Source: Burkholderia sp. 8Y (lineage in GTDB: Bacteria; Pseudomonadota; Gammaproteobacteria; Burkholderiales; Burkholderiaceae). From it: 64,000 bases of DNA. The notes under the pieces are model-generated. The model was not told the DNA's origin. It saw only the letters and a list, made by a program, of their open reading frames with translations, and searched no databases. Location of the stretch: assembly GCF_902506145.1 (NCBI RefSeq), contig NZ_LR733520.1, positions 2,339,476-2,403,475 on the forward strand, written 5' to 3'. The position numbers and the translations under genes are program-made. Shown piece after piece: positions 1-64,000 of the stretch; within the stretch, counting starts at the first letter, position 1; each line of letters starts with the position of its first letter.

Positions 1-603
1 CCAGTGTTCGACGTGACCGTCGATGGAAATGCCGTTGTCGTCGTAGAGCGCGATCAGCTTGTTCAGCTTCAGCGTGCCGGCGAGCGAACAGGCTTCGTGC
101 GAGATGCCTTCCATCAGGCAGCCATCGCCCAGGAACACGTACGTGTAGTGATCGACGATCTTCGCGTCCGCCTTGTTGAACTCGGCGGCGAGCAGGGCTT
201 CGGCGAGCGCCATGCCGACCGCATTGCCGACGCCCTGACCGAGCGGGCCCGTGGTCGTCTCGACGCCCGGCGTGATGCCCACTTCGGGATGGCCCGGCGT
301 CTTCGAATGCAACTGGCGGAAGTTTTTGATCTCGCTCATCGGCAGGTCGTAGCCGGTGAGGTGCAGGAGCGCGTACAGCAGCATGGAGCCGTGACCGTTC
401 GACAAGACGAAACGATCGCGGTCGAACCAGTGCGGATTCGACGGATTGTGCTTCAGATGGCGCGACCACAGCGCGACGCCAATCTCGGCCATGCCCATGG
501 GCATGCCGGGATGACCGGAGTTGGCTTGTTGCACGGCATCCATGGCGAGCGCGCGGATCGCGTTGGCCATGAGGGCGGTCGGGCTGGAAGTCGGGATCGT
601 CAT
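1..603 (-). CDS. tkt: Transketolase, N-terminal part (cut by window edge)
   Basis: Transketolase moves two-carbon ketol units in the pentose phosphate and Calvin-type pathways, using thiamine diphosphate and Mg2+ in the cytoplasm. The 201 codons in the window begin [19 protein letters not shown] and cover the diphosphate-binding half. They include the family segments [23 protein letters not shown] and the cofactor motif [18 protein letters not shown]. The ATG at 603 gives the N-terminus usual for the family. The remaining two thirds of the protein lie beyond position 1. In related genomes gapA and pgk follow tkt, which would fit a Calvin/glycolysis gene group, but that cannot be seen here. 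Confidence 0.96.
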
Positions 604-1015
604 GTCGGGTGTCGGCGGCTACGGAAGCGTGAGGCAGTGCTTTGAAGCAGTGCTGAAATGATCCACGGTGCTTCTTGCCGCTGCCTGTAGCCGGTGCTGG
701 CACCGGACGCCGGACCCGCGGCACACCGCGTTTTCAGTACCGGAACGACGAGAAACGACGAGGATCGGGAGGCGGTCATTCTAACAGACCGGTCCGATTG
801 ACAGGCGTGCGACACGGCGCCGAACGTGCGGCTCCCGGCGTTCGCGGGCATCTTCCGTGCAGCCGCGCGTGTCCGGCGGCGCCGTGTGAAGCCGCACATT
901 CGGCGGCACATCGGCCGCCGGTGCGCGCAAATGCGGCCCCGCGCCGCGGCCCGTCCGCGCGTCATGGCAAAATGCCCTCACTGCCACGAGCAAAAGGCTT
1001 CAAGGAGTGCTTTCG
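604..1015. other. Intergenic region with tkt 5' leader and a palindrome
   Basis: I see no convincing gene in these 412 bases. The sequence holds a perfect inverted repeat (CCGGTGC-TG-GCACCGG, 691-706) without a T-run. On the minus strand there is a -10-like TAGAAT (778-783) that could drive tkt with a leader of roughly 165 nt, but no good -35 box accompanies it. The open frames here overlap on both strands and look like chance products of high GC. Confidence 0.4.
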
Positions 1016-1429
1016 ATGACCGACCCTCGCCCCGCCGACGTCCCCTGGCTGACGCCCTATCTGACCGTGCGCGATGCGCGCGTGAGCATTGCGTTTTACG
1101 AAAAGGCGCTCGGCTTTGCGGTACGTGACAGCGTGAATGACGACGGCACCATCATCCATGTGGAGATGACGTATCGCGGGCAACTGATCCTGATGTTCGC
1201 GCCGGAGGGCGCGTACGGATCGCAGGCGCGCACGCCGAAGAGCGCGGGGCACATGGCGCCGCAGTCCTTCTATCTGTATGTCGACGATGTCGACGCCACC
1301 TTCGCGCATGCGCTCGCCGTTGGCGCAAAGGCGCTCATCGAGCCGCAGGACCAGTTCTGGGGCGACCGCTTCGCGCAGATCGAAGATCCGGACGGCTATC
1401 GCTGGGCGATTGCGCGCCATCTTCGTTGA
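1016..1429 (+). CDS. Glyoxalase/bleomycin-resistance fold (VOC) protein
   Basis: This 137-residue protein has the vicinal-oxygen-chelate fold. It opens with the typical beta-alpha-beta stretch (WLTPYLTVRDARVSIAFYE, then KALGF), continues with HVEMTYRGQLILMF in the first module, and ends in the second module with DQFWGDRFAQIEDPDGYRW. Related proteins are often named glyoxalase or PhnB-like; the substrate cannot be deduced. I chose ATG 1016 because AAGGAG lies 8 nt upstream (1002-1007); the GTG at 1007 would sit inside that ribosome binding site. The gene stands upstream of rsmE on the same strand with a 64 nt gap. Confidence 0.85.
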   Translation: MTDPRPADVPWLTPYLTVRDARVSIAFYEKALGFAVRDSVNDDGTIIHVEMTYRGQLILMFAPEGAYGSQARTPKSAGHMAPQSFYLYVDDVDATFAHALAVGAKALIEPQDQFWGDRFAQIEDPDGYRWAIARHLR

Positions 1430-1493
1430 ACTTGCCGCAAGGCGCTATCCGCGGACCGTGCGTCCGTGATCGACCTGTCCGTGATCGCCCTCC

Positions 1494-2231
1494 ATGCCAC
1501 GTTTTTTCGTTGACGGCCCGCTCGCGGCGGGCGCGACCCTTTCTCTTCCCGACGAAGTCGTTCGCCACGTGCACGTGCTGCGCCTTCAGATCGGCGACGC
1601 GATCACGCTCTTCGACGGAAGCGGCGGCGAGTATCACGGCGCGCTCGTCGAGATCGGCAAACGCGCGGCGCTCGCGCGCATCGACGCGCACAGCGAACGC
1701 GAAGCGGAGCCGCCGTATCGCGTGACGCTCGCGCAGGGCGTCGCGGGCGGCGACAAGATGGACTGGCTGATCGAGAAGACCGTGGAACTGGGCGTCGCGC
1801 AGATCGTGCCGCTCACGGCGGAGCGCGGCGTCGTGCGGCTGGCGGGCGAGCGCGCGCTGCGGCGTCAGGCGCACTGGCAGGCGCTCGTGCGCGCGGCATG
1901 CGAGCAATGCGGACGCAATCGCGTGCCGGAAGTGGCCGCGCCGCGCGATGTCGCCGCATGGCTCGCGGCATTGCCGGACGCAGCCGATGGCGAATTGCGG
2001 CTGCTGCTTTCGCCGCGCGCCGATGTCTCGTTCGCCGCGCTGCCTGGCGAACCGCCGCGCGGTCAGGTCACGATCGTGATCGGTCCGGAAGCCGGCTTTT
2101 CGCCGAAAGAAGAGAGCGAGATCGTCGCGGCGGGGTTTGCGGCGCTCGGTCTCGGACCGCGCGTTCTGCGCACCGAGACGGCCGGTATCGCGGTGCTCGC
2201 GGCGCTGGCCGCGCGCTGGGGCGGATGGTAA
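1494..2231 (+). CDS. rsmE: 16S rRNA (uracil1498-N3)-methyltransferase RsmE
   Basis: RsmE methylates N3 of U1498 in 16S rRNA using S-adenosylmethionine. The 245-residue protein matches the family length. It starts MPRFFVDGPL, has an N-terminal PUA-like part, and carries the SPOUT knot signatures IVIGPEAGFSPKEESEI (about residue 195) and LGPRVLRTETAGIAVL near the C-terminus. The last 11 residues and the stop codon are exactly repeated, as DNA, 281 bp further on (2474-2510), beyond the normal end of the gene. That downstream copy is non-functional. Confidence 0.95.
   Translation: MPRFFVDGPLAAGATLSLPDEVVRHVHVLRLQIGDAITLFDGSGGEYHGALVEIGKRAALARIDAHSEREAEPPYRVTLAQGVAGGDKMDWLIEKTVELGVAQIVPLTAERGVVRLAGERALRRQAHWQALVRAACEQCGRNRVPEVAAPRDVAAWLAALPDAADGELRLLLSPRADVSFAALPGEPPRGQVTIVIGPEAGFSPKEESEIVAAGFAALGLGPRVLRTETAGIAVLAALAARWGGW
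2193..2229 (+). repeat. Duplicated rsmE 3' end, copy A
   Basis: These 37 bases at the end of rsmE (encoding VLAALAARWGGW) recur perfectly at 2474-2510, where they are also followed by a stop codon. A second homologous block, starting GAGCCGCTA at 2373 and 2521 and containing a terminator, is also present twice. Copy A has about 130 bp more than copy B between the gene end and the terminator. The arrangement looks like a tandem duplication of gene end plus terminator, followed by a deletion or insertion. Confidence 0.9.
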
Positions 2232-2390
2232 ACCCGCGCCGCTCGACAACGGCGCGCATGCATCGACCGGCGGACAGGCGACCGTCTGGCGCGGCGTCGA
2301 TTTCGCGTTGATTTCGCGTCGATTGCGTCGGCGTGCGGCTACGCGCCGGCGCTCGACGGCGACGACACCGCTGAGCCGCTATCAAAGAGA

Positions 2391-2416
2391 AACAGCCCGA
2401 TGACGGGCTGTTTTCT
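2391..2416 (+). terminator. Rho-independent terminator after rsmE (first copy)
   Basis: A 9 bp stem AACAGCCCG / CGGGCTGTT with loop ATGA is followed by TTCT. It is the first of two nearly identical terminators behind rsmE. Because A-runs flank the other side, it may also act for the convergent barstar-like gene. Confidence 0.8.
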
Positions 2417-2473
2417 CAACGGCTGGAAAAGGGGCTTCAGTCCCGCGCAACCTGACCGACCCAGACAACCGCC

Positions 2474-2510
2474 GTGCTCGCGGCGCTGGCCGCGCGCTGG
2501 GGCGGATGGT
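2474..2510 (+). repeat. Duplicated rsmE 3' end, copy B
   Basis: This is an exact 37 bp copy of the rsmE C-terminal coding sequence. It is preceded by unrelated sequence, so it cannot be translated as part of an RsmE protein. It continues into a second copy of the terminator block at 2521-2590. Perfect identity over 37 bp suggests the duplication is recent, or that the copies are kept alike by gene conversion. Confidence 0.9.
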
Positions 2511-2536
2511 GAACCGCGCCGAGCCGCTACCAAAGC

Positions 2537-2564
2537 AAAACAGCCCGATCACGGGCTGTTTTCT
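2537..2564. terminator. Second, duplicated terminator between rsmE and the barstar-like gene
   Basis: An 11 bp stem AAAACAGCCCG / CGGGCTGTTTT with loop ATCA has T-runs on both strands. It can therefore end transcription from both sides. It lies 32 bp from the stop codon of the barstar-like gene, and its stem is identical to the first copy except in the loop and flanks. Confidence 0.85.
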
Positions 2565-2595
2565 TAGCTGGAGAAGCGGCTTCGGTCGAGCGGGA

Positions 2596-3168
2596 TCAAA
2601 CAAACGAATAAAACACGCGGAACGCCACGCGCCGCTCGGCCCAGAATTCGGCGGCATCGCGGAACACGTCGAGCAGCGTCTCGCGCCCTTCCTTGTCGAA
2701 TTTCTGCGCGATAGGCAACTGCTCCAGCACGATCACGAAGCCCGGCTGCGAGCCCGCGCGGTGAACGAGGTCGGTCAGGCAATCGTAGAGCGCGTCGTAG
2801 TTCTTCCCGAAATGCTTGGGAAACAGGAACGAAGTCGCGATGGTCTCCAGCACTTCCTGTTTGCTCTGCGCCTGGCCGAGATACGCATACAGAAAATGCT
2901 GGCGGAGGCGGTTCGCCTCGTCAGCGAGTTCCTGCACGCGGAACGCGCGAATCGACTGCACGATGTTCGGCCGCACCGTTGCGAACAAAGACTCCGACTC
3001 GTCGTGCGGATGCGCCGCCGGATGCTCGTTCGGATTCGGCTCGTCATCGGGTCTGTTGTCGTGTTCTGTCATGCGTAGCCGCAATACTCGCTGGAACAGG
3101 TTGCCGTCGCCGGTTGCGAAAAAATCACCCGCGACGCCGTTGTCGTGCGCGTAGATGTTGTCGCTCAT
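2596..3168 (-). CDS. Barstar-like RNase inhibitor with long N-terminal extension
   Basis: The C-terminal ~90 residues match the barstar (barnase inhibitor) family: FPKHFGKNYDALYDCLTDL corresponds to the barnase-binding helix and loop, followed by GFVIVLEQLP and ETLLDVFRDAAEFW. The first ~95 residues are an extra part rich in D, E, N, P and H, then a helical stretch. The whole protein is 190 residues, about twice the length of classical barstar. A GAGGGAT ribosome site precedes the ATG. The gene lies 15 nt after the barnase-like RNase gene on the same strand, so inhibitor and enzyme are probably cotranscribed. The inhibitor has no signal peptide and should be cytoplasmic, protecting the cell before the RNase is exported. 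Confidence 0.9.
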   Translation of the reverse strand: MSDNIYAHDNGVAGDFFATGDGNLFQRVLRLRMTEHDNRPDDEPNPNEHPAAHPHDESESLFATVRPNIVQSIRAFRVQELADEANRLRQHFLYAYLGQAQSKQEVLETIATSFLFPKHFGKNYDALYDCLTDLVHRAGSQPGFVIVLEQLPIAQKFDKEGRETLLDVFRDAAEFWAERRVAFRVFYSFV

Positions 3169-3183
3169 GCCGTTAATCCCTCG

Positions 3184-3705
3184 TTATCCCGCAATGCGTT
3201 TAAAACTGGCGTAGTGGTCGTCCGAGTAATAACAATCGTCGATCTGCCGCTTGGCGCCGCCGCATACGATCCGGCGCGCGCCGCGATCCCGCGCTCGCGG
3301 CGTGGGGACCGTGTATTCGTGGTAATAACCGCGCGCATGCCGTGGCAGCAAGCGTTCGCGGTTGCCGAACACGACGCCGTCTTTCTCGTAAGGGAAAGGC
3401 CCGCCCGCCTGGATCAATTGCAGTGTCTCAACCGCCTGCCTCGGCAATCGCGCGACCGCCACGGTTGCGAAGCCGTCGTTGCGTGCCTGCCGGGTCTCGA
3501 TGGTGGAAGGCCGGCCGGCGTCCGGCTGAATCTTCGCCGGGTCGACCACATTCGCCGGCGCTCCCGCCTTGGCCTGTTCCGCCGCATTCGCCGCATTCGC
3601 CGACGTTGCCGTGTCGGCCGCGCCGCTCCGGGAGTCGTCTTTGCCGCAGCCGCCCAGAATGACGCCGAGTGCGACGATGCAGGCAAGTGCCGTTGCACGC
3701 TTCAC
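3184..3705 (-). CDS. Barnase-like (N1/T1 family) ribonuclease, predicted lipoprotein
   Basis: This 173-residue protein has an N-terminal lipoprotein signal (LGVILGGC, Cys20), a low-complexity Ala-rich linker (about 22-60), and a microbial RNase domain. The catalytic triad of barnase is present: Glu130 in YYHEYTV, Arg145 in GARRIV, and His164 in DDHYASFKRI. I chose the GTG at 3705 because it places the signal peptide at the start; the longer frame to 3861 has a charged, non-export N-terminus. It is followed by the barstar-like gene, so enzyme comes before inhibitor. The role could be RNA scavenging or a weapon against other cells; the sequence does not decide. Confidence 0.88.
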   Translation of the reverse strand: MKRATALACIVALGVILGGCGKDDSRSGAADTATSANAANAAEQAKAGAPANVVDPAKIQPDAGRPSTIETRQARNDGFATVAVARLPRQAVETLQLIQAGGPFPYEKDGVVFGNRERLLPRHARGYYHEYTVPTPRARDRGARRIVCGGAKRQIDDCYYSDDHYASFKRIAG

Positions 3706-3899
3706 GAAACGAATGTCCCCGCGATGAACCGAAAATGCGACAACCACGAAAGATGTAAGGGTATCGCTAATGCCAGAGCGAAGCAACGTTCGGCGGGAAT
3801 TCGGAATTTTTTTCTCAACTCTGCCCGTGCGCAGGTCGAACGACTGAGAAAAAGCAACCACAACTAGCCCGAATCTGAGTGATTTTTAAACCGCTCAAG

Positions 3900-4062
3900 A
3901 TAATAATTGACGTGCTGGGAACGGAAACCTTTGGACAAGCTGCCTCACTTGTCGTCAGTTTCACGGCATGCGCTCCATGTCGAATGCCCTGCGTCTTTAG
4001 GGAACAGCAAATTCCCCCTTGCTCATGCCCCGGCGTGCCGCGTTCGCGGCACGCTTTTTTTT
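3900..4062 (+). ncRNA. Candidate small RNA, unnamed
   Basis: Between the RNase gene and maeB the plus strand shows four hairpins in a row and no credible reading frame. They are GACAAG/CTTGTC (3934-3953), GGCAT/ATGCC (3965-3988), GGGAA/TTCCC (4000-4016) and a strong GC-rich terminator with T8 (4033-4062). No plus-strand gene ends here, so the terminator needs a transcript of its own. A TTGACG at 3907-3912 could be a -35 box, but I see no good -10 behind it, so the 5' end is only a guess. It does not match 4.5S RNA or tmRNA by eye. Confidence 0.45.
4033..4062 (+). terminator. Strong intrinsic terminator of the candidate sRNA
   Basis: The stem GCGTGCCGC / GCGGCACGC with a GTTC loop is followed by eight T. 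It points to the plus strand, whose nearest upstream protein-coding gene on that strand is rsmE, more than 1.8 kb away and already provided with its own terminators. Confidence 0.85.
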
Positions 4063-4065
4063 GCC

Positions 4066-4099
4066 CGAAAAAAAAACGCGGCGGGATGGATCCGCCGCG
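4066..4099 (-). terminator. Rho-independent terminator of maeB
   Basis: On the minus strand the stem CGCGGCGG / CCGCCGCG (4077-4084 with 4092-4099) is followed by a run of T (plus-strand A-run from 4068 to 4076). It lies 27 bp after the maeB stop codon. Confidence 0.88.
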
Positions 4100-4125
4100 T
4101 CAGGCTTCAGGGGTGAGCGAAGCGG

Positions 4126-6420
4126 TCAGCGCGCCGCCGAAGCGTCCGCCACCAGCAGCGCCGTCATATTGACGATCCGCCGCACGGTGGCCGAGGCCGT
4201 CAGCACATGCACCGGCTTGGCCGCGCCGAGCAGAATCGGCCCGATCGCAATATTGTTGCCCGCCGCCGTCTTCAGCAGGTTGTACGAGATGTTCGCCGCG
4301 TCAATGTTCGGCAGGATGAGAAGATTCGCGTCGCCTTCCAGCGTCGATTCAGGCAGCACTTCGCGGCGCAGACGCGCGTCCAGCGCCACGTCGCCATGCA
4401 TTTCGCCGTCCACGTCGAGATCGGGCGCGCGCTCCTTCAGAATGGCGAGCACGTCGCGCATCTTCTGCGCGGTCGGCGCGTTGCTGGTGCCGAAGTTCGA
4501 ATGCGACAGCAGCGCGATCTTAGGCATGATGCCGAAGCGTTTCACTTCTTCCGCCGCGAGGATCGTGATTTCGGCCAGTTGCTCGGGCGTCGGATCGACG
4601 TTCACGTGCGTATCGACCAGAAAAATCTGGCGGCCCGGCAGCACGAGCGCGTTCATCGCCGCGTACACGTTGCAGCCGTCCTTCTTGCCGATCACCTGAT
4701 CGATGAAGTGCAGATGCCGATGCGTCGTGCTCACCGTGCCGCAGATCATGCCGTCGGCTTCGCCCTTCTTGACGAGCATGGACCCGATCAGCGTGGTGCG
4801 GCGGCGCATTTCCAGCTTCGCCATCTGCTCGCTGATGCCCTTGCGCGCCATCATCGTGTAATAGGTCTGCCAGAAGTCGCGGTAACGCTCGTCGTGGTCC
4901 GTGTCGACCACCGTGAAATCGACGCCCGGCGTGAGCCGCAGGCCGAACTTCGTGATGCGCTGGTCGATGACCGCCGGACGGCCGATGAGAATCGGCTTCG
5001 CGATTTTCTCGTCGACCGCGATCTGCACCGCGCGCAGCACGCGCTCTTCCTCGCCTTCCGCGAATACGATGCGCTTCTTCTCCGCCTCCACGCTGCGCGC
5101 AAGCTGGAACACCGGCTTCATCGTCGTGCCGCTGTGATAGACGAACTGCTGCAAGTGCTGCTCGTACGCGTCCATGTCTTCGATCGGACGCGTCGCCACG
5201 CCGCAATCCATCGCGGCCTTCGCCACCGCCGGCGCGATCTTCACGATGAGACGCGGATCGAACGGCTTCGGGATCAGATAGTCCGGCCCGAACGACAAGT
5301 CCTGAATGCCGTACGCCGTCGCGACGATATCGCTCTGTTCCTGGCGCGCGAGTTCGGCGATCGCGTTCACCGCGGCGATTTCCATTTCCTTCGTGATGGT
5401 CGTCGCGCCTGCGTCGAGCGCGCCACGGAAGATGAACGGGAAGCACAGAACGTTGTTGACCTGATTCGGATAGTCCGTGCGGCCGGTGGCGAGCACCGCG
5501 TCCGGACGCACCTCCAGCGCGAGTTCCGGCAGAATTTCCGGCGTCGGATTGGCGAGCGCGAGAATGAGCGGCTTCGCGGCCATGCCCTTCACCATCTCCT
5601 GCTTGAGCACGCCGCCGGCCGACAGACCGAGGAACACGTCCGCGCCTTCAATCACTTCCGCGAGCGTGCGCGTGCTCGTTTCGCGGGCGAAGCGTTCCTT
5701 GTCCGGGTCCATCAGTTCGACGCGGCCTTTGTAGACGACGCCGGCCAGATCCGTCACGAAGATGTTTTCGAGCTTCATGCCGAGATCGACGAGCAAGTCG
5801 AGACACGCGAGCGCCGCCGCGCCCGCGCCCGAGGCGACGAGCTTCACTTCGCCGATATCCTTGCCGACCACCTTGAGCCCGTTGGTGATGGCCGCCGCGA
5901 CGACGATGGCCGTGCCGTGCTGGTCGTCGTGGAACACGGGAATCTTCATGCGCTTGCGCGCCTCGCGCTCGACGATGAAGCAGTCCGGCGCCTTGATGTC
6001 TTCCAGATTGATGCCGCCGAAAGTCGGCTCCAGCGCGGCGATCACGTCCACGAGCTTGTGCGGATCGGTTTCGTTCAGCTCGATGTCGAACACGTCGATG
6101 CCGGCGAACTTCTTGAAGAGCACGGCCTTGCCTTCCATGACCGGCTTCGAGGCGAGCGGCCCGATGTTGCCGAGCCCGAGCACCGCCGTGCCGTTCGACA
6201 CGACGCCGACGAGATTGCTGCGCGCCGTGAAGCGCGCGGCGTTCAGCGGGTCTTCGACGATCGCCTCACACGCGAACGCCACGCCCGGCGAGTACGCCAG
6301 CGCGAGATCGCGCTGGTTGATCATCTGCTTGGTCGGGGCGATCGCGATTTTGCCGGGCGTCGGAAACTCGTGATAATCGAGCGCGGCTTCGCGCAACTTC
6401 ATATTGGCGGGAGTCGTCAT
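4126..6420 (-). CDS. maeB: NADP-dependent malic enzyme (MaeB type, with phosphotransacetylase-like domain)
   Basis: MaeB converts malate to pyruvate and CO2, making NADPH. The 764-residue protein has the two-part build of the family. An N-terminal malic enzyme region (about 1-430) contains [10 protein letters not shown], the metal/substrate stretch [17 protein letters not shown] and an NAD(P)-binding part [16 protein letters not shown]-terminal phosphotransacetylase-like domain (about 445-764) lacks acetyltransferase activity in studied members and serves in allosteric control by acetyl-CoA. I chose ATG 6420 ([18 protein letters not shown]); the 19 extra codons upstream do not fit the family. 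A TACAAT box at 6465-6470 on the minus strand may be its -10 element. Confidence 0.95.
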
Positions 6421-6464
6421 AAGGCGGGCTAGCAGTGCGGGAATTAGAATGGAACTTCGAACGC

Positions 6465-6470
6465 ATTGTA
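6465..6470 (-). promoter_or_regulatory. Possible -10 box of maeB
   Basis: TACAAT on the minus strand, 45 bp before the maeB start, followed by GCG as is common in this group. I could not find a good -35 box at 16-18 bp. Confidence 0.35.
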
Positions 6471-6671
6471 GCGCCAATCCAGCCCCGCTTTCGCGCGCAG
6501 TCCATGCAATTCAGCTACAAGTGCCGTGACCGGAGAACGCCTGATCGCCCGGCGGGGCAAGGCTTTCGACACATCATTCCGTTTTTTCGAGACATGCGGC
6601 GGCGCCCGAAGGCGCAGTCGTTGCCGCGCCGTCTTTCTCTTGCACTGCACAAATAACTCACTTCCCCGACG

Positions 6672-7667
6672 ATGCTTTCCGAGTTCTCCCTGATCGATCG
6701 ATACTTCGCCCGCCGCGCGAAAGCGCCCTCGCCGAGACAGGGCGACGCGCCGCTCGGCATCGGCGATGACTGCGCGCTGATCGCGCCGCCCGCCGGCCAT
6801 CAACTCGCGATCTCGACCGACATGCTCGTCGCCGGCCGCCATTTCTTCCCCGATGTCGATCCGCACGCGCTCGGCCACAAGGCGCTGGCGGTGAACCTCT
6901 CCGACCTCGCCGCGATGGGCGCGAAGCCGCACGCATTCACGCTCGCGCTCGCCTTGCCGCGCGCCGACGAAGCGTGGCTCGCCGCGTTCAGCGACGGCAT
7001 GTTCGCGCTGGCCGAACGCTTCGACTGCGCGCTCGTGGGCGGCGACACGACGGGCGGGCCGCTCAACATCTGCATCACCGTATTCGGCGATATCGCGCAC
7101 GGCGCGGCGCTGCGACGCGATGCAGCAAAACCCGGCGACGACATCTATGTGTCCGGCGTCCTCGGCGATGCCCGCGCAGGTCTCGGCGTCATGCGCGACG
7201 AATGGGCCGCGCCGGACGAAGCGAGCGCGTTGGCATGGAAGCGCGCGCTCGAACGGCCGGAGCCGCGCGTCGCGCTCGGGCTCGGTCTCGCGCTCGGCGG
7301 CATCGCGCATGCGGCACTCGACATCTCCGACGGCCTCGCGGGCGACCTCATGCATATCCTCGCGCGCTCGGGCGTCTCGGCAACCGTCGATGCCGACGCC
7401 GTGCCTTGTTCGGATGCCGTGCGCGCCCTGCCGGAGCCCGCGCGCCGCCAATGCACGCTCGCGGGCGGCGACGACTACGAACTCTGCTTCACCGCGCCGC
7501 GCGCGGCACGCGATGCGGTGGCGCGCGTCGGCGAGCGGGTGGGCGTGCCGCTCGCGCGCATCGGTACAATCGATTCCGCGGGCGTGCCCGCCATCGCCTG
7601 GCGCGACGGCGCGGGCGCGCCGCTCTCCCTGACGTTGCAAGGCTTCGACCATTTCCATGCAGATTGA
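6672..7667 (+). CDS. thiL: Thiamine-monophosphate kinase
   Basis: ThiL phosphorylates thiamine monophosphate to thiamine diphosphate, the cofactor needed by transketolase among others. The 331-residue protein shows the family landmarks: GIGDDCALI (29-37), the ATP/Mg site ISTDMLVAGRHF, NLSDLAAMGA and LVGGDTTGGPLN (121-132), then DISDGLAGDL further on and the C-terminal LAGGDDYELCFT. Its end overlaps pgpA by 11 nt, so the two are translationally linked. A thiL-pgpA-pncC order is common in betaproteobacteria. Confidence 0.96.
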   Translation: MLSEFSLIDRYFARRAKAPSPRQGDAPLGIGDDCALIAPPAGHQLAISTDMLVAGRHFFPDVDPHALGHKALAVNLSDLAAMGAKPHAFTLALALPRADEAWLAAFSDGMFALAERFDCALVGGDTTGGPLNICITVFGDIAHGAALRRDAAKPGDDIYVSGVLGDARAGLGVMRDEWAAPDEASALAWKRALERPEPRVALGLGLALGGIAHAALDISDGLAGDLMHILARSGVSATVDADAVPCSDAVRALPEPARRQCTLAGGDDYELCFTAPRAARDAVARVGERVGVPLARIGTIDSAGVPAIAWRDGAGAPLSLTLQGFDHFHAD

Positions 7668-8202
7668 ACCCAACGCCGCGAGCGAATCTCCGCCGCCGCG
7701 CTCCCCGTCCCCGGCCAAACCGCGCAAGGCGAGCGCGCGTTTCATGCTCACGCATCCGCTGCACATTTTGTCGCTCGGCTTCGGCAGCGGGCTTTCGCCG
7801 ATTGCGCCCGGCACCGTCGGCACGCTCTTCGCGTGGGCGTCGTTCGGGTCGCTCAACCGGCATCTGACGGTGGCGGAATGGGGCGCGCTGATCGCCGTCG
7901 GCTTTATCGCCGGATGCTGGTTTTGCGGCTTTACCGCGAAGAAGATGGGCGTCGCGGACCCGTCGCCGGTCGTGTGGGACGAGATCGTCGCGTTCTGGCT
8001 CGTGCTGCTGGTGGTCACGCCCGCGACGTTCACCGGGCAGTTGTGGGCGTTCATCGTGTTTCGCTTCTTCGACATGGTGAAGCCGCCGCCGATCCGCTAT
8101 TTCGACCGCCATCTGAAAGGCGGCTTTGGCATCATGTTCGATGATCTCGTCGCCGCGTTCTTCAGCCTGCTCGTGATTGCGCTGTGGCGCATGACCCTAT
8201 GA
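7657..8202 (+). CDS. pgpA: Phosphatidylglycerophosphatase A
   Basis: PgpA removes the phosphate from phosphatidylglycerol phosphate in the inner membrane, giving phosphatidylglycerol. The 181-residue protein has a charged, Pro/Ser-rich start of about 25 residues, then the conserved LGFGSGLSPIAPGTVGTLFAW segment (given here in part), several hydrophobic stretches, VWDEIVAFWL with its acidic residues, and the RFFDMVKPPPIRYFD motif. The start overlaps thiL. The length is normal for the family. Confidence 0.94.
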   Translation: MQIEPNAASESPPPRSPSPAKPRKASARFMLTHPLHILSLGFGSGLSPIAPGTVGTLFAWASFGSLNRHLTVAEWGALIAVGFIAGCWFCGFTAKKMGVADPSPVVWDEIVAFWLVLLVVTPATFTGQLWAFIVFRFFDMVKPPPIRYFDRHLKGGFGIMFDDLVAAFFSLLVIALWRMTL

Positions 8203-8241
8203 CCGTATGACGTTTCATTTTCCTGTCTGCGAGACACCGCC

Positions 8242-8742
8242 ATGCCAACCGATACCGTCGTTCATCAACTCGCGATCCGCGTCGGCAACAAACTGCGCGA
8301 CGAACGGCTGATGCTCGCCGCCGCCGAATCGTGCACGGGCGGCATGGTGGCGGCCGCGATCACGGACATTTCGGGCAGCAGCGCGTGGTTCGAGCGCGGC
8401 TTCGTGACCTATTCGAATCTGGCGAAAACGGAGATGATCGGCGTGCCCGCTGCCTTGATCGAGCAGCACGGCGCGGTGAGCGAACCCGTCGCGAAAGCGA
8501 TGGCCGAAGGCGCGCTGCGCAACAGCCGCGCGCAGGTCTCGGTGTCGATCACGGGCGTCGCGGGTCCCGCTGGCGGCAGCGAAGCGAAGCCGGTCGGCAC
8601 GGTCTGCTTCGCGTGGAGCAATCGCCTGCACACCGCGTTCGAGACGCAGCATTTCAAGGGCGATCGTGAACAGGTGCGTACGCAGGCCGCGGCGCATGCG
8701 TTGAGGAGACTGCTCGATTTTTTGGATCAGCGCGAGCGGTGA
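8242..8742 (+). CDS. pncC: Nicotinamide-nucleotide amidohydrolase (CinA C-terminal domain family)
   Basis: PncC deamidates nicotinamide mononucleotide to nicotinate mononucleotide in pyridine nucleotide recycling. The 166-residue protein is the stand-alone CinA-C form, with LAAAESCTGGMVAAAITD (25-42), GSSAWFERGFVTYSN and SITGVAGPAGGSEAKPVGTV. It ends LLDFLDQRER. The last ~50 bp, including this end and the stop codon, are the first unit of a decayed tandem array that fills the whole gap to pyrF; two later copies still encode DQRER or HQRER followed by a stop. Confidence 0.93.
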   Translation: MPTDTVVHQLAIRVGNKLRDERLMLAAAESCTGGMVAAAITDISGSSAWFERGFVTYSNLAKTEMIGVPAALIEQHGAVSEPVAKAMAEGALRNSRAQVSVSITGVAGPAGGSEAKPVGTVCFAWSNRLHTAFETQHFKGDREQVRTQAAAHALRRLLDFLDQRER

Positions 8743-9142
8743 ACGGGCGCCGCGCGTAGCAGCGGTCGCGGCGCATGCGCGGCGGAAGCGGCTCGGGTTT
8801 ATGGATCAGCGCGAGCGATAAGCCGTCGCCGCGCACGTCAGCGGTCGGAATCCCTGCGAAAGCTGCTCGGCTTTCTATAGAAACGCGAGAGTTACGGCAC
8901 CGCCGCGCACGTTAGCGGTCTGCGCCCGAACCCTGCGAAAAAGCCGCTCAAACCTCCTGCATCAGCGCGAGCGGTGAACGCGCGCCGCACATCAACCGTA
9001 GCGGCGCACGCGCTGCGAAAGCCGCGCGGCTTTCTGAATTAGCCGGGCGATAAGCGCCACCGCGCACATGAGCGATCGGAAACTCCGCGAATGCCGCCCG
9101 ACTCCCCGCATCACCGCGAGCAACAAACCCGCGCCGCACGCA
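8690..9142 (+). repeat. Decayed tandem array of the pncC 3' end
   Basis: Six related units follow one another. The conserved core CGCGAG (or a one-base variant) starts at 8731, 8810, 8884, 8966, 9044 and 9115, so the period is 71-82 bp. Each core is followed by a CCGCGC-rich part and a CTGCGAAA-GC part. The first unit is the true end of pncC. Units two and four still read FMDQRER-stop and LLHQRER-stop in the pncC frame; the others have drifted. The array runs up to the pyrF stop codon at 9143. I see no other feature in this gap. Confidence 0.85.
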
Positions 9143-9955
9143 TCACCGATACGCGTTGATCGTATCCCGCGTCTTCTTCGCGGCTTCGGCCGCCGCGCTC
9201 GCGTAGTCGTCGCCCTTGCCGGCATAGAGGATGGCGCGCGACGAGTTGATCAACATGCCCGTGCCGTTCGCGGTGCGGCCCGCGCGCACGGTCGCTTCGA
9301 CATCGCCGCCTTGCGCGCCGATGCCCGGAATCAATAACGGCATGTCGCCCACGATGCCGCGCACCGCTTCGATTTCCTTCGGAAACGTCGCGCCGACGAC
9401 CAGCCCCAACTGCCCGCTCGCATTCCACTTTTCTGCGGCGAGCTGCGCGACGACCTGATACAGCGGCTTGCCGTCCGTCGTGAGGAACTGCAGATCGGAC
9501 CCGCCCGCGTTGGACGTGCGGCACAGCACGATCACGCCCTTGCCTTCATGCGCAAGGTACGGCTCGATCGAATCAAAACCCATGTACGGATTCACCGTCA
9601 CCGCGTCCGCCTGGTAACGCTCGAACGCTTCCTTCGCGTATTGCTCGGCCGTGCTGCCGATATCGCCGCGCTTCGCGTCGAGAATGACCGGCACGCCCGC
9701 GTGCTTCTCGTGGATGTGCGCGATCAGGGCTTCGAGCTGATCCTCCGCGCGATGCGCGGCAAAGTACGCGATCTGCGGCTTGAACGACGACGCATACGGC
9801 GCGGTGGCATCGACGATGGTCTTGCAGAATTCGAAGATCGCGTCCGCCCGGCCGGCGAGCGCGCCCGGAAACTTCGACGGCTCCGGATCGAGGCCGACGC
9901 ACAGGAGCGATTGCGTGCGCGACCACGCGGCGTTGAGCGACTGGATAAAAGACAT
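9143..9955 (-). CDS. pyrF: Orotidine 5'-phosphate decarboxylase, type 2
   Basis: PyrF makes UMP from orotidine monophosphate, the last step of pyrimidine synthesis. The 270-residue length and the motif [19 protein letters not shown] (starting at residue 93) are those of the type 2 subfamily. [15 protein letters not shown] near the start, [15 protein letters not shown] and [12 protein letters not shown] are further family landmarks. The gene faces pncC tail to tail and has no terminator of its own that I can see; the decayed repeat array begins right at its stop codon. Confidence 0.95.
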
Positions 9956-10022
9956 GGGAAGGGTCGGAAGAAAGCGATGCCACGCATTTTAACGTGCGCG
10001 GCATCGCTGCCCGATGGCGATT

Positions 10023-11129
10023 TCAGCGCGCGAGCGCCGCGCGTGAACGCGCCTTCGATCCCGCACGCGTGCGCGGCCGGGCGCGGCGCGCGGCCTCGCC
10101 CGTGCGCTCGACGGTGAAGCGAAATTTGCGCGAGAGCCGCTCGCCGGGCGCGAGCACGGTCATGCCGTTCGCCTCGCCGCCGCCCGGCAGGTTCACCGCG
10201 TTGATCGGATGATCGACCGGCTCGAAGCAGAAGAAGTCTTCGCCCGGCGGCGCGTAGAGCACGTAGTAGTCGGTGTCGGCGGCAATGGTCAGCGAAAGAC
10301 GGCGCTTCGGCCACAGCACGCTCGTGCGTCCGCTCCAGCCGGTGAACGCGTTGTTCACCATCTCCGACGGCATCGGATACGCGACGCCGAATTGCCACGC
10401 AGGCGGCGCGGGCACATGGCGCACGGGAAGCCAGTCGTCGCCGCAAAGCCACAGGCCGCCCGCCGCCGCCGAAAGCTCGGTGTCGGCTTCACGCATCAGA
10501 AACGGATGCAGGCCGAGGCCAAAAGGCAACGCCTCGCTGCCGGTGTTCTGCACGTCGAGCGTGACGACGAGCGTCGCTTCTTCGAGCGCATAGGTCTGCG
10601 TCGCGCGAAACGAGTACGGCTTGCCGTCGCTGCGCTCGAACGCGAGACGCACGCGCGTCGCGTCTTCTTCCTCCACGGTCCACGCGCCGAGCCAGCCGTC
10701 GCCGTGCAGCGGCAGCGGCTCGCCGGGGCGATTGCAAGGCACGTCGATCGCGCGTCCCGAGAATCGAAAATGCCCGTTGCCGATGCGGTTCGAATACGGC
10801 AGCAGCGGATAGCACGCAAGCTGGTCCGGATCGGTGTCCGGGCCGGGCTCGGCGCACGGCCGGAAAATCGGCACGAGCGCGCCTTCGTGACGCCAGTCGA
10901 AGCGCGTGATGCCGCCGCCGAGCGCCGGCGCGACGTCGAGCCGCAGATGCGCGTTCGCCAGCGTGATGCAGCCTTCGACAGCCGCGCCGCCGATCGCCAC
11001 GACCGCCGTGCTCGGTCCCGGCCGGATCGGCGGTTCGGCGGCGGCGGCGAGCCGCGAGCGGCGCGCATTCGCTTGCGCCGTGGCCGCCGATGGCGGTTTC
11101 ACCCTTCGCTCGTTGCGCGCAACCGTCAT
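10023..11129 (-). CDS. Aldose 1-epimerase (galactose mutarotase)
   Basis: Mutarotases interconvert the alpha and beta anomers of sugars such as galactose or arabinose. The core of this 368-residue protein shows YPLLPYSNRIGNGHF with the substrate-binding Asn-Arg, PLHGDGWLGAW with the catalytic His, LHPFLMREADTE, and a C-terminal FFCFEPVDHPINAVNLPGG with the catalytic Glu. The first ~50 and last ~25 residues are Arg/Ala-rich extras. I took ATG 11129 (MTVARNERR); the frame stays open upstream only as antisense noise across the lactonase gene. It is the last gene of the sugar operon. Confidence 0.9.
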   Translation of the reverse strand: MTVARNERRVKPPSAATAQANARRSRLAAAAEPPIRPGPSTAVVAIGGAAVEGCITLANAHLRLDVAPALGGGITRFDWRHEGALVPIFRPCAEPGPDTDPDQLACYPLLPYSNRIGNGHFRFSGRAIDVPCNRPGEPLPLHGDGWLGAWTVEEEDATRVRLAFERSDGKPYSFRATQTYALEEATLVVTLDVQNTGSEALPFGLGLHPFLMREADTELSAAAGGLWLCGDDWLPVRHVPAPPAWQFGVAYPMPSEMVNNAFTGWSGRTSVLWPKRRLSLTIAADTDYYVLYAPPGEDFFCFEPVDHPINAVNLPGGGEANGMTVLAPGERLSRKFRFTVERTGEAARRARPRTRAGSKARSRAALAR

Positions 11130-11215
11130 GACTCGTGCTCCATCGAGAGGCGAAGAACCCGGCGCGGCCGGGACGTGAGCGGGCGGCGCGTCGGATCGCG
11201 CGCCGCCTCGGTTTC

Positions 11216-12118
11216 TCATGCGCGCGGCTTGCCCGCGAAAACCGGCTCGGCGATGCCGCGCACGCCAGGCTGCGCGGTGAAGATGCCGCCCGCGTGGGCG
11301 TCGGTCTTTAGCGCGTCGTCGCTCAAGCCGATGCGCGCCGTCGTCACGAAAAGCGTATCGAGCGACGCCCCGCCGAACGCGGCGCAGCTCGGCTGCGCGC
11401 TCGGCACGTCGATGCGAGCGGTCTCGCGGCCGTCCGGCGCATAGCGCACGACGCGCCGGCCGCCCCATTGCGCGTTCCACAGGCCGCCTTCGGCATCGAC
11501 GGTCGAGCCATCGGGCGCGCCGGTCTCGTCCGTCAGTTCGACGAACACGCGGTCGTTCGCGAGGCTCGGGTAATCGCAGACGCGGATATGGCGCGTCGGC
11601 GTATCGCAGTAATACAGCTTCGTGCCGTCGGGACTGAACGCGGTGCTGTTGTTGATCGCGCAATGTCCGAGCGGCAGGCGTTCCAGCGACAAATCCGCAT
11701 TCAGCCGATAGTAACCGCCGAGCGGCTGCGCGTCGTCCACGTCGTGCTTCGTGCCGAACACGAAGCGCCCTTCGCGGTCGCAGCGCCCGTCGTTCAGACG
11801 CGTCGGCAGGCCGGCTTCGACTTCCGTGATGGTTTCGATCTTGCCCGTCGAGAACCGGAAGAACGCCAGCCGCGACGCCAGCCCGAGCAGCACGACGTCG
11901 GGATCGGCGCACAGCGCGAAGCACGCGAGGCGCTCCGGCATGTCGAACGCTTCGGTCGATCCGTCGCGCGGGTCGTAGCGCAGGAATCGCTTGCCTTCGA
12001 TGTCGGTCCAGTAGAACCGCCCGCTCGCGGCGCACCACGTCGCGCCTTCGCCGAGCGCGCACCGGCTGTCGATCAGAAGGCGTGCCTCGCTCCCGCCGCT
12101 CCTGCCGCTTTCATTCAT
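11216..12118 (-). CDS. SMP-30/gluconolactonase family sugar lactonase
   Basis: This enzyme should open the sugar lactone (arabino- or galactonolactone) made by the neighbouring dehydrogenase. The 300-residue beta-propeller protein has the metal-site segments GEGATWCAASGRFYWTDIEG, RLNDGRCDREGRFVFGTK, NNSTAFSPDGTKLYYCDT and APDGSTVDAEGGLWNAQWGG, which carry the Glu, Asn and Asp ligands of the family. I chose the ATG at 12118 because GGAGGA lies 8 nt before it and it overlaps the upstream stop codon as TGATG. An ATG nine bases earlier (12127) is possible. A role in L-arabinose or D-galactose oxidation is inferred from the operon. Confidence 0.88.
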   Translation of the reverse strand: MNESGRSGGSEARLLIDSRCALGEGATWCAASGRFYWTDIEGKRFLRYDPRDGSTEAFDMPERLACFALCADPDVVLLGLASRLAFFRFSTGKIETITEVEAGLPTRLNDGRCDREGRFVFGTKHDVDDAQPLGGYYRLNADLSLERLPLGHCAINNSTAFSPDGTKLYYCDTPTRHIRVCDYPSLANDRVFVELTDETGAPDGSTVDAEGGLWNAQWGGRRVVRYAPDGRETARIDVPSAQPSCAAFGGASLDTLFVTTARIGLSDDALKTDAHAGGIFTAQPGVRGIAEPVFAGKPRA

Positions 12119-12906
12119 CAGACCCATCCTCCGTCGATAATGAGCTCTTGCGCCGTCATCATGCGGCTATCGTCCGAAGCGAGAAAGAGCGCGGCGCGCG
12201 CCAGATGCTCGGGCAGCACTTCCGCGTCGATGCACTGACCCTGCTTGAGCGCGAGCTTGCCCGCCTCGTCGAGCCACAGGCGCTTCTGCTTCTCGGTCAT
12301 CACCCAGCCGGGCACCAGCGAATTCACGCGGATGCCGAACTTGCCGAGGTCGCGCGCAAGCCCGCGCGTCAAGCCCTGCACCGCCGATTTCGCCGTCACG
12401 TACACCGGCAGATTCGGGTTTTTCAGCATCCAGCTAACGGAGCCAAGATTGACGATCGCGCCGCCGCCGAGCTGCTTCATGTCGTCGATGACCGCCTGCG
12501 CCGCGAAGAACTGGTGCCGGATATTCACCGCAATGCCCGCATCGAACGATTCGGGCGTCACTTCCTCGATGGTATGGCGCTTGTCGTTGGCCGCATTGTT
12601 CACGAGCACGCCAATCGGCCCGAGCGCGCCGCGCACGTCGGCGATGCCTTGGCGCAGCGCGTCGATGTCCGTGAGATCCACGCGCAGGAACATCGGCCGC
12701 GTGCGGTCTGCGGGCAGGTCCGCGCCGAGCCGGTCGGCCAGCGCCTCGCCCGCTTCGGTGTCGATATCGAAGAACGCGACTTTCGCGCCCTGATCGAAGA
12801 AATGCTCGACGAACGCCGCGCCGATGCCGGTCGCGCCGCCCGTGATGAGCACGGTCTTGCCCGCGAGGCTCGGGTAGCGCGCGAGGGTGTTGTCGATGGA
12901 TGCCAT
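12118..12906 (-). CDS. SDR-family sugar 1-dehydrogenase (putative)
   Basis: The 262-residue short-chain dehydrogenase has the cofactor motif TGGATGIG (about 23-30), NNAAND, and catalytic Ser-Tyr-Lys in NLGSVSWM and YVTAK. The Asp in FFDIDTEAGE after the second strand suggests NAD rather than NADP. In this operon it most likely oxidises L-arabinose or D-galactose at C1 to the lactone. It starts 16 nt after araH and overlaps the lactonase start. A second, quite different SDR is encoded at 16687-17466, so the two may act on different sugars or different steps. Confidence 0.85.
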   Translation of the reverse strand: MASIDNTLARYPSLAGKTVLITGGATGIGAAFVEHFFDQGAKVAFFDIDTEAGEALADRLGADLPADRTRPMFLRVDLTDIDALRQGIADVRGALGPIGVLVNNAANDKRHTIEEVTPESFDAGIAVNIRHQFFAAQAVIDDMKQLGGGAIVNLGSVSWMLKNPNLPVYVTAKSAVQGLTRGLARDLGKFGIRVNSLVPGWVMTEKQKRLWLDEAGKLALKQGQCIDAEVLPEHLARAALFLASDDSRMMTAQELIIDGGWV

Positions 12907-12922
12907 ATATTTCGCCGTCCTT

Positions 12923-13939
12923 TCAGTCGCGCGATCCGCGATTCTTCAACTGGTCCAGCAACACGGCCGCGAGCAGGATCGCGCCGCGCACGAGGTACTG
13001 ATAGAACGCGTCGATGTTCATCAGGTTCATCACGTTCTCGACCGTGCCCATGATGAGCACGCCGATCACCACGCCGGAAATCGTCGCGCGGCCGCCGAGC
13101 AGCGAGACGCCGCCGAGCACGCACGCCGAAATCACGTTCAGCTCGAAGCCTTCCGCCGCGTTCGGCTGTCCCGACGTGATACGCGATGCAAGGATAACGC
13201 CTGCCAGCGCCGTCACCGCGCCCTGCACGAGGAAAATCCACACGCGCGTGCGTTCGACGTTGATGCCCGCGAGCCGCGACGCTTCCGGATTGCCGCCGAT
13301 CGCGAGCGTGTTGCGTCCATACACCGTCTGGTTCAGCAAGACGCCGAACACGATGAAACACGCGAGCGTCACCCAGATCGGCAGCGAAATGCCGAGCATC
13401 GTCAGGCTGCCCATTTCGATGAACGTATCCGACGACACGCCCACCGCCTGTCCGTGCGACACGATGAAGCCGAGCCCGCGCACGATTTCCATGGTCGCGA
13501 GCGTGGTGATCAGCGCATTGATGCGCAGATACGCGATCACCGCGCCGTTCACGAAGCCGATCACCGAACCCGCCGCCACCGCGGCGATGATCGCGATGAA
13601 CGTGTTGTTGGTCGCGTTGAGCACCATCGCGCAGAGCACGCCCGCGAACGCGATGGTCGAACCCACCGACAAGTCGAAGTCGCGCGAGGCGAGGCAGAAC
13701 ATCATCGTGCAGGCGACCATGCCGATCTGCGAGATCGACAGCGCGAGGCCGAGCATGTTCTCGATGGAGAAGAAGTGATCGACGGTCAGCGACATCGTGA
13801 CGAACATCACGATGAAAATCACGATCAGGCTGTACTCCGTGATCTGCTGCCACCACTTCTGCTTGTCGTTCTTCTGGGGAATCAGCGCGTTCGCGACCGT
13901 CTCACTCGCCTGTCCCACGATGTTTTCTCTGGCTTCCAT
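12923..13939 (-). CDS. araH: L-arabinose-type ABC transporter permease
   Basis: This is the inner membrane channel subunit of a CUT2-family sugar importer. The 338-residue protein has about eight to ten hydrophobic helices and the family segments FCLASRDFDLSVGSTIAFAG, NGAVIAYLRINALITTLATM and VFELNVISACVLGGVSLLGG-like text near residue 250-280. It follows araG by 28 nt in the same operon. The order araF-araG-araH is that of the arabinose system; a galactose or xylose substrate is also possible. Confidence 0.9.
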   Translation of the reverse strand: MEARENIVGQASETVANALIPQKNDKQKWWQQITEYSLIVIFIVMFVTMSLTVDHFFSIENMLGLALSISQIGMVACTMMFCLASRDFDLSVGSTIAFAGVLCAMVLNATNNTFIAIIAAVAAGSVIGFVNGAVIAYLRINALITTLATMEIVRGLGFIVSHGQAVGVSSDTFIEMGSLTMLGISLPIWVTLACFIVFGVLLNQTVYGRNTLAIGGNPEASRLAGINVERTRVWIFLVQGAVTALAGVILASRITSGQPNAAEGFELNVISACVLGGVSLLGGRATISGVVIGVLIMGTVENVMNLMNIDAFYQYLVRGAILLAAVLLDQLKNRGSRD

Positions 13940-13967
13940 GATTTCTTCCCTTAGTCCCCTTTGTCTT

Positions 13968-15482
13968 TCAGGCGGCCTCTGCGACCGTCTCGGATTGCGG
14001 CAGCGCGAGACTCAGCACCGATTGTTCGTTCGCCTGTCCGCGCGGCAATTCGCCCGCGACGCGCCCCTGCCGCATCACGACGATGCGATCGGACACGCCC
14101 AGCACTTCGGGCAGCTCCGACGAAATCATCACGATCGCGCAGCCGCGCTCCGCCAGTTGATAGATCACGTTGTAGATTTCGTGCTTTGCGCCGACGTCGA
14201 TGCCGCGCGTCGGTTCGTCGAGAATCACCACTTTGAGATCCGGCTCCGCGAGCCAGCGCGAGAGAATCGCCTTCTGCTGATTGCCGCCCGACAGAAAGCG
14301 GATGCGCTGCCGGCGGCTCGGCGTCTTGATCTTCAGAAGCTGGATGAAGCGGTCCGCGGTCTCGGCTTCCTTCTTGCGATCGAGAAACAGCCCCGCGCGC
14401 AGATAGTGACGCCGGCACGAGATGTTGATGTTCTCCGCGACCGTCGCCATCGCGACAATGCCCTCTTCCTTGCGATCTTCGGGACACAGCACGATGCCGT
14501 GGCGAATCGCTTCGCCGGTGCTGCGAATCTTGATCGGCTGGCCGTCGAGCTGAATCGTGCCTTCCTTTTTCTTGTCCGCGCCGTAGACGAGGTGCATGAG
14601 TTCGCTGCGTCCCGCGCCGACGAGTCCGAAGAACCCGACGATCTCGCCGCGCCGCACCTCGAAGCTGACGGGCGCGGACAGCGCGTCGCCCTGCACGTTC
14701 TGCACCGCGAAGCGCACGTCGCCGAGCTTGCGCGGACGATAGTTATAGATGTCCGAGATCTCGCGCCCGACCATCTCCTGCACGAGCGTGTCGCGCGGCA
14801 CTTCGGCCAGTCGCGTGTGCGACGCGATCTTGCGGCCGTCGCGGAAAATCGTGCAGGCGTCGCACAGTTCGTAAATCTCGTCCATGCGGTGCGAGATATA
14901 GATGAGCGCGCGCTTGTCCGCTTTGAGATCGCGCACGAGCTTGAACAGCACTTCGGTTTCGCGGTGGGAGAGCGACGACGTCGGTTCGTCCAGCGCGATC
15001 ACGCGCGCATTGCGCAAGAGCGCCTTGCAGATTTCCACCATCTGCCGCTGCGCGATGGAGAGCTTGCGCAGTTTCGCGTTGGGATCGAGATCGACGCCCA
15101 TCGCGGCAAGACGCTCGCGCACGTGCTGTTTCGCCGCGCGCTTGTCCACCCAGCCAAGCCGGTTCGGCAGCGCGCCGAGCAGCAGGTTTTCGGACACCGT
15201 CAGGTCCGGCACGTACTGCAATTCCTGGTGAATCACCGCGATGCCCGACGCAATCGAAGCCGCGGCGCTTCCGAAATGCACTTCTTTTTCGTCGATGAGC
15301 ACGCGCCCCGAATCGGGCTGATACTCGCCGCCGAGAATCTTGAGCAAGGTCGATTTGCCCGCGCCGTTCTCGCCCATCAAACCGTGAACTTCGCCGGCAT
15401 TGACGTCGAACGACACGCCGTCGAGCGCGCGCACGCCTGGGAACACCTTGCCGATATTGTCAAAACGCAGCGTCGCTGACAC
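13968..15482 (-). CDS. araG: L-arabinose-type ABC transporter ATP-binding protein
   Basis: AraG is the double ATPase of the importer. The 504 residues equal the length of E. coli AraG. The N-terminal half has Walker [10 protein letters not shown], signature [10 protein letters not shown] and Walker [12 protein letters not shown]. The C-terminal half has a degenerate Walker A (GLVGAGRSE), the signature [10 protein letters not shown] and [20 protein letters not shown], as usual for sugar importers of this class. I chose the GTG at 15482, since GGAGG lies 6 nt upstream and the protein then starts at the family position; the longer frame adds only Arg/Gly-rich residues. Confidence 0.92.
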
Positions 15483-15539
15483 ATCGCCTCCTTGTCTGCG
15501 CGGGCCGCGTCTCACGCGGCCCGCCGTGCTTCAATCGAT

Positions 15540-16547
15540 TTAGTTCGACGCCAGGCCCATCTGCTGACGCACCGACGCGACGTTGTCACGCGTGGCGAGC
15601 ATGCCCGTCGTGAGGGTGAGCGGCGGCGGCGCCTTGCCGTCCTTGATCCACGCGTACATCAGTTCGGACGTCTCTTCGCCGTGGCGCTTCGGGCTGATGA
15701 TGACCGTGCCGTAAAAGCCCGTCGGGTTCGGCTTCTTGAACTCGTTCAGCGCCGAATCCGATCCGCCGATGCCGATGCCGATCATGTTGTCCGCCTTGAA
15801 GCCCCGGCCTTCCGCCGCGCGCACCGCGCCGAGCACGGCTTCGTCGTTCAGACCGTAGGCGACCCAGTGCTTGAACTGCGGGTTCTTCGTGAGCGCGATG
15901 TTCGCCGCGTTGAACGCGTTTTCCGTGTCGGTCTTCGCTTGCGGCGCGGCGATGATGTTCGCCTTCGGGAAACCGGCGGCGACGAGCGCATCGGTGGCGC
16001 CGCTCGTGCGATCGTGCGCGGTCGGCAATTGCTCGTAAGTCACGTCGATCGCGCCGACATCCTTCATGTCCCAGCCGCGCTTCTTGATCTCGGCGGCGAT
16101 GCCGTCGCCCACCTGCTTGCCGATGTTGTAAGCCGAAATCCCCATGTGCGGCACCGACTCGATCGGCTTGCCCGAACCATCGACGAGGCGGTCATCGACC
16201 GTCATCATCTTCAGCTTGTCGGCCTTCGCCTTGGCGACGATGCCCGGCCCAAGCTTCACGTCCGGCGTGCAGATGATGAAGCCCTGCGCCTTCTGCGCGG
16301 CGAGGTTGTCGATGGCGCTCATCACCTTTTCGCCCGACGGCGCGCCGATCTTCACGAGCGTGAAGCCCTTCTCCTTCGCGGCGGTCTCGGCGAACTTCCA
16401 TTCGTCCTGGAACCACGGCTCTTCCGGCTGCTTCACGAGAAAGCCGATCTTGATGTCGTCGGCGGCCTGCGCGACGGGCGCCGCGATCATCGTGGCGCTC
16501 GTGGCCGTGGCGGCTGCGATCAGCGTGAGGAACAGTCTGCGTTTCAT
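15540..16547 (-). CDS. araF: L-arabinose-type periplasmic binding protein
   Basis: This 335-residue solute-binding protein delivers the sugar to AraGH. It has a signal peptide (MKRRLFLTLIAAATATSA, cleavage probably after APVAQA) and a type I periplasmic-binding fold beginning DDIKIGFLVKQPEEPWFQDE, with KMMTVDDRLVDG and VGAIDVTYEQLPTAHDR in the middle. These match AraF rather than the ribose or xylose proteins. I chose ATG 16547 because it starts the signal peptide and has GGGAG upstream. The 139 nt gap before it may hold an internal processing or translation signal that lets this subunit be made in excess. Confidence 0.92.
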   Translation of the reverse strand: MKRRLFLTLIAAATATSATMIAAPVAQAADDIKIGFLVKQPEEPWFQDEWKFAETAAKEKGFTLVKIGAPSGEKVMSAIDNLAAQKAQGFIICTPDVKLGPGIVAKAKADKLKMMTVDDRLVDGSGKPIESVPHMGISAYNIGKQVGDGIAAEIKKRGWDMKDVGAIDVTYEQLPTAHDRTSGATDALVAAGFPKANIIAAPQAKTDTENAFNAANIALTKNPQFKHWVAYGLNDEAVLGAVRAAEGRGFKADNMIGIGIGGSDSALNEFKKPNPTGFYGTVIISPKRHGEETSELMYAWIKDGKAPPPLTLTTGMLATRDNVASVRQQMGLASN

Positions 16548-16686
16548 CTTTTGTCTCCCGACTTTTTCCGTTGTCTCAAAATACCCGCGTGCGGGCGGTG
16601 GAAAGCGTGTGGCCGCGTGTCTTTCTGCGTGGATGCCGCACCGCGGCCAGTGCGTCATTTCTTCGATTCGTGCGTCGTCGGTCGCT

Positions 16687-17466
16687 TCAGTCGTGGTACA
16701 GCGCGGAACGCCCGCCATCCACGGTGATACAGCTTGCGTTGATGAACGGCGCTTCGTCCGATGCGAGAAACACCGCCGTCATCGCGACTTCCTGCGGCTG
16801 TCCGATGCGCTTCATCGGCTGGAGATCGAGCGTCGCCTTTCGCGCGGCGGCCGGGTCCGGCTGCGTGTTCCACCAGTCGAGCGTCAACTGCGTTTCGATG
16901 TAACCCGGCGCGATGGCATTCACGCGCACGTTGTTCGGCGCGTACTCGATGCCGAGCGCGCGCGTGAGCCCGATCACGCCGTGCTTGGCCACCGGATACG
17001 GAAAGCAGCCGGGAATGATCTTGAAGCTGTGCGTCGAGGCGATATTCACGATGCTGCCCCGGCCCCGTTCCACCATGCCGGGCAGCACCGCGCGGCAGCC
17101 GTTCCAGACGCCGTCGAGGTCGACGGCGAAGCAGCGCCGCCAGTCGTCGTCCGTCATGGTGAGCGGGTCGCAGAACACGTTGATGCCGGCGTTGTTTACG
17201 AGCACGTCGAGCGCGCCGAACTTCGCTTCGGTCTGCGCCACGGCGTCTTTCACCGATGCGCTTTGCGTCACGTCGGTGTGCACGGCGAACACGCGCCCAG
17301 ACTGCGTTTCGTCGGCGATGCGCTGCGCCGTCTCGCGCGCCGTGTCGATATTCAGTTCCGCGAGCGCGACCGCCGCGCCTTCACGCGCGAACGCCAGCGC
17401 GATCGCCGCGCCAATGCCACGCCCGGCGCCCGTCACCATCGCGACCTTGCCGGCCAGCCGGTTCAT
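16687..17466 (-). CDS. SDR-family oxidoreductase of the sugar operon
   Basis: This 259-residue short-chain dehydrogenase shows TGAGRGIG (13-20), NNAGIN, and the catalytic residues in IVNIASTHS and YPVAKHG. It overlaps the end of dgoA by 4 nt (ATGA), so it is made together with the galactonate-pathway enzymes and is a good candidate for the galactose 1-dehydrogenase. The sequence alone cannot separate this from a role on arabinose or another aldose. It shares little beyond the fold with the SDR at 12118-12906. Confidence 0.85.
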   Translation of the reverse strand: MNRLAGKVAMVTGAGRGIGAAIALAFAREGAAVALAELNIDTARETAQRIADETQSGRVFAVHTDVTQSASVKDAVAQTEAKFGALDVLVNNAGINVFCDPLTMTDDDWRRCFAVDLDGVWNGCRAVLPGMVERGRGSIVNIASTHSFKIIPGCFPYPVAKHGVIGLTRALGIEYAPNNVRVNAIAPGYIETQLTLDWWNTQPDPAAARKATLDLQPMKRIGQPQEVAMTAVFLASDEAPFINASCITVDGGRSALYHD

Positions 17467-18140
17467 CGCTTCTCACCTTTCGCGATGGCGAGCCCCTCGA
17501 TGAACGCCTTCGCGTGCGATGCCGTCACGCTCACGCTTTGCCCCGGCTTGTAGAGCGCCGAGCCCAAGCCGAAGCCGTTCGCGCCCGCCGTCAGGAACGG
17601 CCCCATGTTGTCCGGCGCAATGCCGCCGACCGGCACGAGCGGCACCTCCTTCGCGATGACCGCGCGCCACGCCTTCACGACCGTCGGGCCGAACTGCTCG
17701 GCGGGGAACATTTTCAGCACGTCCGCGCCGTTCTTCAGCGCGAGAAAACCCTCGTTCGGCGTGGCGACGCCCGGCGCGCAGGCGAGCCCGTGCGCCTTCG
17801 CGGCGCGCACGAGATCGCCGTCGCTGTGCGGCATCACGACGAGTTCGCCGCCCGCGTCCTTCACGTTATCGACGTAGCTCGGATGCAGCACGGTTCCGGC
17901 CCCGACGATCGCGTCTTCCGGCAGCGCCTGCCGGATCGCCGCGATGCTGTCGAACGGCTGCGGCGAATTGAGCGGCACTTCGACGATGCGAAAGCCCGCT
18001 TCGTAGAGCGCGCGGCCATGCTCGGCGGCATCGGCGGGCGTGACGCCGCGCAGGATCGCGATCAGCGGACACTGGGCGAACGCCTTCGCGAGTCCGGCGT
18101 GCATCTCGTACGGCCCGGGCAGATTGATGTGAGGTTGCAT
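17463..18140 (-). CDS. dgoA: 2-dehydro-3-deoxy-6-phosphogalactonate aldolase
   Basis: DgoA cleaves KDPGal to pyruvate and glyceraldehyde 3-phosphate. The 225-residue protein belongs to the KDPG/KHG aldolase family, with CPLIAILRGVTPADA (catalytic Glu region follows in IVEVPLNSP), IVGAGTVLHPSYV, FPAEQFGPTVVKAW (Schiff-base Lys region just before, LKMFPAEQ) and LVPVGGIAPDNM. It is shorter than enteric fused DgoKA forms and is encoded next to its kinase partner dgoK, 39 nt downstream of it. Confidence 0.93.
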   Translation of the reverse strand: MQPHINLPGPYEMHAGLAKAFAQCPLIAILRGVTPADAAEHGRALYEAGFRIVEVPLNSPQPFDSIAAIRQALPEDAIVGAGTVLHPSYVDNVKDAGGELVVMPHSDGDLVRAAKAHGLACAPGVATPNEGFLALKNGADVLKMFPAEQFGPTVVKAWRAVIAKEVPLVPVGGIAPDNMGPFLTAGANGFGLGSALYKPGQSVSVTASHAKAFIEGLAIAKGEKR

Positions 18141-18179
18141 CGTCGTGCTCCTTGCGTGTGCGGGTTCGTCTGTGCTGCG

Positions 18180-19145
18180 TCAGGCGGCGCTCGCGGGGGC
18201 GGTCACGAGCCCGGCTTGCGCGGCGATTCGGTAGAGACCGTGTTCGGTGGCGTGCGCGACCGTCTGCGCGTCGTGGCAGTCGAAGCGCGCGAGCGCGGCG
18301 CGATAGCGGTCGCAGAGCGCGTCGTTGCCGATCAGACGCAGCGTCCTGCCCGCGAGCGACGACGCGTTGCGCGCCAGCACTTCGTTCAGCCCGCGCAACT
18401 CATGGCCGATGAGCAATCCCGACAAATAATCCGGCTGCTGTTCGGGCGTGAGTTGCCCGGTGAGGCCGAGCGTGCGCGTGCTGAAAATGGTCGCGAGCAC
18501 GCCGGGATGACCGGCATCGCGCGCGGTATCGACGCCGCGAAGGAACGCGGCGGCATCGGAGGCCGCGCCGTGCTGCATCGTGCGGCCGAGAATCGTGTGG
18601 TCGCGCAGCGCGCCGAACGTTTCGCCGGTCATGAACGTATAGAAACGCTCGATGCGCCCCTCGTCGACGAACACCCATTTCGCATGTGTGCCCGGCAGGC
18701 CGATCAGCGCGCCGCCCGGCGCGGCAAGCGACGCGTCCGCCGAGAGCGCGCCGACGATCTGCGTTTCCTCGCCGCGCATCACGTTGGGCAGCGTGCCGCG
18801 TTCGAGCACGCCCGGCACCACGCGCACGGTCACGCCGCGCGCCGCCGTCACCGTGGCGATGCCCGCGACGAGCGCGTCGGCGTCGGCGGGCGCATCGACA
18901 TACGGCGCTTCGATCCAGCCCTGCGCGCTGCCGATCATGCCCGCCGCGATCACCGGCAAATGCGGATGCGCGTCGAGCCACGCGCCGCAGGTGTCTTCGA
19001 ACGCCTCGTCGAAGCCGCCCGCAGGCAACTTCATGATGCCCGCCGACGAAGCGCGCGTGTCCAGCGCCGTGGCGTCGTCGCCGAGCAGATAGGCGCGCAG
19101 CGACGTGGTGCCCCAGTCGAGCGCGATGAGAGCGGGCGCGTTCAT
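18180..19145 (-). CDS. dgoK: 2-dehydro-3-deoxygalactonokinase
   Basis: DgoK phosphorylates 2-keto-3-deoxygalactonate before aldol cleavage. The 321-residue protein starts MNAPALIALDWGTTSLRAYL, the phosphate-binding part of the sugar-kinase/actin fold in this family, and contains VIAAGMIGSAQGWIEAPYV, GLPGTHAKWVFVDEGRIERF and FYTFMTGETFGALRDHTIL. Its ATG overlaps the stop codon of the IclR regulator gene (ATGA), so it is read from the same transcript. Confidence 0.94.
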   Translation of the reverse strand: MNAPALIALDWGTTSLRAYLLGDDATALDTRASSAGIMKLPAGGFDEAFEDTCGAWLDAHPHLPVIAAGMIGSAQGWIEAPYVDAPADADALVAGIATVTAARGVTVRVVPGVLERGTLPNVMRGEETQIVGALSADASLAAPGGALIGLPGTHAKWVFVDEGRIERFYTFMTGETFGALRDHTILGRTMQHGAASDAAAFLRGVDTARDAGHPGVLATIFSTRTLGLTGQLTPEQQPDYLSGLLIGHELRGLNEVLARNASSLAGRTLRLIGNDALCDRYRAALARFDCHDAQTVAHATEHGLYRIAAQAGLVTAPASAA

Positions 19146-20056
19146 CGCTTGATCCGGCGATTGGCCTGCGGCGCGCGCCAGCCGAGTTCTTCGGAGATCG
19201 AGCGCGCTTCGCGCTGCACGACCGGAATCAGTTCTTCCATGCGCTCGTCCGGCATATACGGGATGGTGCTCGCAACCGAAAGCGCCGCGACGATCGCCCC
19301 CGACGCATCGCGCACGGGCGCGGCGACGCAGCGAATCGACGCCTCGTTTTCTTCGAGATCGAACGTGAAGCCGCCTTGCGAATAGCGCGTCATGCGCTGC
19401 AGAAAGGTATCGACGTCCGGGCGGTTCTCCGGCTTGAAGCTCGTGCGCGCGAGCGCGCGATGCGACGCGTCGAGCAGCTTCTTCCACGCGTTGCTTTCGA
19501 GGTCGAGCATCATCGCCTTGCCGATGCCCGTCGATGCGAGCGGCATGCGGTGCCCGACGCGCGAGCGCATTTCGAGCCCGCGCGTGCCGGGAATCTTGTC
19601 GATATAGAGCACGTCGTCGCCGTCGCGCACGCCTAGGTGAATTGTGTCGTGCGTATGCTGCGCGAGCGCCTGAAGATGCGGACGCGCCACCGCCGTGAGC
19701 GGCATCTGTTCGAGCGCGATGGTGCCGAGCTCGATCAGCTTCGGCCCGAGCAGATAGCCGCCCTGCACTTGCCGCAGATAGCGCGCCTGCACGAGCGAAC
19801 TCACGAGCCGGTGCGTGGTGCTGCGCGTCGTGCCGAGCGCCGCGCTGAACGACCGCAGATCGCGTGCGCCGTTGGCGGCGGCTTCGAGAATCGCGAGGCC
19901 GCGCAGCAGCGTTTGCGTGCCGGCCTGCTGGGGCGTGATATCGACGAGCGCGCTCGGCAGCGCGATGGCGTCGGCGTCGCGGCGGCCGGTGTCCTTCGCG
20001 CGGGCGTCGTTGGCGGCGAGGCCGCTTTCCGAGTCGGCGTGCTGGAATTTGGTCAT
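19142..20056 (-). CDS. IclR-family transcriptional regulator of the sugar operon
   Basis: This 304-residue protein has an N-terminal winged helix (TLLRGLAILEAAANGARDLR, then TTRSTTHRLVSSLVQARYLR) and the C-terminal IclR effector-binding domain (SRVGHRMPLASTGIGKAMM, FDLEENEASIRCVAAPVRD). The first ~55 residues before the helix-turn-helix are extra and poor in motifs. I chose ATG 20056 because GGAG lies 8 nt upstream; the frame stays open further but without a ribosome site. It is the first gene of the ten-gene operon and probably senses a pathway intermediate. A palindrome at its promoter (20287-20309) is the likely binding site. Confidence 0.92.
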   Translation of the reverse strand: MTKFQHADSESGLAANDARAKDTGRRDADAIALPSALVDITPQQAGTQTLLRGLAILEAAANGARDLRSFSAALGTTRSTTHRLVSSLVQARYLRQVQGGYLLGPKLIELGTIALEQMPLTAVARPHLQALAQHTHDTIHLGVRDGDDVLYIDKIPGTRGLEMRSRVGHRMPLASTGIGKAMMLDLESNAWKKLLDASHRALARTSFKPENRPDVDTFLQRMTRYSQGGFTFDLEENEASIRCVAAPVRDASGAIVAALSVASTIPYMPDERMEELIPVVQREARSISEELGWRAPQANRRIKR

Positions 20057-20256
20057 ATCGATCGCTCCGCGATGCGCGTCATGCGCGGCGCGAAAGACGG
20101 CGCGGGCTTCGCGCGTGAGGCGGATGAATCGTGCGGCGCGACCCGCGAGCGCGGGCAGGCGATCGAGTGCATGACGTGTCTCCGTTTTGTTCTTGTCGCG
20201 CAAGCGTGGCCGCTGTGCGCCGTGCCTTCTGGCGGTATCGTCGAAAGCTTGGACGG

Positions 20257-20286
20257 ATTGTAGTTCCGGCTATCTCAAATATTCAA
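20257..20286 (-). promoter_or_regulatory. Promoter of the iclR-dgoKA-ara operon
   Basis: On the minus strand a -35 box TTGAAT (20281-20286) and a -10 box TACAAT (20257-20262) are separated by 18 bp. Transcription would begin near 20250, about 195 nt before the regulator start codon. Confidence 0.65.
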
Positions 20287-20309
20287 TATGTGACCGCACT
20301 GTTCACATA
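20287..20309. promoter_or_regulatory. Likely operator for the IclR-family regulator
   Basis: A perfect 7 bp inverted repeat, TATGTGA-N9-TCACATA, lies directly upstream of the -35 box of the operon promoter. IclR-type regulators bind palindromes of similar size. The position next to the -35 fits an activator contact or a repressor that blocks polymerase. Confidence 0.6.
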
Positions 20310-20346
20310 ATGGGAGCCAAACTGACAGGCGAAAGCCGCATGAAAA

Positions 20347-20374
20347 CAAAAAAGCCCTGACGGATCAGGGCTTT
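20347..20374. terminator. Terminator behind mtgA
   Basis: The stem AAAGCCCTGA / TCAGGGCTTT with loop CGGA has A- and T-rich flanks on both sides. It lies about 30 bp after the mtgA stop and insulates the sugar-operon promoter from readthrough. Confidence 0.8.
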
Positions 20375-20401
20375 ATAAAGTTTAGCGACGCCAACTAAAT
20401 T

Positions 20402-21163
20402 TTATTCCGGCAACTCGGCGGCGCCCATTCGACGTGCGATGACGCGGGCTCGCATGGTCAGATACGCCGAGTTGCGATGGTCGTCGAAGTACTTCGGGCG
20501 CGGCAGCATGACGGCGAGGCGCGCGCTCTGTCCCGCCGTCAGTTTGGCCGCCGACGTCTTGTAGTAATAATGCGCGGCGGCTTCCGCGCCATACACGCCG
20601 TTGCCCCATTCGACCGAATTCAGATAGACCTCGAAGATGCGCTCCTTGGTCCACCAGAATTCGAGCATCCAGGTAATCACCAGCTCCTGCGCCTTGCGCA
20701 CATAGCTCTTTTCGCGCGACAAAAACAGATTGCGCGCGAGTTGCTGCGAGATGGTCGAGCCGCCCGCGACGATCTTCCCGCGCGACTTGTTCTTCTCCCA
20801 TGCCTGCAGAATGGCGTCGGTTTCGTAGCCGTTGTTATTGACGAAGTTCGCATCCTCGGACGCGATGATCGCGCGCTTCAGATTGCGCGAAATCTGGTCG
20901 TACGGCACCCACGTGCGTTGCAGCGCGATGCCCGGATGCGTCTTCGCGAGCGTCCACGCATCGGCGCGCATGAACGCGGTGGAACCGGGGTTCGTCACGG
21001 TCCATGCGCCGATCTGGAGGAAAAAGTAGAGCTGCGTCGCGAGAACCGCGATGAAGAACACGTAAACGCCGTAAGCGATCCATCGCGCGGGGCCGAGCCG
21101 CGCGGCGCGGCGCGCGGGGCGATCGCCCGGTGACGTGCGGCTGCGGCCAGGCGCAGTCGTCAT
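20402..21163 (-). CDS. mtgA: Monofunctional peptidoglycan glycosyltransferase
   Basis: MtgA polymerises lipid II into glycan strands at the inner membrane. The 253-residue protein has a basic N-terminus, one membrane helix (about 29-49, [20 protein letters not shown]) and a GT51 domain with [18 protein letters not shown] (catalytic Glu in ASEDANF), [16 protein letters not shown] and [20 protein letters not shown]. It has no transpeptidase domain. Its ATG overlaps the aroE stop, so it is translated after aroE. Confidence 0.95.
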
Positions 21164-22020
21164 CAGGCTTTTGCCGCCAGCGACTGGCGCAATTCGCGCA
21201 GCACCGCGCCGCCGTCCGGGCGCATGCCGCGCCAGATAAAGAACGATTCGGCGGCCTGTTCGACCAGCATGCCGAGGCCATCCGCCGCGCGCGCGCCGAG
21301 ACGCTCCGCGTGCTGCATGAAGACCGTGGGCTTCGGGCCGTACATCATGTCGTAGGCGAGCGTGCCCGCGCCGAAAGCGGCGTCGTCGCATTCGGGCAGC
21401 GCGGCGTCGAGGCTGCCGGCCGTCGCGTTCACGATCACGTCGTAGCGCGTCTTTTCGATGCTGTCCGCGCCGCCGCCCGACAGACGCACCTTCGCCTCCT
21501 GCGCGGCCTGCGCGAACTGGCTGACGAGCTGCTGCGCCTTCACCGCCGTGCGATTGACGATGACGAGGGACGCCGGCTGCCGGTCGAAGATCGGCAAGAC
21601 GACGCCGCGCGCCGCGCCGCCCGCGCCGAGCAGCAGCACACGCGCGCCTTCGAGACTCACGCCGAGATTCGCTTCGATGTCGCGCACGAGGCCGACGCCG
21701 TCGGTGTTGTCGCCGCGCACGCCGTCCGCGTCGAACGACAGCGTGTTGACCGCGCCCGCCGCCGCTGCGCGCGGCGACAGGGAATCGGCGAACGCGTGGG
21801 CGTCGAGCTTGAACGGCACCGTCACGTTCATGCCGCGTCCGCCCGACGCGATGAACGCTTTCACTGCCTGTTCGAAGCCGCCGAGCGGCCCGAGGATGCG
21901 CCCGTATTGGACGGCTTCGCCGGTCTGCTCGGCGAAGCGCGCGTGAATCCACGGCGACTTGCTGTGCTCGACCGGATTGCCGATCACCGCGTACCGGTCG
22001 CGCGGTTCAAGCGCGCTCAT
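21163..22020 (-). CDS. aroE: Shikimate 5-dehydrogenase
   Basis: AroE reduces 3-dehydroshikimate to shikimate with NADPH. The 285-residue protein has the substrate-binding [27 protein letters not shown] with the catalytic Lys, [11 protein letters not shown] and the nucleotide motif [12 protein letters not shown], followed by NRT, which contacts the NADP phosphate. ATG 22020 overlaps the stop codon of the RNase II gene (ATGA). The longer frame upstream is antisense-free readthrough of low complexity and not part of the protein. Confidence 0.95.
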
Positions 22021-24080
22021 GCGTTCGGCTCCTGCGGCTCTGGCGCGGGCTGCGCGGGAACGTCCGCCGATGCCTCCGCCGATGCCTCCGCCTGCGCTTC
22101 GGCTTCGCTTTCGGCGCTGAGGTCGTCGGCTTCGATGATTTCCTCTTCGCTCTCTTCCTCTTCGACCGGCGCGGCAGCGGACGGCGCGTCGATCACGTGC
22201 AGCAGACGGCACGACGCCTCGACGGTCAGCTCATCGATGGATACGACTTCCAGCATCACCCGCGTGCCGCGCGCGTGGACGCCCAAGCCGGGCACATGCA
22301 GGATCAGCGGAATTTCTTCGAATCGAACGAGATCGTCCTTCACCACCGACGCCGGGACGTGCCGCCGGTTCTCCTGCTTCAGCCAGCGCAGGCACCAGAA
22401 ATACTCCATGCGGCGCTGGTGATCGGCGTAGGCCGTGTACGTATCGTCGAAACCTTGCACCACGGCGAAAAGGTCCGCGTCCTTCGGCTTGAACGGCGCG
22501 GCGAGTTTCGCGGTCACGCCGTGCTGCACGCACGCGAGCAGTTGCCACTGATTCACCAGATCGACGTAGCGGCGCAGCGGCGACGTGCTCCACGCATATT
22601 GCGCGACACCGAGCCCTTCGTGCGGCGCGGGCGTCGTCTGCATGCGCGTGCGCTTGGGGCCGGGACCGCCGAAGCCGCGCTGCGAACGGTAGATGCCCGG
22701 CACGCCGTGATCGTCGAGAAACGCGCCCCACGACGAATTCGCGAGAATCGCGAGTTCGGCCACGATCAAGTCGAGCGGCGATCCGCGCCGGCGCGGCGTG
22801 ATGGTGATGTGCTCGCCTTCGACGTAGAAATTGAAGTCGTTGTTGCGCTGCACTTCGCGCTTGAGGCCGTAGGTCGCGCGCGCCTGCTGCCGCTTCTCGA
22901 AGAGCGCCAGAGCGAGCGGCCACAGCACGGCGATGTCTTCCTTGTGCGGATATTCGCCCGTGCCGGCAGCGAGGCTTTCCTCGGTCACGTGCTCGTCGAG
23001 ATGGTTGTGGCGCAGATTCGACTTGACGAACACGCGCTCGGCGCGCGTTTCGCTTGCGACGATCTCCTGCGTCTCGCGATTCACGATGATGTACAGCGAC
23101 AGCGCCGGCCGCAACCCGCCCTCGGCGAGCGTGAACACGTCGACGACGTTATCCGGCAGCATCGTGATCTTGTCGCCGGGCATGTAGACCGTCGAAAGAC
23201 GGCTGCGCGCGATCGAATCGATGGCGTCGCCCCGCGCGATGCCGAGCGCCGGCGCCGCGATATGCACGCCGATGCGCAAGCGGCCGTCGGCCAGATGCTG
23301 CACGGAGAACGCATCGTCGATTTCGGTGGTCGTCACGTCGTCGATGGAGAACGCTTCGCCGTCCGCTTCGGGCAAGTCGCCGGGCAACGGCGCGGGATGC
23401 ACCGCCGGGAAGCCGACGCCGTGCGGGAAGTATTCGGCGAGAAAGCGCGCTTCATGCAACTGGCGCGCGGACGCAATGCCGCCGCATTCCAGCATGAGGC
23501 GCGCCTGCGAAATGCCGCGCGCCGCCGCCGCCGCTTCGAGCGCCTTGTATTCGATGGAATTCTTGTCCGGCTTCGTCAACAGGCCGATTGCCTTGTCCTT
23601 CAGCGCCTCGGGCAGCTTGCCCGCCTTCAGTTCTTCCTCGTAGCTCGCCTGCACGAGCGCCTGCTGCCGCTTGCGCTCGAGCGACGCCAGCGCCATTTGC
23701 AACTGCTCCTGCGGCGCGCGCTGATACTGCCCGCGCCCCTTGCGGCGGAAGTATACCGGCGCGCCGTGCATGCGCAGCACGAGCGCGGCGCGCTCGCTCG
23801 GACCGAACTTGTCGCCGAAATAATCCGCGCCGAGCGCGGCGAACGGAAACTCCTCCTCGGGCGCGCATTCCCACAGGAAATCGAGATCGATGTCCTGCGC
23901 GATGGCGTCGGCTTCCTGCATCAGATCGGCGGCGGCGGGCTTCTCGAATTCGATCAGCACGTCTTTCGCGCGCACTTTCGCGCGGCGTCCGCCCGGCAAC
24001 TCGACCTGGAACGCGTCGCCTTGTTTCGACAAGACCGAGCCGGCCTTGAAACTACCCGATTCCTCGAAGAAAACGTTCAC
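22017..24080 (-). CDS. RNase II-family exoribonuclease
   Basis: This 687-residue protein is an RNB-domain 3'-5' exoribonuclease that degrades mRNA. The catalytic site is visible in FSIDDVTTTEIDDAFSVQ (about 245-262), with further family stretches LRIGVHIAAPALGIARGDA, YMPGDKITMLP and QYAWSTSPLRRYVDLVNQ. The N-terminal ~200 residues differ from E. coli RNase II and are typical of the betaproteobacterial form. The C-terminal ~40 residues are Glu/Ala/Pro-rich (EEEESEEEIIEADDLSAES), probably disordered, after an S1-like end. It begins the RNase II-aroE-mtgA chain of overlapping genes. Confidence 0.92.
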   Translation of the reverse strand: MNVFFEESGSFKAGSVLSKQGDAFQVELPGGRRAKVRAKDVLIEFEKPAAADLMQEADAIAQDIDLDFLWECAPEEEFPFAALGADYFGDKFGPSERAALVLRMHGAPVYFRRKGRGQYQRAPQEQLQMALASLERKRQQALVQASYEEELKAGKLPEALKDKAIGLLTKPDKNSIEYKALEAAAAARGISQARLMLECGGIASARQLHEARFLAEYFPHGVGFPAVHPAPLPGDLPEADGEAFSIDDVTTTEIDDAFSVQHLADGRLRIGVHIAAPALGIARGDAIDSIARSRLSTVYMPGDKITMLPDNVVDVFTLAEGGLRPALSLYIIVNRETQEIVASETRAERVFVKSNLRHNHLDEHVTEESLAAGTGEYPHKEDIAVLWPLALALFEKRQQARATYGLKREVQRNNDFNFYVEGEHITITPRRRGSPLDLIVAELAILANSSWGAFLDDHGVPGIYRSQRGFGGPGPKRTRMQTTPAPHEGLGVAQYAWSTSPLRRYVDLVNQWQLLACVQHGVTAKLAAPFKPKDADLFAVVQGFDDTYTAYADHQRRMEYFWCLRWLKQENRRHVPASVVKDDLVRFEEIPLILHVPGLGVHARGTRVMLEVVSIDELTVEASCRLLHVIDAPSAAAPVEEEESEEEIIEADDLSAESEAEAQAEASAEASADVPAQPAPEPQEPNA

Positions 24081-24139
24081 TCAATACTCTCGTAAGACGG
24101 TGGACCGGACGCGGCAAGCGCCGGTGGATGAATGAGGCG

Positions 24140-24739
24140 TCATGCCGCCGCGGGCGCGACGGCCGCGCGCGGCGACTGATCGCAAAAGGCGAGCACGTCG
24201 CCGAGATAGTTGGCGAAATCGCTGATGGCGTGGTCGCTGCCCTGAATCAGCGTCGTGCGTACGCCGGGGTAGCGCGCGAGCATCGTGCGGTAGTCGATCA
24301 CTTCGTCGCCGGTCGCGGCAATCAGGAAGTACCGCTCGGGCCGCGTGATGGCATCGACGGTGAGCGCGCGCAGTTCGTCCAGATGGCGCGGCAGCACGGT
24401 GATGCTGCCGCCGCCGTGCCACAACGGCTGCTCGCCGAGGTACGCGCTCAGGTCCGATTGCGGCACCACGGCGGGATTGAGCAGGACCGCGCGCCAGCCG
24501 TGCTTCTCGGCAAGGTACGTCGCGTAGTAGCCGCCGAGCGAACTGCCGACGACGGTGACATCGTCCGATGCCGCCGTGCTCGCGATGGCTTCCGCGAGCG
24601 CGATGGCGTCGCGTGGCGATACGGGCAATACCGGGCACTGCCATTCGCTCAACCGGCCGAGTTCCGCGAGGCGCGCGCGCATCGCGCGGGCCTTGAACGA
24701 TTGGGGGGATGAGCGAAAGCCGTGCAGGTAGAGGATCAC
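24140..24739 (-). CDS. YqiA/YcfP-type alpha/beta hydrolase (esterase)
   Basis: This 199-residue protein is a small alpha/beta hydrolase. It begins VILYLHGFRSSPQSFKA with the oxyanion-hole region, has the nucleophile elbow VVGSSLGGYYATYLAE (Ser in GSSLGG), an acidic residue in IAATGDEVIDY and the catalytic His in IQGSDHAISDF. I chose the GTG at 24739, which overlaps the mpl stop (GTGA); no ATG lies at the family start. The substrate is unknown. Its position behind mpl is conserved in relatives, but no role in murein recycling has been shown that I know of. Confidence 0.88.
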   Translation of the reverse strand: MILYLHGFRSSPQSFKARAMRARLAELGRLSEWQCPVLPVSPRDAIALAEAIASTAASDDVTVVGSSLGGYYATYLAEKHGWRAVLLNPAVVPQSDLSAYLGEQPLWHGGGSITVLPRHLDELRALTVDAITRPERYFLIAATGDEVIDYRTMLARYPGVRTTLIQGSDHAISDFANYLGDVLAFCDQSPRAAVAPAAA

Positions 24740-26151
24740 GCGGGGCCTCGTGTCGTTGTGCCGGACGGACGCGCACAAAGCGCGTCGAGCAATTTCTGGT
24801 GCACGCCGCCGAAACCGCCATTGCTCATCACGAGCACGTGGTCGCCGGGGCGCGCGGCGGCGATGACCGCCTTCACGAGCGGTTCGATTTCGTCGAATGC
24901 CTGCGCCTTGTCGCCAAGCGGAGACAGCGCCTCCGCCAGATTCCAGCCGAGCTTGTCGCGGCCTTCGCGCGCGCCATAGCCGAACACGAGGTCCGCACCG
25001 GCGAGACTCGCGGGAAGTTGCGCCTTCATGGTGCCGAGCTTCATCGTGTTCGAGCGCGGTTCGAGCACGGCGAGGATGCGCGCGTGACCCGAATCGCCGA
25101 TGCGCGTGCGCAGCCCCGCCACCGTGGTTTCGATGGCGGTCGGATGGTGCGCGAAGTCGTCGTAGACGGTGACGCCATCGACGCTGCCCTTTACTTCCAT
25201 GCGCCGCTTGACGTTGCGAAAGCTCGACAGCGACTTCGCCGCCTGCGCCGCCGGCACGCCCACCGAGCGCGCCGCCGCGATGGCCGCGAGCGCGTTCATG
25301 CGATTGTGCTCGCCCTGTACCTGCCAGTCGACCACGCCCAGACGCTCGCCTTGCCAATAGACGGCGAACTGTTCGTCGACCGCCGCGCCGTCACGCGCGG
25401 GCAGCGCCTGCCAGCCGCCCTCGACGCCAAAACGCTCGACGCCCGACCAGCAGCCGCGCGTGAGCACGCGCTCGAGCGCCGCCTCGCGCCCGTTCGTGAC
25501 GATGCGGCCCACGCCCGGCACCGTGCGCACGAGATGATGAAATTGCGTTTCGATCGCGGCAAGATCCGGGAAGATGTCGGCGTGATCGAATTCGAGATTG
25601 TTGAGCACTGCCGTGCGCGGGCGGTAGTGGACGAACTTCGACCGCTTGTCGAAAAACGCGGTGTCATATTCGTCCGCTTCGATCACGAAGAAGCTGGAGT
25701 CCGTCAGGCGCGCGGAAATGCCAAAATTGAGCGGCACGCCGCCGATCAGAAAGCCCGGATTCATGCCGGCGTCTTCCAGCAGCCACGCGAGCATGGAACT
25801 CGTCGTGGTCTTGCCGTGCGTGCCCGCGACCGCCAGCACCCACTTGCCCGCGAGCACGTGCTCGCCGAGCCATTGCGGACCGGACGTGTACGGCAGGCCG
25901 CGGTCCAAAATGGCTTCCATCAGCGGATTGCCGCGCGACACCACATTGCCGACGACGAAGAGATCCGGCGCAAGCTCGATCTGCTCGGCTCCAAAGCCCT
26001 CGATCAATTCGATGCCCTGCGCTTCGAGCTGGGTGCTCATCGGCGGATAGACGCCGGCGTCGCAGCCGGTGACTTGGTGTCCGGCCTCGCGCGCCAGGAC
26101 GGCGAGACCGCCCATGAAGGTGCCGCAAATGCCGATGATGTGGATGTGCAT
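24736..26151 (-). CDS. mpl: UDP-N-acetylmuramate:tripeptide ligase (murein peptide ligase)
   Basis: Mpl joins recycled L-Ala-gamma-D-Glu-meso-Dap to UDP-MurNAc, feeding cell-wall peptide back into synthesis. The 471-residue protein is a Mur ligase of the Mpl branch: MHIHIIGICGTFMGGLAVLA at the start, ATP-binding VAGTHGKTTTSSML, EADEYDTAFFDKRSKFVHY, NNLEFDHADIF and YDDFAHHPTAIETTV. I chose ATG 26151, where the family begins; the frame runs further up but as non-family sequence. It is followed by the overlapping hydrolase gene. Confidence 0.95.
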   Translation of the reverse strand: MHIHIIGICGTFMGGLAVLAREAGHQVTGCDAGVYPPMSTQLEAQGIELIEGFGAEQIELAPDLFVVGNVVSRGNPLMEAILDRGLPYTSGPQWLGEHVLAGKWVLAVAGTHGKTTTSSMLAWLLEDAGMNPGFLIGGVPLNFGISARLTDSSFFVIEADEYDTAFFDKRSKFVHYRPRTAVLNNLEFDHADIFPDLAAIETQFHHLVRTVPGVGRIVTNGREAALERVLTRGCWSGVERFGVEGGWQALPARDGAAVDEQFAVYWQGERLGVVDWQVQGEHNRMNALAAIAAARSVGVPAAQAAKSLSSFRNVKRRMEVKGSVDGVTVYDDFAHHPTAIETTVAGLRTRIGDSGHARILAVLEPRSNTMKLGTMKAQLPASLAGADLVFGYGAREGRDKLGWNLAEALSPLGDKAQAFDEIEPLVKAVIAAARPGDHVLVMSNGGFGGVHQKLLDALCARPSGTTTRGPA

Positions 26152-26326
26152 AAAGCATGTCGCGCCGCGTGGGCGATGATTGCGGAGAACGGGAACGGCG
26201 CACCACGGAGAAAAGCCGTGCGGGAGTGCGCCCGGAGGCGCATATTGTAACCGAGCGCGCCCGCCGCCCTTACACCATGCGCCTGCCACGCCGGCCGCGC
26301 CCGCCGGGCTCCGAGACGTTATCTAG

Positions 26327-26332
26327 TATGAT
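26327..26332 (+). promoter_or_regulatory. Possible -10 box next to the start codon at 26339
   Basis: TATGAT ends six bases before the ATG, which would place the transcript start at or next to the start codon. I see no clear -35 box. Confidence 0.35.
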
Positions 26333-26338
26333 GCCCTC

Positions 26339-26995
26339 ATGGTTCGCAAATCACATATCGATCCGCAGCGCGTGCGCGAGGAAATCGCGATCGCGGCCGC
26401 GAGAATGATCGCCGAAGACGGTCTCGACTACTCCACCGCGAAGCGCAAGGCGGCGCGGCTCGTGGTCGGCGAAAGCAAGATCGGCGGCGAGTTCTTGCCC
26501 GACAACGATCAGATCGAAGAGGAAATCCGCGAATATCAGGCGATTTTCCAGAGCGACAGTCAGCCGGCCGTGCTGCGCCGCATGCGCGAGACCGCGCTCG
26601 AGTGGATGGAGCGCCTGAAACCCTACGATCCGTATCTGACCGGCGCGGTGCTCAACGGTACGGCAGGCGAGCATTCGGATATCCATCTGCAATGCTTTTG
26701 CGACAACCCGAAGGAAGTCGCTATTTACCTGCTCAACGCCAATATTCAATACGATGTCTCCGAGACGCGCCACTTCGCGGGGCGCGGTTATGTGGAGACC
26801 TTGAGCTTTCTGCATCGCTTGCGCGGCGAGGAGCCGATCGGCGTTCACATTGCGCTGTACAGCAGCGTCGATCTGCGCGGCGCGGTGCGCGCCGACGGAC
26901 GCGGCCGGCTCGCGCGCGCCAACGCCGCCGCCGTGCGCGCGCTGCTCGACCAATCCGGCGATCCGGACCGGCCGCCGCTTTACATCGGCGGTTGA
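26339..26995 (+). CDS. Uncharacterised mpl-linked protein, nucleotidyltransferase-like
   Basis: I do not recognise a proven function. The 218-residue protein has a charged helical N-terminus (about 1-45), then a central part, DPYLTGAVLNGTAGEHSDIH (about 97-116), that resembles the G-S/T...D-x-D pattern of nucleotidyltransferase folds, followed by LQCFCDNPKEVAIYLL. Homologues in this group are sometimes labelled UDP-N-acetylmuramate-alanine ligase, but it has no Mur ligase motifs; that name probably spread from the neighbouring mpl gene. No ribosome binding site precedes the ATG, and a -10-like TATGAT ends 6 nt before it, so the message may be leaderless. Confidence 0.8.
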   Translation: MVRKSHIDPQRVREEIAIAAARMIAEDGLDYSTAKRKAARLVVGESKIGGEFLPDNDQIEEEIREYQAIFQSDSQPAVLRRMRETALEWMERLKPYDPYLTGAVLNGTAGEHSDIHLQCFCDNPKEVAIYLLNANIQYDVSETRHFAGRGYVETLSFLHRLRGEEPIGVHIALYSSVDLRGAVRADGRGRLARANAAAVRALLDQSGDPDRPPLYIGG

Positions 26996-27036
26996 GCCGG
27001 CGCGACGCTTTCATCCGCATTCAGCATTTCACGTCC

Positions 27037-27576
27037 ATGAACAGCAAACGTCTCTTCGCGGCCCTGGCGGTCGCCATCGCCGCGACGGTCGGCGGTTTCT
27101 ACGCGGGCCATCTGTTTACCGGCAGCGATACCGAAGCCGCGACACAGCCGAACGGCAACGCCGTCGATCAGTTGTGGAAAATCACGCCGCCCGCCGCGTC
27201 CGGCACATCGCAGCCGCTCGCGGCGTATAAGGCCAAGCCGGTCGTCGTCAATTTCTGGGCGTCGTGGTGCGGCCCGTGCGTGAAGGAAATGCCGACGCTC
27301 TCGGCCCTGCAGCGCGAATATCAGAAGAAAGGCATCACGTTCATCGGTCTGGGCGTGGATAGCGAAAAGAACGTCAACGACTTCCTGAAGAAAGTCCCGG
27401 TGGATTATCCCGTGTACGTTACGGGATTCGGCGGCGCGGACCTTGCGCGCAGCTTCGGCAACAACGCAGGCGGCCTGCCGTTTACCGTCGTCATCGACGC
27501 CAAGGGCGTCGTCCATTCGACAAAGCTGGGCGAAGTCAACGAAGCGGAACTGCGCCACACGCTCGACGCGCTGTAA
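27037..27576 (+). CDS. TlpA-like thioredoxin-fold redoxin
   Basis: This 179-residue protein has an N-terminal membrane anchor or signal (LFAALAVAIAATVGGFYAGH) and a thioredoxin fold with the active site FWASWCGPCVKEMPTL (WCGPC at 77-81). The conserved cis-Pro region is GLPFTVVID. Proteins of this type reduce disulfides in the periplasm, for example in cytochrome c maturation. It starts 41 nt after the mpl-linked gene on the same strand and is probably cotranscribed with it. Confidence 0.9.
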   Translation: MNSKRLFAALAVAIAATVGGFYAGHLFTGSDTEAATQPNGNAVDQLWKITPPAASGTSQPLAAYKAKPVVVNFWASWCGPCVKEMPTLSALQREYQKKGITFIGLGVDSEKNVNDFLKKVPVDYPVYVTGFGGADLARSFGNNAGGLPFTVVIDAKGVVHSTKLGEVNEAELRHTLDAL

Positions 27577-28026
27577 AAATTCGCTGCGGGATCGGCCGCC
27601 GTTCGAACGAGTAGGCAGCAACTTACGCAGCTTTTGCTGTAACTTCGCTGTTTGGCTGCGATAATGGCGCCTGCGGACCTCGGACGAGTTCTGTCGCTCG
27701 CGCTGTAAAACTAGACAACATTCTCTAAACGGCGCTAAAGTGCGCCGAATTCCGCATAACCCGAAGCCACCATGACTATTCCGCCGGTGCCGCAAGGCCA
27801 CGTAGCTGCCCATTCCGCCGCCCGCGAGCGCGGCGTTGGCCGTGGCCCCGCGCCCGATGCGACAGGTCGCTACGCCGCCGTCTTCGCCGCGGGCGCGCTG
27901 CGCCGCACTGCTGCGCGACGCGGACGGCTGGCCGCGCCGGCACGCGGCTGACGTTCTGAACACACCCACAAATCAAGTCAAGCACCGGGCAGTCCCGGTC
28001 TCCAAGTATTGAAAGGGGATTTTTCG
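27577..28026. other. Gap between the redoxin gene and accB; aroQ not found
   Basis: These 450 bases contain a -10-like GATAAT at 27660-27665, probably for accBC, and a 59-codon frame at 27771-27950 described separately. In many Burkholderiaceae the type II dehydroquinate dehydratase gene aroQ lies here; none of its motifs appear in any frame. No strong hairpin is visible. Confidence 0.5.
27771..27950 (+). CDS. Possible small protein upstream of accB (doubtful)
   Basis: A 59-codon frame begins MTIPPVPQGHVAAHSAARER and is rich in Ala, Arg and Gly. It lacks a clear ribosome binding site and recognisable domains. It could be a leader peptide, a remnant, or chance. The composition fits random reading of GC-rich DNA, so I rate it low. 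Confidence 0.2.
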
Positions 28027-28500
28027 ATGGACCTTCGTAAACTGAAAACGCTGATCGACCTCGTCTCGGAATCCGGCATCTCGGAGCTGGAAGTGACGGA
28101 GGGCGAAGGCAAGGTTCGCATCGTCAAGAACGCGGCGCCCGTTTATATGCAAGCGCCGCAGCAATACGCGCCGCAAGTGCAGGCGCAAGCCGCACCGAGC
28201 TTCCCCGGATCGGGCGATGCCGGCGCGGGCGCAGGCGCCGCCGCCCCGGCCGCCGCGCCGCAGGGCCACGTCGTGACCTCGCCGATGGTCGGCTCGTTCT
28301 ACCGCGCGCCGTCGCCCGGCGCCGATCCTTTCGTGCAGGTCGGCGATACGGTCAAGGAAGGCCAGACGCTGTGCATCATCGAAGCCATGAAGCTCCTGAA
28401 CGAGATCGAATCGGACAAGTCTGGCGTCGTAAAGGAAATTCTTGTCGAGAACGGTCAGGCGGTCGAGTACGGCCAGCCGCTCTTCGTGATCGGCGACTGA
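28027..28500 (+). CDS. accB: Biotin carboxyl carrier protein of acetyl-CoA carboxylase
   Basis: AccB carries the biotin that shuttles CO2 between biotin carboxylase and carboxyltransferase in the first step of fatty acid synthesis. The 157-residue protein has an N-terminal helical part ([20 protein letters not shown]), an Ala/Pro/Gln-rich linker (about 38-80) and the biotinyl domain with [12 protein letters not shown] (biotinylated Lys122). ATG 28027 is the family start, with AGGGGA upstream. accC follows after 151 nt. Confidence 0.96.
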
Positions 28501-28651
28501 GCGCGTTGGGCCGTGTGCCGGACGCTTCGCTCCGGTTCGCCCGGCTTCACCGCGCCGGCGCATGCCATCTGGACGCATCCGGACGCGCGCGCCGCCGATT
28601 CGAATCCCGAGGGCCGCTCGCGCGTGCCCGTTGATGAGCCGACCCACTGCC

Positions 28652-30019
28652 ATGTTTGAAAAAATTCTTATTGCGAACCGCGGCGAAATCGCGCTTCGCA
28701 TCCAGCGCGCGTGCCGCGAACTGGGCGTCAAGACAGTCGTCGTCTACTCCGAAGCCGACAAGGAAGCGAAGTACGTCAAGCTCGCCGACGAAGCGGTCTG
28801 CATCGGACCGGCGCCGTCGAATCTGTCGTATCTGAACATGCCCGCGCTCATCAGCGCGGCCGAAGTCACCGACGCCGAAGCCATCCATCCCGGCTACGGC
28901 TTCCTTTCCGAGAACGCGGATTTCGCCGAGCGCGTCGAGCAATCGGGCTTCACGTTCATCGGGCCGCGCCCGGAAACCATTCGCCTGATGGGCGACAAGG
29001 TCACCGCCAAGCAGACGATGATCAAGACCGGCGTGCCGTGCGTGCCGGGCTCGGAAGGCGCGTTGCCGGACGATCCGAAAGAGATCGTGAAAATTGCGCG
29101 CGCGGTCGGTTATCCCGTCATCATCAAGGCGGCGGGCGGCGGCGGCGGGCGCGGCATGCGCGTCGTCCATACCGAAGCGGCGCTCGTGAACGCGGTGAAC
29201 ATGACCCGCGAAGAAGCGGGCCGCGCGTTCGGCAATCCGCAGGTCTACATGGAGAAGTTCCTGGAGAACCCGCGGCACATCGAGATTCAGGTGCTGTCGG
29301 ATTCGTTCCGTAACGCGCTGTGGCTCGGCGAGCGCGACTGTTCCATGCAGCGCCGCCACCAGAAGGTGATCGAGGAAGCGCCGGCGCCGGGCATCGCGCG
29401 GCGGCTGATCGACCGCATCGGCGACCGTTGCGCCGAAGCGTGCAAGAAGATGGGCTATCTCGGCGCAGGCACGTTCGAATTCCTGTACGAGAACAACGAG
29501 TTCTACTTCATCGAGATGAACACGCGCGTGCAGGTCGAGCATCCGGTGACGGAACTCATCACGGGCGTCGACATCGTTCAGGAACAGATTCGGATCGCCG
29601 CTGGCGAGAAGCTCACGTTGCGCCAGAAGGACATCCAATTCCGCGGCCACGCGATCGAATGCCGTATCAACGCCGAAGATCCGTTCAAGTTCACGCCGTC
29701 GCCGGGACGCATCACGTCGTGGCACGCGGCGGGCGGCCCCGGCATCCGCGTCGATTCGCACGCGTACAACGGCTATTTCGTCCCGCCGAACTACGATTCG
29801 ATGATCGGCAAGCTGATTGCCTACGGCGCGACGCGCGAACAGGCGATCAACCGCATGCGGATCGCGCTGTCGGAAATGGTCGTGGAAGGCATCTCGACCA
29901 ACATTCCGCTGCACCGCGAACTGATGATCGACGCCAAGTTCGTCGAAGGCGGCACGAGCATCCATTACCTCGAAAACAAGCTCGCCGCGCGTCAGGCGGC
30001 GGTGGCCGAAGAGTCCTGA
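28652..30019 (+). CDS. accC: Biotin carboxylase subunit of acetyl-CoA carboxylase
   Basis: AccC carboxylates biotin on AccB with ATP and bicarbonate. The 455-residue protein starts [17 protein letters not shown] and has the ATP-grasp glycine loop [16 protein letters not shown], the metal/catalytic stretch [12 protein letters not shown]-like (here [13 protein letters not shown]), [16 protein letters not shown], and the C-terminal [15 protein letters not shown] and [16 protein letters not shown] 28652 is the family start; the frame open to 28562 is unrelated to the family. Confidence 0.97.
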
Positions 30020-30042
30020 AGCGCCTTGGCAGAGACACGAGC

Positions 30043-30945
30043 ATGAGTTACCGGGAACTGATCGCCGAGCTGGACCGCGAGCACGCGGAGGCGCTGTCGG
30101 ATGCGCTGCTGGACATCGGCGCGCTGTCGGTGTCCGTCGAGGACGCCGACGCCGACACGCCCGACGAGCAGCCGCTCTTCGGCGAGCCGGGGCTCACGCC
30201 GGAGCGCAGCGCGTGGAAGCGTTCGCGCGTGGTCGCGCTGCTTGCAGAAGACGCGGACCCGGCCGTGCTGCTCGCCGCGGCGTCCAACGACATCGGTCTG
30301 AAATCGACGCCCGCGTTCACCTTGCGCGAAGTCGAGGAGCAGGACTGGGTGCGTTTGACGCAGGCGCAGTTCGATCCGATTCACATCGGCGAGCGCATCT
30401 GGGTCGTGCCGTCCTGGCACGACGCGCCCGATCCGGACGCACTCGTGCTCGAACTCGATCCGGGCCTCGCGTTCGGCACGGGCAGCCATCCGACCACGCG
30501 CTTGTGCATGGAATGGCTGGAGCAATCGGTGAAGCCGGGGCAGTCGCTGCTGGATTACGGCTGCGGCTCCGGCATTCTCGCCATTCTCGCGAAGAAGTGC
30601 GGCGCGAATCCGGTGCATGGCATCGACATCGACCCGCAGGCAGTCGAGTCCGCGCGCCAGAACAGCGAACGCAATCACGCGGACGTCACCTATGGCCTGC
30701 CCGACGACTGTCCAGCCGGCGAGTTCGACATCGTCGTGGCGAACATCCTCTCGAATCCGCTGAAACTCATGGCCTCGATGCTCGCCGCCAAGGTGAAACC
30801 GGGCGGGCGGATCGCGCTGTCTGGCATCCTGGCGCGCCAGGCCAAAGAAGTCGCGGCGGTCTATGCGAAGTGGATCGACATCGGCGTGTGGCGCGAGCAC
30901 GAAGGCTGGGTATGCCTCGCCGGAACGCGGCGCGAAAGCCTTTAG
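30043..30945 (+). CDS. prmA: Ribosomal protein L11 methyltransferase
   Basis: PrmA trimethylates lysines and the N-terminus of ribosomal protein L11. The 300-residue protein has the N-terminal substrate-recognition domain ([20 protein letters not shown]) and a Rossmann methyltransferase domain with [20 protein letters not shown], the SAM motif [28 protein letters not shown] and the motif [11 protein letters not shown]. It follows accC by 23 nt, an arrangement conserved in the group. Confidence 0.96.
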
Positions 30946-31007
30946 AATAGCGCCATCGCCACTGTTCTGGCCGCGAGGCCACTGGCATTTTCCACTGGCA
31001 CTTCCCT

Positions 31008-32336
31008 ATGGCGCTGGCTACCCGCTGCCCACACTGCGAAACCGTTTTCAAGCTCGATCCGCATCTGCTCGCGCCGCATGACGGGCGGGTGCGTTGCGGC
31101 CATTGTCAGGAAGTGTTCGACGCCGCGCATCATCGGTTCGAACTGCCGGACGATACGGCCGAAGCCGGCGAAGCGCAGCACGCCGCGCTGATCGACGACG
31201 AAGTCGCGGTCGGGCCTTCGACGTTCTCGTCGCCGAAGAAAGAAGCCACGAGCGTGCCGCCCACGTTGACGGTGCCTCGTCAGCTGGATCTCGGCAAGCA
31301 GTCTGCCGCCAAGCCGTTTTCGCCGCCTCCGGCCAAGGAAGACAACGATCCCACCGTGCTTTCGAACGCGCCTGCATTCGCGGGCGCGTCGATGCAACCG
31401 CCGCCCGAGCGCAGCGTGCCGCGCAAAGACGCCGCGAACGAACCCGACGCGGAGCCCGTCGTCGAGCCTGTCGTGGAGCCGTTCGCGCTCGGACGTGTGA
31501 AGCCGCTCGCCGCACCGGGCGCGCCACTGAACGACGACGTACAAAAGCCGCAGTCGAAAACCGAAGCGCCGAAACGTCCTGAACCCGCGCCGCCGCCTTC
31601 GCGCTTTGTCGATCCGCTCGACGACCGCGCCGAGCCTTTCATCGGCCCGGCGCACACGCGGCCGGAACCGCCGCGCGCCCGCCCTGCCCCTGCGCCTGCC
31701 CATGTTCCCTCATCGGCTTGGGACGAAGAAGACGAGCCCGGCTTCGGCGCGAGGCCGTCCGGTCCCGGCAGCACCGCGCACGCACCGAGCGCCAACGAAG
31801 CGTTTCCCGTCACGCGCGAGCCGCGCATCGAGACGACGCCACCGGCCAGGCCCGCGCGCAAGGGACTGCGCGCGCTCGGCGTCGTCGCGGCGGTGGTGCT
31901 GACGCTGCTGCTCGTTGTCCAGCTCGCCTGGTGGCAGCGCGAGACGGTCATGATCTATGTCCCCGGCTCGCATGCGTTCTACGTCAATATCTGCGACGAA
32001 CTCGGCTGCACGATATCGCCGCCGCGCTACATCTCCGGTTTGCAAATCGAGAGCTCCGGCTTGCGTCAGGTCGACGGCCCGCACAAGCTCGAACTGAAGC
32101 TCATGCTGCGCAACCGGTCTGACGTCGCGCTCGCCTATCCCGCGCTCGAACTCACGCTGCTCGACGAGAAGAGCGACGTCGCCGTGCGCCGTGTGCTGTG
32201 GCCGCAGGAATACGCGCGACCGGGTACGATATTCGCCATCGGCCTTCCGCCGCAAAGCGCGCAACCGGTCGTCGTCCGGCTCGATACGGGCGATGCCGTC
32301 GCCGCGAATTACAGGGTGCAAGTTTTCTATCCGTGA
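31008..32336 (+). CDS. Zinc-ribbon and DUF3426 membrane protein
   Basis: The 442-residue protein begins with a zinc ribbon of the MJ0042 type (Cys7, Cys10, Cys30, Cys33; ATRCPHCETVFKL, VRCGHCQEVFD). A long Pro/Ala/Glu-rich, probably disordered stretch follows (about 45-280), then one membrane helix (about 286-309, ALGVVAAVVLTLLLVVQLAWW) and a C-terminal DUF3426 domain, likely periplasmic, with VNICDELGCTISPP and LELTLLDEKSDVAVRRVLW. The function is unknown. Its place after prmA is conserved, but no link to L11 methylation is known. Confidence 0.88.
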   Translation: MALATRCPHCETVFKLDPHLLAPHDGRVRCGHCQEVFDAAHHRFELPDDTAEAGEAQHAALIDDEVAVGPSTFSSPKKEATSVPPTLTVPRQLDLGKQSAAKPFSPPPAKEDNDPTVLSNAPAFAGASMQPPPERSVPRKDAANEPDAEPVVEPVVEPFALGRVKPLAAPGAPLNDDVQKPQSKTEAPKRPEPAPPPSRFVDPLDDRAEPFIGPAHTRPEPPRARPAPAPAHVPSSAWDEEDEPGFGARPSGPGSTAHAPSANEAFPVTREPRIETTPPARPARKGLRALGVVAAVVLTLLLVVQLAWWQRETVMIYVPGSHAFYVNICDELGCTISPPRYISGLQIESSGLRQVDGPHKLELKLMLRNRSDVALAYPALELTLLDEKSDVAVRRVLWPQEYARPGTIFAIGLPPQSAQPVVVRLDTGDAVAANYRVQVFYP

Positions 32337-32370
32337 CCGGATGGTCGCGCGAGCACCCGGCTTTTCAAGA

Positions 32371-32398
32371 CGCGCCCGGCAGCAACGAGCCGGGCGCG
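32371..32398. other. Strong hairpin after the DUF3426 gene
   Basis: The stem CGCGCCCGGC / GCCGGGCGCG with an 8 nt loop lies 34 nt after the stop codon. It has no T-run, so it is not a standard terminator. It may stabilise the 3' end or act with Rho. Confidence 0.5.
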
Positions 32399-32438
32399 CA
32401 GTTCCCGTCAGCATCTGACACATCCTCTGGAGCGCAAC

Positions 32439-32939
32439 ATGAGTCAAGTTACCCTCGGCGGCAACCCGATCGAAGTCAGCGGCACGTTCCCGAGCGAAGG
32501 ACAGCAAGCCCCCGCGTTCACGCTCGTCGGCGCGGATCTCGGCGATATCACGCTCGCGAGCTTCGCGGGCAAGCGCAAGGTGCTGAACATCGTGCCGAGC
32601 CTCGACACGCCCACGTGCGCAACCTCGACGCGCAAATTCAACGAATCGGCCGGCAAGCTGGACAACACGGTCGTGCTCGTCGTCTCCGGCGACCTGCCGT
32701 TCGCGGCCAAGCGGTTCTGCACGACGGAAGGTCTGGCCAACGTGGTGACGGCCTCGACGTTCCGCGGTCACGAGTTCGCGCAGTCGTACGGCGTGGACGT
32801 GACGAGCGGCCCGCTCAAGGGGCTGACTGCCCGCGCGGTCGTCGTGCTGGACGAGAACGACAAGGTGCTGCACGCCGAGCTCGTGCCGGAAATCAAGAAC
32901 GAGCCGAACTACGATTCGGCGCTCGCCGCACTGAAGTAA
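32439..32939 (+). CDS. tpx: Thiol peroxidase (2-Cys peroxiredoxin)
   Basis: Tpx reduces lipid and hydrogen peroxides with electrons from thioredoxin. The 166-residue protein has peroxidatic Cys60 in [16 protein letters not shown] and resolving Cys94 in KRFCTTEGL, the pairing of the Tpx family. It is of usual length. A hairpin without T-run follows the stop codon. Confidence 0.96.
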
Positions 32940-33068
32940 GACGCATCGACGGACCGCTGCGGCGGTCCGCATACGAGGCGCGGCGCTCTTCGGTTCGACC
33001 GATGCGAACGCCGCCGCGCGCCGTATGCGCCACCCTTTTCCTCGCGCCTATTAATAAGGACGTTCGCC

Positions 33069-34007
33069 TTGGCTACGCTCATCTGCGGCTCGCTCGCCTA
33101 CGACAACATCATGACTTTCCAGGGCCGCTTCGGCGACCACATCCTGCCGGACCAGGTGCACATGCTGAACATCAGCTTCCTGGTCCCGACGATGCGGCGC
33201 AACTTTGGCGGCTGCGCGGGCAACATCGCGTATGCGCTGAAGCTGCTCGGCGGCGATGCGAAGATCATGGCGACGCTCGGCGAAGCGGACGCGCAGCTCT
33301 ATATCGACCGGCTCGACGCGCTCGGTTTGTCGAAGGAATACGTGCGAGTGCTGCCCGGCCAGCACTCCGCGCAATGCTTCATCACCACCGACCTCGCGAA
33401 CAACCAGATCACGGCGTTCCACCCCGGCGCGATGATGGAATCGCACCTGAACCGCGCCGACGAAGCGCGGGGTATTTCGCTCGGCATCGTGGCGCCCGAC
33501 GGCGCGGATGGCATGCGCGAACACGCCAGACAGTTCGCGGCGGCGGGCGTACCGTTCATCTTCGATCCGGGTCAGGGTTTGCCTATTCTCGAAGGTGTAG
33601 AGCTTTGTCGCATGATTGAACTCGCCACCTACGTGACGGTCAACGACTACGAAGCCAAGTTGTTGAGCAACAAGACCGGCTGGTCGATCGAAGACATCAA
33701 GAACCGGGTGGACGCGGTGATCGTCACGCGTGGCGAACACGGCGCGCAGATCTATCATGAAGATGGCGTGTTGGAGGTGCCGGCAGTAAAAGCGCGGCAA
33801 GTCGTGGACCCGACCGGTTGTGGCGACGCATTCCGCGGCGGCCTGTTGTACGGCATCGAGAACAAGCTTGGCTGGGAAAAGACGGGGCGTCTCGCGAGTC
33901 TGATGGGTGCGTTGAAAATCGAGCATCAGGGCCCGCAAACTTATGCGCCGACGCGCGCTGAAATCGAGGACCGTTTCAAGCAGGCGTTTGGAAGCAGCCT
34001 GTCGTGA
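33069..34007 (+). CDS. PfkB-family carbohydrate/nucleoside kinase, probably adenosine kinase
   Basis: The 312-residue ribokinase-fold protein starts at TTG 33069, with AAGGA 8 nt upstream; the first ATG in frame (33110) would remove the first beta strand. It has the N-terminal GSLAYDNIMTFQGRF, NFGGCAGNIAYALKLLGGDA (substrate binding), a DPGQGLPILEG segment, NDYEAKLLSNKTGW, and the second PfkB signature VDPTGCGDAFRGGLLYGI with the catalytic Asp. Close relatives are called adenosine kinase or sugar kinase; activity on adenosine is an inference from the family. Confidence 0.88.
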   Translation: MATLICGSLAYDNIMTFQGRFGDHILPDQVHMLNISFLVPTMRRNFGGCAGNIAYALKLLGGDAKIMATLGEADAQLYIDRLDALGLSKEYVRVLPGQHSAQCFITTDLANNQITAFHPGAMMESHLNRADEARGISLGIVAPDGADGMREHARQFAAAGVPFIFDPGQGLPILEGVELCRMIELATYVTVNDYEAKLLSNKTGWSIEDIKNRVDAVIVTRGEHGAQIYHEDGVLEVPAVKARQVVDPTGCGDAFRGGLLYGIENKLGWEKTGRLASLMGALKIEHQGPQTYAPTRAEIEDRFKQAFGSSLS

Positions 34008-34032
34008 TCGAGTGGATGAAGGGAGTGAAGGA

Positions 34033-34512
34033 ATGAAAACGGTAAGTCGCATCGTGCTGGCAGCATCGCTCATCGGCTCAGTCGCGCTGACGGGCTGCGC
34101 CTACAACAGCAGTTCGCCTGACGTGTACACCGCGTCGCAGGCGCAGCGCGAGGAAACGGTACGCATGGCGACCGTCGAAAGCGTGCGCGGCGTGAAGATC
34201 AGCTCGAACAACGGCCAGCCGACGGGTCTTGGCGCCATCGGCGGCGGCGCGCTCGGCGGCGTCGCGGCGGGCAGCGCGATCGGCGGCGGCAACGGGTCGA
34301 TCATCGCGGGCATCATCGGCGGGCTGGCCGGCGCAGTCGCGGGCAATGCAGTGGAGAACAGCGTCGCCGTGAAGAACGGACTGGAAATCACCGTGCGCCT
34401 CGACAACGGCGATATGCGCGCCATCACCCAGACGTCGAACGGCGAAGTGTTCCAGGCAGGCGAGCGCGTACGGCTGCTGTCGAGCGGCGGCGTGACGCGC
34501 GTGACGCACTAA
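34033..34512 (+). CDS. Glycine-zipper outer membrane lipoprotein (SlyB/Pal-like)
   Basis: The 159-residue protein has a lipoprotein signal (LIGSVALTGC, Cys22), then a glycine-zipper core (GLGAIGGGALGGVAAGSAIGG and IIAGIIGGLAGAVAGNAVE, about 67-107), and a C-terminal beta part, LEITVRLDNGDMRAITQ. This is the layout of SlyB/YcfJ-type outer membrane lipoproteins, which support envelope stability. The ATG at 34033 has GGGAG upstream. A strong terminator follows. Confidence 0.9.
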   Translation: MKTVSRIVLAASLIGSVALTGCAYNSSSPDVYTASQAQREETVRMATVESVRGVKISSNNGQPTGLGAIGGGALGGVAAGSAIGGGNGSIIAGIIGGLAGAVAGNAVENSVAVKNGLEITVRLDNGDMRAITQTSNGEVFQAGERVRLLSSGGVTRVTH

Positions 34513-34559
34513 CGTCTGAGGGATTCGACCGGGCAATCGCAGCCAGCCTGCGGTTGCTC

Positions 34560-34597
34560 AAAAAAGCGCATGCATCGAAAGAGGCATGCGCTTTTTT
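34560..34597. terminator. Bidirectional terminator after the glycine-zipper lipoprotein gene
   Basis: The 14 bp stem AAAAAAGCGCATGC / GCATGCGCTTTTTT with a 10 nt loop can end transcription on both strands, here for the lipoprotein gene and for the convergent H1-like gene. Confidence 0.9.
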
Positions 34598-34628
34598 CGT
34601 GCGCGCCTGGCTCGCAAGGCGCGAACTT

Positions 34629-34726
34629 GCTTCGGGTACCGAAGCGAAGACCCGCCGCCGGTCGGTTCCGGCGACGGGTCGAGGCCGGGTAGGCCTACCC
34701 GGTCGTGAGGCACATCGACGTGTGCC
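34629..34726. repeat. Cluster of four hairpins downstream of the H1-like gene
   Basis: Four inverted repeats stand side by side: GCTTCGG/CCGAAGC (34629-34645), GACCCG..GCCGG/CCGGC..CGGGTC (34649-34680), the perfect 18 bp palindrome CCGGGTAGGCCTACCCGG (34685-34702) and GGCACA/TGTGCC (34709-34726). They lie in the 3' untranslated part of the H1-like message or just beyond it. They are not copies of each other. Confidence 0.65.
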
Positions 34727-34755
34727 GCGGTGCTTCGGACTGCTGTTGCCGCGAC

Positions 34756-35490
34756 TTACGGACGGCTGCCCGTCGGGAACGGCCATGCCGCCGCCGGGTT
34801 CAGCGCCGTCTTGACCGCAGTGGCCGGAGCCGCCGGAGCGGGCGTCGACACCGTGGTAGCCGTCGTTGCGGGAGCGGCAGCCGTCGTCTTTTTTGCAGCA
34901 GCAGCCTTCTTGGCCGGCGCCTTCTTTGCAGCAGGCTCGGCTTTCTTCGCTGCGGGAGCAGGCGCGGAAGCGGCAGGCGCAGCAGGGGCAGCGGCGGTTT
35001 TCGACGCAGCCTTCTTCGCAGGGGCCTTCTTCGCGGCAGCCTTCTTCGCGGGCGCTTTCTTCGCTGCGGCCTTCTTCGCCGCCGCCTTCTTCGCGGGCGC
35101 CTTCTTGGCGGCAGCCTTCTTCGCAGGCGCCTTCTTCGCGGCGGCCTTCTTCGCGGCAGCCTTCTTCGCAGGCGCCTTCTTGGCTGCGGCCTTCTTCGTG
35201 GCTACCTTTTTGGTGGCGACCTTCTTCGCTGCGGCTTTCTTGGCGGGCGCCTTCTTGGCCGCGACCTTCTTTGCGGCGACCTTCTTCGTGGCGACCTTCT
35301 TTGCTGCCGCCTTCTTGGCCGGCGCTGCCTTCTTCGCCGCGACCTTCTTCACGGCGGCTTTCTTGGCCGCGACCTTCTTCGTGGCGACCTTCTTCGCTGC
35401 TACCTTCTTGGCCGGTGCGGCGGCCTTCTTGGCGGGGGCTTTCTTTGCTGCAGCCTTTTTCGCGGCGGGTTTCTTCTTGGCAACTGCCAT
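34756..35490 (-). CDS. Histone H1-like, lysine/alanine-repeat DNA-binding protein
   Basis: Nearly the whole 244-residue protein is a low-complexity run of Ala, Lys and Pro in units such as [18 protein letters not shown] and AAKKAAAKK, starting [18 protein letters not shown]. The last ~45 residues lose lysine and end [15 protein letters not shown], a tail kept in related proteins. It resembles the C-terminal tail of eukaryotic histone H1 and bacterial AlgP/Hc-type proteins, so non-specific DNA binding and nucleoid compaction are likely. The DNA repeat makes length change by slippage or recombination probable. AAGGAG precedes the ATG by 8 nt. Confidence 0.88.
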
Positions 35491-35952
35491 GGTTTTTCTC
35501 CTTCAGGTTTTCAGATGAGAGTCAGTTCAAACAACACCCTTCGTCAAAACCCGCTTCTTCGCGTGGAGGCTCTCAGGGCACACGCTACGAAGCGGATTAT
35601 TCATCGGCGTACGCTGATCCCACCTGCTTACGCTAATGAATACGGCAAGGCGCGCCGTGCCCCGAGGCACCGCGCGCCAAATTGAGTCAGCGCCCATACA
35701 CGGCGCCGGCCATCGCTTGATCGAGCCAGCGAGCTTGTCGCCGGCATTTTCCGGGGGGAAGTTTGCCCTTCCCATTGAAGGGATCGCAAAACGCCTGTCT
35801 TTCAACCGGACCACTTGGTCCGTCAAGTCAGTAGGCGCACTTTGCATCAGGCGACCGTTCTCCTAAACCTTGTCGGCCAGGCGCGCGCAATGATGCACGC
35901 TGCTGCCCAGCCGTCCCATCGATTTCGTCTGCAACACGTCCTGGGCTTCTTG
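35491..35952. other. Gap between nrdB and the H1-like gene
   Basis: No convincing gene is present in these 462 bases. One striking hairpin (35649-35678: GGCGCGC-C-GTGCC-CCGA-GGCAC-C-GCGCGCC) forms 12 base pairs around a single C/C mismatch. A TTGACG (minus strand, near 35545) may belong to the H1-like promoter, but no good -10 follows it. The short open frames on both strands look like chance. Confidence 0.4.
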
Positions 35953-37206
35953 TTATTCCCAGGTCAGCGCGCCGCCGGTTTGATACTCAATCACGCGTGT
36001 CTCGAAGAAGTTGCGTTCCTTCTTCAAGTCGATCATTTCGCTCATCCACGGGAACGGGTTTTCCTCGTTCGGGTAGAGCGGGTCCAGGCCGATCTGCTGG
36101 CAACGCCGATTGCAGATGAACCGCAAGTAGCTCTTGAACATCGACGCATTCAGGCCGAGAACCCCGCGCGGCATGGTGTCTTCAGCGTAGCGATATTCAA
36201 GATCGACAGCCTGCTTGAACAGCTCGCGGATCTCCGCCTTGAATTCGGCGGTCCACAGTTGCGGCTCTTCGAGCTTGATCTGGTTGATGAGGTCGATGCC
36301 GAAGTTGCAGTGCATCGATTCATCGCGGAGGATGTACTGATACTGCTCCGCCGCGCCCGTCATCTTGTTCTGGCGACCCAGCGCCAGAATCTGCGTGAAG
36401 CCCACATAGAAGAACAGCCCTTCCATGATGCAGGCGAACACGATCAACGACTTCAGCAATTTCTGGTCCGCTTCCAGCGTGCCCGTGGTGAAGGCCGGGT
36501 CGGTCAACGTCTGGATGAACGGGATCAGGAACTCGTCCTTGTCACGGATCGACTTGACCTCGTGATAGGCGTTGAAGATCTCGCTTTCGTCGAGGCCGAG
36601 CGATTCGACGATGTACTGATACGCATGCGTGTGGATCGCCTCTTCGAACGCCTGGCGCAGCAGGAACTGGCGGCACTCGGGAGCGGTGATGTGACGATAC
36701 GTGCCAAGCACGATGTTATTCGCGGCGAGCGAGTCCGCCGTGACGAAGAAGCCGAGGTTGCGCTTGACGATGCGACGCTCGTCGTCCGAGAGACCGTTCG
36801 GGTCTTTCCACAGGGCGATGTCGCGCGACATGTTCACTTCCTGCGGCATCCAGTGATTCGCGCAACCGGCGAGGTACTTCTCCCACGCCCACTTGTACTT
36901 GAACGGCACCAGTTGATTGACGTCGGTCTTGCCGTTGATGATGCGCTTGTCGGCGACGTTGACGCGCGCTTCGCTCTGCGCGGCGATGGCGCCAGCGGAA
37001 GGCGTGGCGGCTGCGGGAGGCACGAAGCCATCCGAGAAGATGTTCTGCGCCTGTGCGGTCTGATGGGCGGCTTGATGATCGAACGATTGAGCAGCGTGTG
37101 CCGCACCCTGCGTACCGAAAGCCGTGCCTTGAGCGTTGCGCAACGTGTTCTGTTGCGGATCGCTCGACGGAGCTACGGCAGTGGTCTCGTCATCCCAGTT
37201 GAGCAT
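35953..37206 (-). CDS. nrdB: Ribonucleoside-diphosphate reductase, beta subunit (class Ia)
   Basis: NrdB holds the diiron-tyrosyl radical used by NrdA to make deoxyribonucleotides. The 417-residue protein has an unusual N-terminal extension of about 85 residues rich in Ala, Gln and His, then the ferritin-like fold. The radical site reads [12 protein letters not shown]: metal ligands Glu189 and His192, and the radical Tyr196 in the E-x2-H-x3-Y spacing. [15 protein letters not shown] supplies further ligands. A C-terminal tail reaches to GGALTWE. It lies about 2.7 kb from nrdA, and its own NrdR-controlled promoter seems to lie about 510 bp upstream. Confidence 0.96.
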
Positions 37207-37243
37207 AAATTCTCACCATCAATTTAGATCGGTTTGTACCATC

Positions 37244-37278
37244 TTTTCATGAGCGATAAAAGAGCTTGCTCATGAAAA
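37244..37278. promoter_or_regulatory. Inverted repeat just upstream of nrdB
   Basis: TTTTCATGAGC (37244-37254) and GCTCATGAAAA (37268-37278) form a perfect 11 bp inverted repeat with a 13 nt loop, ending 38 bp before the nrdB start codon. There is no T-run behind it on the minus strand. It could be a protein-binding palindrome or an RNA structure in the leader. Confidence 0.6.
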
Positions 37279-37684
37279 TTCTCGTTTTCTAGCGATTTGG
37301 ATTCTGCGTTGCTACCTGCATACAACACTTGGCTCTGCGCTCAGTGTTCGCAGCGTGATGCGAGCATGAGAGAGACGAGTGTGAAGCGGTCCTCAACGAC
37401 TCTCTTCACGCGTGGCGATGCGTGATCGGACTGCGTTGTATCGATGATTCGATCGATGGATTCGATCGATGCTTCGATGCCGTCAATGCGAATGCTTGCG
37501 AGTGCCCGCGATGATCGATCGACGCGAGCGCCGTTGGCCGGTTGCGATGCGATGCAAGCGAAGATGAAAGCGCGTGCGTGCGTGACCTTGCCCGGTGACG
37601 CTTGTGTACCCGAGCGACGCCTCATGGCTGCTTGCGCGTGCTTCGAATTCGTTGCCGAAGTCTACCATTCGACGCCCCGCTTTA

Positions 37685-37731
37685 CCACAATATCTTGTGT
37701 CTGCGCCGATGCCGCCCTACAACCTATAGCG
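37685..37731. promoter_or_regulatory. Pair of NrdR boxes upstream of nrdB
   Basis: CACAA-TATC-TTGTG (37686-37699) closely matches the NrdR box. A weaker partner (37718-37731) is centred 32 bp away, the three-turn spacing expected of NrdR sites. The weaker box overlaps the proposed -10. The same arrangement, with 31 bp, precedes nrdA. Confidence 0.7.
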
Positions 37732-37751
37732 CATACAACGCACGCGGTCAA
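37723..37751 (-). promoter_or_regulatory. Proposed nrdB promoter
   Basis: On the minus strand -35 TTGACC (37746-37751) and -10 TATAGG (37723-37728) are 17 bp apart. The -35 box overlaps the stop codon of the DUF3820 gene, and the -10 box lies in an NrdR box. The transcript would start near 37716. Confidence 0.6.
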
Positions 37752-37957
37752 CGCCTCAGCGGATCGAGCAGCGAGCGCAGATTGTTGTGATCGATCTCGT
37801 GCATGAGCGCGAGCAACGCACCCAACTTGCCTTGAGGAAAACCCTCACGCGCGAACCATGCGAGGTAGTGACCGGGCAAGTCGGCGATGAGTTTGTCCTT
37901 GTACTTGCCGTACGGCATCGTCTGCGTCACGAGACGCTGCAGGTCTTGCGGGTCCAT
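37748..37957 (-). CDS. DUF3820 family small protein
   Basis: The 69-residue protein (MDPQDLQRLVTQTMPYGKYK and onward) belongs to the DUF3820 family: MPYGKYKDKLIADLPGHYL followed by WFAREGFPQGKLGALLALMHEI. The GKYKD and PxxYL pattern resembles the small fold at the end of some exonuclease-like proteins. Function is unknown. It lies between nrdA and nrdB and is divergent from the MFS gene by 119 bp. Confidence 0.85.
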   Translation of the reverse strand: MDPQDLQRLVTQTMPYGKYKDKLIADLPGHYLAWFAREGFPQGKLGALLALMHEIDHNNLRSLLDPLRR

Positions 37958-38076
37958 CGTCGCTTCACTCCTCGGTTATGTTCATCGCATCACATAGCGC
38001 CTGGCATGCGATCGCAGTGGCTTCGTATCGGTGCCATAATCGCCGCTCTTGCCGCCAGGACTGATCGCATTCTCCG

Positions 38077-39474
38077 ATGCCGCTCGCCGTCAAAGCTTTC
38101 ATTGCTCCTCTCATCGTCGCGTGCGCGATGTTCATGGAAAGCGTCGACGCCAACGTCATCGTCACTGCGATTCCCGAAATGGCGCGTGCCTTCGGACGCG
38201 ATCCCGTCACACTCAAAGTCGCCGTCACCAGTTACGTGCTCGGCTTAGGCGTCTTCATTCCCATCTGCGGCTGGGTGGCCGACCGCTTCGGCGCACGCGC
38301 TGTCTTTCGCGCGGCCATCGGCGTGTTCGTCGTAGGTTCGCTGCTGTGCGCGGCATCGACTTCGCTCGGCCCCTTCACCGTCGCACGTTTCATTCAGGGC
38401 GTGGGCGGCGCGATGATGGTGCCCGTCGGCCGCATCATCATCTTCCGGTCGGTGCGCCGCTCGGAGTTCATTCGCGCGATGAACTACCTTTCCGTTCCCG
38501 CGATGCTCGGCCCGGCGGCGGGGCCTCTGCTCGGCGGCTTCATCACGACGTATCTGCACTGGCGGCTGATCTTCTTCATCAACATCCCGATCGGCATCGC
38601 GGGCATCTACCTGACCAATCGATACATCGCCGACTCGCGCGAAGAACACCCGGGCCGGCTCGACTGGCTCGGCTTCTTCCTCTCGGCGGGCGCCGGCGTG
38701 TTGCTGCTGCTCGGGCTGTCGCTTGTCGGCGGCGAGCTGGTGCCGCAAGGCGTCGCGTTCGCGATGTGCGTCGCGGGCGCACTGATGGCCGCGCTCTACC
38801 GCCTGTACGCGCGCCGGACCGCGCGGCCGCTCCTCGACTTGCGCTTCTTTCGCGTGCCGACGTTTCAGGCGAGCGTCGTCGGCGGCTCGCTCTTTCGCAT
38901 CGGGCTCGGTGCGGTGCCGTTTCTCTTGCCGCTCGCGCTGCAGGAAGGCCTCGGCATGACGGCGTTCAAGTCCGGCGCGATCACGTGTGCTTCGGCGTTC
39001 GGCGGCATGTTCATGCGCTCGCTGGCATCGCGCGTGCTGCATCGGTTTGGCTTCCGGCAGACGCTTCTGTACAACGCGGCGCTGTCCGGGCTGGCGATTG
39101 CGGCGTGCGGCACGTTCTTTCCCGCCACGCCGACGTGGGTGATCTGGGCCGTTGTGCTGCTCGGCGGCTTCTTTCCGGCGCTGCAGTTCACGAGCCTCAA
39201 CTCGCTCGCTTATGCGGAGATCGAAACACGCGATGTCGGGCGGGCTACGAGTCTTGCCAGCTTCGTGCAGCAGGTTTCGCTCGGGCTTGGCGTCACGGTG
39301 GCGGGCATCACGCTCGAGCTTACGCAGTATCTCAATGGACACGTTAGCGTGCGATGGTCGGACTTCTGGCCGGCGTTTCTTGTCGTCGGGTTATTTTCGT
39401 TTCTCTCGATGCCGGTTACGGCTCGGTTGGGGCGGGATGCGGGGAGCGAGATTTCTCGCGGGACGCGGGGGTAG
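38077..39474 (+). CDS. MFS drug exporter-like transporter (DHA2 type)
   Basis: The 465-residue membrane protein has about 12-14 hydrophobic helices. After the first helix comes SVDANVIVTAIPEMARAFG (motif D1 of the DHA2 group); motif A reads GWVADRFGARAVFRAAI; motif C-like text LGPAAGPLLGGFITTYLHWR precedes FFINIPIGIAG. These point to a proton-driven exporter of drugs or metabolites; the substrate is unknown. It is the only plus-strand gene between nrdA and nrdB, and its coding strand opposes theirs. Confidence 0.88.
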   Translation: MPLAVKAFIAPLIVACAMFMESVDANVIVTAIPEMARAFGRDPVTLKVAVTSYVLGLGVFIPICGWVADRFGARAVFRAAIGVFVVGSLLCAASTSLGPFTVARFIQGVGGAMMVPVGRIIIFRSVRRSEFIRAMNYLSVPAMLGPAAGPLLGGFITTYLHWRLIFFINIPIGIAGIYLTNRYIADSREEHPGRLDWLGFFLSAGAGVLLLLGLSLVGGELVPQGVAFAMCVAGALMAALYRLYARRTARPLLDLRFFRVPTFQASVVGGSLFRIGLGAVPFLLPLALQEGLGMTAFKSGAITCASAFGGMFMRSLASRVLHRFGFRQTLLYNAALSGLAIAACGTFFPATPTWVIWAVVLLGGFFPALQFTSLNSLAYAEIETRDVGRATSLASFVQQVSLGLGVTVAGITLELTQYLNGHVSVRWSDFWPAFLVVGLFSFLSMPVTARLGRDAGSEISRGTRG

Positions 39475-39499
39475 CGGTTCTCTTTTCGCCTGCCGGCGA

Positions 39500-39800
39500 G
39501 GTCGTGTCAGTGTGTTGGTGCGTCCCTCCGCGCGAGCGGGCATAGGTGCTTCTCTTAGCGTTCCGCTTCGTGGTTGCCTTGCGTCGTCGTGGGACCGGTT
39601 CTCGCGTCGGTTTATTGGCGCGCTCCTCGGCGGGGTGGGCATAGGTCTTTCTCCCCGCATGGTGGTTCTTGGTTGCCCTGACCCGTCGTGGAACTTGTTT
39701 CCGCGGCGGTCTATTTGCATTCCTCTCTGGCGCGGGCACACGTCTTACCGGCATTGCGGCTTCGTGGTTGCCTTGCCTCGGCGTGGAACCAAGTTCCACG
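39500..39800 (+). repeat. Decayed tandem repeat of 97-99 bp behind the MFS gene
   Basis: Units begin with ATAGGT or ACACGT at 39542, 39641 and 39738, giving periods of 99 and 97 bp. Shared parts include TGGTTGCC-TTG, GTCGTGGGAC/GTCGTGGAAC and the GGTTTATTGGCGCGCTCCTC / GGTCTATTTGCATTCCTC segment, followed by a CGGGC end. A partial unit precedes 39542. I could not trace the unit to the MFS gene or to nrdA. No gene is apparent in the gap. Confidence 0.7.
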
Positions 39801-39825
39801 ACAAGACAAGACAAGACAAGACAAC
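39799..39825 (+). repeat. ACAAG pentanucleotide microsatellite
   Basis: Almost five copies of ACAAG follow directly after the inverted repeat CGTGGAAC-CAA-GTTCCACG (39782-39800). Confidence 0.85.
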
Positions 39826-39834
39826 AAAGAAACA

Positions 39835-39874
39835 AAAAACAAAAGCCGGCACCGAGAAACCACCTCAGCACCGG
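39835..39874 (-). terminator. Terminator behind nrdA
   Basis: On the minus strand CCGGTGCTGAG pairs with CTCGGTGCCGG through 11 pairs, three of them G-U, which form only in this strand's RNA. A T-rich tract TTTTGTTTTTTG follows. It ends nrdA transcription 40 bp after the stop codon, so nrdB is not read from nrdA here. Confidence 0.72.
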
Positions 39875-39915
39875 CCTTAGCCAGCAGAAGAAACGACTCA
39901 ATCGCTAGCGATCAC

Positions 39916-42900
39916 TCACTGACATGCCTCACACTCGTCGAACCCCGCATCTCCCGGACGCATCATGCAGACGGGGCCATCGGCTTCCGGCTCGGCCGCC
40001 TCGACCGCTGGTGCAGCAGCAGCGTTGAACCCACCGCCCACGCCGCCGGCAGAAGAAGAAGAAGAAGCACCGCCCGACACACCGAAGCCGCCGCCCGAAC
40101 CCGCACCGCCGTCGCCCGACGGCACCGCGTTCAGCGCGCCGTGCGCCACCGTCGACTTCTCGACGTGCGTCGCCGCCATCGTGCGGAGGTAGTACGTCGT
40201 CTTGAGGCCGCGCAGCCACGCGAGCTTGTACACCTCGTCCAGCTTCTTGCCCGACGCGCCGCCCATGTAGATGTTCAGCGACTGCGCCTGATCGATCCAC
40301 TTCTGACGGCGCGACGCCGCTTCCACCAGCCACTTCGGATCGACTTCGAACGCCGTCGCGTAGATCGCGCGCAAGTCGGCCGGAACTCGGTCGATGCGTG
40401 AGAGCGTGCCGTCGAAGTACTTAAGGTCCGACACCATCACTTCGTCCCACAGGCCGCGCGCCTTCAGATCGCGCACCAGGTAGTCGTTGACGACCGTGAA
40501 TTCACCAGACAGATTCGACTTCACGTACAAGTTCTGGAACGTCGGCTCGATGCACGCCGACACGCCGATGATGTTCGAGATCGTCGCCGTCGGCGCAATG
40601 GCCACGCAGTTGGAATTGCGCATGCCGTGCGTCGCGATGCGCGAACGCAGCGTGGACCAGTCCATCGACTCGGACGCATCCACTTCCACGTAACCGCCGC
40701 GCGCGTCGGCCAGCAGCTTCACCGTGTCCTGCGGGAGAATGCCGCGATCCCACAGCGAGCCGCGATAGCTTGAATAGCGGCCGCGCTCTTCCGCCAGCTC
40801 CGTTGACGCGTAGTACGCGTAATAGCAGACAGCTTCCATCGAACGATCCGCGAACTCCACCGCTTCCTGCGACGCGTACGGCGTGCGCAGCAAGTGCAGG
40901 CAGTCCTGGAAGCCCATGATGCCCATGCCCACCGGACGATGCTTCAGGTTCGAGTTACGCGCCTTCGGCACCGCGTAGTAGTTGATGTCGATCACGTTGT
41001 CGAGCATGCGCATCGCGACGCTGATCGTGCGCTTCAGCTTCGCGTGATCGAGCGCGAGCGTGCCGTCGGCCTGCTTCGTCAGGTGCGCGACGAGGTTCAC
41101 CGAGCCGAGGTTACACACGGCGATCTCGGTGTCGCTCGTGTTCAGCGTGATTTCCGTGCACAGGTTCGACGAGTGCACGACGCCGACGTGCTGCTGCGGC
41201 GAACGCACGTTGCACGGGTCCTTGAACGTGATCCACGGATGGCCCGTTTCGAACAGCATGCCGAGCATCTTGCGCCACAAGTGCTGCGCCGGCACCTTCT
41301 TGAAGAGCTTGATCTCGCCGCGAGCTGCTTTCTCTTCGTAAGCGACGTACGCCTTCTCGAAGTCCGCGCCGAACAGATCGTGCAGGTCCGGGCACGTGGA
41401 CGGCGAGAACAGCGTCCATTCGCCGCCTTCCATCACGCGCTTCATGAACAGGTCGGGAATCCAGTTCGCCGTGTTCATGTCGTGCGTGCGGCGGCGGTCG
41501 TCGCCCGTGTTCTTGCGCAATTCCAGGAATTCTTCGATGTCGAGGTGCCACGTCTCCAGGTACGCGCACACCGCGCCCTTGCGCTTGCCACCCTGATTCA
41601 CCGCGACGGCCGTGTCGTTGACCACCTTCAGGAACGGCACGACGCCTTGCGACTTGCCGTTCGTGCCCTTGATATGCGAGCCGAGCGCGCGCACGCGCGT
41701 CCAGTCGTTGCCGAGCCCGCCCGCGAACTTCGAGAGCAGCGCGTTTTCCTTGAGCGCCTCGTAGATGCCGTCGAGGTCGTCGGCCACGGTCGTCAGATAG
41801 CACGACGAAAGCTGCGAGCGATGCGTGCCCGAATTGAAGAGCGTCGGCGTCGACGACATGAAGTCGAACGACGACAGCACGTTGTAGAACTCGATGGCGC
41901 GCGCTTCGCGGTCGATTTCGTTGAGCGACAGACCCATCGCGACGCGCATGAAGAACGCCTGCGGCAGCTCGATGCGCGTGCCGTCCACGTGCAGGAAGTA
42001 GCGGTCGTACAGCGTTTGCAGGCCGAGGTAGCCGAACTGCAGGTCGCGGTTCGCGTCGAGCGCGGCGCCGAGACGCTTCAGGTCGAACTGCTGCAGCTTG
42101 TCGTCGAGCAGGCCGGCTTCGACGCCGCGCTTGATGAACAGCGGGAAGTATTCGGCGTAACGCTCGCCCATTTCGGCTTGCGTCACTTCGCCTTCGAGAA
42201 TCTCGCGGCGGATGGTATGCAGCAGGATGCGCGCGGTGACCTGGCTGTACGCCGGGTCTTTCTCGATCATCGTGCGCGCGGCGAGAATGGCCGAATCGTA
42301 GACCTGATTCATCGGCACGCCGTCGTACAGATTCTTCACCGTTTCGGCGACGATGGGGTCGGCGGAAACGGCATCACCCAGATTCGCGCAGGCGGAGACG
42401 ATCAGCGCCTTCAGCGCGTCGAGGTCCAGCGGGCGCGTGACGCCCTTGTCCGTCACGTTGATGACGCCTTCGTGCGTCTGCGCGTTCGGCGCATGGCTGC
42501 GCTCCTGCTCGCGCTGCTGCGTGCGTTTCTCGCGATACAGCACGTAGGCGCGCGCCACGTTGTGCTCGCCGCCGCGCATCAGCGCGAGTTCGACCTGATC
42601 CTGAATGTCTTCGATATGGAACGTGCCGCCGTGCGGACGGCTGCGCACGAGCGCGCGCACGACCGCCTGCGTCAGTTGCTCGACCAGCTCGCGTACGCGA
42701 GCGGACGCCGCGCCCTGACCGCCGTTCACGGCGATGAACGCCTTCGTCACGGCAATCGCGATCTTCGACGGCTCGAACGACACCACGCTCCCGTTGCGAC
42801 GGATGACCTTGTAGTCGGCATACGTCGTGTTCGACGCGGGCGATTGCGCGCCCTGAACGTGCGCCCCGCCCGCAGGCTGCGTGGAGGCGCCTTCGAAGGA

Positions 42901-42927
42901 AGTCGTGGCGTTGTCGGTGGTTTGCAT
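39916..42927 (-). CDS. nrdA: Ribonucleoside-diphosphate reductase, alpha subunit (class Ia)
   Basis: NrdA reduces ribonucleotides to deoxyribonucleotides. The 1003-residue protein has an N-terminal ATP cone (about 38-130, YKVIRRNGSVVSFEPSKIAI) for dATP control and the alpha barrel with SSTPTLFNSGTHRSQLSSCYL, NLCTEITLNTSDTEIAVCNLGS (catalytic Asn-Cys-Glu loop) and NSNCVAIAPTATISNIIG. A Gly/Ser-rich linker with SSSSS encoded by a (GAA)n tract leads to the C-terminal redox pair in ECEACQ. ATG 42927 has AGGAG 8 nt upstream. Its promoter carries two NrdR boxes. Confidence 0.97.
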   Translation of the reverse strand: MQTTDNATTSFEGASTQPAGGAHVQGAQSPASNTTYADYKVIRRNGSVVSFEPSKIAIAVTKAFIAVNGGQGAASARVRELVEQLTQAVVRALVRSRPHGGTFHIEDIQDQVELALMRGGEHNVARAYVLYREKRTQQREQERSHAPNAQTHEGVINVTDKGVTRPLDLDALKALIVSACANLGDAVSADPIVAETVKNLYDGVPMNQVYDSAILAARTMIEKDPAYSQVTARILLHTIRREILEGEVTQAEMGERYAEYFPLFIKRGVEAGLLDDKLQQFDLKRLGAALDANRDLQFGYLGLQTLYDRYFLHVDGTRIELPQAFFMRVAMGLSLNEIDREARAIEFYNVLSSFDFMSSTPTLFNSGTHRSQLSSCYLTTVADDLDGIYEALKENALLSKFAGGLGNDWTRVRALGSHIKGTNGKSQGVVPFLKVVNDTAVAVNQGGKRKGAVCAYLETWHLDIEEFLELRKNTGDDRRRTHDMNTANWIPDLFMKRVMEGGEWTLFSPSTCPDLHDLFGADFEKAYVAYEEKAARGEIKLFKKVPAQHLWRKMLGMLFETGHPWITFKDPCNVRSPQQHVGVVHSSNLCTEITLNTSDTEIAVCNLGSVNLVAHLTKQADGTLALDHAKLKRTISVAMRMLDNVIDINYYAVPKARNSNLKHRPVGMGIMGFQDCLHLLRTPYASQEAVEFADRSMEAVCYYAYYASTELAEERGRYSSYRGSLWDRGILPQDTVKLLADARGGYVEVDASESMDWSTLRSRIATHGMRNSNCVAIAPTATISNIIGVSACIEPTFQNLYVKSNLSGEFTVVNDYLVRDLKARGLWDEVMVSDLKYFDGTLSRIDRVPADLRAIYATAFEVDPKWLVEAASRRQKWIDQAQSLNIYMGGASGKKLDEVYKLAWLRGLKTTYYLRTMAATHVEKSTVAHGALNAVPSGDGGAGSGGGFGVSGGASSSSSAGGVGGGFNAAAAPAVEAAEPEADGPVCMMRPGDAGFDECEACQ

Positions 42928-43306
42928 GTGCAAAACTCCTGGTGTTCGAATGGTGCGGATGATCCGCGGATTTATCACTTATGCCGCGTGCGGTGCCCTT
43001 TCTGGACGACGCTTTTTCGCGGTGTTTTGGCGGGCTGTGAAGACAGCAGGCCTTGAACACGAGTCGCGCGATGGCGGCCCGCACTGTTATGGCGTCGCGT
43101 GCGGTGCCCGCGTTGGCGCGCGGTGTCGGTCGACGCAACTCGCGCTCACTTGCATGCGTTCTTCACGGTGCTGCTTTGCTGGCGCTCGATGCGCTTACGG
43201 TTTCGGGACAACCCAAACCGCTTGCGCGCCGCCCCGGGCCAGCCAAACTTCTGATCCGCCGGAAAGCCGGCGGCGCCGGCTCTTGGGAGCGGGCGCCGCC
43301 TCTACA

Positions 43307-43353
43307 ACACAAGATATAGTGCAAATTACGTCTTTCGGCACCAAGTATAGTGG
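43307..43353. promoter_or_regulatory. Pair of NrdR boxes upstream of nrdA
   Basis: CACAAGATATAGTG (43308-43321) and CACCAAGTATAGTG (43339-43352) resemble the NrdR box and their centres are 31 bp apart, three helical turns. The box farther from the gene overlaps the -10. NrdR with bound dATP would close the promoter when deoxynucleotides are plentiful. Confidence 0.82.
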
Positions 43354-43371
43354 ACTTTCGACTGGTCTCAA
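43344..43371 (-). promoter_or_regulatory. nrdA promoter
   Basis: On the minus strand -35 TTGAGA (43366-43371) and -10 TATACT (43344-43349) are 16 bp apart, giving a transcript start near 43337 and a leader of about 410 nt. Confidence 0.65.
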
Positions 43372-43960
43372 AAAGGTTTATTTGCTTGCGAAGCGCCCGC
43401 GCGGGGTTGACTTTTGCTGCGCCAAAGCGCGGCAAGGACTCCCGCGCGAAGCTGTTGCGTCGCAGCGAGAAAGACGTCACGCGGTGGTTAGGTGCTGCTG
43501 ACGCTCTCGCCCAGACGGCGGGCGGATGTGAAAGAAAAAGTCGCGACGCCGCTGGGAGTGGTCGAACTGCGGGCCGCGATCAGTTGTGCGGGCGCACGCG
43601 ATGTCGGAGTGGCCGGCGATGGCGTCAATCGCCTACCGCGTCACGACGATCCGCGCGAACGCGTCTTTGAGCGACACTTATGGCTACTCGCGCGTTCGTT
43701 AACGATCGGTAACGGTCCTAGCCGCGAAACCACGACACACGTGCACGCCCCTCGCGCTCATCGCTGGAAAAAAAGAATTGCTAAACGGCGTCGTCCTCGC
43801 GAATCTTGACCTGCGGCGACACGCGCAAAACCGCGCGGGGATCGAAGTACGGACGCCCATAGCGAGCGCGTGCTCCTGAAGAACCGCGGTCAAGTCGCTG
43901 TCGAAGTCGTCGCACCGCAGGTTGTAGCTGTCGATCGGGGCGAGCGTCGACGACACCGCA
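43372..43960. other. Gene-free stretch between nrdA and the PP0621-like repeats
   Basis: I find no supported gene here. On the minus strand, 43801-44020 can be read in pieces that faintly recall the start of AmpD (SWLQ, then SPN and DARP), but the frame is not continuous. Everything else looks like drifting non-coding DNA. Confidence 0.4.
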
Positions 43961-43969
43961 GCAGGACGG

Positions 43970-44560
43970 ATTGGGCGACGCCATGAGAGCCGCGCTCTGC
44001 AGCCAGCTTTGCGCGTCGATGTGTGAATCGCGGACAAGCGGCACGTTGATCCTTCGTCGCGGCTGCCCCGGACGCGACGCGTGGCGTCGAGCGTGCTTGG
44101 AACAACGAAAGCGTTGGCCGGCGACCACCATCGATCGACTGGTAGGCGCAGGCACGCGTCGATGTCTCAACCGCGCAAGCGGCGAGTTCATCTGGCGTCG
44201 CGACCGCCCGGACGCGCCGCATGACGCCGAGCGAACTCGGAGCTACCAGACCTTGGCCGCGACGATCACCGATTCACCCGCCGAAGCCGCCCGGATGCGC
44301 CGCATGACAGCGCGCATGCTCCGAGCAGCGGAAACGCTGGCTAGCAACGACTACCGATTCGCTCGCGCGCTTACGGCGTCGACATATAAAACGCGCGCAC
44401 GCGCCACGCTCATCTGGCGTCGCGGCCGCTTGGACGTGCCGCGTGACGACGCGCATGCTCCGCGCAGCAGAAACGCTGCCCCGCGACGACGATCGATTCG
44501 CTGGTTGGCGTATGCACGCCGCACTGCACGCAGCGCACAAGCGGATCGGCGAGCCGTGGC
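43970..44560 (-). repeat. Decayed tandem copies of the PP0621-like gene 3' end
   Basis: The native gene end (44410-44560) is followed on the minus strand by about four broken copies. The homologous core, GCGCATGCTCC in the native copy (44451), recurs at 44312, 44229 and 44089, with a weaker trace near 43987; intervals are 139, 83 and 140 bp. Translated, the copies still show VVASQRFRCSEHARCH and VVAGQRFRCSKHARRH against native VVAGQRFCCAEHARRH. The gene-end junction TCATCTGGCGTCGCG is found at 44410 and again at 44187. Confidence 0.82.
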
Positions 44561-44730
44561 GCATCGCGGCGTGCGGCACCGCTGCGGGCGCCCGCTCCGC
44601 TCGCGGTCGCGGAAGCGCCGTTCGGCGCCGAACGCGTTCCCGCCTGCCCACGCTCATTCGCGCGGCGCAGCTTCTTGAGCAGCCATTGCGTGACGAAGAA
44701 GAGAACGATCAGAACAAGGAAATTTCGCAT
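44410..44730 (-). CDS. PP0621-family small membrane-anchored zinc-site protein
   Basis: The 106-residue protein has one N-terminal membrane helix (MRNFLVLIVLFFVTQWLL), a basic, Ala/Gly/Ser-rich linker (about 19-62) and a C-terminal Cys/His site: VRCVQCGVHTPTSESIVVAG then RFCCAEHARRH. The pattern matches the PP0621 family of unknown function found next to the cytochrome c assembly-like gene in betaproteobacteria. It starts 24 nt after that gene. The 3' third has been copied several times downstream. Confidence 0.85.
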   Translation of the reverse strand: MRNFLVLIVLFFVTQWLLKKLRRANERGQAGTRSAPNGASATASGAGARSGAARRDAPRLADPLVRCVQCGVHTPTSESIVVAGQRFCCAEHARRHAARPSGRDAR

Positions 44731-44754
44731 CGGCTTGAAGAAGTAAAACCGCGT

Positions 44755-45669
44755 TCAGACGACCGCGCGATGCAGCAGCACTTCGAACACGAAGCGGCTC
44801 CCGACATACGCGAGCAGCAGCGCCACGAACGAAGCCAGCACCCAGCGCAGCGCGGCGCGTCCGCGCCAGCCGGAGATGCGGCGCGCGGTGAGCAGCGCGC
44901 CGAACATCAGCCAGGAAAGAATGGCGAAGACGGTCTTGTGATCGAAACGCAACGCCCGATCGACCAGTTGTTCGTTGAACGCGATGCCCGAGACGAGCGT
45001 GAGCGTCAGCAGCACGAAGCCCGCGCCGATCAGGCGGAACAGCAGCTTCTCGAGCGTGAGCAGCGGCGGCAAGGTGTCGAGCCAGCTCGCGAGCCAGCCG
45101 TTGTTGCCCGTGTGACGCATCGCGAGGCCGCGCATGCGCTGAAGGCGCCGCTCGAGCAGCAGCATCAGCACGGCGTGCAGCGCGGCAATCGCGAAGAGCC
45201 CGTACGCGATGTTGGCGATCAGGAAATGCAGCTTAAACATCGGCGCGGCGGAATACGACAGCACACGCACACCGCCGAACGCGAGCGGCAACAGCGAAGC
45301 GACACAGGCGAGCGGCAGCACGAGCAAGCGCAGGCCGTCCAGCGGAAAGAAGAAGCTCTCGATCCAGTAGATGCCCGCACCGAGCCAGAACATCGCGGAC
45401 AAGGCGAACGCGAAGCCGAAGATCATCGCGTTCTGCGGGAAGATGGTCGTGTGCAGCAGAACGCCGTGCACGACCAACGCTATTAATAATAGAGCGCGCC
45501 CCACGCCGCTCATGCCGGATGCCTTCGATGGAGCCGCCGGCGCCGCCGCTATGCCCGAAGGCACGCCCGCCAGGACCGGCTCCACGGCCGTGTGGCGATG
45601 CGCGCGCCAGCCTGCCACGGCCAGTCCGCCGTACAGAAACGCAGTGAGGGCATACAGTACAATATCCAT
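44755..45669 (-). CDS. Cytochrome c assembly-like membrane protein (YpjD/CcsA type)
   Basis: The 304-residue integral membrane protein has about eight helices and the pattern of the CcmC/CcsA heme-handling family: a tryptophan-bearing stretch (FWLGAGIYWIESFFF), conserved histidines in MFKLHFLIANIAYGLFAIAALH and DHKTVFAILSWLMFGALL. E. coli YpjD is the closest well-known type. A part in heme or cytochrome c handling is inferred from the family only. It diverges from ffh by 120 bp and heads a two-gene unit with the PP0621-like gene. Confidence 0.87.
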   Translation of the reverse strand: MDIVLYALTAFLYGGLAVAGWRAHRHTAVEPVLAGVPSGIAAAPAAPSKASGMSGVGRALLLIALVVHGVLLHTTIFPQNAMIFGFAFALSAMFWLGAGIYWIESFFFPLDGLRLLVLPLACVASLLPLAFGGVRVLSYSAAPMFKLHFLIANIAYGLFAIAALHAVLMLLLERRLQRMRGLAMRHTGNNGWLASWLDTLPPLLTLEKLLFRLIGAGFVLLTLTLVSGIAFNEQLVDRALRFDHKTVFAILSWLMFGALLTARRISGWRGRAALRWVLASFVALLLAYVGSRFVFEVLLHRAVV

Positions 45670-45789
45670 GTTCGAAGTTTACACTAGGCCCCGAGCCCGC
45701 GACGTCTTCCCCCTTGCGCCAAAGTAGGGCGCATCGCCGCGAAACCGCCTGCACGTCGCCGGAACCAGGGCCGCATTCTCACATTCCCC

Positions 45790-47157
45790 ATGCTCGACAA
45801 CCTCACTCAACGGATGGCGCGCGTCGTCAAGACGCTGCGCGGCGAGGCCCGGCTCACCGAGGCCAACACGCAGGAAATGCTGCGCGAAGTGCGTCTCGCG
45901 CTGCTCGAAGCCGACGTGGCGCTGCCGGTCGTGCGCGAGTTCATCGCCAAGGTGAAGGAAAAGGCGCTCGGCGAAGAAGTCGTTTCGAGCCTGTCGCCGG
46001 GTCAGGCGCTCGTCGGCGTCGTGCAGCGCGAGTTGACCGCCGTGATCGGCGGCGACTACGAAGGCAAGGCCGCCGAGCTGAATCTCGCGGTCACGCCGCC
46101 TGCCGTGATCCTCATGGCCGGCTTGCAGGGCGCGGGTAAAACCACGACGACCGGCAAGCTCGCGAAGCTGCTGCGCGAGAAGCAGAAAAAGAAGGTGCTG
46201 ACGGTTTCCGTCGACGTCTACCGCCCCGCCGCCATCCGCCAGCTGCAAACGGTGACGGAACAGGTCGGCGCGGACTTCTTCCCGTCGCAGCCGGATCAGA
46301 AGCCTGCGGACATCGCACGCGCGGCGATCGACTGGGCGAAGCGTCACTATCACGACGTTGTAATCGTCGATACGGCCGGCCGCCTCGGCATCGACGAAGC
46401 GATGATGAACGAGATCACCGAGCTGCACGCGCTGCTCAAGCCCGCCGAAACGCTCTTCGTCGTCGATGCGATGCTCGGTCAGGACGCCGTGAACACCGCG
46501 AAGGCGTTCAACGACGCGCTGCCGCTCACGGGCGTGGTGCTCACGAAGCTCGACGGCGATTCGCGCGGCGGCGCGGCGCTCTCCGTGCGGCACGTCACCG
46601 GCAAGCCGATCAAGTTCGTCGGCGTCGCGGAAAAGCTCGACGGCCTCGAAGTGTTCCACCCGGATCGCATGGCGAACCGCATTCTCGGCATGGGCGACAT
46701 TCTCGCGCTCGTCGAGGAAGCACAGCGCGGCGTCGATACCCAAGCCGCGCAGAAGCTCGCCGACAAGGTCAAGAAAGGCGGCGACTTCGACCTGAACGAC
46801 TTCAAGGCGCAGCTCTCGCAGATGAAGAAGATGGGCGGGCTGTCGTCGCTGATGGACAAGCTGCCCGCGCAATTCCAGCAGGCGGCGCAAGGCGCGGACA
46901 TGAATAACGCCGAAAAGCAGATGCGCCGCATGGAAGGCATCATCAATTCCATGACGCTTCAGGAGCGCGCGAAGCCGGAACTGATCAAGGCCGCGCGCAA
47001 GCGCCGCATCGCCGCGGGTGCGGGCGTGCACGTGCAGGAAGTCAACCGCATGCTGAATCAGTACGAGCAGATGCGCGGCATGATGAAGAAGCTCAAAGGC
47101 GGCAATCTGCAAAAGATGATGCGCGGCATGAAAGGCATGATGCCGGGCATGCGCTGA
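45790..47157 (+). CDS. ffh: Signal recognition particle protein
   Basis: Ffh binds 4.5S RNA and the signal sequences of nascent inner-membrane proteins and brings them to FtsY. The 455-residue protein has the N domain, a GTPase domain with GLQGAGKTTTTGKLAKLL, VDVYRPAAIRQLQ, DTAGRLGIDEAMMNEI and TKLDGDSRGGAALS, and a Met-rich M domain at the C-terminus (QMKKMGGLSSLMDKLP, MRGMMKKLKGGN, ending MMPGMR). The length is that of the family. Confidence 0.97.
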   Translation: MLDNLTQRMARVVKTLRGEARLTEANTQEMLREVRLALLEADVALPVVREFIAKVKEKALGEEVVSSLSPGQALVGVVQRELTAVIGGDYEGKAAELNLAVTPPAVILMAGLQGAGKTTTTGKLAKLLREKQKKKVLTVSVDVYRPAAIRQLQTVTEQVGADFFPSQPDQKPADIARAAIDWAKRHYHDVVIVDTAGRLGIDEAMMNEITELHALLKPAETLFVVDAMLGQDAVNTAKAFNDALPLTGVVLTKLDGDSRGGAALSVRHVTGKPIKFVGVAEKLDGLEVFHPDRMANRILGMGDILALVEEAQRGVDTQAAQKLADKVKKGGDFDLNDFKAQLSQMKKMGGLSSLMDKLPAQFQQAAQGADMNNAEKQMRRMEGIINSMTLQERAKPELIKAARKRRIAAGAGVHVQEVNRMLNQYEQMRGMMKKLKGGNLQKMMRGMKGMMPGMR

Positions 47158-47171
47158 TCCCCTCGACACTG

Positions 47172-47216
47172 AACCCGCGTTTTCTTTCGCCTCGACGGGA
47201 AGGAACGCGGGTTTAT
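47172..47216 (+). terminator. Possible terminator of ffh
   Basis: AACCCGCGTT and AACGCGGGTT form a 10 bp stem with a long (22 nt) loop, ending in GTTTATC. The loop is long and the T-run weak, so this is moderate evidence. Confidence 0.5.
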
Positions 47217-47271
47217 CATAGGCGCACGCCGCCTTTTTTCCCCCACTGAAAGTCGTCTCCCGCCTGCCTCT

Positions 47272-47823
47272 ATGAATCGCGAAGAAGCTCTCCACATTTT
47301 CAGCCACTCCGAAGAGATCGTCAGCGCCGATCAGGTCGACGCGTCGATCCAACGCATGGCTGCGGACATCAAGGCCGCGACGCAGGACGACTTTCCGTTG
47401 CTGCTGTCCGTCATGGGCGGCGCGGCCGTGTTCACCGGCATGCTCCTGCCGCACCTGGATTTCCCGCTCGAATTCGACTACATCCATTTGACGCGCTATC
47501 GCAACGCCATCAAGGGCGGCAGCGAAATGCAGTGGCGCGTCGCGCCGGCCGAATCGGTGAAGGATCGCGTGGTGCTCGTGCTCGACGACATTCTCGACGA
47601 AGGCGAAACCATGGCCGCCATCCGCGATCGCATCATGGCGATGGGCGCGAAGCAGTTTCTGTCGGCGGTGCTGTGCGAGAAGATCATTCCGAAGGCGAAG
47701 CCGCTGCGTCCGGATTTCTGCGGCTTCGAGGTGCCGGACCGCTACGTGTTCGGCTGCGGGATGGATGCCAGAGGTTACTGGCGGAATCTGCCGACTATCC
47801 GGGCGTTGACGGAAGGGGCGTGA
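47272..47823 (+). CDS. Hypoxanthine-guanine phosphoribosyltransferase
   Basis: The 183-residue protein is a type I phosphoribosyltransferase with the PRPP loop VLVLDDILDEGETMAAI (about 101-117), the purine-side flank FDYIHLTRYRN and the C-terminal YVFGCGMDARGYWRNLP. It matches the betaproteobacterial proteins called hypoxanthine-guanine phosphoribosyltransferase, which salvage purine bases to nucleotides. Base preference cannot be read from the sequence. Confidence 0.88.
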   Translation: MNREEALHIFSHSEEIVSADQVDASIQRMAADIKAATQDDFPLLLSVMGGAAVFTGMLLPHLDFPLEFDYIHLTRYRNAIKGGSEMQWRVAPAESVKDRVVLVLDDILDEGETMAAIRDRIMAMGAKQFLSAVLCEKIIPKAKPLRPDFCGFEVPDRYVFGCGMDARGYWRNLPTIRALTEGA

Positions 47824-47846
47824 TCGCTCGCACGCGCGACAGGACA

Positions 47847-47872
47847 AAAAAAGCGGCCTCGGCCGCTTTTTT
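47847..47872. terminator. Bidirectional terminator between the phosphoribosyltransferase gene and marC
   Basis: An 11 bp stem AAAAAAGCGGC / GCCGCTTTTTT with loop CTCG directly abuts the marC stop codon (47872-47874) and serves both convergent genes. Confidence 0.9.
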
Positions 47873-48471
47873 CACAACTGATGCACGAACGCGCGTATTC
47901 CCGTGAGAATCATCTCGACGGAAATCGCGACAAGCACGAGTCCCATCAACCGCTCGAACGCCGTGACCGCGCGCTCGCCGAGCCATTGCTGAATCTTCTC
48001 GGCGAGAATCAGCACGACCGCGCAGACGACCATCGTCACCGTGAGCGCGCCGATCCATTCGAACATCTTTCCCGGCGCCTGCGATGTCAGCAGCATCACG
48101 GTCGCAAGCGCGGAGGGGCCCGCGAGCGCGGGAATCGCGAGCGGCACGATCAGAGGCTCGCCGCCGCGCGTGTCGCCACCCATCGGGCCATCGGGATGCG
48201 GGAAGATCATCCTCAGCGCAATCAAAAACAGCACGATTCCACCGCCGATGCGCAGCGACACATCGGTGAGGTTCATCGCGCGCAGGAAGCGGTCGCCGGC
48301 CAGCATGAAGATAAGCAGAATGCCGAACGCGATCGCCACCTCGCGCAGAATCACCACGCGGCGCCGCTCGGTCGCGACACCGCGCAGCGCGTTGATGAAA
48401 ATCGGAATGTTGCCGAGCGGATCGGTAATCAGAAGCAGAAGGATCGTCGCCGACAGGAAGTTGTACTGCAT
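47872..48471 (-). CDS. MarC-family integral membrane protein
   Basis: The 199-residue protein has six hydrophobic helices and the MarC-family pattern: LLLITDPLGNIPIFINALRG near the start, RIGGGIVLFLIALRMIF, and LAIPALAGPSALATVMLL. The family was once thought to give antibiotic resistance, but its role is unsettled. Its start is one base away from the proS stop codon, so it is probably translated after proS. Confidence 0.9.
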   Translation of the reverse strand: MQYNFLSATILLLLITDPLGNIPIFINALRGVATERRRVVILREVAIAFGILLIFMLAGDRFLRAMNLTDVSLRIGGGIVLFLIALRMIFPHPDGPMGGDTRGGEPLIVPLAIPALAGPSALATVMLLTSQAPGKMFEWIGALTVTMVVCAVVLILAEKIQQWLGERAVTAFERLMGLVLVAISVEMILTGIRAFVHQL

Positions 48472-50208
48472 TTACTTCCCGAGCGCGGCCCGGACCTTCG
48501 CCGTCACGACGCCCGCCGCCTCTTCCACCGGCAGCAGCGTGGCTTCGGCGTCGCGGCGTGCCTGATATTCGAGCTTGCCTTCCTTGAGCCCGCGATCGCC
48601 GATGACGATCCGATGCGGCACGCCGATCAGTTCCCAGTCCGCGAACATCACGCCGGGACGCTCGCCGCGATCGTCGAGAATCACGTCGATGCCCGCGTCC
48701 TGCAGCGTCGCGTACAGCTTGTCGGCCTGCTCGCGCACAGCGTCGCTGCGGTCGTAGCCCATCGGACAGATCACGACTTCGAACGGCGCAATGGCTTCCG
48801 GCCAGATGATGCCCTTGTCGTCGAAATTCTGTTCGATGGCCGCGCCCAGCACGCGTGTCACGCCGATGCCGTAGCAGCCCATCTGCATCGGCGCGGGCTT
48901 GCCGTTTTCATCGAGGAACGTGGCGCCCATTGAATCGGAGTACTTCGTGCCGAGCTGGAACACGTGCCCCACTTCGATGCCGCGGCAGATTTCGAGCGTG
49001 CCTCGGCCATCCGGCGAGGGATCGCCCGCGACCACGTTACGGATATCCGCGACGTCCGGCTCGGGCAGATCGCGGCCCCAATTCACGCCCGTGGTGTGAT
49101 AGTCCGCTTCGTTGGTGCCGACGACGAAATCGCTCATGTTCGCGACCGTGCGATCCGCGATCACGCGCACCGGCTTTTTGGTGCCGATGGGACCGAGATA
49201 GCCCGGCGGCGTGCCGAACCATTCGACGATCTCGGCTTCCGTCGCGAAGCGATAACCCTTGAGGCCCGGCAGCTTGCTCACCTTGATGTCGTTCAGCGAA
49301 TGATCGCCGCGCAGCATCAGGAGCCAAATGGTCGGCTCGGCGCCTTCGTTGTCGGTCGCGAGGATGATCGACTTGATCGTGCGTTCCAGCGGGATGTTCA
49401 GGAATTCGGCGACCGCTTCGCACTTCGCCATGCCGGGCGTCGGCGTCTTTTTCATCTCCTCGGCAGGAGCGGCGCGCGCGGCGATCAGCGGCAACGCGTC
49501 GGCGGCTTCCACGTTGGCCGCGAAGTCGGAACTCGGGCAATAGGCGATGTCGTCTTCGCCCGTTTCCGCGATGACGTGAAATTCGTGCGAGCCGCTGCCG
49601 CCGATCGAGCCGTTGTCCGCCGCGACCGCGCGGAACTCCAGCCCGATGCGCGTGAAGATACGCACGTACGCGTCGTACATCTTCCTGTACGACTCGGCGA
49701 GGCCGGCTACGTCCTTATCGAAGGAATAGGCGTCCTTCATGATGAACTCGCGGCCGCGCATCACGCCGAAGCGCGGACGAATCTCGTCGCGGAACTTCGT
49801 CTGTATCTGATAGAAGTTGACCGGCAACTGGCGATAGCTCTTGATTTCGCGCCGCGCGATGTCCGTGACGACTTCCTCGTGCGTCGGTCCGACGACGAAA
49901 TCGCGTTCGTGACGGTCCTTGATGCGCAACAGCTCGGGGCCGTACTGTTCCCAGCGTCCCGATTCCTGCCACAACTCGGCCGGCTGCACGGCGGGCATGA
50001 GCAGTTCGAGCGCGCCCGCACGATTCATTTCTTCACGCACGATGGCTTCGACCTTGCGAATGGAGCGCAGGCCAATTGGCAGGTAATCGTAGATACCGCC
50101 CGCGACGCGGCGAATCATGCCGGCGCGCATCATCAGCTTGTGGCTGACGATCTCGGCGTCGGCGGGAGCTTCCTTCAGGGTGCCGATGAAGAAACGGGAT
50201 GCTTTCAT
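48472..50208 (-). CDS. proS: Prolyl-tRNA synthetase (bacterial type with editing domain)
   Basis: ProS charges tRNA-Pro. The 578-residue class II synthetase has motif 1 ([19 protein letters not shown]), motif 2 ([25 protein letters not shown]), the INS editing domain between (about 235-400, including [11 protein letters not shown] near its end) and motif 3 ([18 protein letters not shown]). An anticodon-binding domain closes the protein. The length fits the bacterial editing form. A tRNA-Pro gene lies 6 kb away at 56311. Confidence 0.96.
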
Positions 50209-50523
50209 TCAGAAATTTTCCAAAAGCGGCGCGCGCCCACGAAACCATGTGGTTGAAGGCTGGCGAAACGGGTGAACGACGAAACGGGCGACGGCTCTGC
50301 ACGAGGCCGGAGCTGGACGCTTACGCGCCCACTGCGGCCGACCGCCCTGCATGGAGCCGGAAAAGAAGATTCTGCCGACTTCCGGGTTGCCTGGCAAAGA
50401 TTCCTTGCATGGAGGCGCACCGCGAGCCGGGAAATTAGGGCTCCGACACGGGTTGGAACGGATGCGCCGGGGCCGTTATCTGTTTATAATCAAAGCAATT
50501 TTAAAGGATTCGAAGGTGGTTGT
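50209..50523. other. Divergent region between proS and rppH
   Basis: The 315 bases hold a TATAAT (50485-50490) 34 bp before the rppH start, a likely -10 box; no good -35 is visible. TTGCATGGAGGC/CTGCATGGAGCC occurs twice, about 60 bp apart (near 50347 and 50405). I see no gene. The frame open from 50272 into rppH is not supported by a ribosome site or family match. Confidence 0.45.
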
Positions 50524-51174
50524 ATGCTGGATCGTGAAGGCTTTCGCCCGAACGTCGGCATCATCCTCTTGAACGCGCGCAACGAAGTGTTTTGGGGCAA
50601 GCGGCTGCGTGAACATTCCTGGCAGTTTCCGCAAGGGGGTATCAAATACGGCGAAACCCCCGTGCAAGCAATGTATCGGGAGTTACACGAAGAAACCGGC
50701 CTGCTTCCTGAGCACGTGAAAGTTGTCGGTCGCACGCGCGACTGGCTGCGTTATGAGGTGCCGGATAAGTTCATCAAGCGCGAAGTGCGCGGTCATTATC
50801 GCGGTCAGAAACAAATCTGGTTTCTGCTGCGCATGGTTGGGCGCGACTGCGACATTTGCCTGCGCGCGACGGACCATCCGGAGTTCGATGCCTGGCGCTG
50901 GAACGAATACTGGGTTCCGCTCGACGCGGTGATCGAGTTCAAGCGCGACGTTTATCAACTGGCTCTCACCGAGCTATCCCGCTTTCTGCGGCGAACCAAC
51001 GCTCGCGGCGAACGCGGTGAGCGCGCCGCGCATCATGGGCCGCGTTATCCGCGCGTCATTCAGACGATGACGATCGAGACACCTGCCGTAACCGCCGCCG
51101 GCGCCGCGGTTCAGGCAGAATGTACGGTCAGCGAAGAAGTGCGGATCATCGCGCGGCGTTCGTCGTGCGACTGA
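50524..51174 (+). CDS. rppH: RNA pyrophosphohydrolase
   Basis: RppH removes pyrophosphate from the 5' end of mRNA and so starts RNase E-dependent decay. The 216-residue protein begins [20 protein letters not shown] and has the Nudix box at 38-60 ([20 protein letters not shown]). The catalytic core ends near residue 160 ([14 protein letters not shown]). A C-terminal extension of about 50 residues, Arg/Ala-rich, is typical for this group and absent from E. coli. ATG 50524 has AAGGTGG upstream. Confidence 0.94.
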
Positions 51175-51315
51175 CTTCGCGTTCGGTCTTGCCATCGAGC
51201 GCGGCGGTTCTTCGTTCATTCTGACACTCGGCACGTTTGTGAGCCCGGCGCGGCGAGCACTGCTCGCCGCGCCGGGCGTTCGCCGTCCGCGCATCCGTTA
51301 TTCGGGAACATCGAA

Positions 51316-51876
51316 TTGAAAGTCATCGTCTCATCCGCGGTACTCGTCGCCATGCTCGCCGCGCTCGCCGGCTGTTCCAGTTCCAAAGCTCCGTCGAATC
51401 AGGACGACGGCGTGTTCACCTATCTGCTCGACCGCAAGACGGAATGGGTCGAGAACAAAGTCGATACGCTGCCGCCGTTGCCGCAGGCGTCGAACCTGCT
51501 GCCGTTCAACGTTTCGGAGAACACACCGCTGACCTTCGCGGTCGACAAGAGCTCGCTCACCGTCGGCAATGACGGCGTCGTGCGTTACGTCGTCGTCGCG
51601 ACGAGCCCGAGCGGCGCGCGCAACGTCAACTACGAAGGCATTCGCTGCGACACGTACGAGTGGCGCCGCTACGCGAGCATCAACGAAGACGGCACCGGCT
51701 GGGACCGCAATGTCGCGTTCGACTTCCGGCGCATCGAGAACGGCGAACTGAACGCGTATCAGGCTGCGCTGTATCAGGACTACTTCTGCACGAGCAAACT
51801 GCCTGTGGGCGACGCGAAGCAGATCGTCAACAACATTCAGTACGAGCGCACGCAACGGTCCATCAACCTGCGCTGA
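51316..51876 (+). CDS. CNP1-like lipoprotein
   Basis: The 186-residue protein has a lipoprotein signal (MLAALAGCSSSK, Cys20) and the CNP1-like domain of unknown function, with PLPPLPQASNLLPF-type text, VGNDGVVRYVVVATSPSG, YEGIRCDTYEWRRYA and DYFCTSKLPV. The two cysteines of the mature part (in IRCDTYEW and DYFCTSK) may form a disulfide. I chose TTG 51316 since it starts the signal peptide; no ATG or GTG fits. It probably sits in the outer membrane. Confidence 0.82.
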   Translation: MKVIVSSAVLVAMLAALAGCSSSKAPSNQDDGVFTYLLDRKTEWVENKVDTLPPLPQASNLLPFNVSENTPLTFAVDKSSLTVGNDGVVRYVVVATSPSGARNVNYEGIRCDTYEWRRYASINEDGTGWDRNVAFDFRRIENGELNAYQAALYQDYFCTSKLPVGDAKQIVNNIQYERTQRSINLR

Positions 51877-51893
51877 TTGCGTTCGGGCAGTAG

Positions 51894-51927
51894 AAAGCCC
51901 GCTGACCTTTCAGTTCAGCGGGCTTTT
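51894..51927. terminator. Bidirectional terminator between the CNP1-like gene and proB
   Basis: The 12 bp stem AAAGCCCGCTGA / TCAGCGGGCTTT with a 9 nt loop lies between the two convergent genes. Confidence 0.88.
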
Positions 51928-51951
51928 CGCATTCGGCCGGACGAACGTGCC

Positions 51952-53070
51952 TCAGACAAGCACGAGATTGTCGCGATGGATGAGTTCCGGCTCCAGCATG
52001 TAGCCGAGCACCGCTTCGATTTCCGCGCTCGGCCGCCGATGAATCAGCCGTGCCTCCGAACTGCTGTAATTCGTGATGCCGCGCGCCACTTCCTGCCCGC
52101 GATCGTCGACGCACGCGATCACTTCCCCGCGAGCGAACGCACCCTTCACGTCGACGACGCCGATCGGCAGCAAGCTCTTGCCGTCGGCGGTTAGCTTCTG
52201 CACGGCGCCATTGTCGATGACGACGTGCCCGCGCACCTGCAAGTGATCCGCCATCCACTGCTTGCGCGCCGCCATGCGTGCGGTGCGCGCGACGAGTTGC
52301 GTGCCGATCATCTCGCCGGACGCGAGGCGCGTGAGCACGTCGGCCTCCCGGCCGCTCGCGATCACGGTGTTCGCGCCGCTGTGCGCGGCGCGCTTGGCCG
52401 CGAGAATCTTCGTCAGCATGCCGCCCCGGCCGAGGCTGGATCCCGCGCCGCCGGCCATCGCTTCGAGTTCGGGCGTGCCGGCATCGGCCTGCTCGACGAG
52501 CGTCGCGTTCGGATCCTTGCGCGGATCGGCGGTGAAGAGACCGCGTTGGTCCGTGAGGATGACGAGCGCGTCGCCTTCGATCAGATTGGCGACGAGCGCG
52601 CCGAGCGTGTCGTTGTCGCCAAACTTGATTTCGTCGGTGATGACGGTGTCGTTCTCGTTGATGACGGGCACCGCGCCCAGACGCAGCAGCGTGAGCAGCG
52701 TGGAACGCGCGTTGAGATATCGCTCGCGGTCGGCAAGGTCGGCGTGCGTGAGAAGAATCTGCGCGGTGCGGATGCCGTGCGCGCCAAAGCTGCTCTCGTA
52801 GACCTGCGCGAGGCCCATTTGCCCGACGGCGGCGGCGGCCTGCAATTCGTCGATTTCGCGCGGCCGCTTGCTCCAGCCGAGCCGATGCACGCCTTCGGCA
52901 ATCGCACCGGAACTGACCAGCACGACTTCCTTGCCCTGCTCGCGCAGCGCCGCGATTTGCGCCGCCCACCGGGTGATGGCCGCGTGATCCAGTCCGCGCC
53001 CGTCGTTGGTGACGAGGCTGGACCCCACTTTCACTACGATTCGCTTCGCAGCGGCAATGACCGAACGCAT
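51952..53070 (-). CDS. proB: Glutamate 5-kinase
   Basis: ProB phosphorylates glutamate in the first step of proline synthesis and is normally inhibited by proline. The 372-residue protein has an amino acid kinase domain ([63 protein letters not shown]) and a C-terminal PUA domain ([20 protein letters not shown]). It is the next gene after obgE on the minus strand, 62 nt downstream. Confidence 0.96.
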
Positions 53071-53132
53071 CGTGCGATTCTCTCCTCGGTGTTTCGGCCC
53101 GCGAGTGCAGGCGGCGTCGTTATCTGTCTTCG

Positions 53133-54332
<1,200 letters not shown>

Positions 54333-54377
54333 TCACTCATGTGCTTGAATCTTTCGGCGCCACTTTTCAGCGCGCAA

Positions 54378-54412
54378 AAAAAAGGCCCCGCGAACTTCGC
54401 GGGGCCTTTTTT
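54378..54412. terminator. Terminator between rpmA and obgE
   Basis: A 15 bp stem AAAAAAGGCCCCGCG / CGCGGGGCCTTTTTT with loop AACTT. It would end most rplU-rpmA transcripts about 30 bp after rpmA, so obgE needs readthrough or its own promoter. Confidence 0.9.
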
Positions 54413-54439
54413 GCGGTCCTGAAGCCCGTGCAGTAAACC

Positions 54440-54700
54440 TTACGCTGCCGGGACGACGACGACCGTGTGCTTCTTCGCTGCGCCCTTCGTCGTGAACTGG
54501 ACGTGGCCGTCGGTCAGCGCGAACAAGGTGTGATCCTTGCCGATGCCGACGTTCTCACCCGGGTGCATGCGCGTGCCGCGCTGGCGAACGATGATGCCGC
54601 CTGCATTGATTGCCTGGCCGCCGTAAACCTTCACGCCGAGGCGTTTCGATTCGGAATCGCGGCCGTTGCGGGAAGACCCGCCTGCTTTTTTGTGTGCCAT
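54440..54700 (-). CDS. rpmA: 50S ribosomal protein L27
   Basis: L27 reaches the peptidyl transferase centre with its N-terminus. The 86-residue protein starts [20 protein letters not shown] and shows [20 protein letters not shown] and [14 protein letters not shown], all typical. It is cotranscribed with rplU (31 nt gap). No N-terminal cleavage extension is present. Confidence 0.98.
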
Positions 54701-54731
54701 TTGCTATAGCTCCTTGACCGTTGCGCGACGC

Positions 54732-55043
54732 TTAAGCGTTGATCGCGTCGATGCGCAGTTCGGTGTAGTTCTGGCGATGGCCAGCATGCTTTTGGTAGTG
54801 CTTCCGGCGACGCATCTTGAAGATGGTCACTTTCTTGTGACGACCTTGGGACACGACGGTAGCTTTGACGGAAGCCCCACTGACCAGCGGCGTACCGAAC
54901 TGAATCGATTCGCCTTCGCCTACTGCGAGAACCTGGTCGAGCGTGATTTCAGCGTCAATGTCTGCCGGTATCTGTTCTACTTTCAATTTTTCGCCAACGG
55001 CAACTTTGTACTGCTTGCCGCCGGTTTTTATGACCGCGTACAT
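54732..55043 (-). CDS. rplU: 50S ribosomal protein L21
   Basis: L21 binds 23S rRNA in the large subunit. The 103-residue protein begins [20 protein letters not shown] and contains [20 protein letters not shown], the family signature. ATG 55043 is the family start; four extra codons upstream are unlikely. A near-ideal promoter lies about 55 bp upstream. Confidence 0.98.
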
Positions 55044-55097
55044 TGAGAACCTCACTCAGAATTCGTTTTTCCACGCACCGCGCGGGGAAAACACGAG

Positions 55098-55126
55098 ATT
55101 ATACATAGGCTTAGACGCCGCGTCAA
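55098..55126 (-). promoter_or_regulatory. Strong promoter of rplU-rpmA
   Basis: On the minus strand -35 TTGACG (55121-55126) and -10 TATAAT (55098-55103) are 17 bp apart. The transcript would start near 55091, about 48 nt before rplU. Confidence 0.88.
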
Positions 55127-55246
55127 AAGGCATTGACATTTCGCGCAACCGGCCAAAGCGGCCCGCCGCAGGCGATCGCAGCCGCTTTGCGGCGCGCGAA
55201 GGACGCCGCAAAGCGCCCGGTCATCCGTCGCGGGTCCGATTCGCCT

Positions 55247-55252
55247 TATAAT
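55247..55252 (+). promoter_or_regulatory. -10 box of the polyprenyl synthase gene
   Basis: TATAAT lies 26 bp before the ATG at 55279. A matching -35 box is not obvious. It is divergent from the rplU promoter, 120 bp away. Confidence 0.55.
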
Positions 55253-55278
55253 CCGCCGCATTACCTCTTTTGCCGATC

Positions 55279-56271
55279 ATGTCGTCCACCGCCACTTCCT
55301 CCCCCGACGCCGCCGCACTGCTTGCCCCGATCGCCGAGGACATGCAGCACGTCAATCGCGTCATCCGGCAGCGCCTGGCATCAGAAGTGATGCTCATCAA
55401 CCAGATTTCCGAGTACATCATCGGGGCGGGCGGCAAGCGGCTGCGCCCGGCGCTCTTGCTGCTCGTGGCGGGCGCGCTGGGCGACACGACCGGGCATCGC
55501 CATGAACTCGCCGCCGTAGTCGAGTTCATTCACACGGCCACGCTCCTGCACGACGACGTCGTCGACGAATCGGATCTGCGCCGCGGCCGCAAGACGGCCA
55601 ATGCGCTTTTCGGCAACGCGGCGAGCGTGCTCGTCGGCGATTTTCTGTACTCGCGCTCGTTCGAGATGATGGTGAGCGTCGGCAAGATGCGCGTGATGGA
55701 GATTCTCTCGGTCGCGACCAACATCATTTCCGAAGGCGAGGTCCTGCAGCTTCTCAACATGCACGACCCGGACGTCGACGAAACGCGTTACATGCAGGTC
55801 ATTCGCTACAAGACGGCGAAGCTTTTCGAGGCGGCGGCGCAGCTCGGCGCGGTGCTCTCGGGTGCGGACGCGCGCACGGAAGCGGCGGCGGCGGAATTCG
55901 GCCGGCGCATCGGCACGGCGTTCCAGATCATGGACGACTGGCTCGACTACACCGGCACGCCGGAATCCATGGGCAAGAACGCCGGCGACGACCTGCGCGA
56001 AGGCAAGCCCACCTTGCCCCTGATCTATTTGATGGAGCACGGCACGCCGGAACAGGCGGCGCTCGCACGCGAGGCGATCGAGCAAGGCGGCACGGATCGT
56101 TTCGACACGATCTTCCACGCGATCACCACGTCGGGCGCGCTGGATCACACGCTCGAATGCGCAAGGAAAGAAGCGCAGGCAGCGGCGAACGCAATTTCTT
56201 CATTCCCTGCTTCCATTTATAAAGAGAGCTTGCTAGAATTATGTTCTTACTCGACGTCGAGGCAGTCTTGA
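55279..56271 (+). CDS. ispB: Octaprenyl diphosphate synthase
   Basis: This enzyme makes the C40 side chain of ubiquinone from IPP and FPP. The 330-residue trans-polyprenyl synthase has the first aspartate-rich motif in TATLLHDDVVDESDLRRG (about 87-104) and the second in FQIMDDWLDYTGT (near 215-227), with GAGGKRLRPALLLL before the first. Length and order next to rplU match IspB. I chose ATG 55279; the in-frame TTG at 55270 is less likely. Chain length of eight is inferred from the group. Confidence 0.94.
   Translation: MSSTATSSPDAAALLAPIAEDMQHVNRVIRQRLASEVMLINQISEYIIGAGGKRLRPALLLLVAGALGDTTGHRHELAAVVEFIHTATLLHDDVVDESDLRRGRKTANALFGNAASVLVGDFLYSRSFEMMVSVGKMRVMEILSVATNIISEGEVLQLLNMHDPDVDETRYMQVIRYKTAKLFEAAAQLGAVLSGADARTEAAAAEFGRRIGTAFQIMDDWLDYTGTPESMGKNAGDDLREGKPTLPLIYLMEHGTPEQAALAREAIEQGGTDRFDTIFHAITTSGALDHTLECARKEAQAAANAISSFPASIYKESLLELCSYSTSRQS
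56211..56239 (+). promoter_or_regulatory. Possible tRNA-Pro promoter inside the end of ispB
   Basis: TAGAAT (56234-56239) with TTCCAT (56211-56216) at 17 bp. The -35 match is weak. Transcription would begin near 56246, 65 nt before the tRNA. Confidence 0.4.
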
Positions 56272-56310
56272 AAGAGACTTCAAAGCCGAAAGCGTCCAGG
56301 TAAATGAATT

Positions 56311-56387
56311 CGGGGTGTAGCTTAGCCTGGTAGAGCGCTACGTTCGGGACGTAGAGGCCGGAGGTTCGAATCCTCTCACCCCGACCA
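56311..56387 (+). tRNA. tRNA-Pro (anticodon CGG)
   Basis: The 77 nt sequence folds into a full cloverleaf: acceptor CGGGGTG / CACCCCG, D arm around AGCCTGGTAGA, anticodon stem CTACG / CGTAG with loop TTCGGGA (anticodon CGG at loop positions 3-5), T arm GGAGG-TTCGAAT-CCTCT, and an encoded CCA. It reads CCG codons. C1-G72 pairing and the CGG anticodon identify proline. Confidence 0.96.
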
Positions 56388-56394
56388 GAATTGC

Positions 56395-56430
56395 AAAAAC
56401 CCGCATGGTTCGCCATGCGGGTTTTTCTTT
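56395..56430 (+). terminator. Terminator behind tRNA-Pro
   Basis: A 14 bp stem AAAAACCCGCATGG / CCATGCGGGTTTTT with a TTCG tetraloop starts 8 bp after the tRNA and runs into CTTTTT. Confidence 0.92.
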
Positions 56431-56518
56431 TTCAGCCGACGCCTCGGCGCGCAGGCCCCGGCGGGCCGGGAAAGCCGTCTGCTATAGTCATCCATCATCG
56501 CCCCTACTCGATCACCGC

Positions 56519-57805
56519 GTGGACAACCTCCCCTTATGGGCGCAAATCTGCGCCATTTTTCTGCTGCTGTTCCTCTCCGGTTTTTTCTCGATCTCTGAAA
56601 CGTCGATGATGGCGCTCAATCGCCATCGGCTGAAGTATCTGGCCAGCCAGGGTTCGCTCCGCGCGCGCACGACGCAAGGCTTGCTCGCCAAGACGGATCA
56701 ACTGCTTTCGGTCATTCTGATCGGCAATAACCTGATCAATACGATCATCCCGGTGCTGACCACGTCCATCGCGTTGCGCACGTTCGGGCACAATAACGTC
56801 GTGCTTTCGGTGACGACGGGCGTCATCGCGTTCCTGATTATCGTGTTCGCCGAGATTGCGCCGAAGATCGTGGGCGCGACGTATCCGGAAAAGGTCGCGT
56901 TGCCGGCAAGTCTCGTGCTGGCGCCGCTGATGCGCATTGCGCGGCCGCTCGTCTGGTTCGTGAACCTGTTCGCCAACGCAATTCTTGCCGCGCTGCATAT
57001 CAATCTGAAGGGCAATCGCGATCAGCGTCTTTCGCCCGAGGAACTGCGCACCATCGTGCTGGAAACCGGCAGTTTCATGCCGACCAAGCACCGCAGCATT
57101 CTGCTGAACCTGTTCGATCTGGAAAACATTTCCGTCGATGATGTGATGATCCCGCGCCGCCGCATCGAGGCGCTGGACTTCGACGCGCCGTTCGACGACA
57201 TCCTGCATCAGTTGGAGACGTGTTATCACAACAAGCTCGTCGTCTATCAGGGCGATATCGACCGCGTGCTTGGCGTCCTGCATGTGCGCAAGACGCTCTC
57301 GGCCCTGCACAACCAGGAGTTCGAGCGCGACACGCTGCGCGAACTGCTGACGGAGCCGTATTTCGTGCCGGTCGGCACGCCCGTTTTCCAGCAGCTTCAA
57401 TACTTTCAGGAAAGCGGACATCGCATCGCGATCGTCGTCGACGAATACGGCGAGTTGCAAGGTCTCGTCACGCCGGAAGACATCATCGAGGAACTGATCG
57501 GCGAATTCACGTCGACGATTCCGCGCGGCGCGGGCTCGCGCGGCTGGGACGAAAACGGCGAGTGCATCGTGCCGGGCAGCATGCCGCTGCGCGAACTGAA
57601 CCGCTGGCTCAAGCTGACGCTGCCCACGGACGGTCCGAAGACGCTCAACGGCCTCATCCTCGAAACGCTCGAAGAAATTCCGGACGGCGACGTGGCGCTG
57701 CGCATCGGCGGCATCTATCTGGAAGTCATGCGCAGCGACGATCAGGCGGTTCGCACAGTCAAGATCTTCCGCCCGTCCGCGCCTGCCAAGCGCACGTTGC
57801 GTTAG
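56519..57805 (+). CDS. HlyC/CorC-family membrane transporter (DUF21-CBS)
   Basis: The 428-residue protein has an N-terminal DUF21 domain with about four helices (QICAIFLLLFLSGFFSISET at the start, then LIGNNLINTIIPVLTTSIAL and GVIAFLIIVFAEIAPKIVG), two CBS domains (around VDDVMIPRRRIEALDFDAP and IAIVVDEYGELQGLVTPEDI) and the CorC/HlyC C-terminal domain. Such proteins are linked to Mg2+ or Co2+ export. I chose GTG 56519 (VDNLPLWAQ); no ATG exists near the family start, and the frame upstream overlaps the tRNA terminator. Confidence 0.88.
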   Translation: MDNLPLWAQICAIFLLLFLSGFFSISETSMMALNRHRLKYLASQGSLRARTTQGLLAKTDQLLSVILIGNNLINTIIPVLTTSIALRTFGHNNVVLSVTTGVIAFLIIVFAEIAPKIVGATYPEKVALPASLVLAPLMRIARPLVWFVNLFANAILAALHINLKGNRDQRLSPEELRTIVLETGSFMPTKHRSILLNLFDLENISVDDVMIPRRRIEALDFDAPFDDILHQLETCYHNKLVVYQGDIDRVLGVLHVRKTLSALHNQEFERDTLRELLTEPYFVPVGTPVFQQLQYFQESGHRIAIVVDEYGELQGLVTPEDIIEELIGEFTSTIPRGAGSRGWDENGECIVPGSMPLRELNRWLKLTLPTDGPKTLNGLILETLEEIPDGDVALRIGGIYLEVMRSDDQAVRTVKIFRPSAPAKRTLR

Positions 57806-57877
57806 CCATTCGGACGAGTAGCCGCACGTGCGCGGCGGCGGGATGATCGGGCATCTCGTTCCGATCCGTTACCGCCG

Positions 57878-59095
57878 ATGACCCCCGCTTCCCCCGACGC
57901 CTTCCCACGCCCGGCCCGCTCACCTCGCCCGGCCGAGCCCGCCTTCGACACCGCGCCGGAACAGCACACGCCCGCCGTGTCGCTGCTCGCCGACACCTTG
58001 CGCGAAGCCGCCGAGCGCGGCGCATCCGATATTCACATCGAGCCTTCCGAGCACGAATGGCGCATCCGGCTGCGCGTGGACGGCGCGCTCCACGTGTTGC
58101 GCCGTCCGCCACCGCATCTGCGCGATGCCTTCGTGACGCGCATCAAGGTGCTCGCGCGGATGGATATCGCCGAGCGACGCGTGCCGCAGGACGGACGTCT
58201 GCGCCTCGCCTTGCCGGGCGGGCAGACCGGCGACTATCGCGTGAATTCGCTGCCGACGCTCTTCGGCGAAAAGCTCGTGCTGCGTCGGCTCGATGCGTTG
58301 CCGCCCAACCTGTCGCTCGGCGCGCTCGGGCTGGACGGCGAGCAAAGCCGCGTCGTCGAGTCCGCCATTCGCGCGCCGCATGGCCTCGTGCTCGTGACCG
58401 GTCCAACCGGCAGCGGCAAGACGCTGTCGCTTTACTGTTTCCTGCAGATGCTCAACGCCGAAGCGCGCAACATCTGCGCGGTGGAAGATCCGGCCGAGAT
58501 CCAGCTCGCGGGCATCAATCAGGTCAGCGTGCGCGAAAAAGCCGGCCTCACGTTCGCCGTGGCGCTGCGCGCATTCATGCGGCAGGACCCGGACGTAATC
58601 ATGGTCGGCGAGATTCGCGACGCCGAAACCGCCGACGTCGCCGTGAAAGCCGCGCAGACCGGGCACCTCGTCCTCTCGACGCTCCACACCAACGACGCGC
58701 CCGCCGCGATTGCGCGGCTGATCGACATCGGCGTCGCGCCGTACAACCTCGCGTCGGCGCTGCGGCTCGTGACGGCGCAACGGCTCGTGCGCAAACTCTG
58801 CGACGTGTGCTGCGCGCCCTCTGCGCTCACGCTCGCGGACGGTTTCCGTCCGTTCGAGCCGCGCGGCTGCCCAGCGTGCCACGGCATCGGGTATCGGGGG
58901 CGCGTTGGGGTGCATCAGTTGATGCCAGTGTCCGACGGCATTCGCGAGTTGATCGTGGGCCGCGCGGCGACGCACGCAGTTGCGCGGCTCGCGCAATCTG
59001 AAGGCATGCCCGCCTTGCGCGACGCGGCTTTCGCACGCGTGCGGGAAGGCGTGACGAGCGTCGCGGAAGCAGCCGACGCGACGGAGACCGCATGA
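57878..59095 (+). CDS. Type IV pilus/type II secretion assembly ATPase, short form
   Basis: The 405-residue hexameric ATPase powers pilus assembly. It has the central N2 part (AAERGASDIHIEPSEHEWRI), Walker A VLVTGPTGSGKTLSLY (172-187), Asp box and Walker B (RQDPDVIMVGEIRDAETADV), the His box AAQTGHLVLSTLHTND and a CxxC zinc site (KLCDVCC, GCPACHGIGYRGR). It lacks the ~150-residue N1 (MshEN) domain of classical PilB; its N-terminus is a short Pro/Ala-rich stretch instead. It overlaps pilC by 4 nt, and a PilB role is inferred from this operon. Confidence 0.9.
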   Translation: MTPASPDAFPRPARSPRPAEPAFDTAPEQHTPAVSLLADTLREAAERGASDIHIEPSEHEWRIRLRVDGALHVLRRPPPHLRDAFVTRIKVLARMDIAERRVPQDGRLRLALPGGQTGDYRVNSLPTLFGEKLVLRRLDALPPNLSLGALGLDGEQSRVVESAIRAPHGLVLVTGPTGSGKTLSLYCFLQMLNAEARNICAVEDPAEIQLAGINQVSVREKAGLTFAVALRAFMRQDPDVIMVGEIRDAETADVAVKAAQTGHLVLSTLHTNDAPAAIARLIDIGVAPYNLASALRLVTAQRLVRKLCDVCCAPSALTLADGFRPFEPRGCPACHGIGYRGRVGVHQLMPVSDGIRELIVGRAATHAVARLAQSEGMPALRDAAFARVREGVTSVAEAADATETA

Positions 59096-60297
59096 CGGCG
59101 GCGGACATATTCGACATGCGCTACGCCTGGCGCGGCATCAACGCACAAGGCGCGCCGAGACGCGGCAAGCTGATCGCCGCGGATTCGGCTTCGGCGCGCG
59201 CCTCGTTGCGCCGGGACGGCGTGACAGTGCTGGAACTCGACGCATTGGGCGCCGCGCCGCCGCCGAAGGCATCGTCGGCGGAAGTGGGCGTGTTCACGCG
59301 ACAACTCGCCGGCTTGCTGCGCGCCGGTTTGCCGCTCGCGGGCGCGCTCGAACTGCTCGGTAGCGCCGGCGGACGCGGCGGTTTGCCGCGCATCGTGCGC
59401 TCGCTGGCGCGCGACATCACGCGCGGCGTACCGTTTTCGACTGCGCTCGCGCGTCATCCGGCGTTCGGCGCGATGTACTGTCAGCTCGTCGCGGTCGGCG
59501 AAGTGGCCGGTGCGTTGCCCGCCGTGCTCGCGCGCCTCGCCGACGATCGCGAGCGGGCCAGCGCCCAGCGGGCGAAGCTGCGTGCGGCGCTTGCCTATCC
59601 GGTGATGGTGTTGCTGCTGACGCTCGCGATCACCGCAGGACTTTTGATCGGCGTCGTGCCGACATTCAAGACGATCTTCGACGGCTTCGGCGCCGCGCTG
59701 CCCGCCCCGACGCGCTTCGTGCTCGCGTTGTCCGATGCCGTCGCGCGCCACGGCGTGCCGTTCGTCGCGGTCTGCGCGTGCGCGACGGTCGTCGGCGCCC
59801 GCTGGATGAAGCGATCGGCGCATGCGCGCGAGACGGCTGACCGAATGGCACTGAAACTGCCGATTGTCGGTCCGTTGCTCCGCTCGCTGGCCGTCGCGCG
59901 CTGGAGCCGGGCGCTCGGCACGCTGCTGGCGGCCGGCACGCCGCTTTCCGACGCGTTCGATTCGCTCTCGCACGCCACCGGCAGTCAGGTGTTCGACCGC
60001 GCTACCGTCGAAATCGCGTCGCGGCTGCGTAACGGCGAACGGCTCGCTGCCGCGATGCGCGCGCTCGGCTGCTTTCCGCAGGACGTCGTGCAGCCGATCG
60101 CCGTCGCGGAGGAGTCCGGCGCGCTCGATTCGATGTTGCTCGATCTCGCCGCGCTCGCCGATCGTCAGGTGGACGAGCGCATCGGCGCGTTCGCGGGCCT
60201 TTGCGAGCCGCTCGTCATAACGGTATTGGGCGCGCTCGTCGGCGGACTCGTCATCGCCATGTATCTTCCGATCATCCAGCTTGGCAACGTGGTGTAG
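59092..60297 (+). CDS. Type II secretion F family protein (PilC-like)
   Basis: PilC is the inner membrane platform of the pilus machine. The 401-residue protein has the N-terminal short domain (YAWRGINAQGAPRRGKLIAA), two copies of the T2SSF domain (about 65-190 and 265-390; FTRQLAGLLRAGLPLAGALE and ARWSRALGTLLAAGTPLSDA) and three membrane helices (near 165-190, 215-235 and 370-395). It sits between the ATPase and the prepilin peptidase genes, with a 4 nt overlap on the upstream side. Confidence 0.92.
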   Translation: MTAADIFDMRYAWRGINAQGAPRRGKLIAADSASARASLRRDGVTVLELDALGAAPPPKASSAEVGVFTRQLAGLLRAGLPLAGALELLGSAGGRGGLPRIVRSLARDITRGVPFSTALARHPAFGAMYCQLVAVGEVAGALPAVLARLADDRERASAQRAKLRAALAYPVMVLLLTLAITAGLLIGVVPTFKTIFDGFGAALPAPTRFVLALSDAVARHGVPFVAVCACATVVGARWMKRSAHARETADRMALKLPIVGPLLRSLAVARWSRALGTLLAAGTPLSDAFDSLSHATGSQVFDRATVEIASRLRNGERLAAAMRALGCFPQDVVQPIAVAEESGALDSMLLDLAALADRQVDERIGAFAGLCEPLVITVLGALVGGLVIAMYLPIIQLGNVV

Positions 60298-60328
60298 CAT
60301 CGCGGGCCAAAGACATCGCATCAAGACC

Positions 60329-61240
60329 ATGCAGCCTCCGATGAATCCGTCTGCCGCGCATCATGCGAGCCCTTATCTGACGACGTTCGCCGCGTTGCCT
60401 GTCGCGGCGCAGTACGTGTTCGCGATTGTCTTCGGGCTGGTGATCGGAAGCTTTCTGAGCGTCGTCGTGCATCGCTTGCCGGTTATGCTCGAACGCGCGT
60501 GGCGAGCGGAATTCGACGCCGCCGTGCCTGATGCGCCGAAGCCGCCGCCCGACGGCTATCCGGCGCGGTTCAATCTCGCCGTTCCACGCAGCGCGTGTCC
60601 GCATTGCGGTCACGTCTTGCGCGCGTGGGAGAACATTCCGGTCTTAAGTTATCTCGCGCTTCGTGGACGCTGCTCCGCGTGCGGCGCGCGTGTGAGTCCA
60701 CGCTATCCGCTGATCGAATTGGCGACCGGCGCGTTCGCCGCCCTCTCGCTCTATGCGTTCGGCCCGGACTGGCCCGCGCTCGCCGCGTTCGGACTCTGCG
60801 CGACGCTGCTCGCCGCCGGCCTGATCGACTACGACACGCGTTATCTGCCGGACGTGCTCACGTTGCCGCTGCTTTGGGCGGGACTGATCGTCAATTTCGG
60901 CGAAGGCGGCTTCGCGACGCTGCACGACGCGGTGATCGGCGCGATCGCCGGCTACCTGTTTCTGTGGTGTGTGTACTGGCTCTTCAAGCTGGTGCGCGGC
61001 GTGGAAGGCATGGGCTACGGCGATTTCAAGCTGCTCGCCGCCATCGGCGCGTGGCTCGGCTGGGCCGCGCTCGCGCAGGTGCTGCTGATTTCGGCGGTGG
61101 CGGGTGCGCTGTTCGGTATCCTCGCGACATGGCGCGGACGCATGCGCTTCGAAGAGCCGTTGCCGTTCGGGCCCTTTCTCGCGGCGGGCGGCGCCATCAC
61201 GCTTTTTATCGGCACGCCGCTTTACGCATTGTTCGGATGA
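60329..61240 (+). CDS. pilD: Type IV prepilin peptidase
   Basis: PilD cuts the leader from prepilins and methylates the new N-terminus. The 303-residue membrane protein has an N-terminal helix ([20 protein letters not shown]), the zinc tetracysteine region (Cys90, Cys93, Cys115, Cys118), the methylase part between, and the aspartate protease residues in [14 protein letters not shown] and [19 protein letters not shown]. It follows pilC by 31 nt. No pilin gene is present in the window. Confidence 0.95.
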
Positions 61241-61268
61241 ACGAGAGCATGAGAACCAGGAGCAACGG

Positions 61269-61883
61269 ATGTTCAGCATAGGGCTGACAGGTGGCATCGG
61301 CAGCGGCAAGAGCACGGTCGCTGATCTTTTCGCGGCGCACGGCGTACCGCTTGTCGATACCGATCTCATCGCGCATCAGGTGAGCGCGCCCGGCGGCGTC
61401 GCGATGCCGCTGATCGCGAGCGAATTCGGCAGCGCGTATGTCGCGCAGGACGGCTCGCTCGAACGCGCGAAAATGCGCGAACTCGTGTTCGCCGACGACA
61501 CCGCCCGCGCGCGTCTTGAAGCCATCCTGCATCCGCTGATCCGTGCTGAGACCGGGCGTCAGCGGGCGGCGGCCGGCGGCGCGTACCATATCGTCGTGGT
61601 GCCGCTGCTTGTCGAGTCGGGGGACTGGGCGTCGCGGGTATCGCGCGTGCTCGTCGTCGATTGCCCCGTCGAGATGCAAGTTGCGCGCGTCATGCGTCGC
61701 AATGGCTTTTCACGCGAGCAGGTGCTGGCGATCATCGCCAAGCAGGCGTCGCGCGAAGCGCGGCTTGCCGCAGCCGACGATATCGTGCTCAACGACGAGG
61801 CAGCCACGCTCGCGTCACTGGCGCAAGACGTTGCGGCGCTGCACGCACGCTATCTGGAACTGGCGTCGGGAAGAAAGGCCTGA
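61269..61883 (+). CDS. coaE: Dephospho-CoA kinase
   Basis: CoaE adds the 3' phosphate in the last step of coenzyme A synthesis. The 204-residue protein has the P-loop [17 protein letters not shown] (5-21), [10 protein letters not shown] with the catalytic Asp, [12 protein letters not shown] and [14 protein letters not shown] 61269 is the family start and has a weak GGAGCAA ribosome site. It lies 28 nt after pilD, the usual order in gamma- and betaproteobacteria. Confidence 0.96.
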
Positions 61884-62046
61884 GCGGCGCATTGCTTGCC
61901 CGAAACAACAGGAAAAGTTCCATTTATTGCCGTGAAACGCGTCAAAAGCGCCGTAAATGTGAGCGGATTTGCTAGGGTAAGGTTGCGGCATTAGAATGTC
62001 CTGACTTCCGCTCATGGAAGCAACCGACCCACGCCGAGGCGAGCGC

Positions 62047-62802
62047 TTGATTCTTTACGAGTATCCCTTCAACGAGCGGATTCGGACGCTGCTGCGCCTC
62101 GAAGACTTGTTCGAGCGCTTCACGTTCTTCCTCACGCAGGAAGATCCCCGGGAACATCACGTTGCGCTCACCACGCTCTTCGAGATCGCGGAAGTCGCGG
62201 GGCGTACTGACCTCAAAGCCGATCTGATGAAGGAACTGGAACGGCAGCGGCAGACGCTGGCGCCGTTTCGCGGCAATCCGGGCATCGAGCAGGATGCCCT
62301 CGAAGCCGTTCTCGGCGAGATCGAGCAGACACTTGCCGGGCTGACCGACATGCACGGCAAAACCGGTCAGCATCTTGCCGATAACGAATGGCTCGCAAGC
62401 ATTCGCAGCCGCACCATCATTCCCGGCGGCACCTGCAAGTTCGACCTGCCGTCGTATTACGCATGGCAGCAGTTGCCTGTCGAGGAGCGGCGTCAGGACA
62501 TCGCCAAATGGGTCATGCCGATGCTCGCCCTGCGCGACGCCGCCGCTATCGTGCTACGGCTCGCGCGAGAATCCGGTCAGGCGTCGAAGGTCATGGCCAT
62601 GCAGGGCAGCTATCAGCAGATGCTGTCCGGCCGTACCTATCAGTTGATGCAGGTGCGCGTGTCGCCGGAAGTGCGTGTCATTCCCGAGGCGAGCGCCAAC
62701 AAGTACATGCTGTGGGTGCGCTTCACGGTGCAGGACGGCGACCTGAAACCGCGCGCCGTCGATGTCGACGTGCCGTTTCATCTGACGCTTTGCAGTCTTT
62801 GA
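62047..62802 (+). CDS. zapD: Cell division protein ZapD
   Basis: ZapD cross-links FtsZ filaments in the division ring. The protein begins (M)[20 protein letters not shown] and contains [30 protein letters not shown] and [18 protein letters not shown] chose the TTG at 62047, which gives 251 residues and the family N-terminus, with GAGGCGAG just upstream; the ATG at 62014 would add 11 charged residues and has no ribosome site. It is followed by yacG, as in most relatives. Confidence 0.92.
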
Positions 62803-62871
62803 ACCACGCGGTTTGGCCTTATATGATCGAATGTCGATCAACGCTGGCTCAATTCAGAACGTCTCACCGTC

Positions 62872-63063
62872 ATGATCACTGTCGTCAAATGCCCGACCTG
62901 CGAGAAAGAAGTGCGCTGGGTCCCGGAAAACCGCTTCCGTCCGTTCTGCTCGGAGCGGTGCAAACAAATCGATCTGGGCGCCTGGGCGACCGAAAAGTAT
63001 CGTATCTCGGGCAATTCTCAGGAAACGCCGCCGGACGACGATTCGCACGGCGGTCTCAACTAA
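62872..63063 (+). CDS. yacG: DNA gyrase inhibitor YacG (zinc protein)
   Basis: YacG binds GyrB and blocks DNA supercoiling in E. coli. The 63-residue protein has its zinc knuckle with Cys7, Cys10, Cys26 and Cys30 ([28 protein letters not shown]), and a disordered acidic tail. It is convergent with the MutT-like gene, only 6 bp away. Confidence 0.95.
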
Positions 63064-63069
63064 CGCGCC

Positions 63070-63510
63070 CTACTGCCGCGCTTCCGCCGCGAGCCACTCC
63101 AGCACGGGAATCGCGGCGGGCAACAGCGGCCCGACTTCCACGGGCAGCGTCTGCCACGCGATAGCCTGTCCTTCGCGGCCGAGCGGCGTGCCGGACCACT
63201 CCCTCACCTTGCAGAAAAAGAGCCGCACGTATGCGTGCGGATAGTCGTGTTCCAGCGTGCGCCAGCGTTCGCACGCGATCACGTCGATACCCAGTTCCTC
63301 GTGCAATTCGCGCCCGAGCGCGGCTTCGACGCTTTCGCCCGGTTCCAGCTTGCCGCCCGGAAACTCCCAGTAGCCCTCGTAAGGCTTGCCTTCGGGCCGC
63401 TGCGCGAGCAGATAACGGCCATCGGGCTGCACCATCACGCCGACTGCGACTTCGGTCACGTTGCGGCCATCGGGAGCGAGATCGCTCGAAACGTCCAACG
63501 CGCCGCTCAT
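63070..63510 (-). CDS. mutT: MutT-like Nudix hydrolase
   Basis: MutT removes 8-oxo-dGTP from the nucleotide pool. The 146-residue protein has the Nudix box at about 52-74 (GGKLEPGESVEAALGRELHE) after EGKPYEGYWEFP, and Trp-Leu pattern at the end. ATG 63510 overlaps the stop codon of the upstream ATPase gene (ATGA); the longer frame upstream overlaps that gene. Antimutator function is inferred from the family and gene order. Confidence 0.88.
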   Translation of the reverse strand: MSGALDVSSDLAPDGRNVTEVAVGVMVQPDGRYLLAQRPEGKPYEGYWEFPGGKLEPGESVEAALGRELHEELGIDVIACERWRTLEHDYPHAYVRLFFCKVREWSGTPLGREGQAIAWQTLPVEVGPLLPAAIPVLEWLAAEARQ

Positions 63511-64000
63511 TGCTTGCGGCCCGACCAGTCGCGTGCGAACTGCCACGCCACGCGGCCCGAGCGCGATCCGCGCTCCAGCGCCCAGACGAGCGCATCGCCA
63601 CGAGCGGCTTCGATCTCGCTGGCGTCGCAGCCGAAATGCTGGAGCCAGTGCCCGACGATCGACAGATAGTCGTCCTGCTTGAACGGATAGAAGCTGACCC
63701 AGAGCCCGAAGCGTTCGGATAGCGAAATCTTCTCCTCGACCACTTCGCCGGGATGAATCTCGCCGTCCGACGTGTGCTTGTAGGTCTCGTTGTCGCTCAT
63801 GTACTCGGGCAACAGATGCCGGCGGTTCGACGTCGCGTAGATCAGCACGTTGTCCGACTGCGCGGCGACCGACCCGTCCAGCGCCACTTTCAGCGCCTTA
63901 TAGCCCGATTCGCCTTCTTCGAACGACAGATCGTCGCAGAACACGATGAAACGCTCCGGCCGCGTCGAGATGAGATCGACGATATCGCCGAGATCGTGCA
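63507..64000 (-). CDS. DUF815 P-loop ATPase, C-terminal part (cut by window edge)
   Basis: The visible 164 codons include the Walker B-like FIVFCDDLSFEEGESGYKAL, LIYATSNRRHLLPEYMSDN and LSERFGLWVSFYPFKQDDYL with the arginine and sensor residues of the DUF815 AAA-type ATPases. Function is unknown; the gene commonly lies before mutT. The N-terminal half with the P-loop lies beyond position 64000. Confidence 0.9.
   Translation of the reverse strand, partial: HDLGDIVDLISTRPERFIVFCDDLSFEEGESGYKALKVALDGSVAAQSDNVLIYATSNRRHLLPEYMSDNETYKHTSDGEIHPGEVVEEKISLSERFGLWVSFYPFKQDDYLSIVGHWLQHFGCDASEIEAARGDALVWALERGSRSGRVAWQFARDWSGRKQ

Follow-up and report, generated by a model that had tools for sequence, protein, structure and literature searches.

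Copies of gene 3' ends in the spacers between convergent genes of a Caballeronia genome

Introduction

Why should the end of a gene recur, once or several times, in the spacer behind that gene? The question is raised by a stretch of 64 000 nucleotides (the window), part of the genome of a Caballeronia soil bacterium. A preliminary description of the window reported that rsmE, pncC and a PP0621-like gene are each followed by copies of their own 3' end, and that a fourth array stands behind an MFS gene. It argued for a process that repeatedly copies gene ends, possibly through errors at the ends of transcription. We examined whether these arrays are real, whether they form one family, where else such copies occur, and whether they are best explained by mutation or by selection.

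Materials and methods

Genes were predicted with our own gene caller. Because it overlooked the PP0621 gene, codirectional counts are slightly low. The clade was sampled by four related genomes, among them the host genome, G048, G039 and G049. Control samples were fewer than those of the clade and, because most of them surround pncC, they are not random. In one comparison of junctions among genomes, those were dropped that were found in fewer than three genomes or if any spacer exceeded 2000 bp. Duplications among variable junctions were counted by one uniform rule for all junctions; pair 199 falls below it, though a duplication is visible there by eye and its z-score is 6.1.

Results

Arrays of the window

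The left gene of the first convergent pair is rsmE (1494..2231, + strand; Pfam and NCBIfam matches) and the right one a barstar-family gene (2596..3168, − strand). Positions 2189-2234 are repeated at 2470-2515 (96%; the gene-end match is 40/41), and a terminator stretch (2369..2416, + strand) is repeated at 2517-2564 (90%). Downstream of rsmE there is one copy of the gene 3' end plus terminator, in which the last 43 bp and the stop codon are joined to the terminator stretch (2470..2564, + strand). The unit had been put at about 280 bp; once the insert is subtracted from 281, the actual tandem duplication is ~147 bp. Within one copy, 2241..2370 (+ strand) is an inserted fragment of ~130 bp that shares 85% identity with an internal part of a distant gene at C2:623299-623417. 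This insert is absent from the rsmE-barstar spacer of G048, G039 and G049, and the single-copy ancestral state is found in relatives. Elsewhere in the genome, similarity is limited to the donor gene of the insert and to one further place, which matches 30 bases of the region.

Behind pncC (8242..8742, + strand; Pfam and NCBIfam matches), five degenerate units of its 3' end lie within 8759-9142 and nearly tile the 400-bp spacer to pyrF (9143..9955, − strand; OMPdecase match). All five, on the + strand, outscore every one of 200 shuffles. By eye, the stop codon is in place in three of them (8759..8836, 8908..8987 and 8988..9068) and lost in the other two (8837..8907 and 9072..9142). None has an obvious terminator, and the array matches only itself in the genome. 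In the host, G048 and G039, all six reading frames are interrupted by stops, and a coding role was rejected. Of 30 loci, 12 were unmeasurable; among the 18 genomes measured, 11 have 15-24 bp between pncC and pyrF. The gap equals 400 bp in the host, G048 and G039. Conservation of array length was considered and set aside, as the three sequences align only with many gaps and have an ungapped identity of just 0.27-0.36; we regard the equal gap as a coincidence. Separate gain in each species was likewise rejected: the tree of units mixes species, and the array therefore looks older than the clade, the tree being weak evidence because three of six units in G039 and one of five in G048 score no higher than the top one of 200 shuffles. 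G041 has apparently lost the array again.

The PP0621 family gene (44410..44730, − strand; NCBIfam NF041023, 67 bits, cut-off 45) is followed by three gene-end copies on the same strand, at 44279..44363 (67/85), 44188..44275 (67/87, reaching the stop position) and 44055..44182 (88/127). This array also matches only itself in the genome. Its spacer, described earlier as tail-to-tail, is codirectional.

The arrays are real, with one copy at rsmE, five at pncC and three at PP0621. Several copies do retain the stop codon, the second rsmE copy among them, and the units of the three genes are mutually unrelated. In the genome comparison, the repeats of pncC and PP0621 and the copied end of rsmE proved to be local, and a single mobile repeat family was rejected for them. 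Such a family was retained for the fourth array, which exists as described (39565..39790, + strand; three units with a 32-nt core at 39565, 39664 and 39759) but is not of the gene-end type. It matches neither of the two flanking gene ends (z 0.6 and 1.6), does match intergenic sequence elsewhere in the genome and, unlike the gene-end arrays, probably consists of pieces of a dispersed intergenic repeat. At the Rfam gathering score, a tRNA (56311-56384) was the sole match in the window; the arrays match no known structured RNA.

Gene-end copies concentrate at convergent junctions

The excess at 3' ends that had been anticipated for a wider scan is genuine: 13 of 581 real pairs of gene end and spacer are positive, against a mean of 0.1 when ends are paired with the spacers of other genes. 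It is not general to 3' ends and is concentrated at convergent junctions. In the host genome, gene-end copies were found at 10/166 convergent and 3/415 codirectional stops (p 4e-4), the ten including one doubtful 138-bp gene call, which was dropped in the four-genome count. In the four genomes, a copy of the gene's own end lies downstream of 20/616 convergent versus 3/1435 codirectional stops; the 20 represent 18 junctions, with pncC counted in three species and at least pair 213 also in three, and pooled p-values are too small because these stops are not independent. Own-gene copies at 5' ends were seen at none of 616 divergent and 3 of 1435 codirectional starts. In a separate test of Caballeronia loci, the mismatched 5' control is inflated, at 3.0, because these loci are orthologous to each other. 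Direct repeats per junction follow the same order (convergent 15/308, codirectional 14/1433, divergent 0/308). Nor do the data support the supposition that gene ends as such are copied: what is duplicated is a piece of the junction, which may include either gene's end or the two together.

Ectopic gene fragments were rejected as a general source of spacer DNA, there being no clear convergent excess over divergent spacers; in a 1.26-Mb sample, matches elsewhere were found for 4/80 convergent, 8/396 codirectional and 7/153 divergent spacers.

Junctions in sister genomes

Two clean cases are direct head-to-tail duplications, one in the host (C2:2251394-2251666; shift 136 and length 136, 99%) and one in G048 (277347-277653; shift 153 and length 153, 93%); the other cases are more decayed. 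The clean copies adjoin directly, breakpoints vary within one junction, and inspection by eye of the breakpoints in these two cases revealed no clear shared word (microhomology). At pair 204, the two genes overlap by 4 bp in the host, G039 and G049 and are separated by a 149-bp gap in G048, so that a 4-bp overlap has become a 153-bp tandem duplication in one species. At pair 213, the gaps are 206, 177, 60 and 653, and one junction has been duplicated differently in three species: the units come from the left gene in the host and from the right gene in G048 and G049. Among 52 genomes, a set from which genomes with split or partial matches (G019, G026, G030, G043 and G045 among them) were left out, G048, the host, G038 and G049 stand out at this pair. 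Relatives retain the single-copy ancestral state at pairs 204, 213 and 253.

In the host, five flagged junctions between 2.0 and 2.46 Mb copy the left gene, which is head-on as judged by GC skew; in the sisters, the copies at pairs 199 and 213 come from the right gene. A link to the replication strand, being inconsistent between host and sisters, was rejected.

Discussion

A probable explanation: duplication filtered by selection

The explanation that we consider probable is that short tandem duplications persist chiefly at sites where they leave the two genes whole and interfere with no promoter. Ordinary mutation, presumably slippage or end-joining, would produce head-to-tail duplications of very roughly 40-300 bp, on which selection would then act as a filter. 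A duplication running from the end of gene X into the spacer or into the end of gene Y would leave each gene with one complete copy, so that neither protein would be harmed, and at a convergent junction no promoter, ribosome-binding site or operon would be affected. Once fixed, duplications would decay through point mutation and small indels; further rounds may enlarge some arrays, slippage between copies may collapse them, and the same junction could be struck more than once with differing breakpoints. We infer that selection, and not a local mutation hotspot, made the convergent bias, since length changes that carry no repeat are enriched about equally at convergent junctions. Spacer-length changes of at least 40 bp with a local repeat occur at 6/37 convergent and 3/178 codirectional junctions, and those without a detected repeat at 8/37 and 6/178; repeats account for 6 of 14 variable convergent and 3 of 12 variable codirectional junctions (p 0.43). 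Repeats lying wholly inside host genes keep the frame in 10/10 cases, versus 9/18 elsewhere. A mechanism acting at transcription ends is possible for the arrays, but it is not needed.

Against this reading, selection of so plain a kind should act everywhere. Outside the clade, convergent bias is present at loci from other genera (3/138 versus 0/698, p 0.004); with all controls pooled it is not seen (convergent 3/211, codirectional 5/1013, p 0.15), and none of 192 convergent control stops carries a gene-end copy.

Alternative explanations

Among the alternatives, a raised rate of short tandem duplication in this lineage, for example through a changed repair or exonuclease function, with convergent junctions only revealing that rate, appears possible though doubtful. 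A uniform recount gave gene-end copies at 20/332 convergent stops in the clade versus 0/192 in the controls (p 2e-4), and 10/166 versus 0/192 for the host alone (p 4e-4); direct repeats at convergent junctions number 15/308 versus 3/211 (p 0.048). Given that no control convergent stop carried a copy, the lineage seems prone, in that it duplicates, or tolerates duplication, more than the control genomes do. However, the controls are fewer and mostly drawn from around pncC, and the clade is not higher at codirectional stops (4/753 versus 2/514, p 1). Among 58 genomes of the genus, 55 encode Ku, the only repair gene tested; it does not set the clade apart, so that end-joining was rejected as the clade's special trait.

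It is rather unlikely that convergent junctions are a mutational hotspot, at which duplications arise more often and do not merely survive. Replication would stall there, either at terminator hairpins or through the supercoiling, R-loops and RNA polymerase collisions of converging transcription, and template slippage would follow. Such a hotspot would fit the strong convergent bias, the repeated striking of pair 213 in several lineages and the presence of a terminator in several units. It would also fit the poverty of codirectional spacers of at least 150 bp, which at 2/369 fall significantly below convergent stops (p 0.006); at a minimum of 300 bp the difference is not significant (2/153, p 0.28), which speaks for selection. 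Under selection, the poorer codirectional spacers of at least 150 bp would have to be explained by promoters within them. Against a hotspot, length changes in which no repeat was detected show a similar enrichment, the units of pncC and pair 204 have no evident terminator, and there is no steady strand rule (left gene in the host, right gene in the sisters at 199 and 213). We are similarly hesitant to regard the convergent junctions of this lineage as transcription-driven hotspots whose spacers grow by gene-end copying and consist partly of decayed gene ends, a reading that the uniform recount made slightly less likely.

That the duplications were themselves favoured, a second terminator or a wider separation of genes reducing read-through and antisense transcription, is improbable. 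Units at rsmE, pair 213 (host) and pair 253 do contain the whole terminator stretch, and the overlapping genes of pair 204 became separated in G048, but the pncC units show no obvious terminator, their array was seemingly lost in G041, and copies decay without visible constraint. Remnants of site-specific integration by elements that insert at gene 3' ends, and so leave gene-end copies, are very improbable, since the clean cases are head-to-tail without foreign DNA, breakpoints differ within one junction, both gene ends can sit in one unit and the insert at rsmE derives from within a host gene.

Significance and comparison with known systems

An E. coli mutation-accumulation study (PMC10292909) lists no short tandem duplication in 67 wild-type lines and one in 37 mutS lines. 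The junctions described here are a natural record of this mutation, which is hardly seen in the laboratory, and they represent a concrete, countable source of the DNA that separates convergent genes. Where gene-end copies bring stops and terminators into a spacer, the annotation of small genes and RNAs can be misled. A hotspot, if shown, would link transcription geometry to genome growth. In the part of the literature covered by our search, no paper was found that names or reports a duplication bias at convergent junctions.

Close direct repeats arise in bacterial genomes from replication slippage or illegitimate recombination. These duplications are likewise head-to-tail, can involve any sequence, decay with age and change in number; the present arrays differ in that they concentrate at convergent junctions and carry gene 3' ends. 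The multi-copy pncC array resembles an old minisatellite (VNTR) locus in a spacer, but here each unit derives from a neighbouring gene end and the single-copy state is found in relatives. Bacteria also carry dispersed intergenic repeats, such as REP, STAR and RU elements. The MFS array probably belongs to a family of this kind, whereas the repeats at pncC, PP0621 and the rsmE gene end are confined to their own loci. Finally, integrative elements use gene 3' ends as attachment sites and duplicate them, and they likewise leave duplicated gene ends; at the junctions studied here, in contrast, no element lies between the clean copies, the breakpoint is not fixed, and the ends of both genes can be duplicated.

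Distribution of gene-end copies

With a self-written gene caller, the last 150 bp of each gene were compared with its own downstream spacer (at least 60 bp) in 1.26 Mb of the source chromosome (1083 genes, window included), and scores of at least 40 were counted. The preliminary description had proposed that gene ends are repeatedly copied. Self-similarity was in excess at 3' ends: 13 of 581 real pairs of gene end and spacer reached the threshold, compared with 3/737 for the 5' analogue, a mean of 0.1 for mismatched pairs and none in the reverse-complement control of the same 1.26 Mb. Sorted by neighbour, convergent stops gave 10/166 and codirectional stops 3/415 (P = 4e-4); at 5' ends the counts were 0/324 (divergent) and 3/413 (codirectional). 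In 400 kb of each sister genome (G048, G039 and G049, respectively), copies were found at 5/60, 2/54 and 3/52 convergent and at 0/105, 0/122 and 1/111 codirectional 3' ends; the 5' counts were 0/94, 0/100 and 0/100 for divergent and 1/107, 0/123 and 0/112 for codirectional neighbours. When the four genomes were pooled (2051 genes, calls below 200 bp dropped, all gaps allowed), 20/616 convergent and 3/1435 codirectional stops, and 0/616 divergent and 3/1435 codirectional starts, were positive; the 20 convergent stops represent 18 junctions, some recurring among sister species, so that the pooled P-values overstate the significance. Direct repeats (shift 40–700), counted by junction in the same four genomes, occurred at 15 of 308 convergent junctions, against 14/1433 for codirectional and 0/308 for divergent ones. 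Thirteen of the 14 codirectional cases lie in spacers longer than 500 bp, and the PP0621 locus supplies four of them, one per species.

Control loci outside the clade are a non-random sample, most of them surrounding pncC. For direct repeats, the counts (given in the order convergent, codirectional, divergent) were 0/20, 0/132 and 0/20 in G105 and 0/22, 1/114 and 0/21 in G099 (both of other genera of the family), 0/31, 4/205 and 0/35 in 20 other Caballeronia loci, and 3/138, 0/562 and 0/136 in 60 loci from other genera. The last set taken alone shows a convergent bias (P = 0.004), two of its three convergent matches being on one contig; with all controls pooled the bias is not significant (3/211 versus 5/1013, P = 0.15). 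Gene-end copies were found at 2/514 codirectional and at none of 192 convergent control stops; in the clade, 20 of 332 convergent stops carry one (P = 2e-4 against the convergent controls). Within the present sampling, the excess is thus strong in this clade alone; the duplication rate may be lineage-specific.

Arrays in the window

The window (contig C2, 2339476–2403475) belongs to a 6.28 Mb draft genome and includes rsmE, a barstar-family gene, pncC, pyrF, an MFS transporter gene, the ribonucleotide reductase large subunit gene and a PP0621 family gene. The one to five 3'-end copies initially described are present: one behind rsmE, five units behind pncC and three behind the PP0621 gene, the last in a codirectional spacer. 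The rsmE copy comprises the last 43 bp of the gene plus the terminator stretch. Its unit is about 147 bp; the 280 bp first reported arose because an insert of about 130 bp (window 2241–2370) enlarges the first copy. This insert is 85% identical to the interior of a gene 1.7 Mb away, presumably encoding phosphonopyruvate decarboxylase, and looks like an ectopic templated insertion. The rsmE-barstar spacer is 364 bp here versus 48–237 bp in 52 other genomes of the genus; in the three sisters it measures 77–97 bp, contains a single terminator stretch and lacks the insert.

The MFS array shows no similarity to the gene ends beside it. It does match intergenic sequence elsewhere, and looks like decayed pieces of an intergenic repeat marked by a CACTTTCTTTGC hairpin and the shared motif GTGGAACTTGTT...GTCGGTCTATTAGCGTTGCCCC. 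Intergenic stretches of this type (L037, L038, L039 and window 39475–39900) lie behind several genes. A gene at window 34756–35490, probably for a histone-H1-like protein, contains about 30 repeats of 15 bp. Elsewhere on the same contig (C2), a spacer of about 1.06 kb (C2:1136975–1138032) is built of a 108-bp tandem unit (89% identity), and a 128-bp spacer sequence occurs at C2:2352–2479 and, inverted and 100% identical, at C2:180769–180896, about 178 kb apart.

History of the pncC array

Five units of 71–81 bp lie in the 400-bp pncC spacer. Each is similar to about 61 bp from the end of pncC together with the 16-bp gap found in GAFFF1 (Caballeronia sp.), the closest named pncC relative (98% at the protein level). 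The gene tree reads (own,(G048,(G041,(G039,G049)))), G041 being taken as GAFFF1; support is 1.0 for the node placing G041 within the clade and only 0.56 for G039+G049. The corresponding pncC-pyrF gaps are 400, 400, 16, 400 and 93 bp. Units intermix across species, with best between-copy matches of 63–81%; the array therefore probably predates the clade, although separate gains in different species may have occurred. By eye, the G041 pncC end is closer to the last array copy of G049 than to the sisters' gene ends, as expected after collapse, which suggests that G041 lost the array in this way. In three species the spacer (window 8743–9142, L005 and L006) has a length of exactly 400 bp, although many substitutions and indels separate the three sequences; the equal length is probably coincidence.

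Duplications between sister species

Clean duplications are seen at C2:2251394–2251666 (136 bp twice, 99%) and G048:277347–277653 (153 bp twice, 93%). At orthologous junction 204, a 4-bp gene overlap is kept in the source genome, G039 and G049, and G048 carries a 153-bp duplication whose unit includes both gene ends. At junction 213, the spacer of G039 is still single (60 bp). The source genome has duplicated the left gene end and terminator, whereas in G048 and G049 the duplicated segment is the right gene end and a portion of the terminator, copied several times in G049. Across 52 genomes this junction spans 26–144 bp in 46 and overlaps in two, the outliers being G048 (174 bp), the source genome (206 bp), G038 (273 bp) and G049 (650 bp). 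Further cases are junctions 253 (source genome) and 199 (G048 and G049). At junction 125 (C2:2146112–2146453, 342 bp, and orthologs), G039 has one repeat, and G049 several, of the word CGGTCCTAG, which contains a stop; these are very short duplications including a stop codon. The terminator-like hairpin at convergent junction C2:2233189–2233236, absent from the three sisters, is a putative new terminator without obvious duplication.

Selection or hotspot

Among junctions represented in three or all four genomes, spacer length differed by at least 40 bp at 14 of 37 convergent junctions, compared with 9/178 for codirectional and 3/40 for divergent ones, and a uniform rule found local repeats in 6/14, 3/9 and 0/3 of the changed spacers. 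Convergent enrichment over codirectional junctions was similar for changes with a repeat (6/37 versus 3/178, P = 0.001) and without (8/37 versus 6/178, P = 5e-4), and the share with a repeat did not differ (P = 0.43). Repeats inside genes kept the frame in 10/10 cases in the source genome and 5/6 in the sisters, the exception spanning two genes. These similar enrichments and mostly frame-keeping repeats fit a general process of duplication whose products are filtered by selection; convergent junctions may alternatively be a duplication hotspot. Against divergent junctions, changes with a repeat were enriched (6/37 versus 0/40, P = 0.01) and those without were not different (8/37 versus 3/40, P = 0.11). 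Codirectional spacers of at least 150 bp held fewer gene-end copies than convergent stops (2/369, P = 0.006); at 300 bp or more the difference was not significant (2/153, P = 0.28).

Our literature search found no paper on tandem duplications concentrated at convergent junctions, which is weak evidence of absence because most subscription journals lay outside its scope. Short tandem duplication itself is a known mutation.
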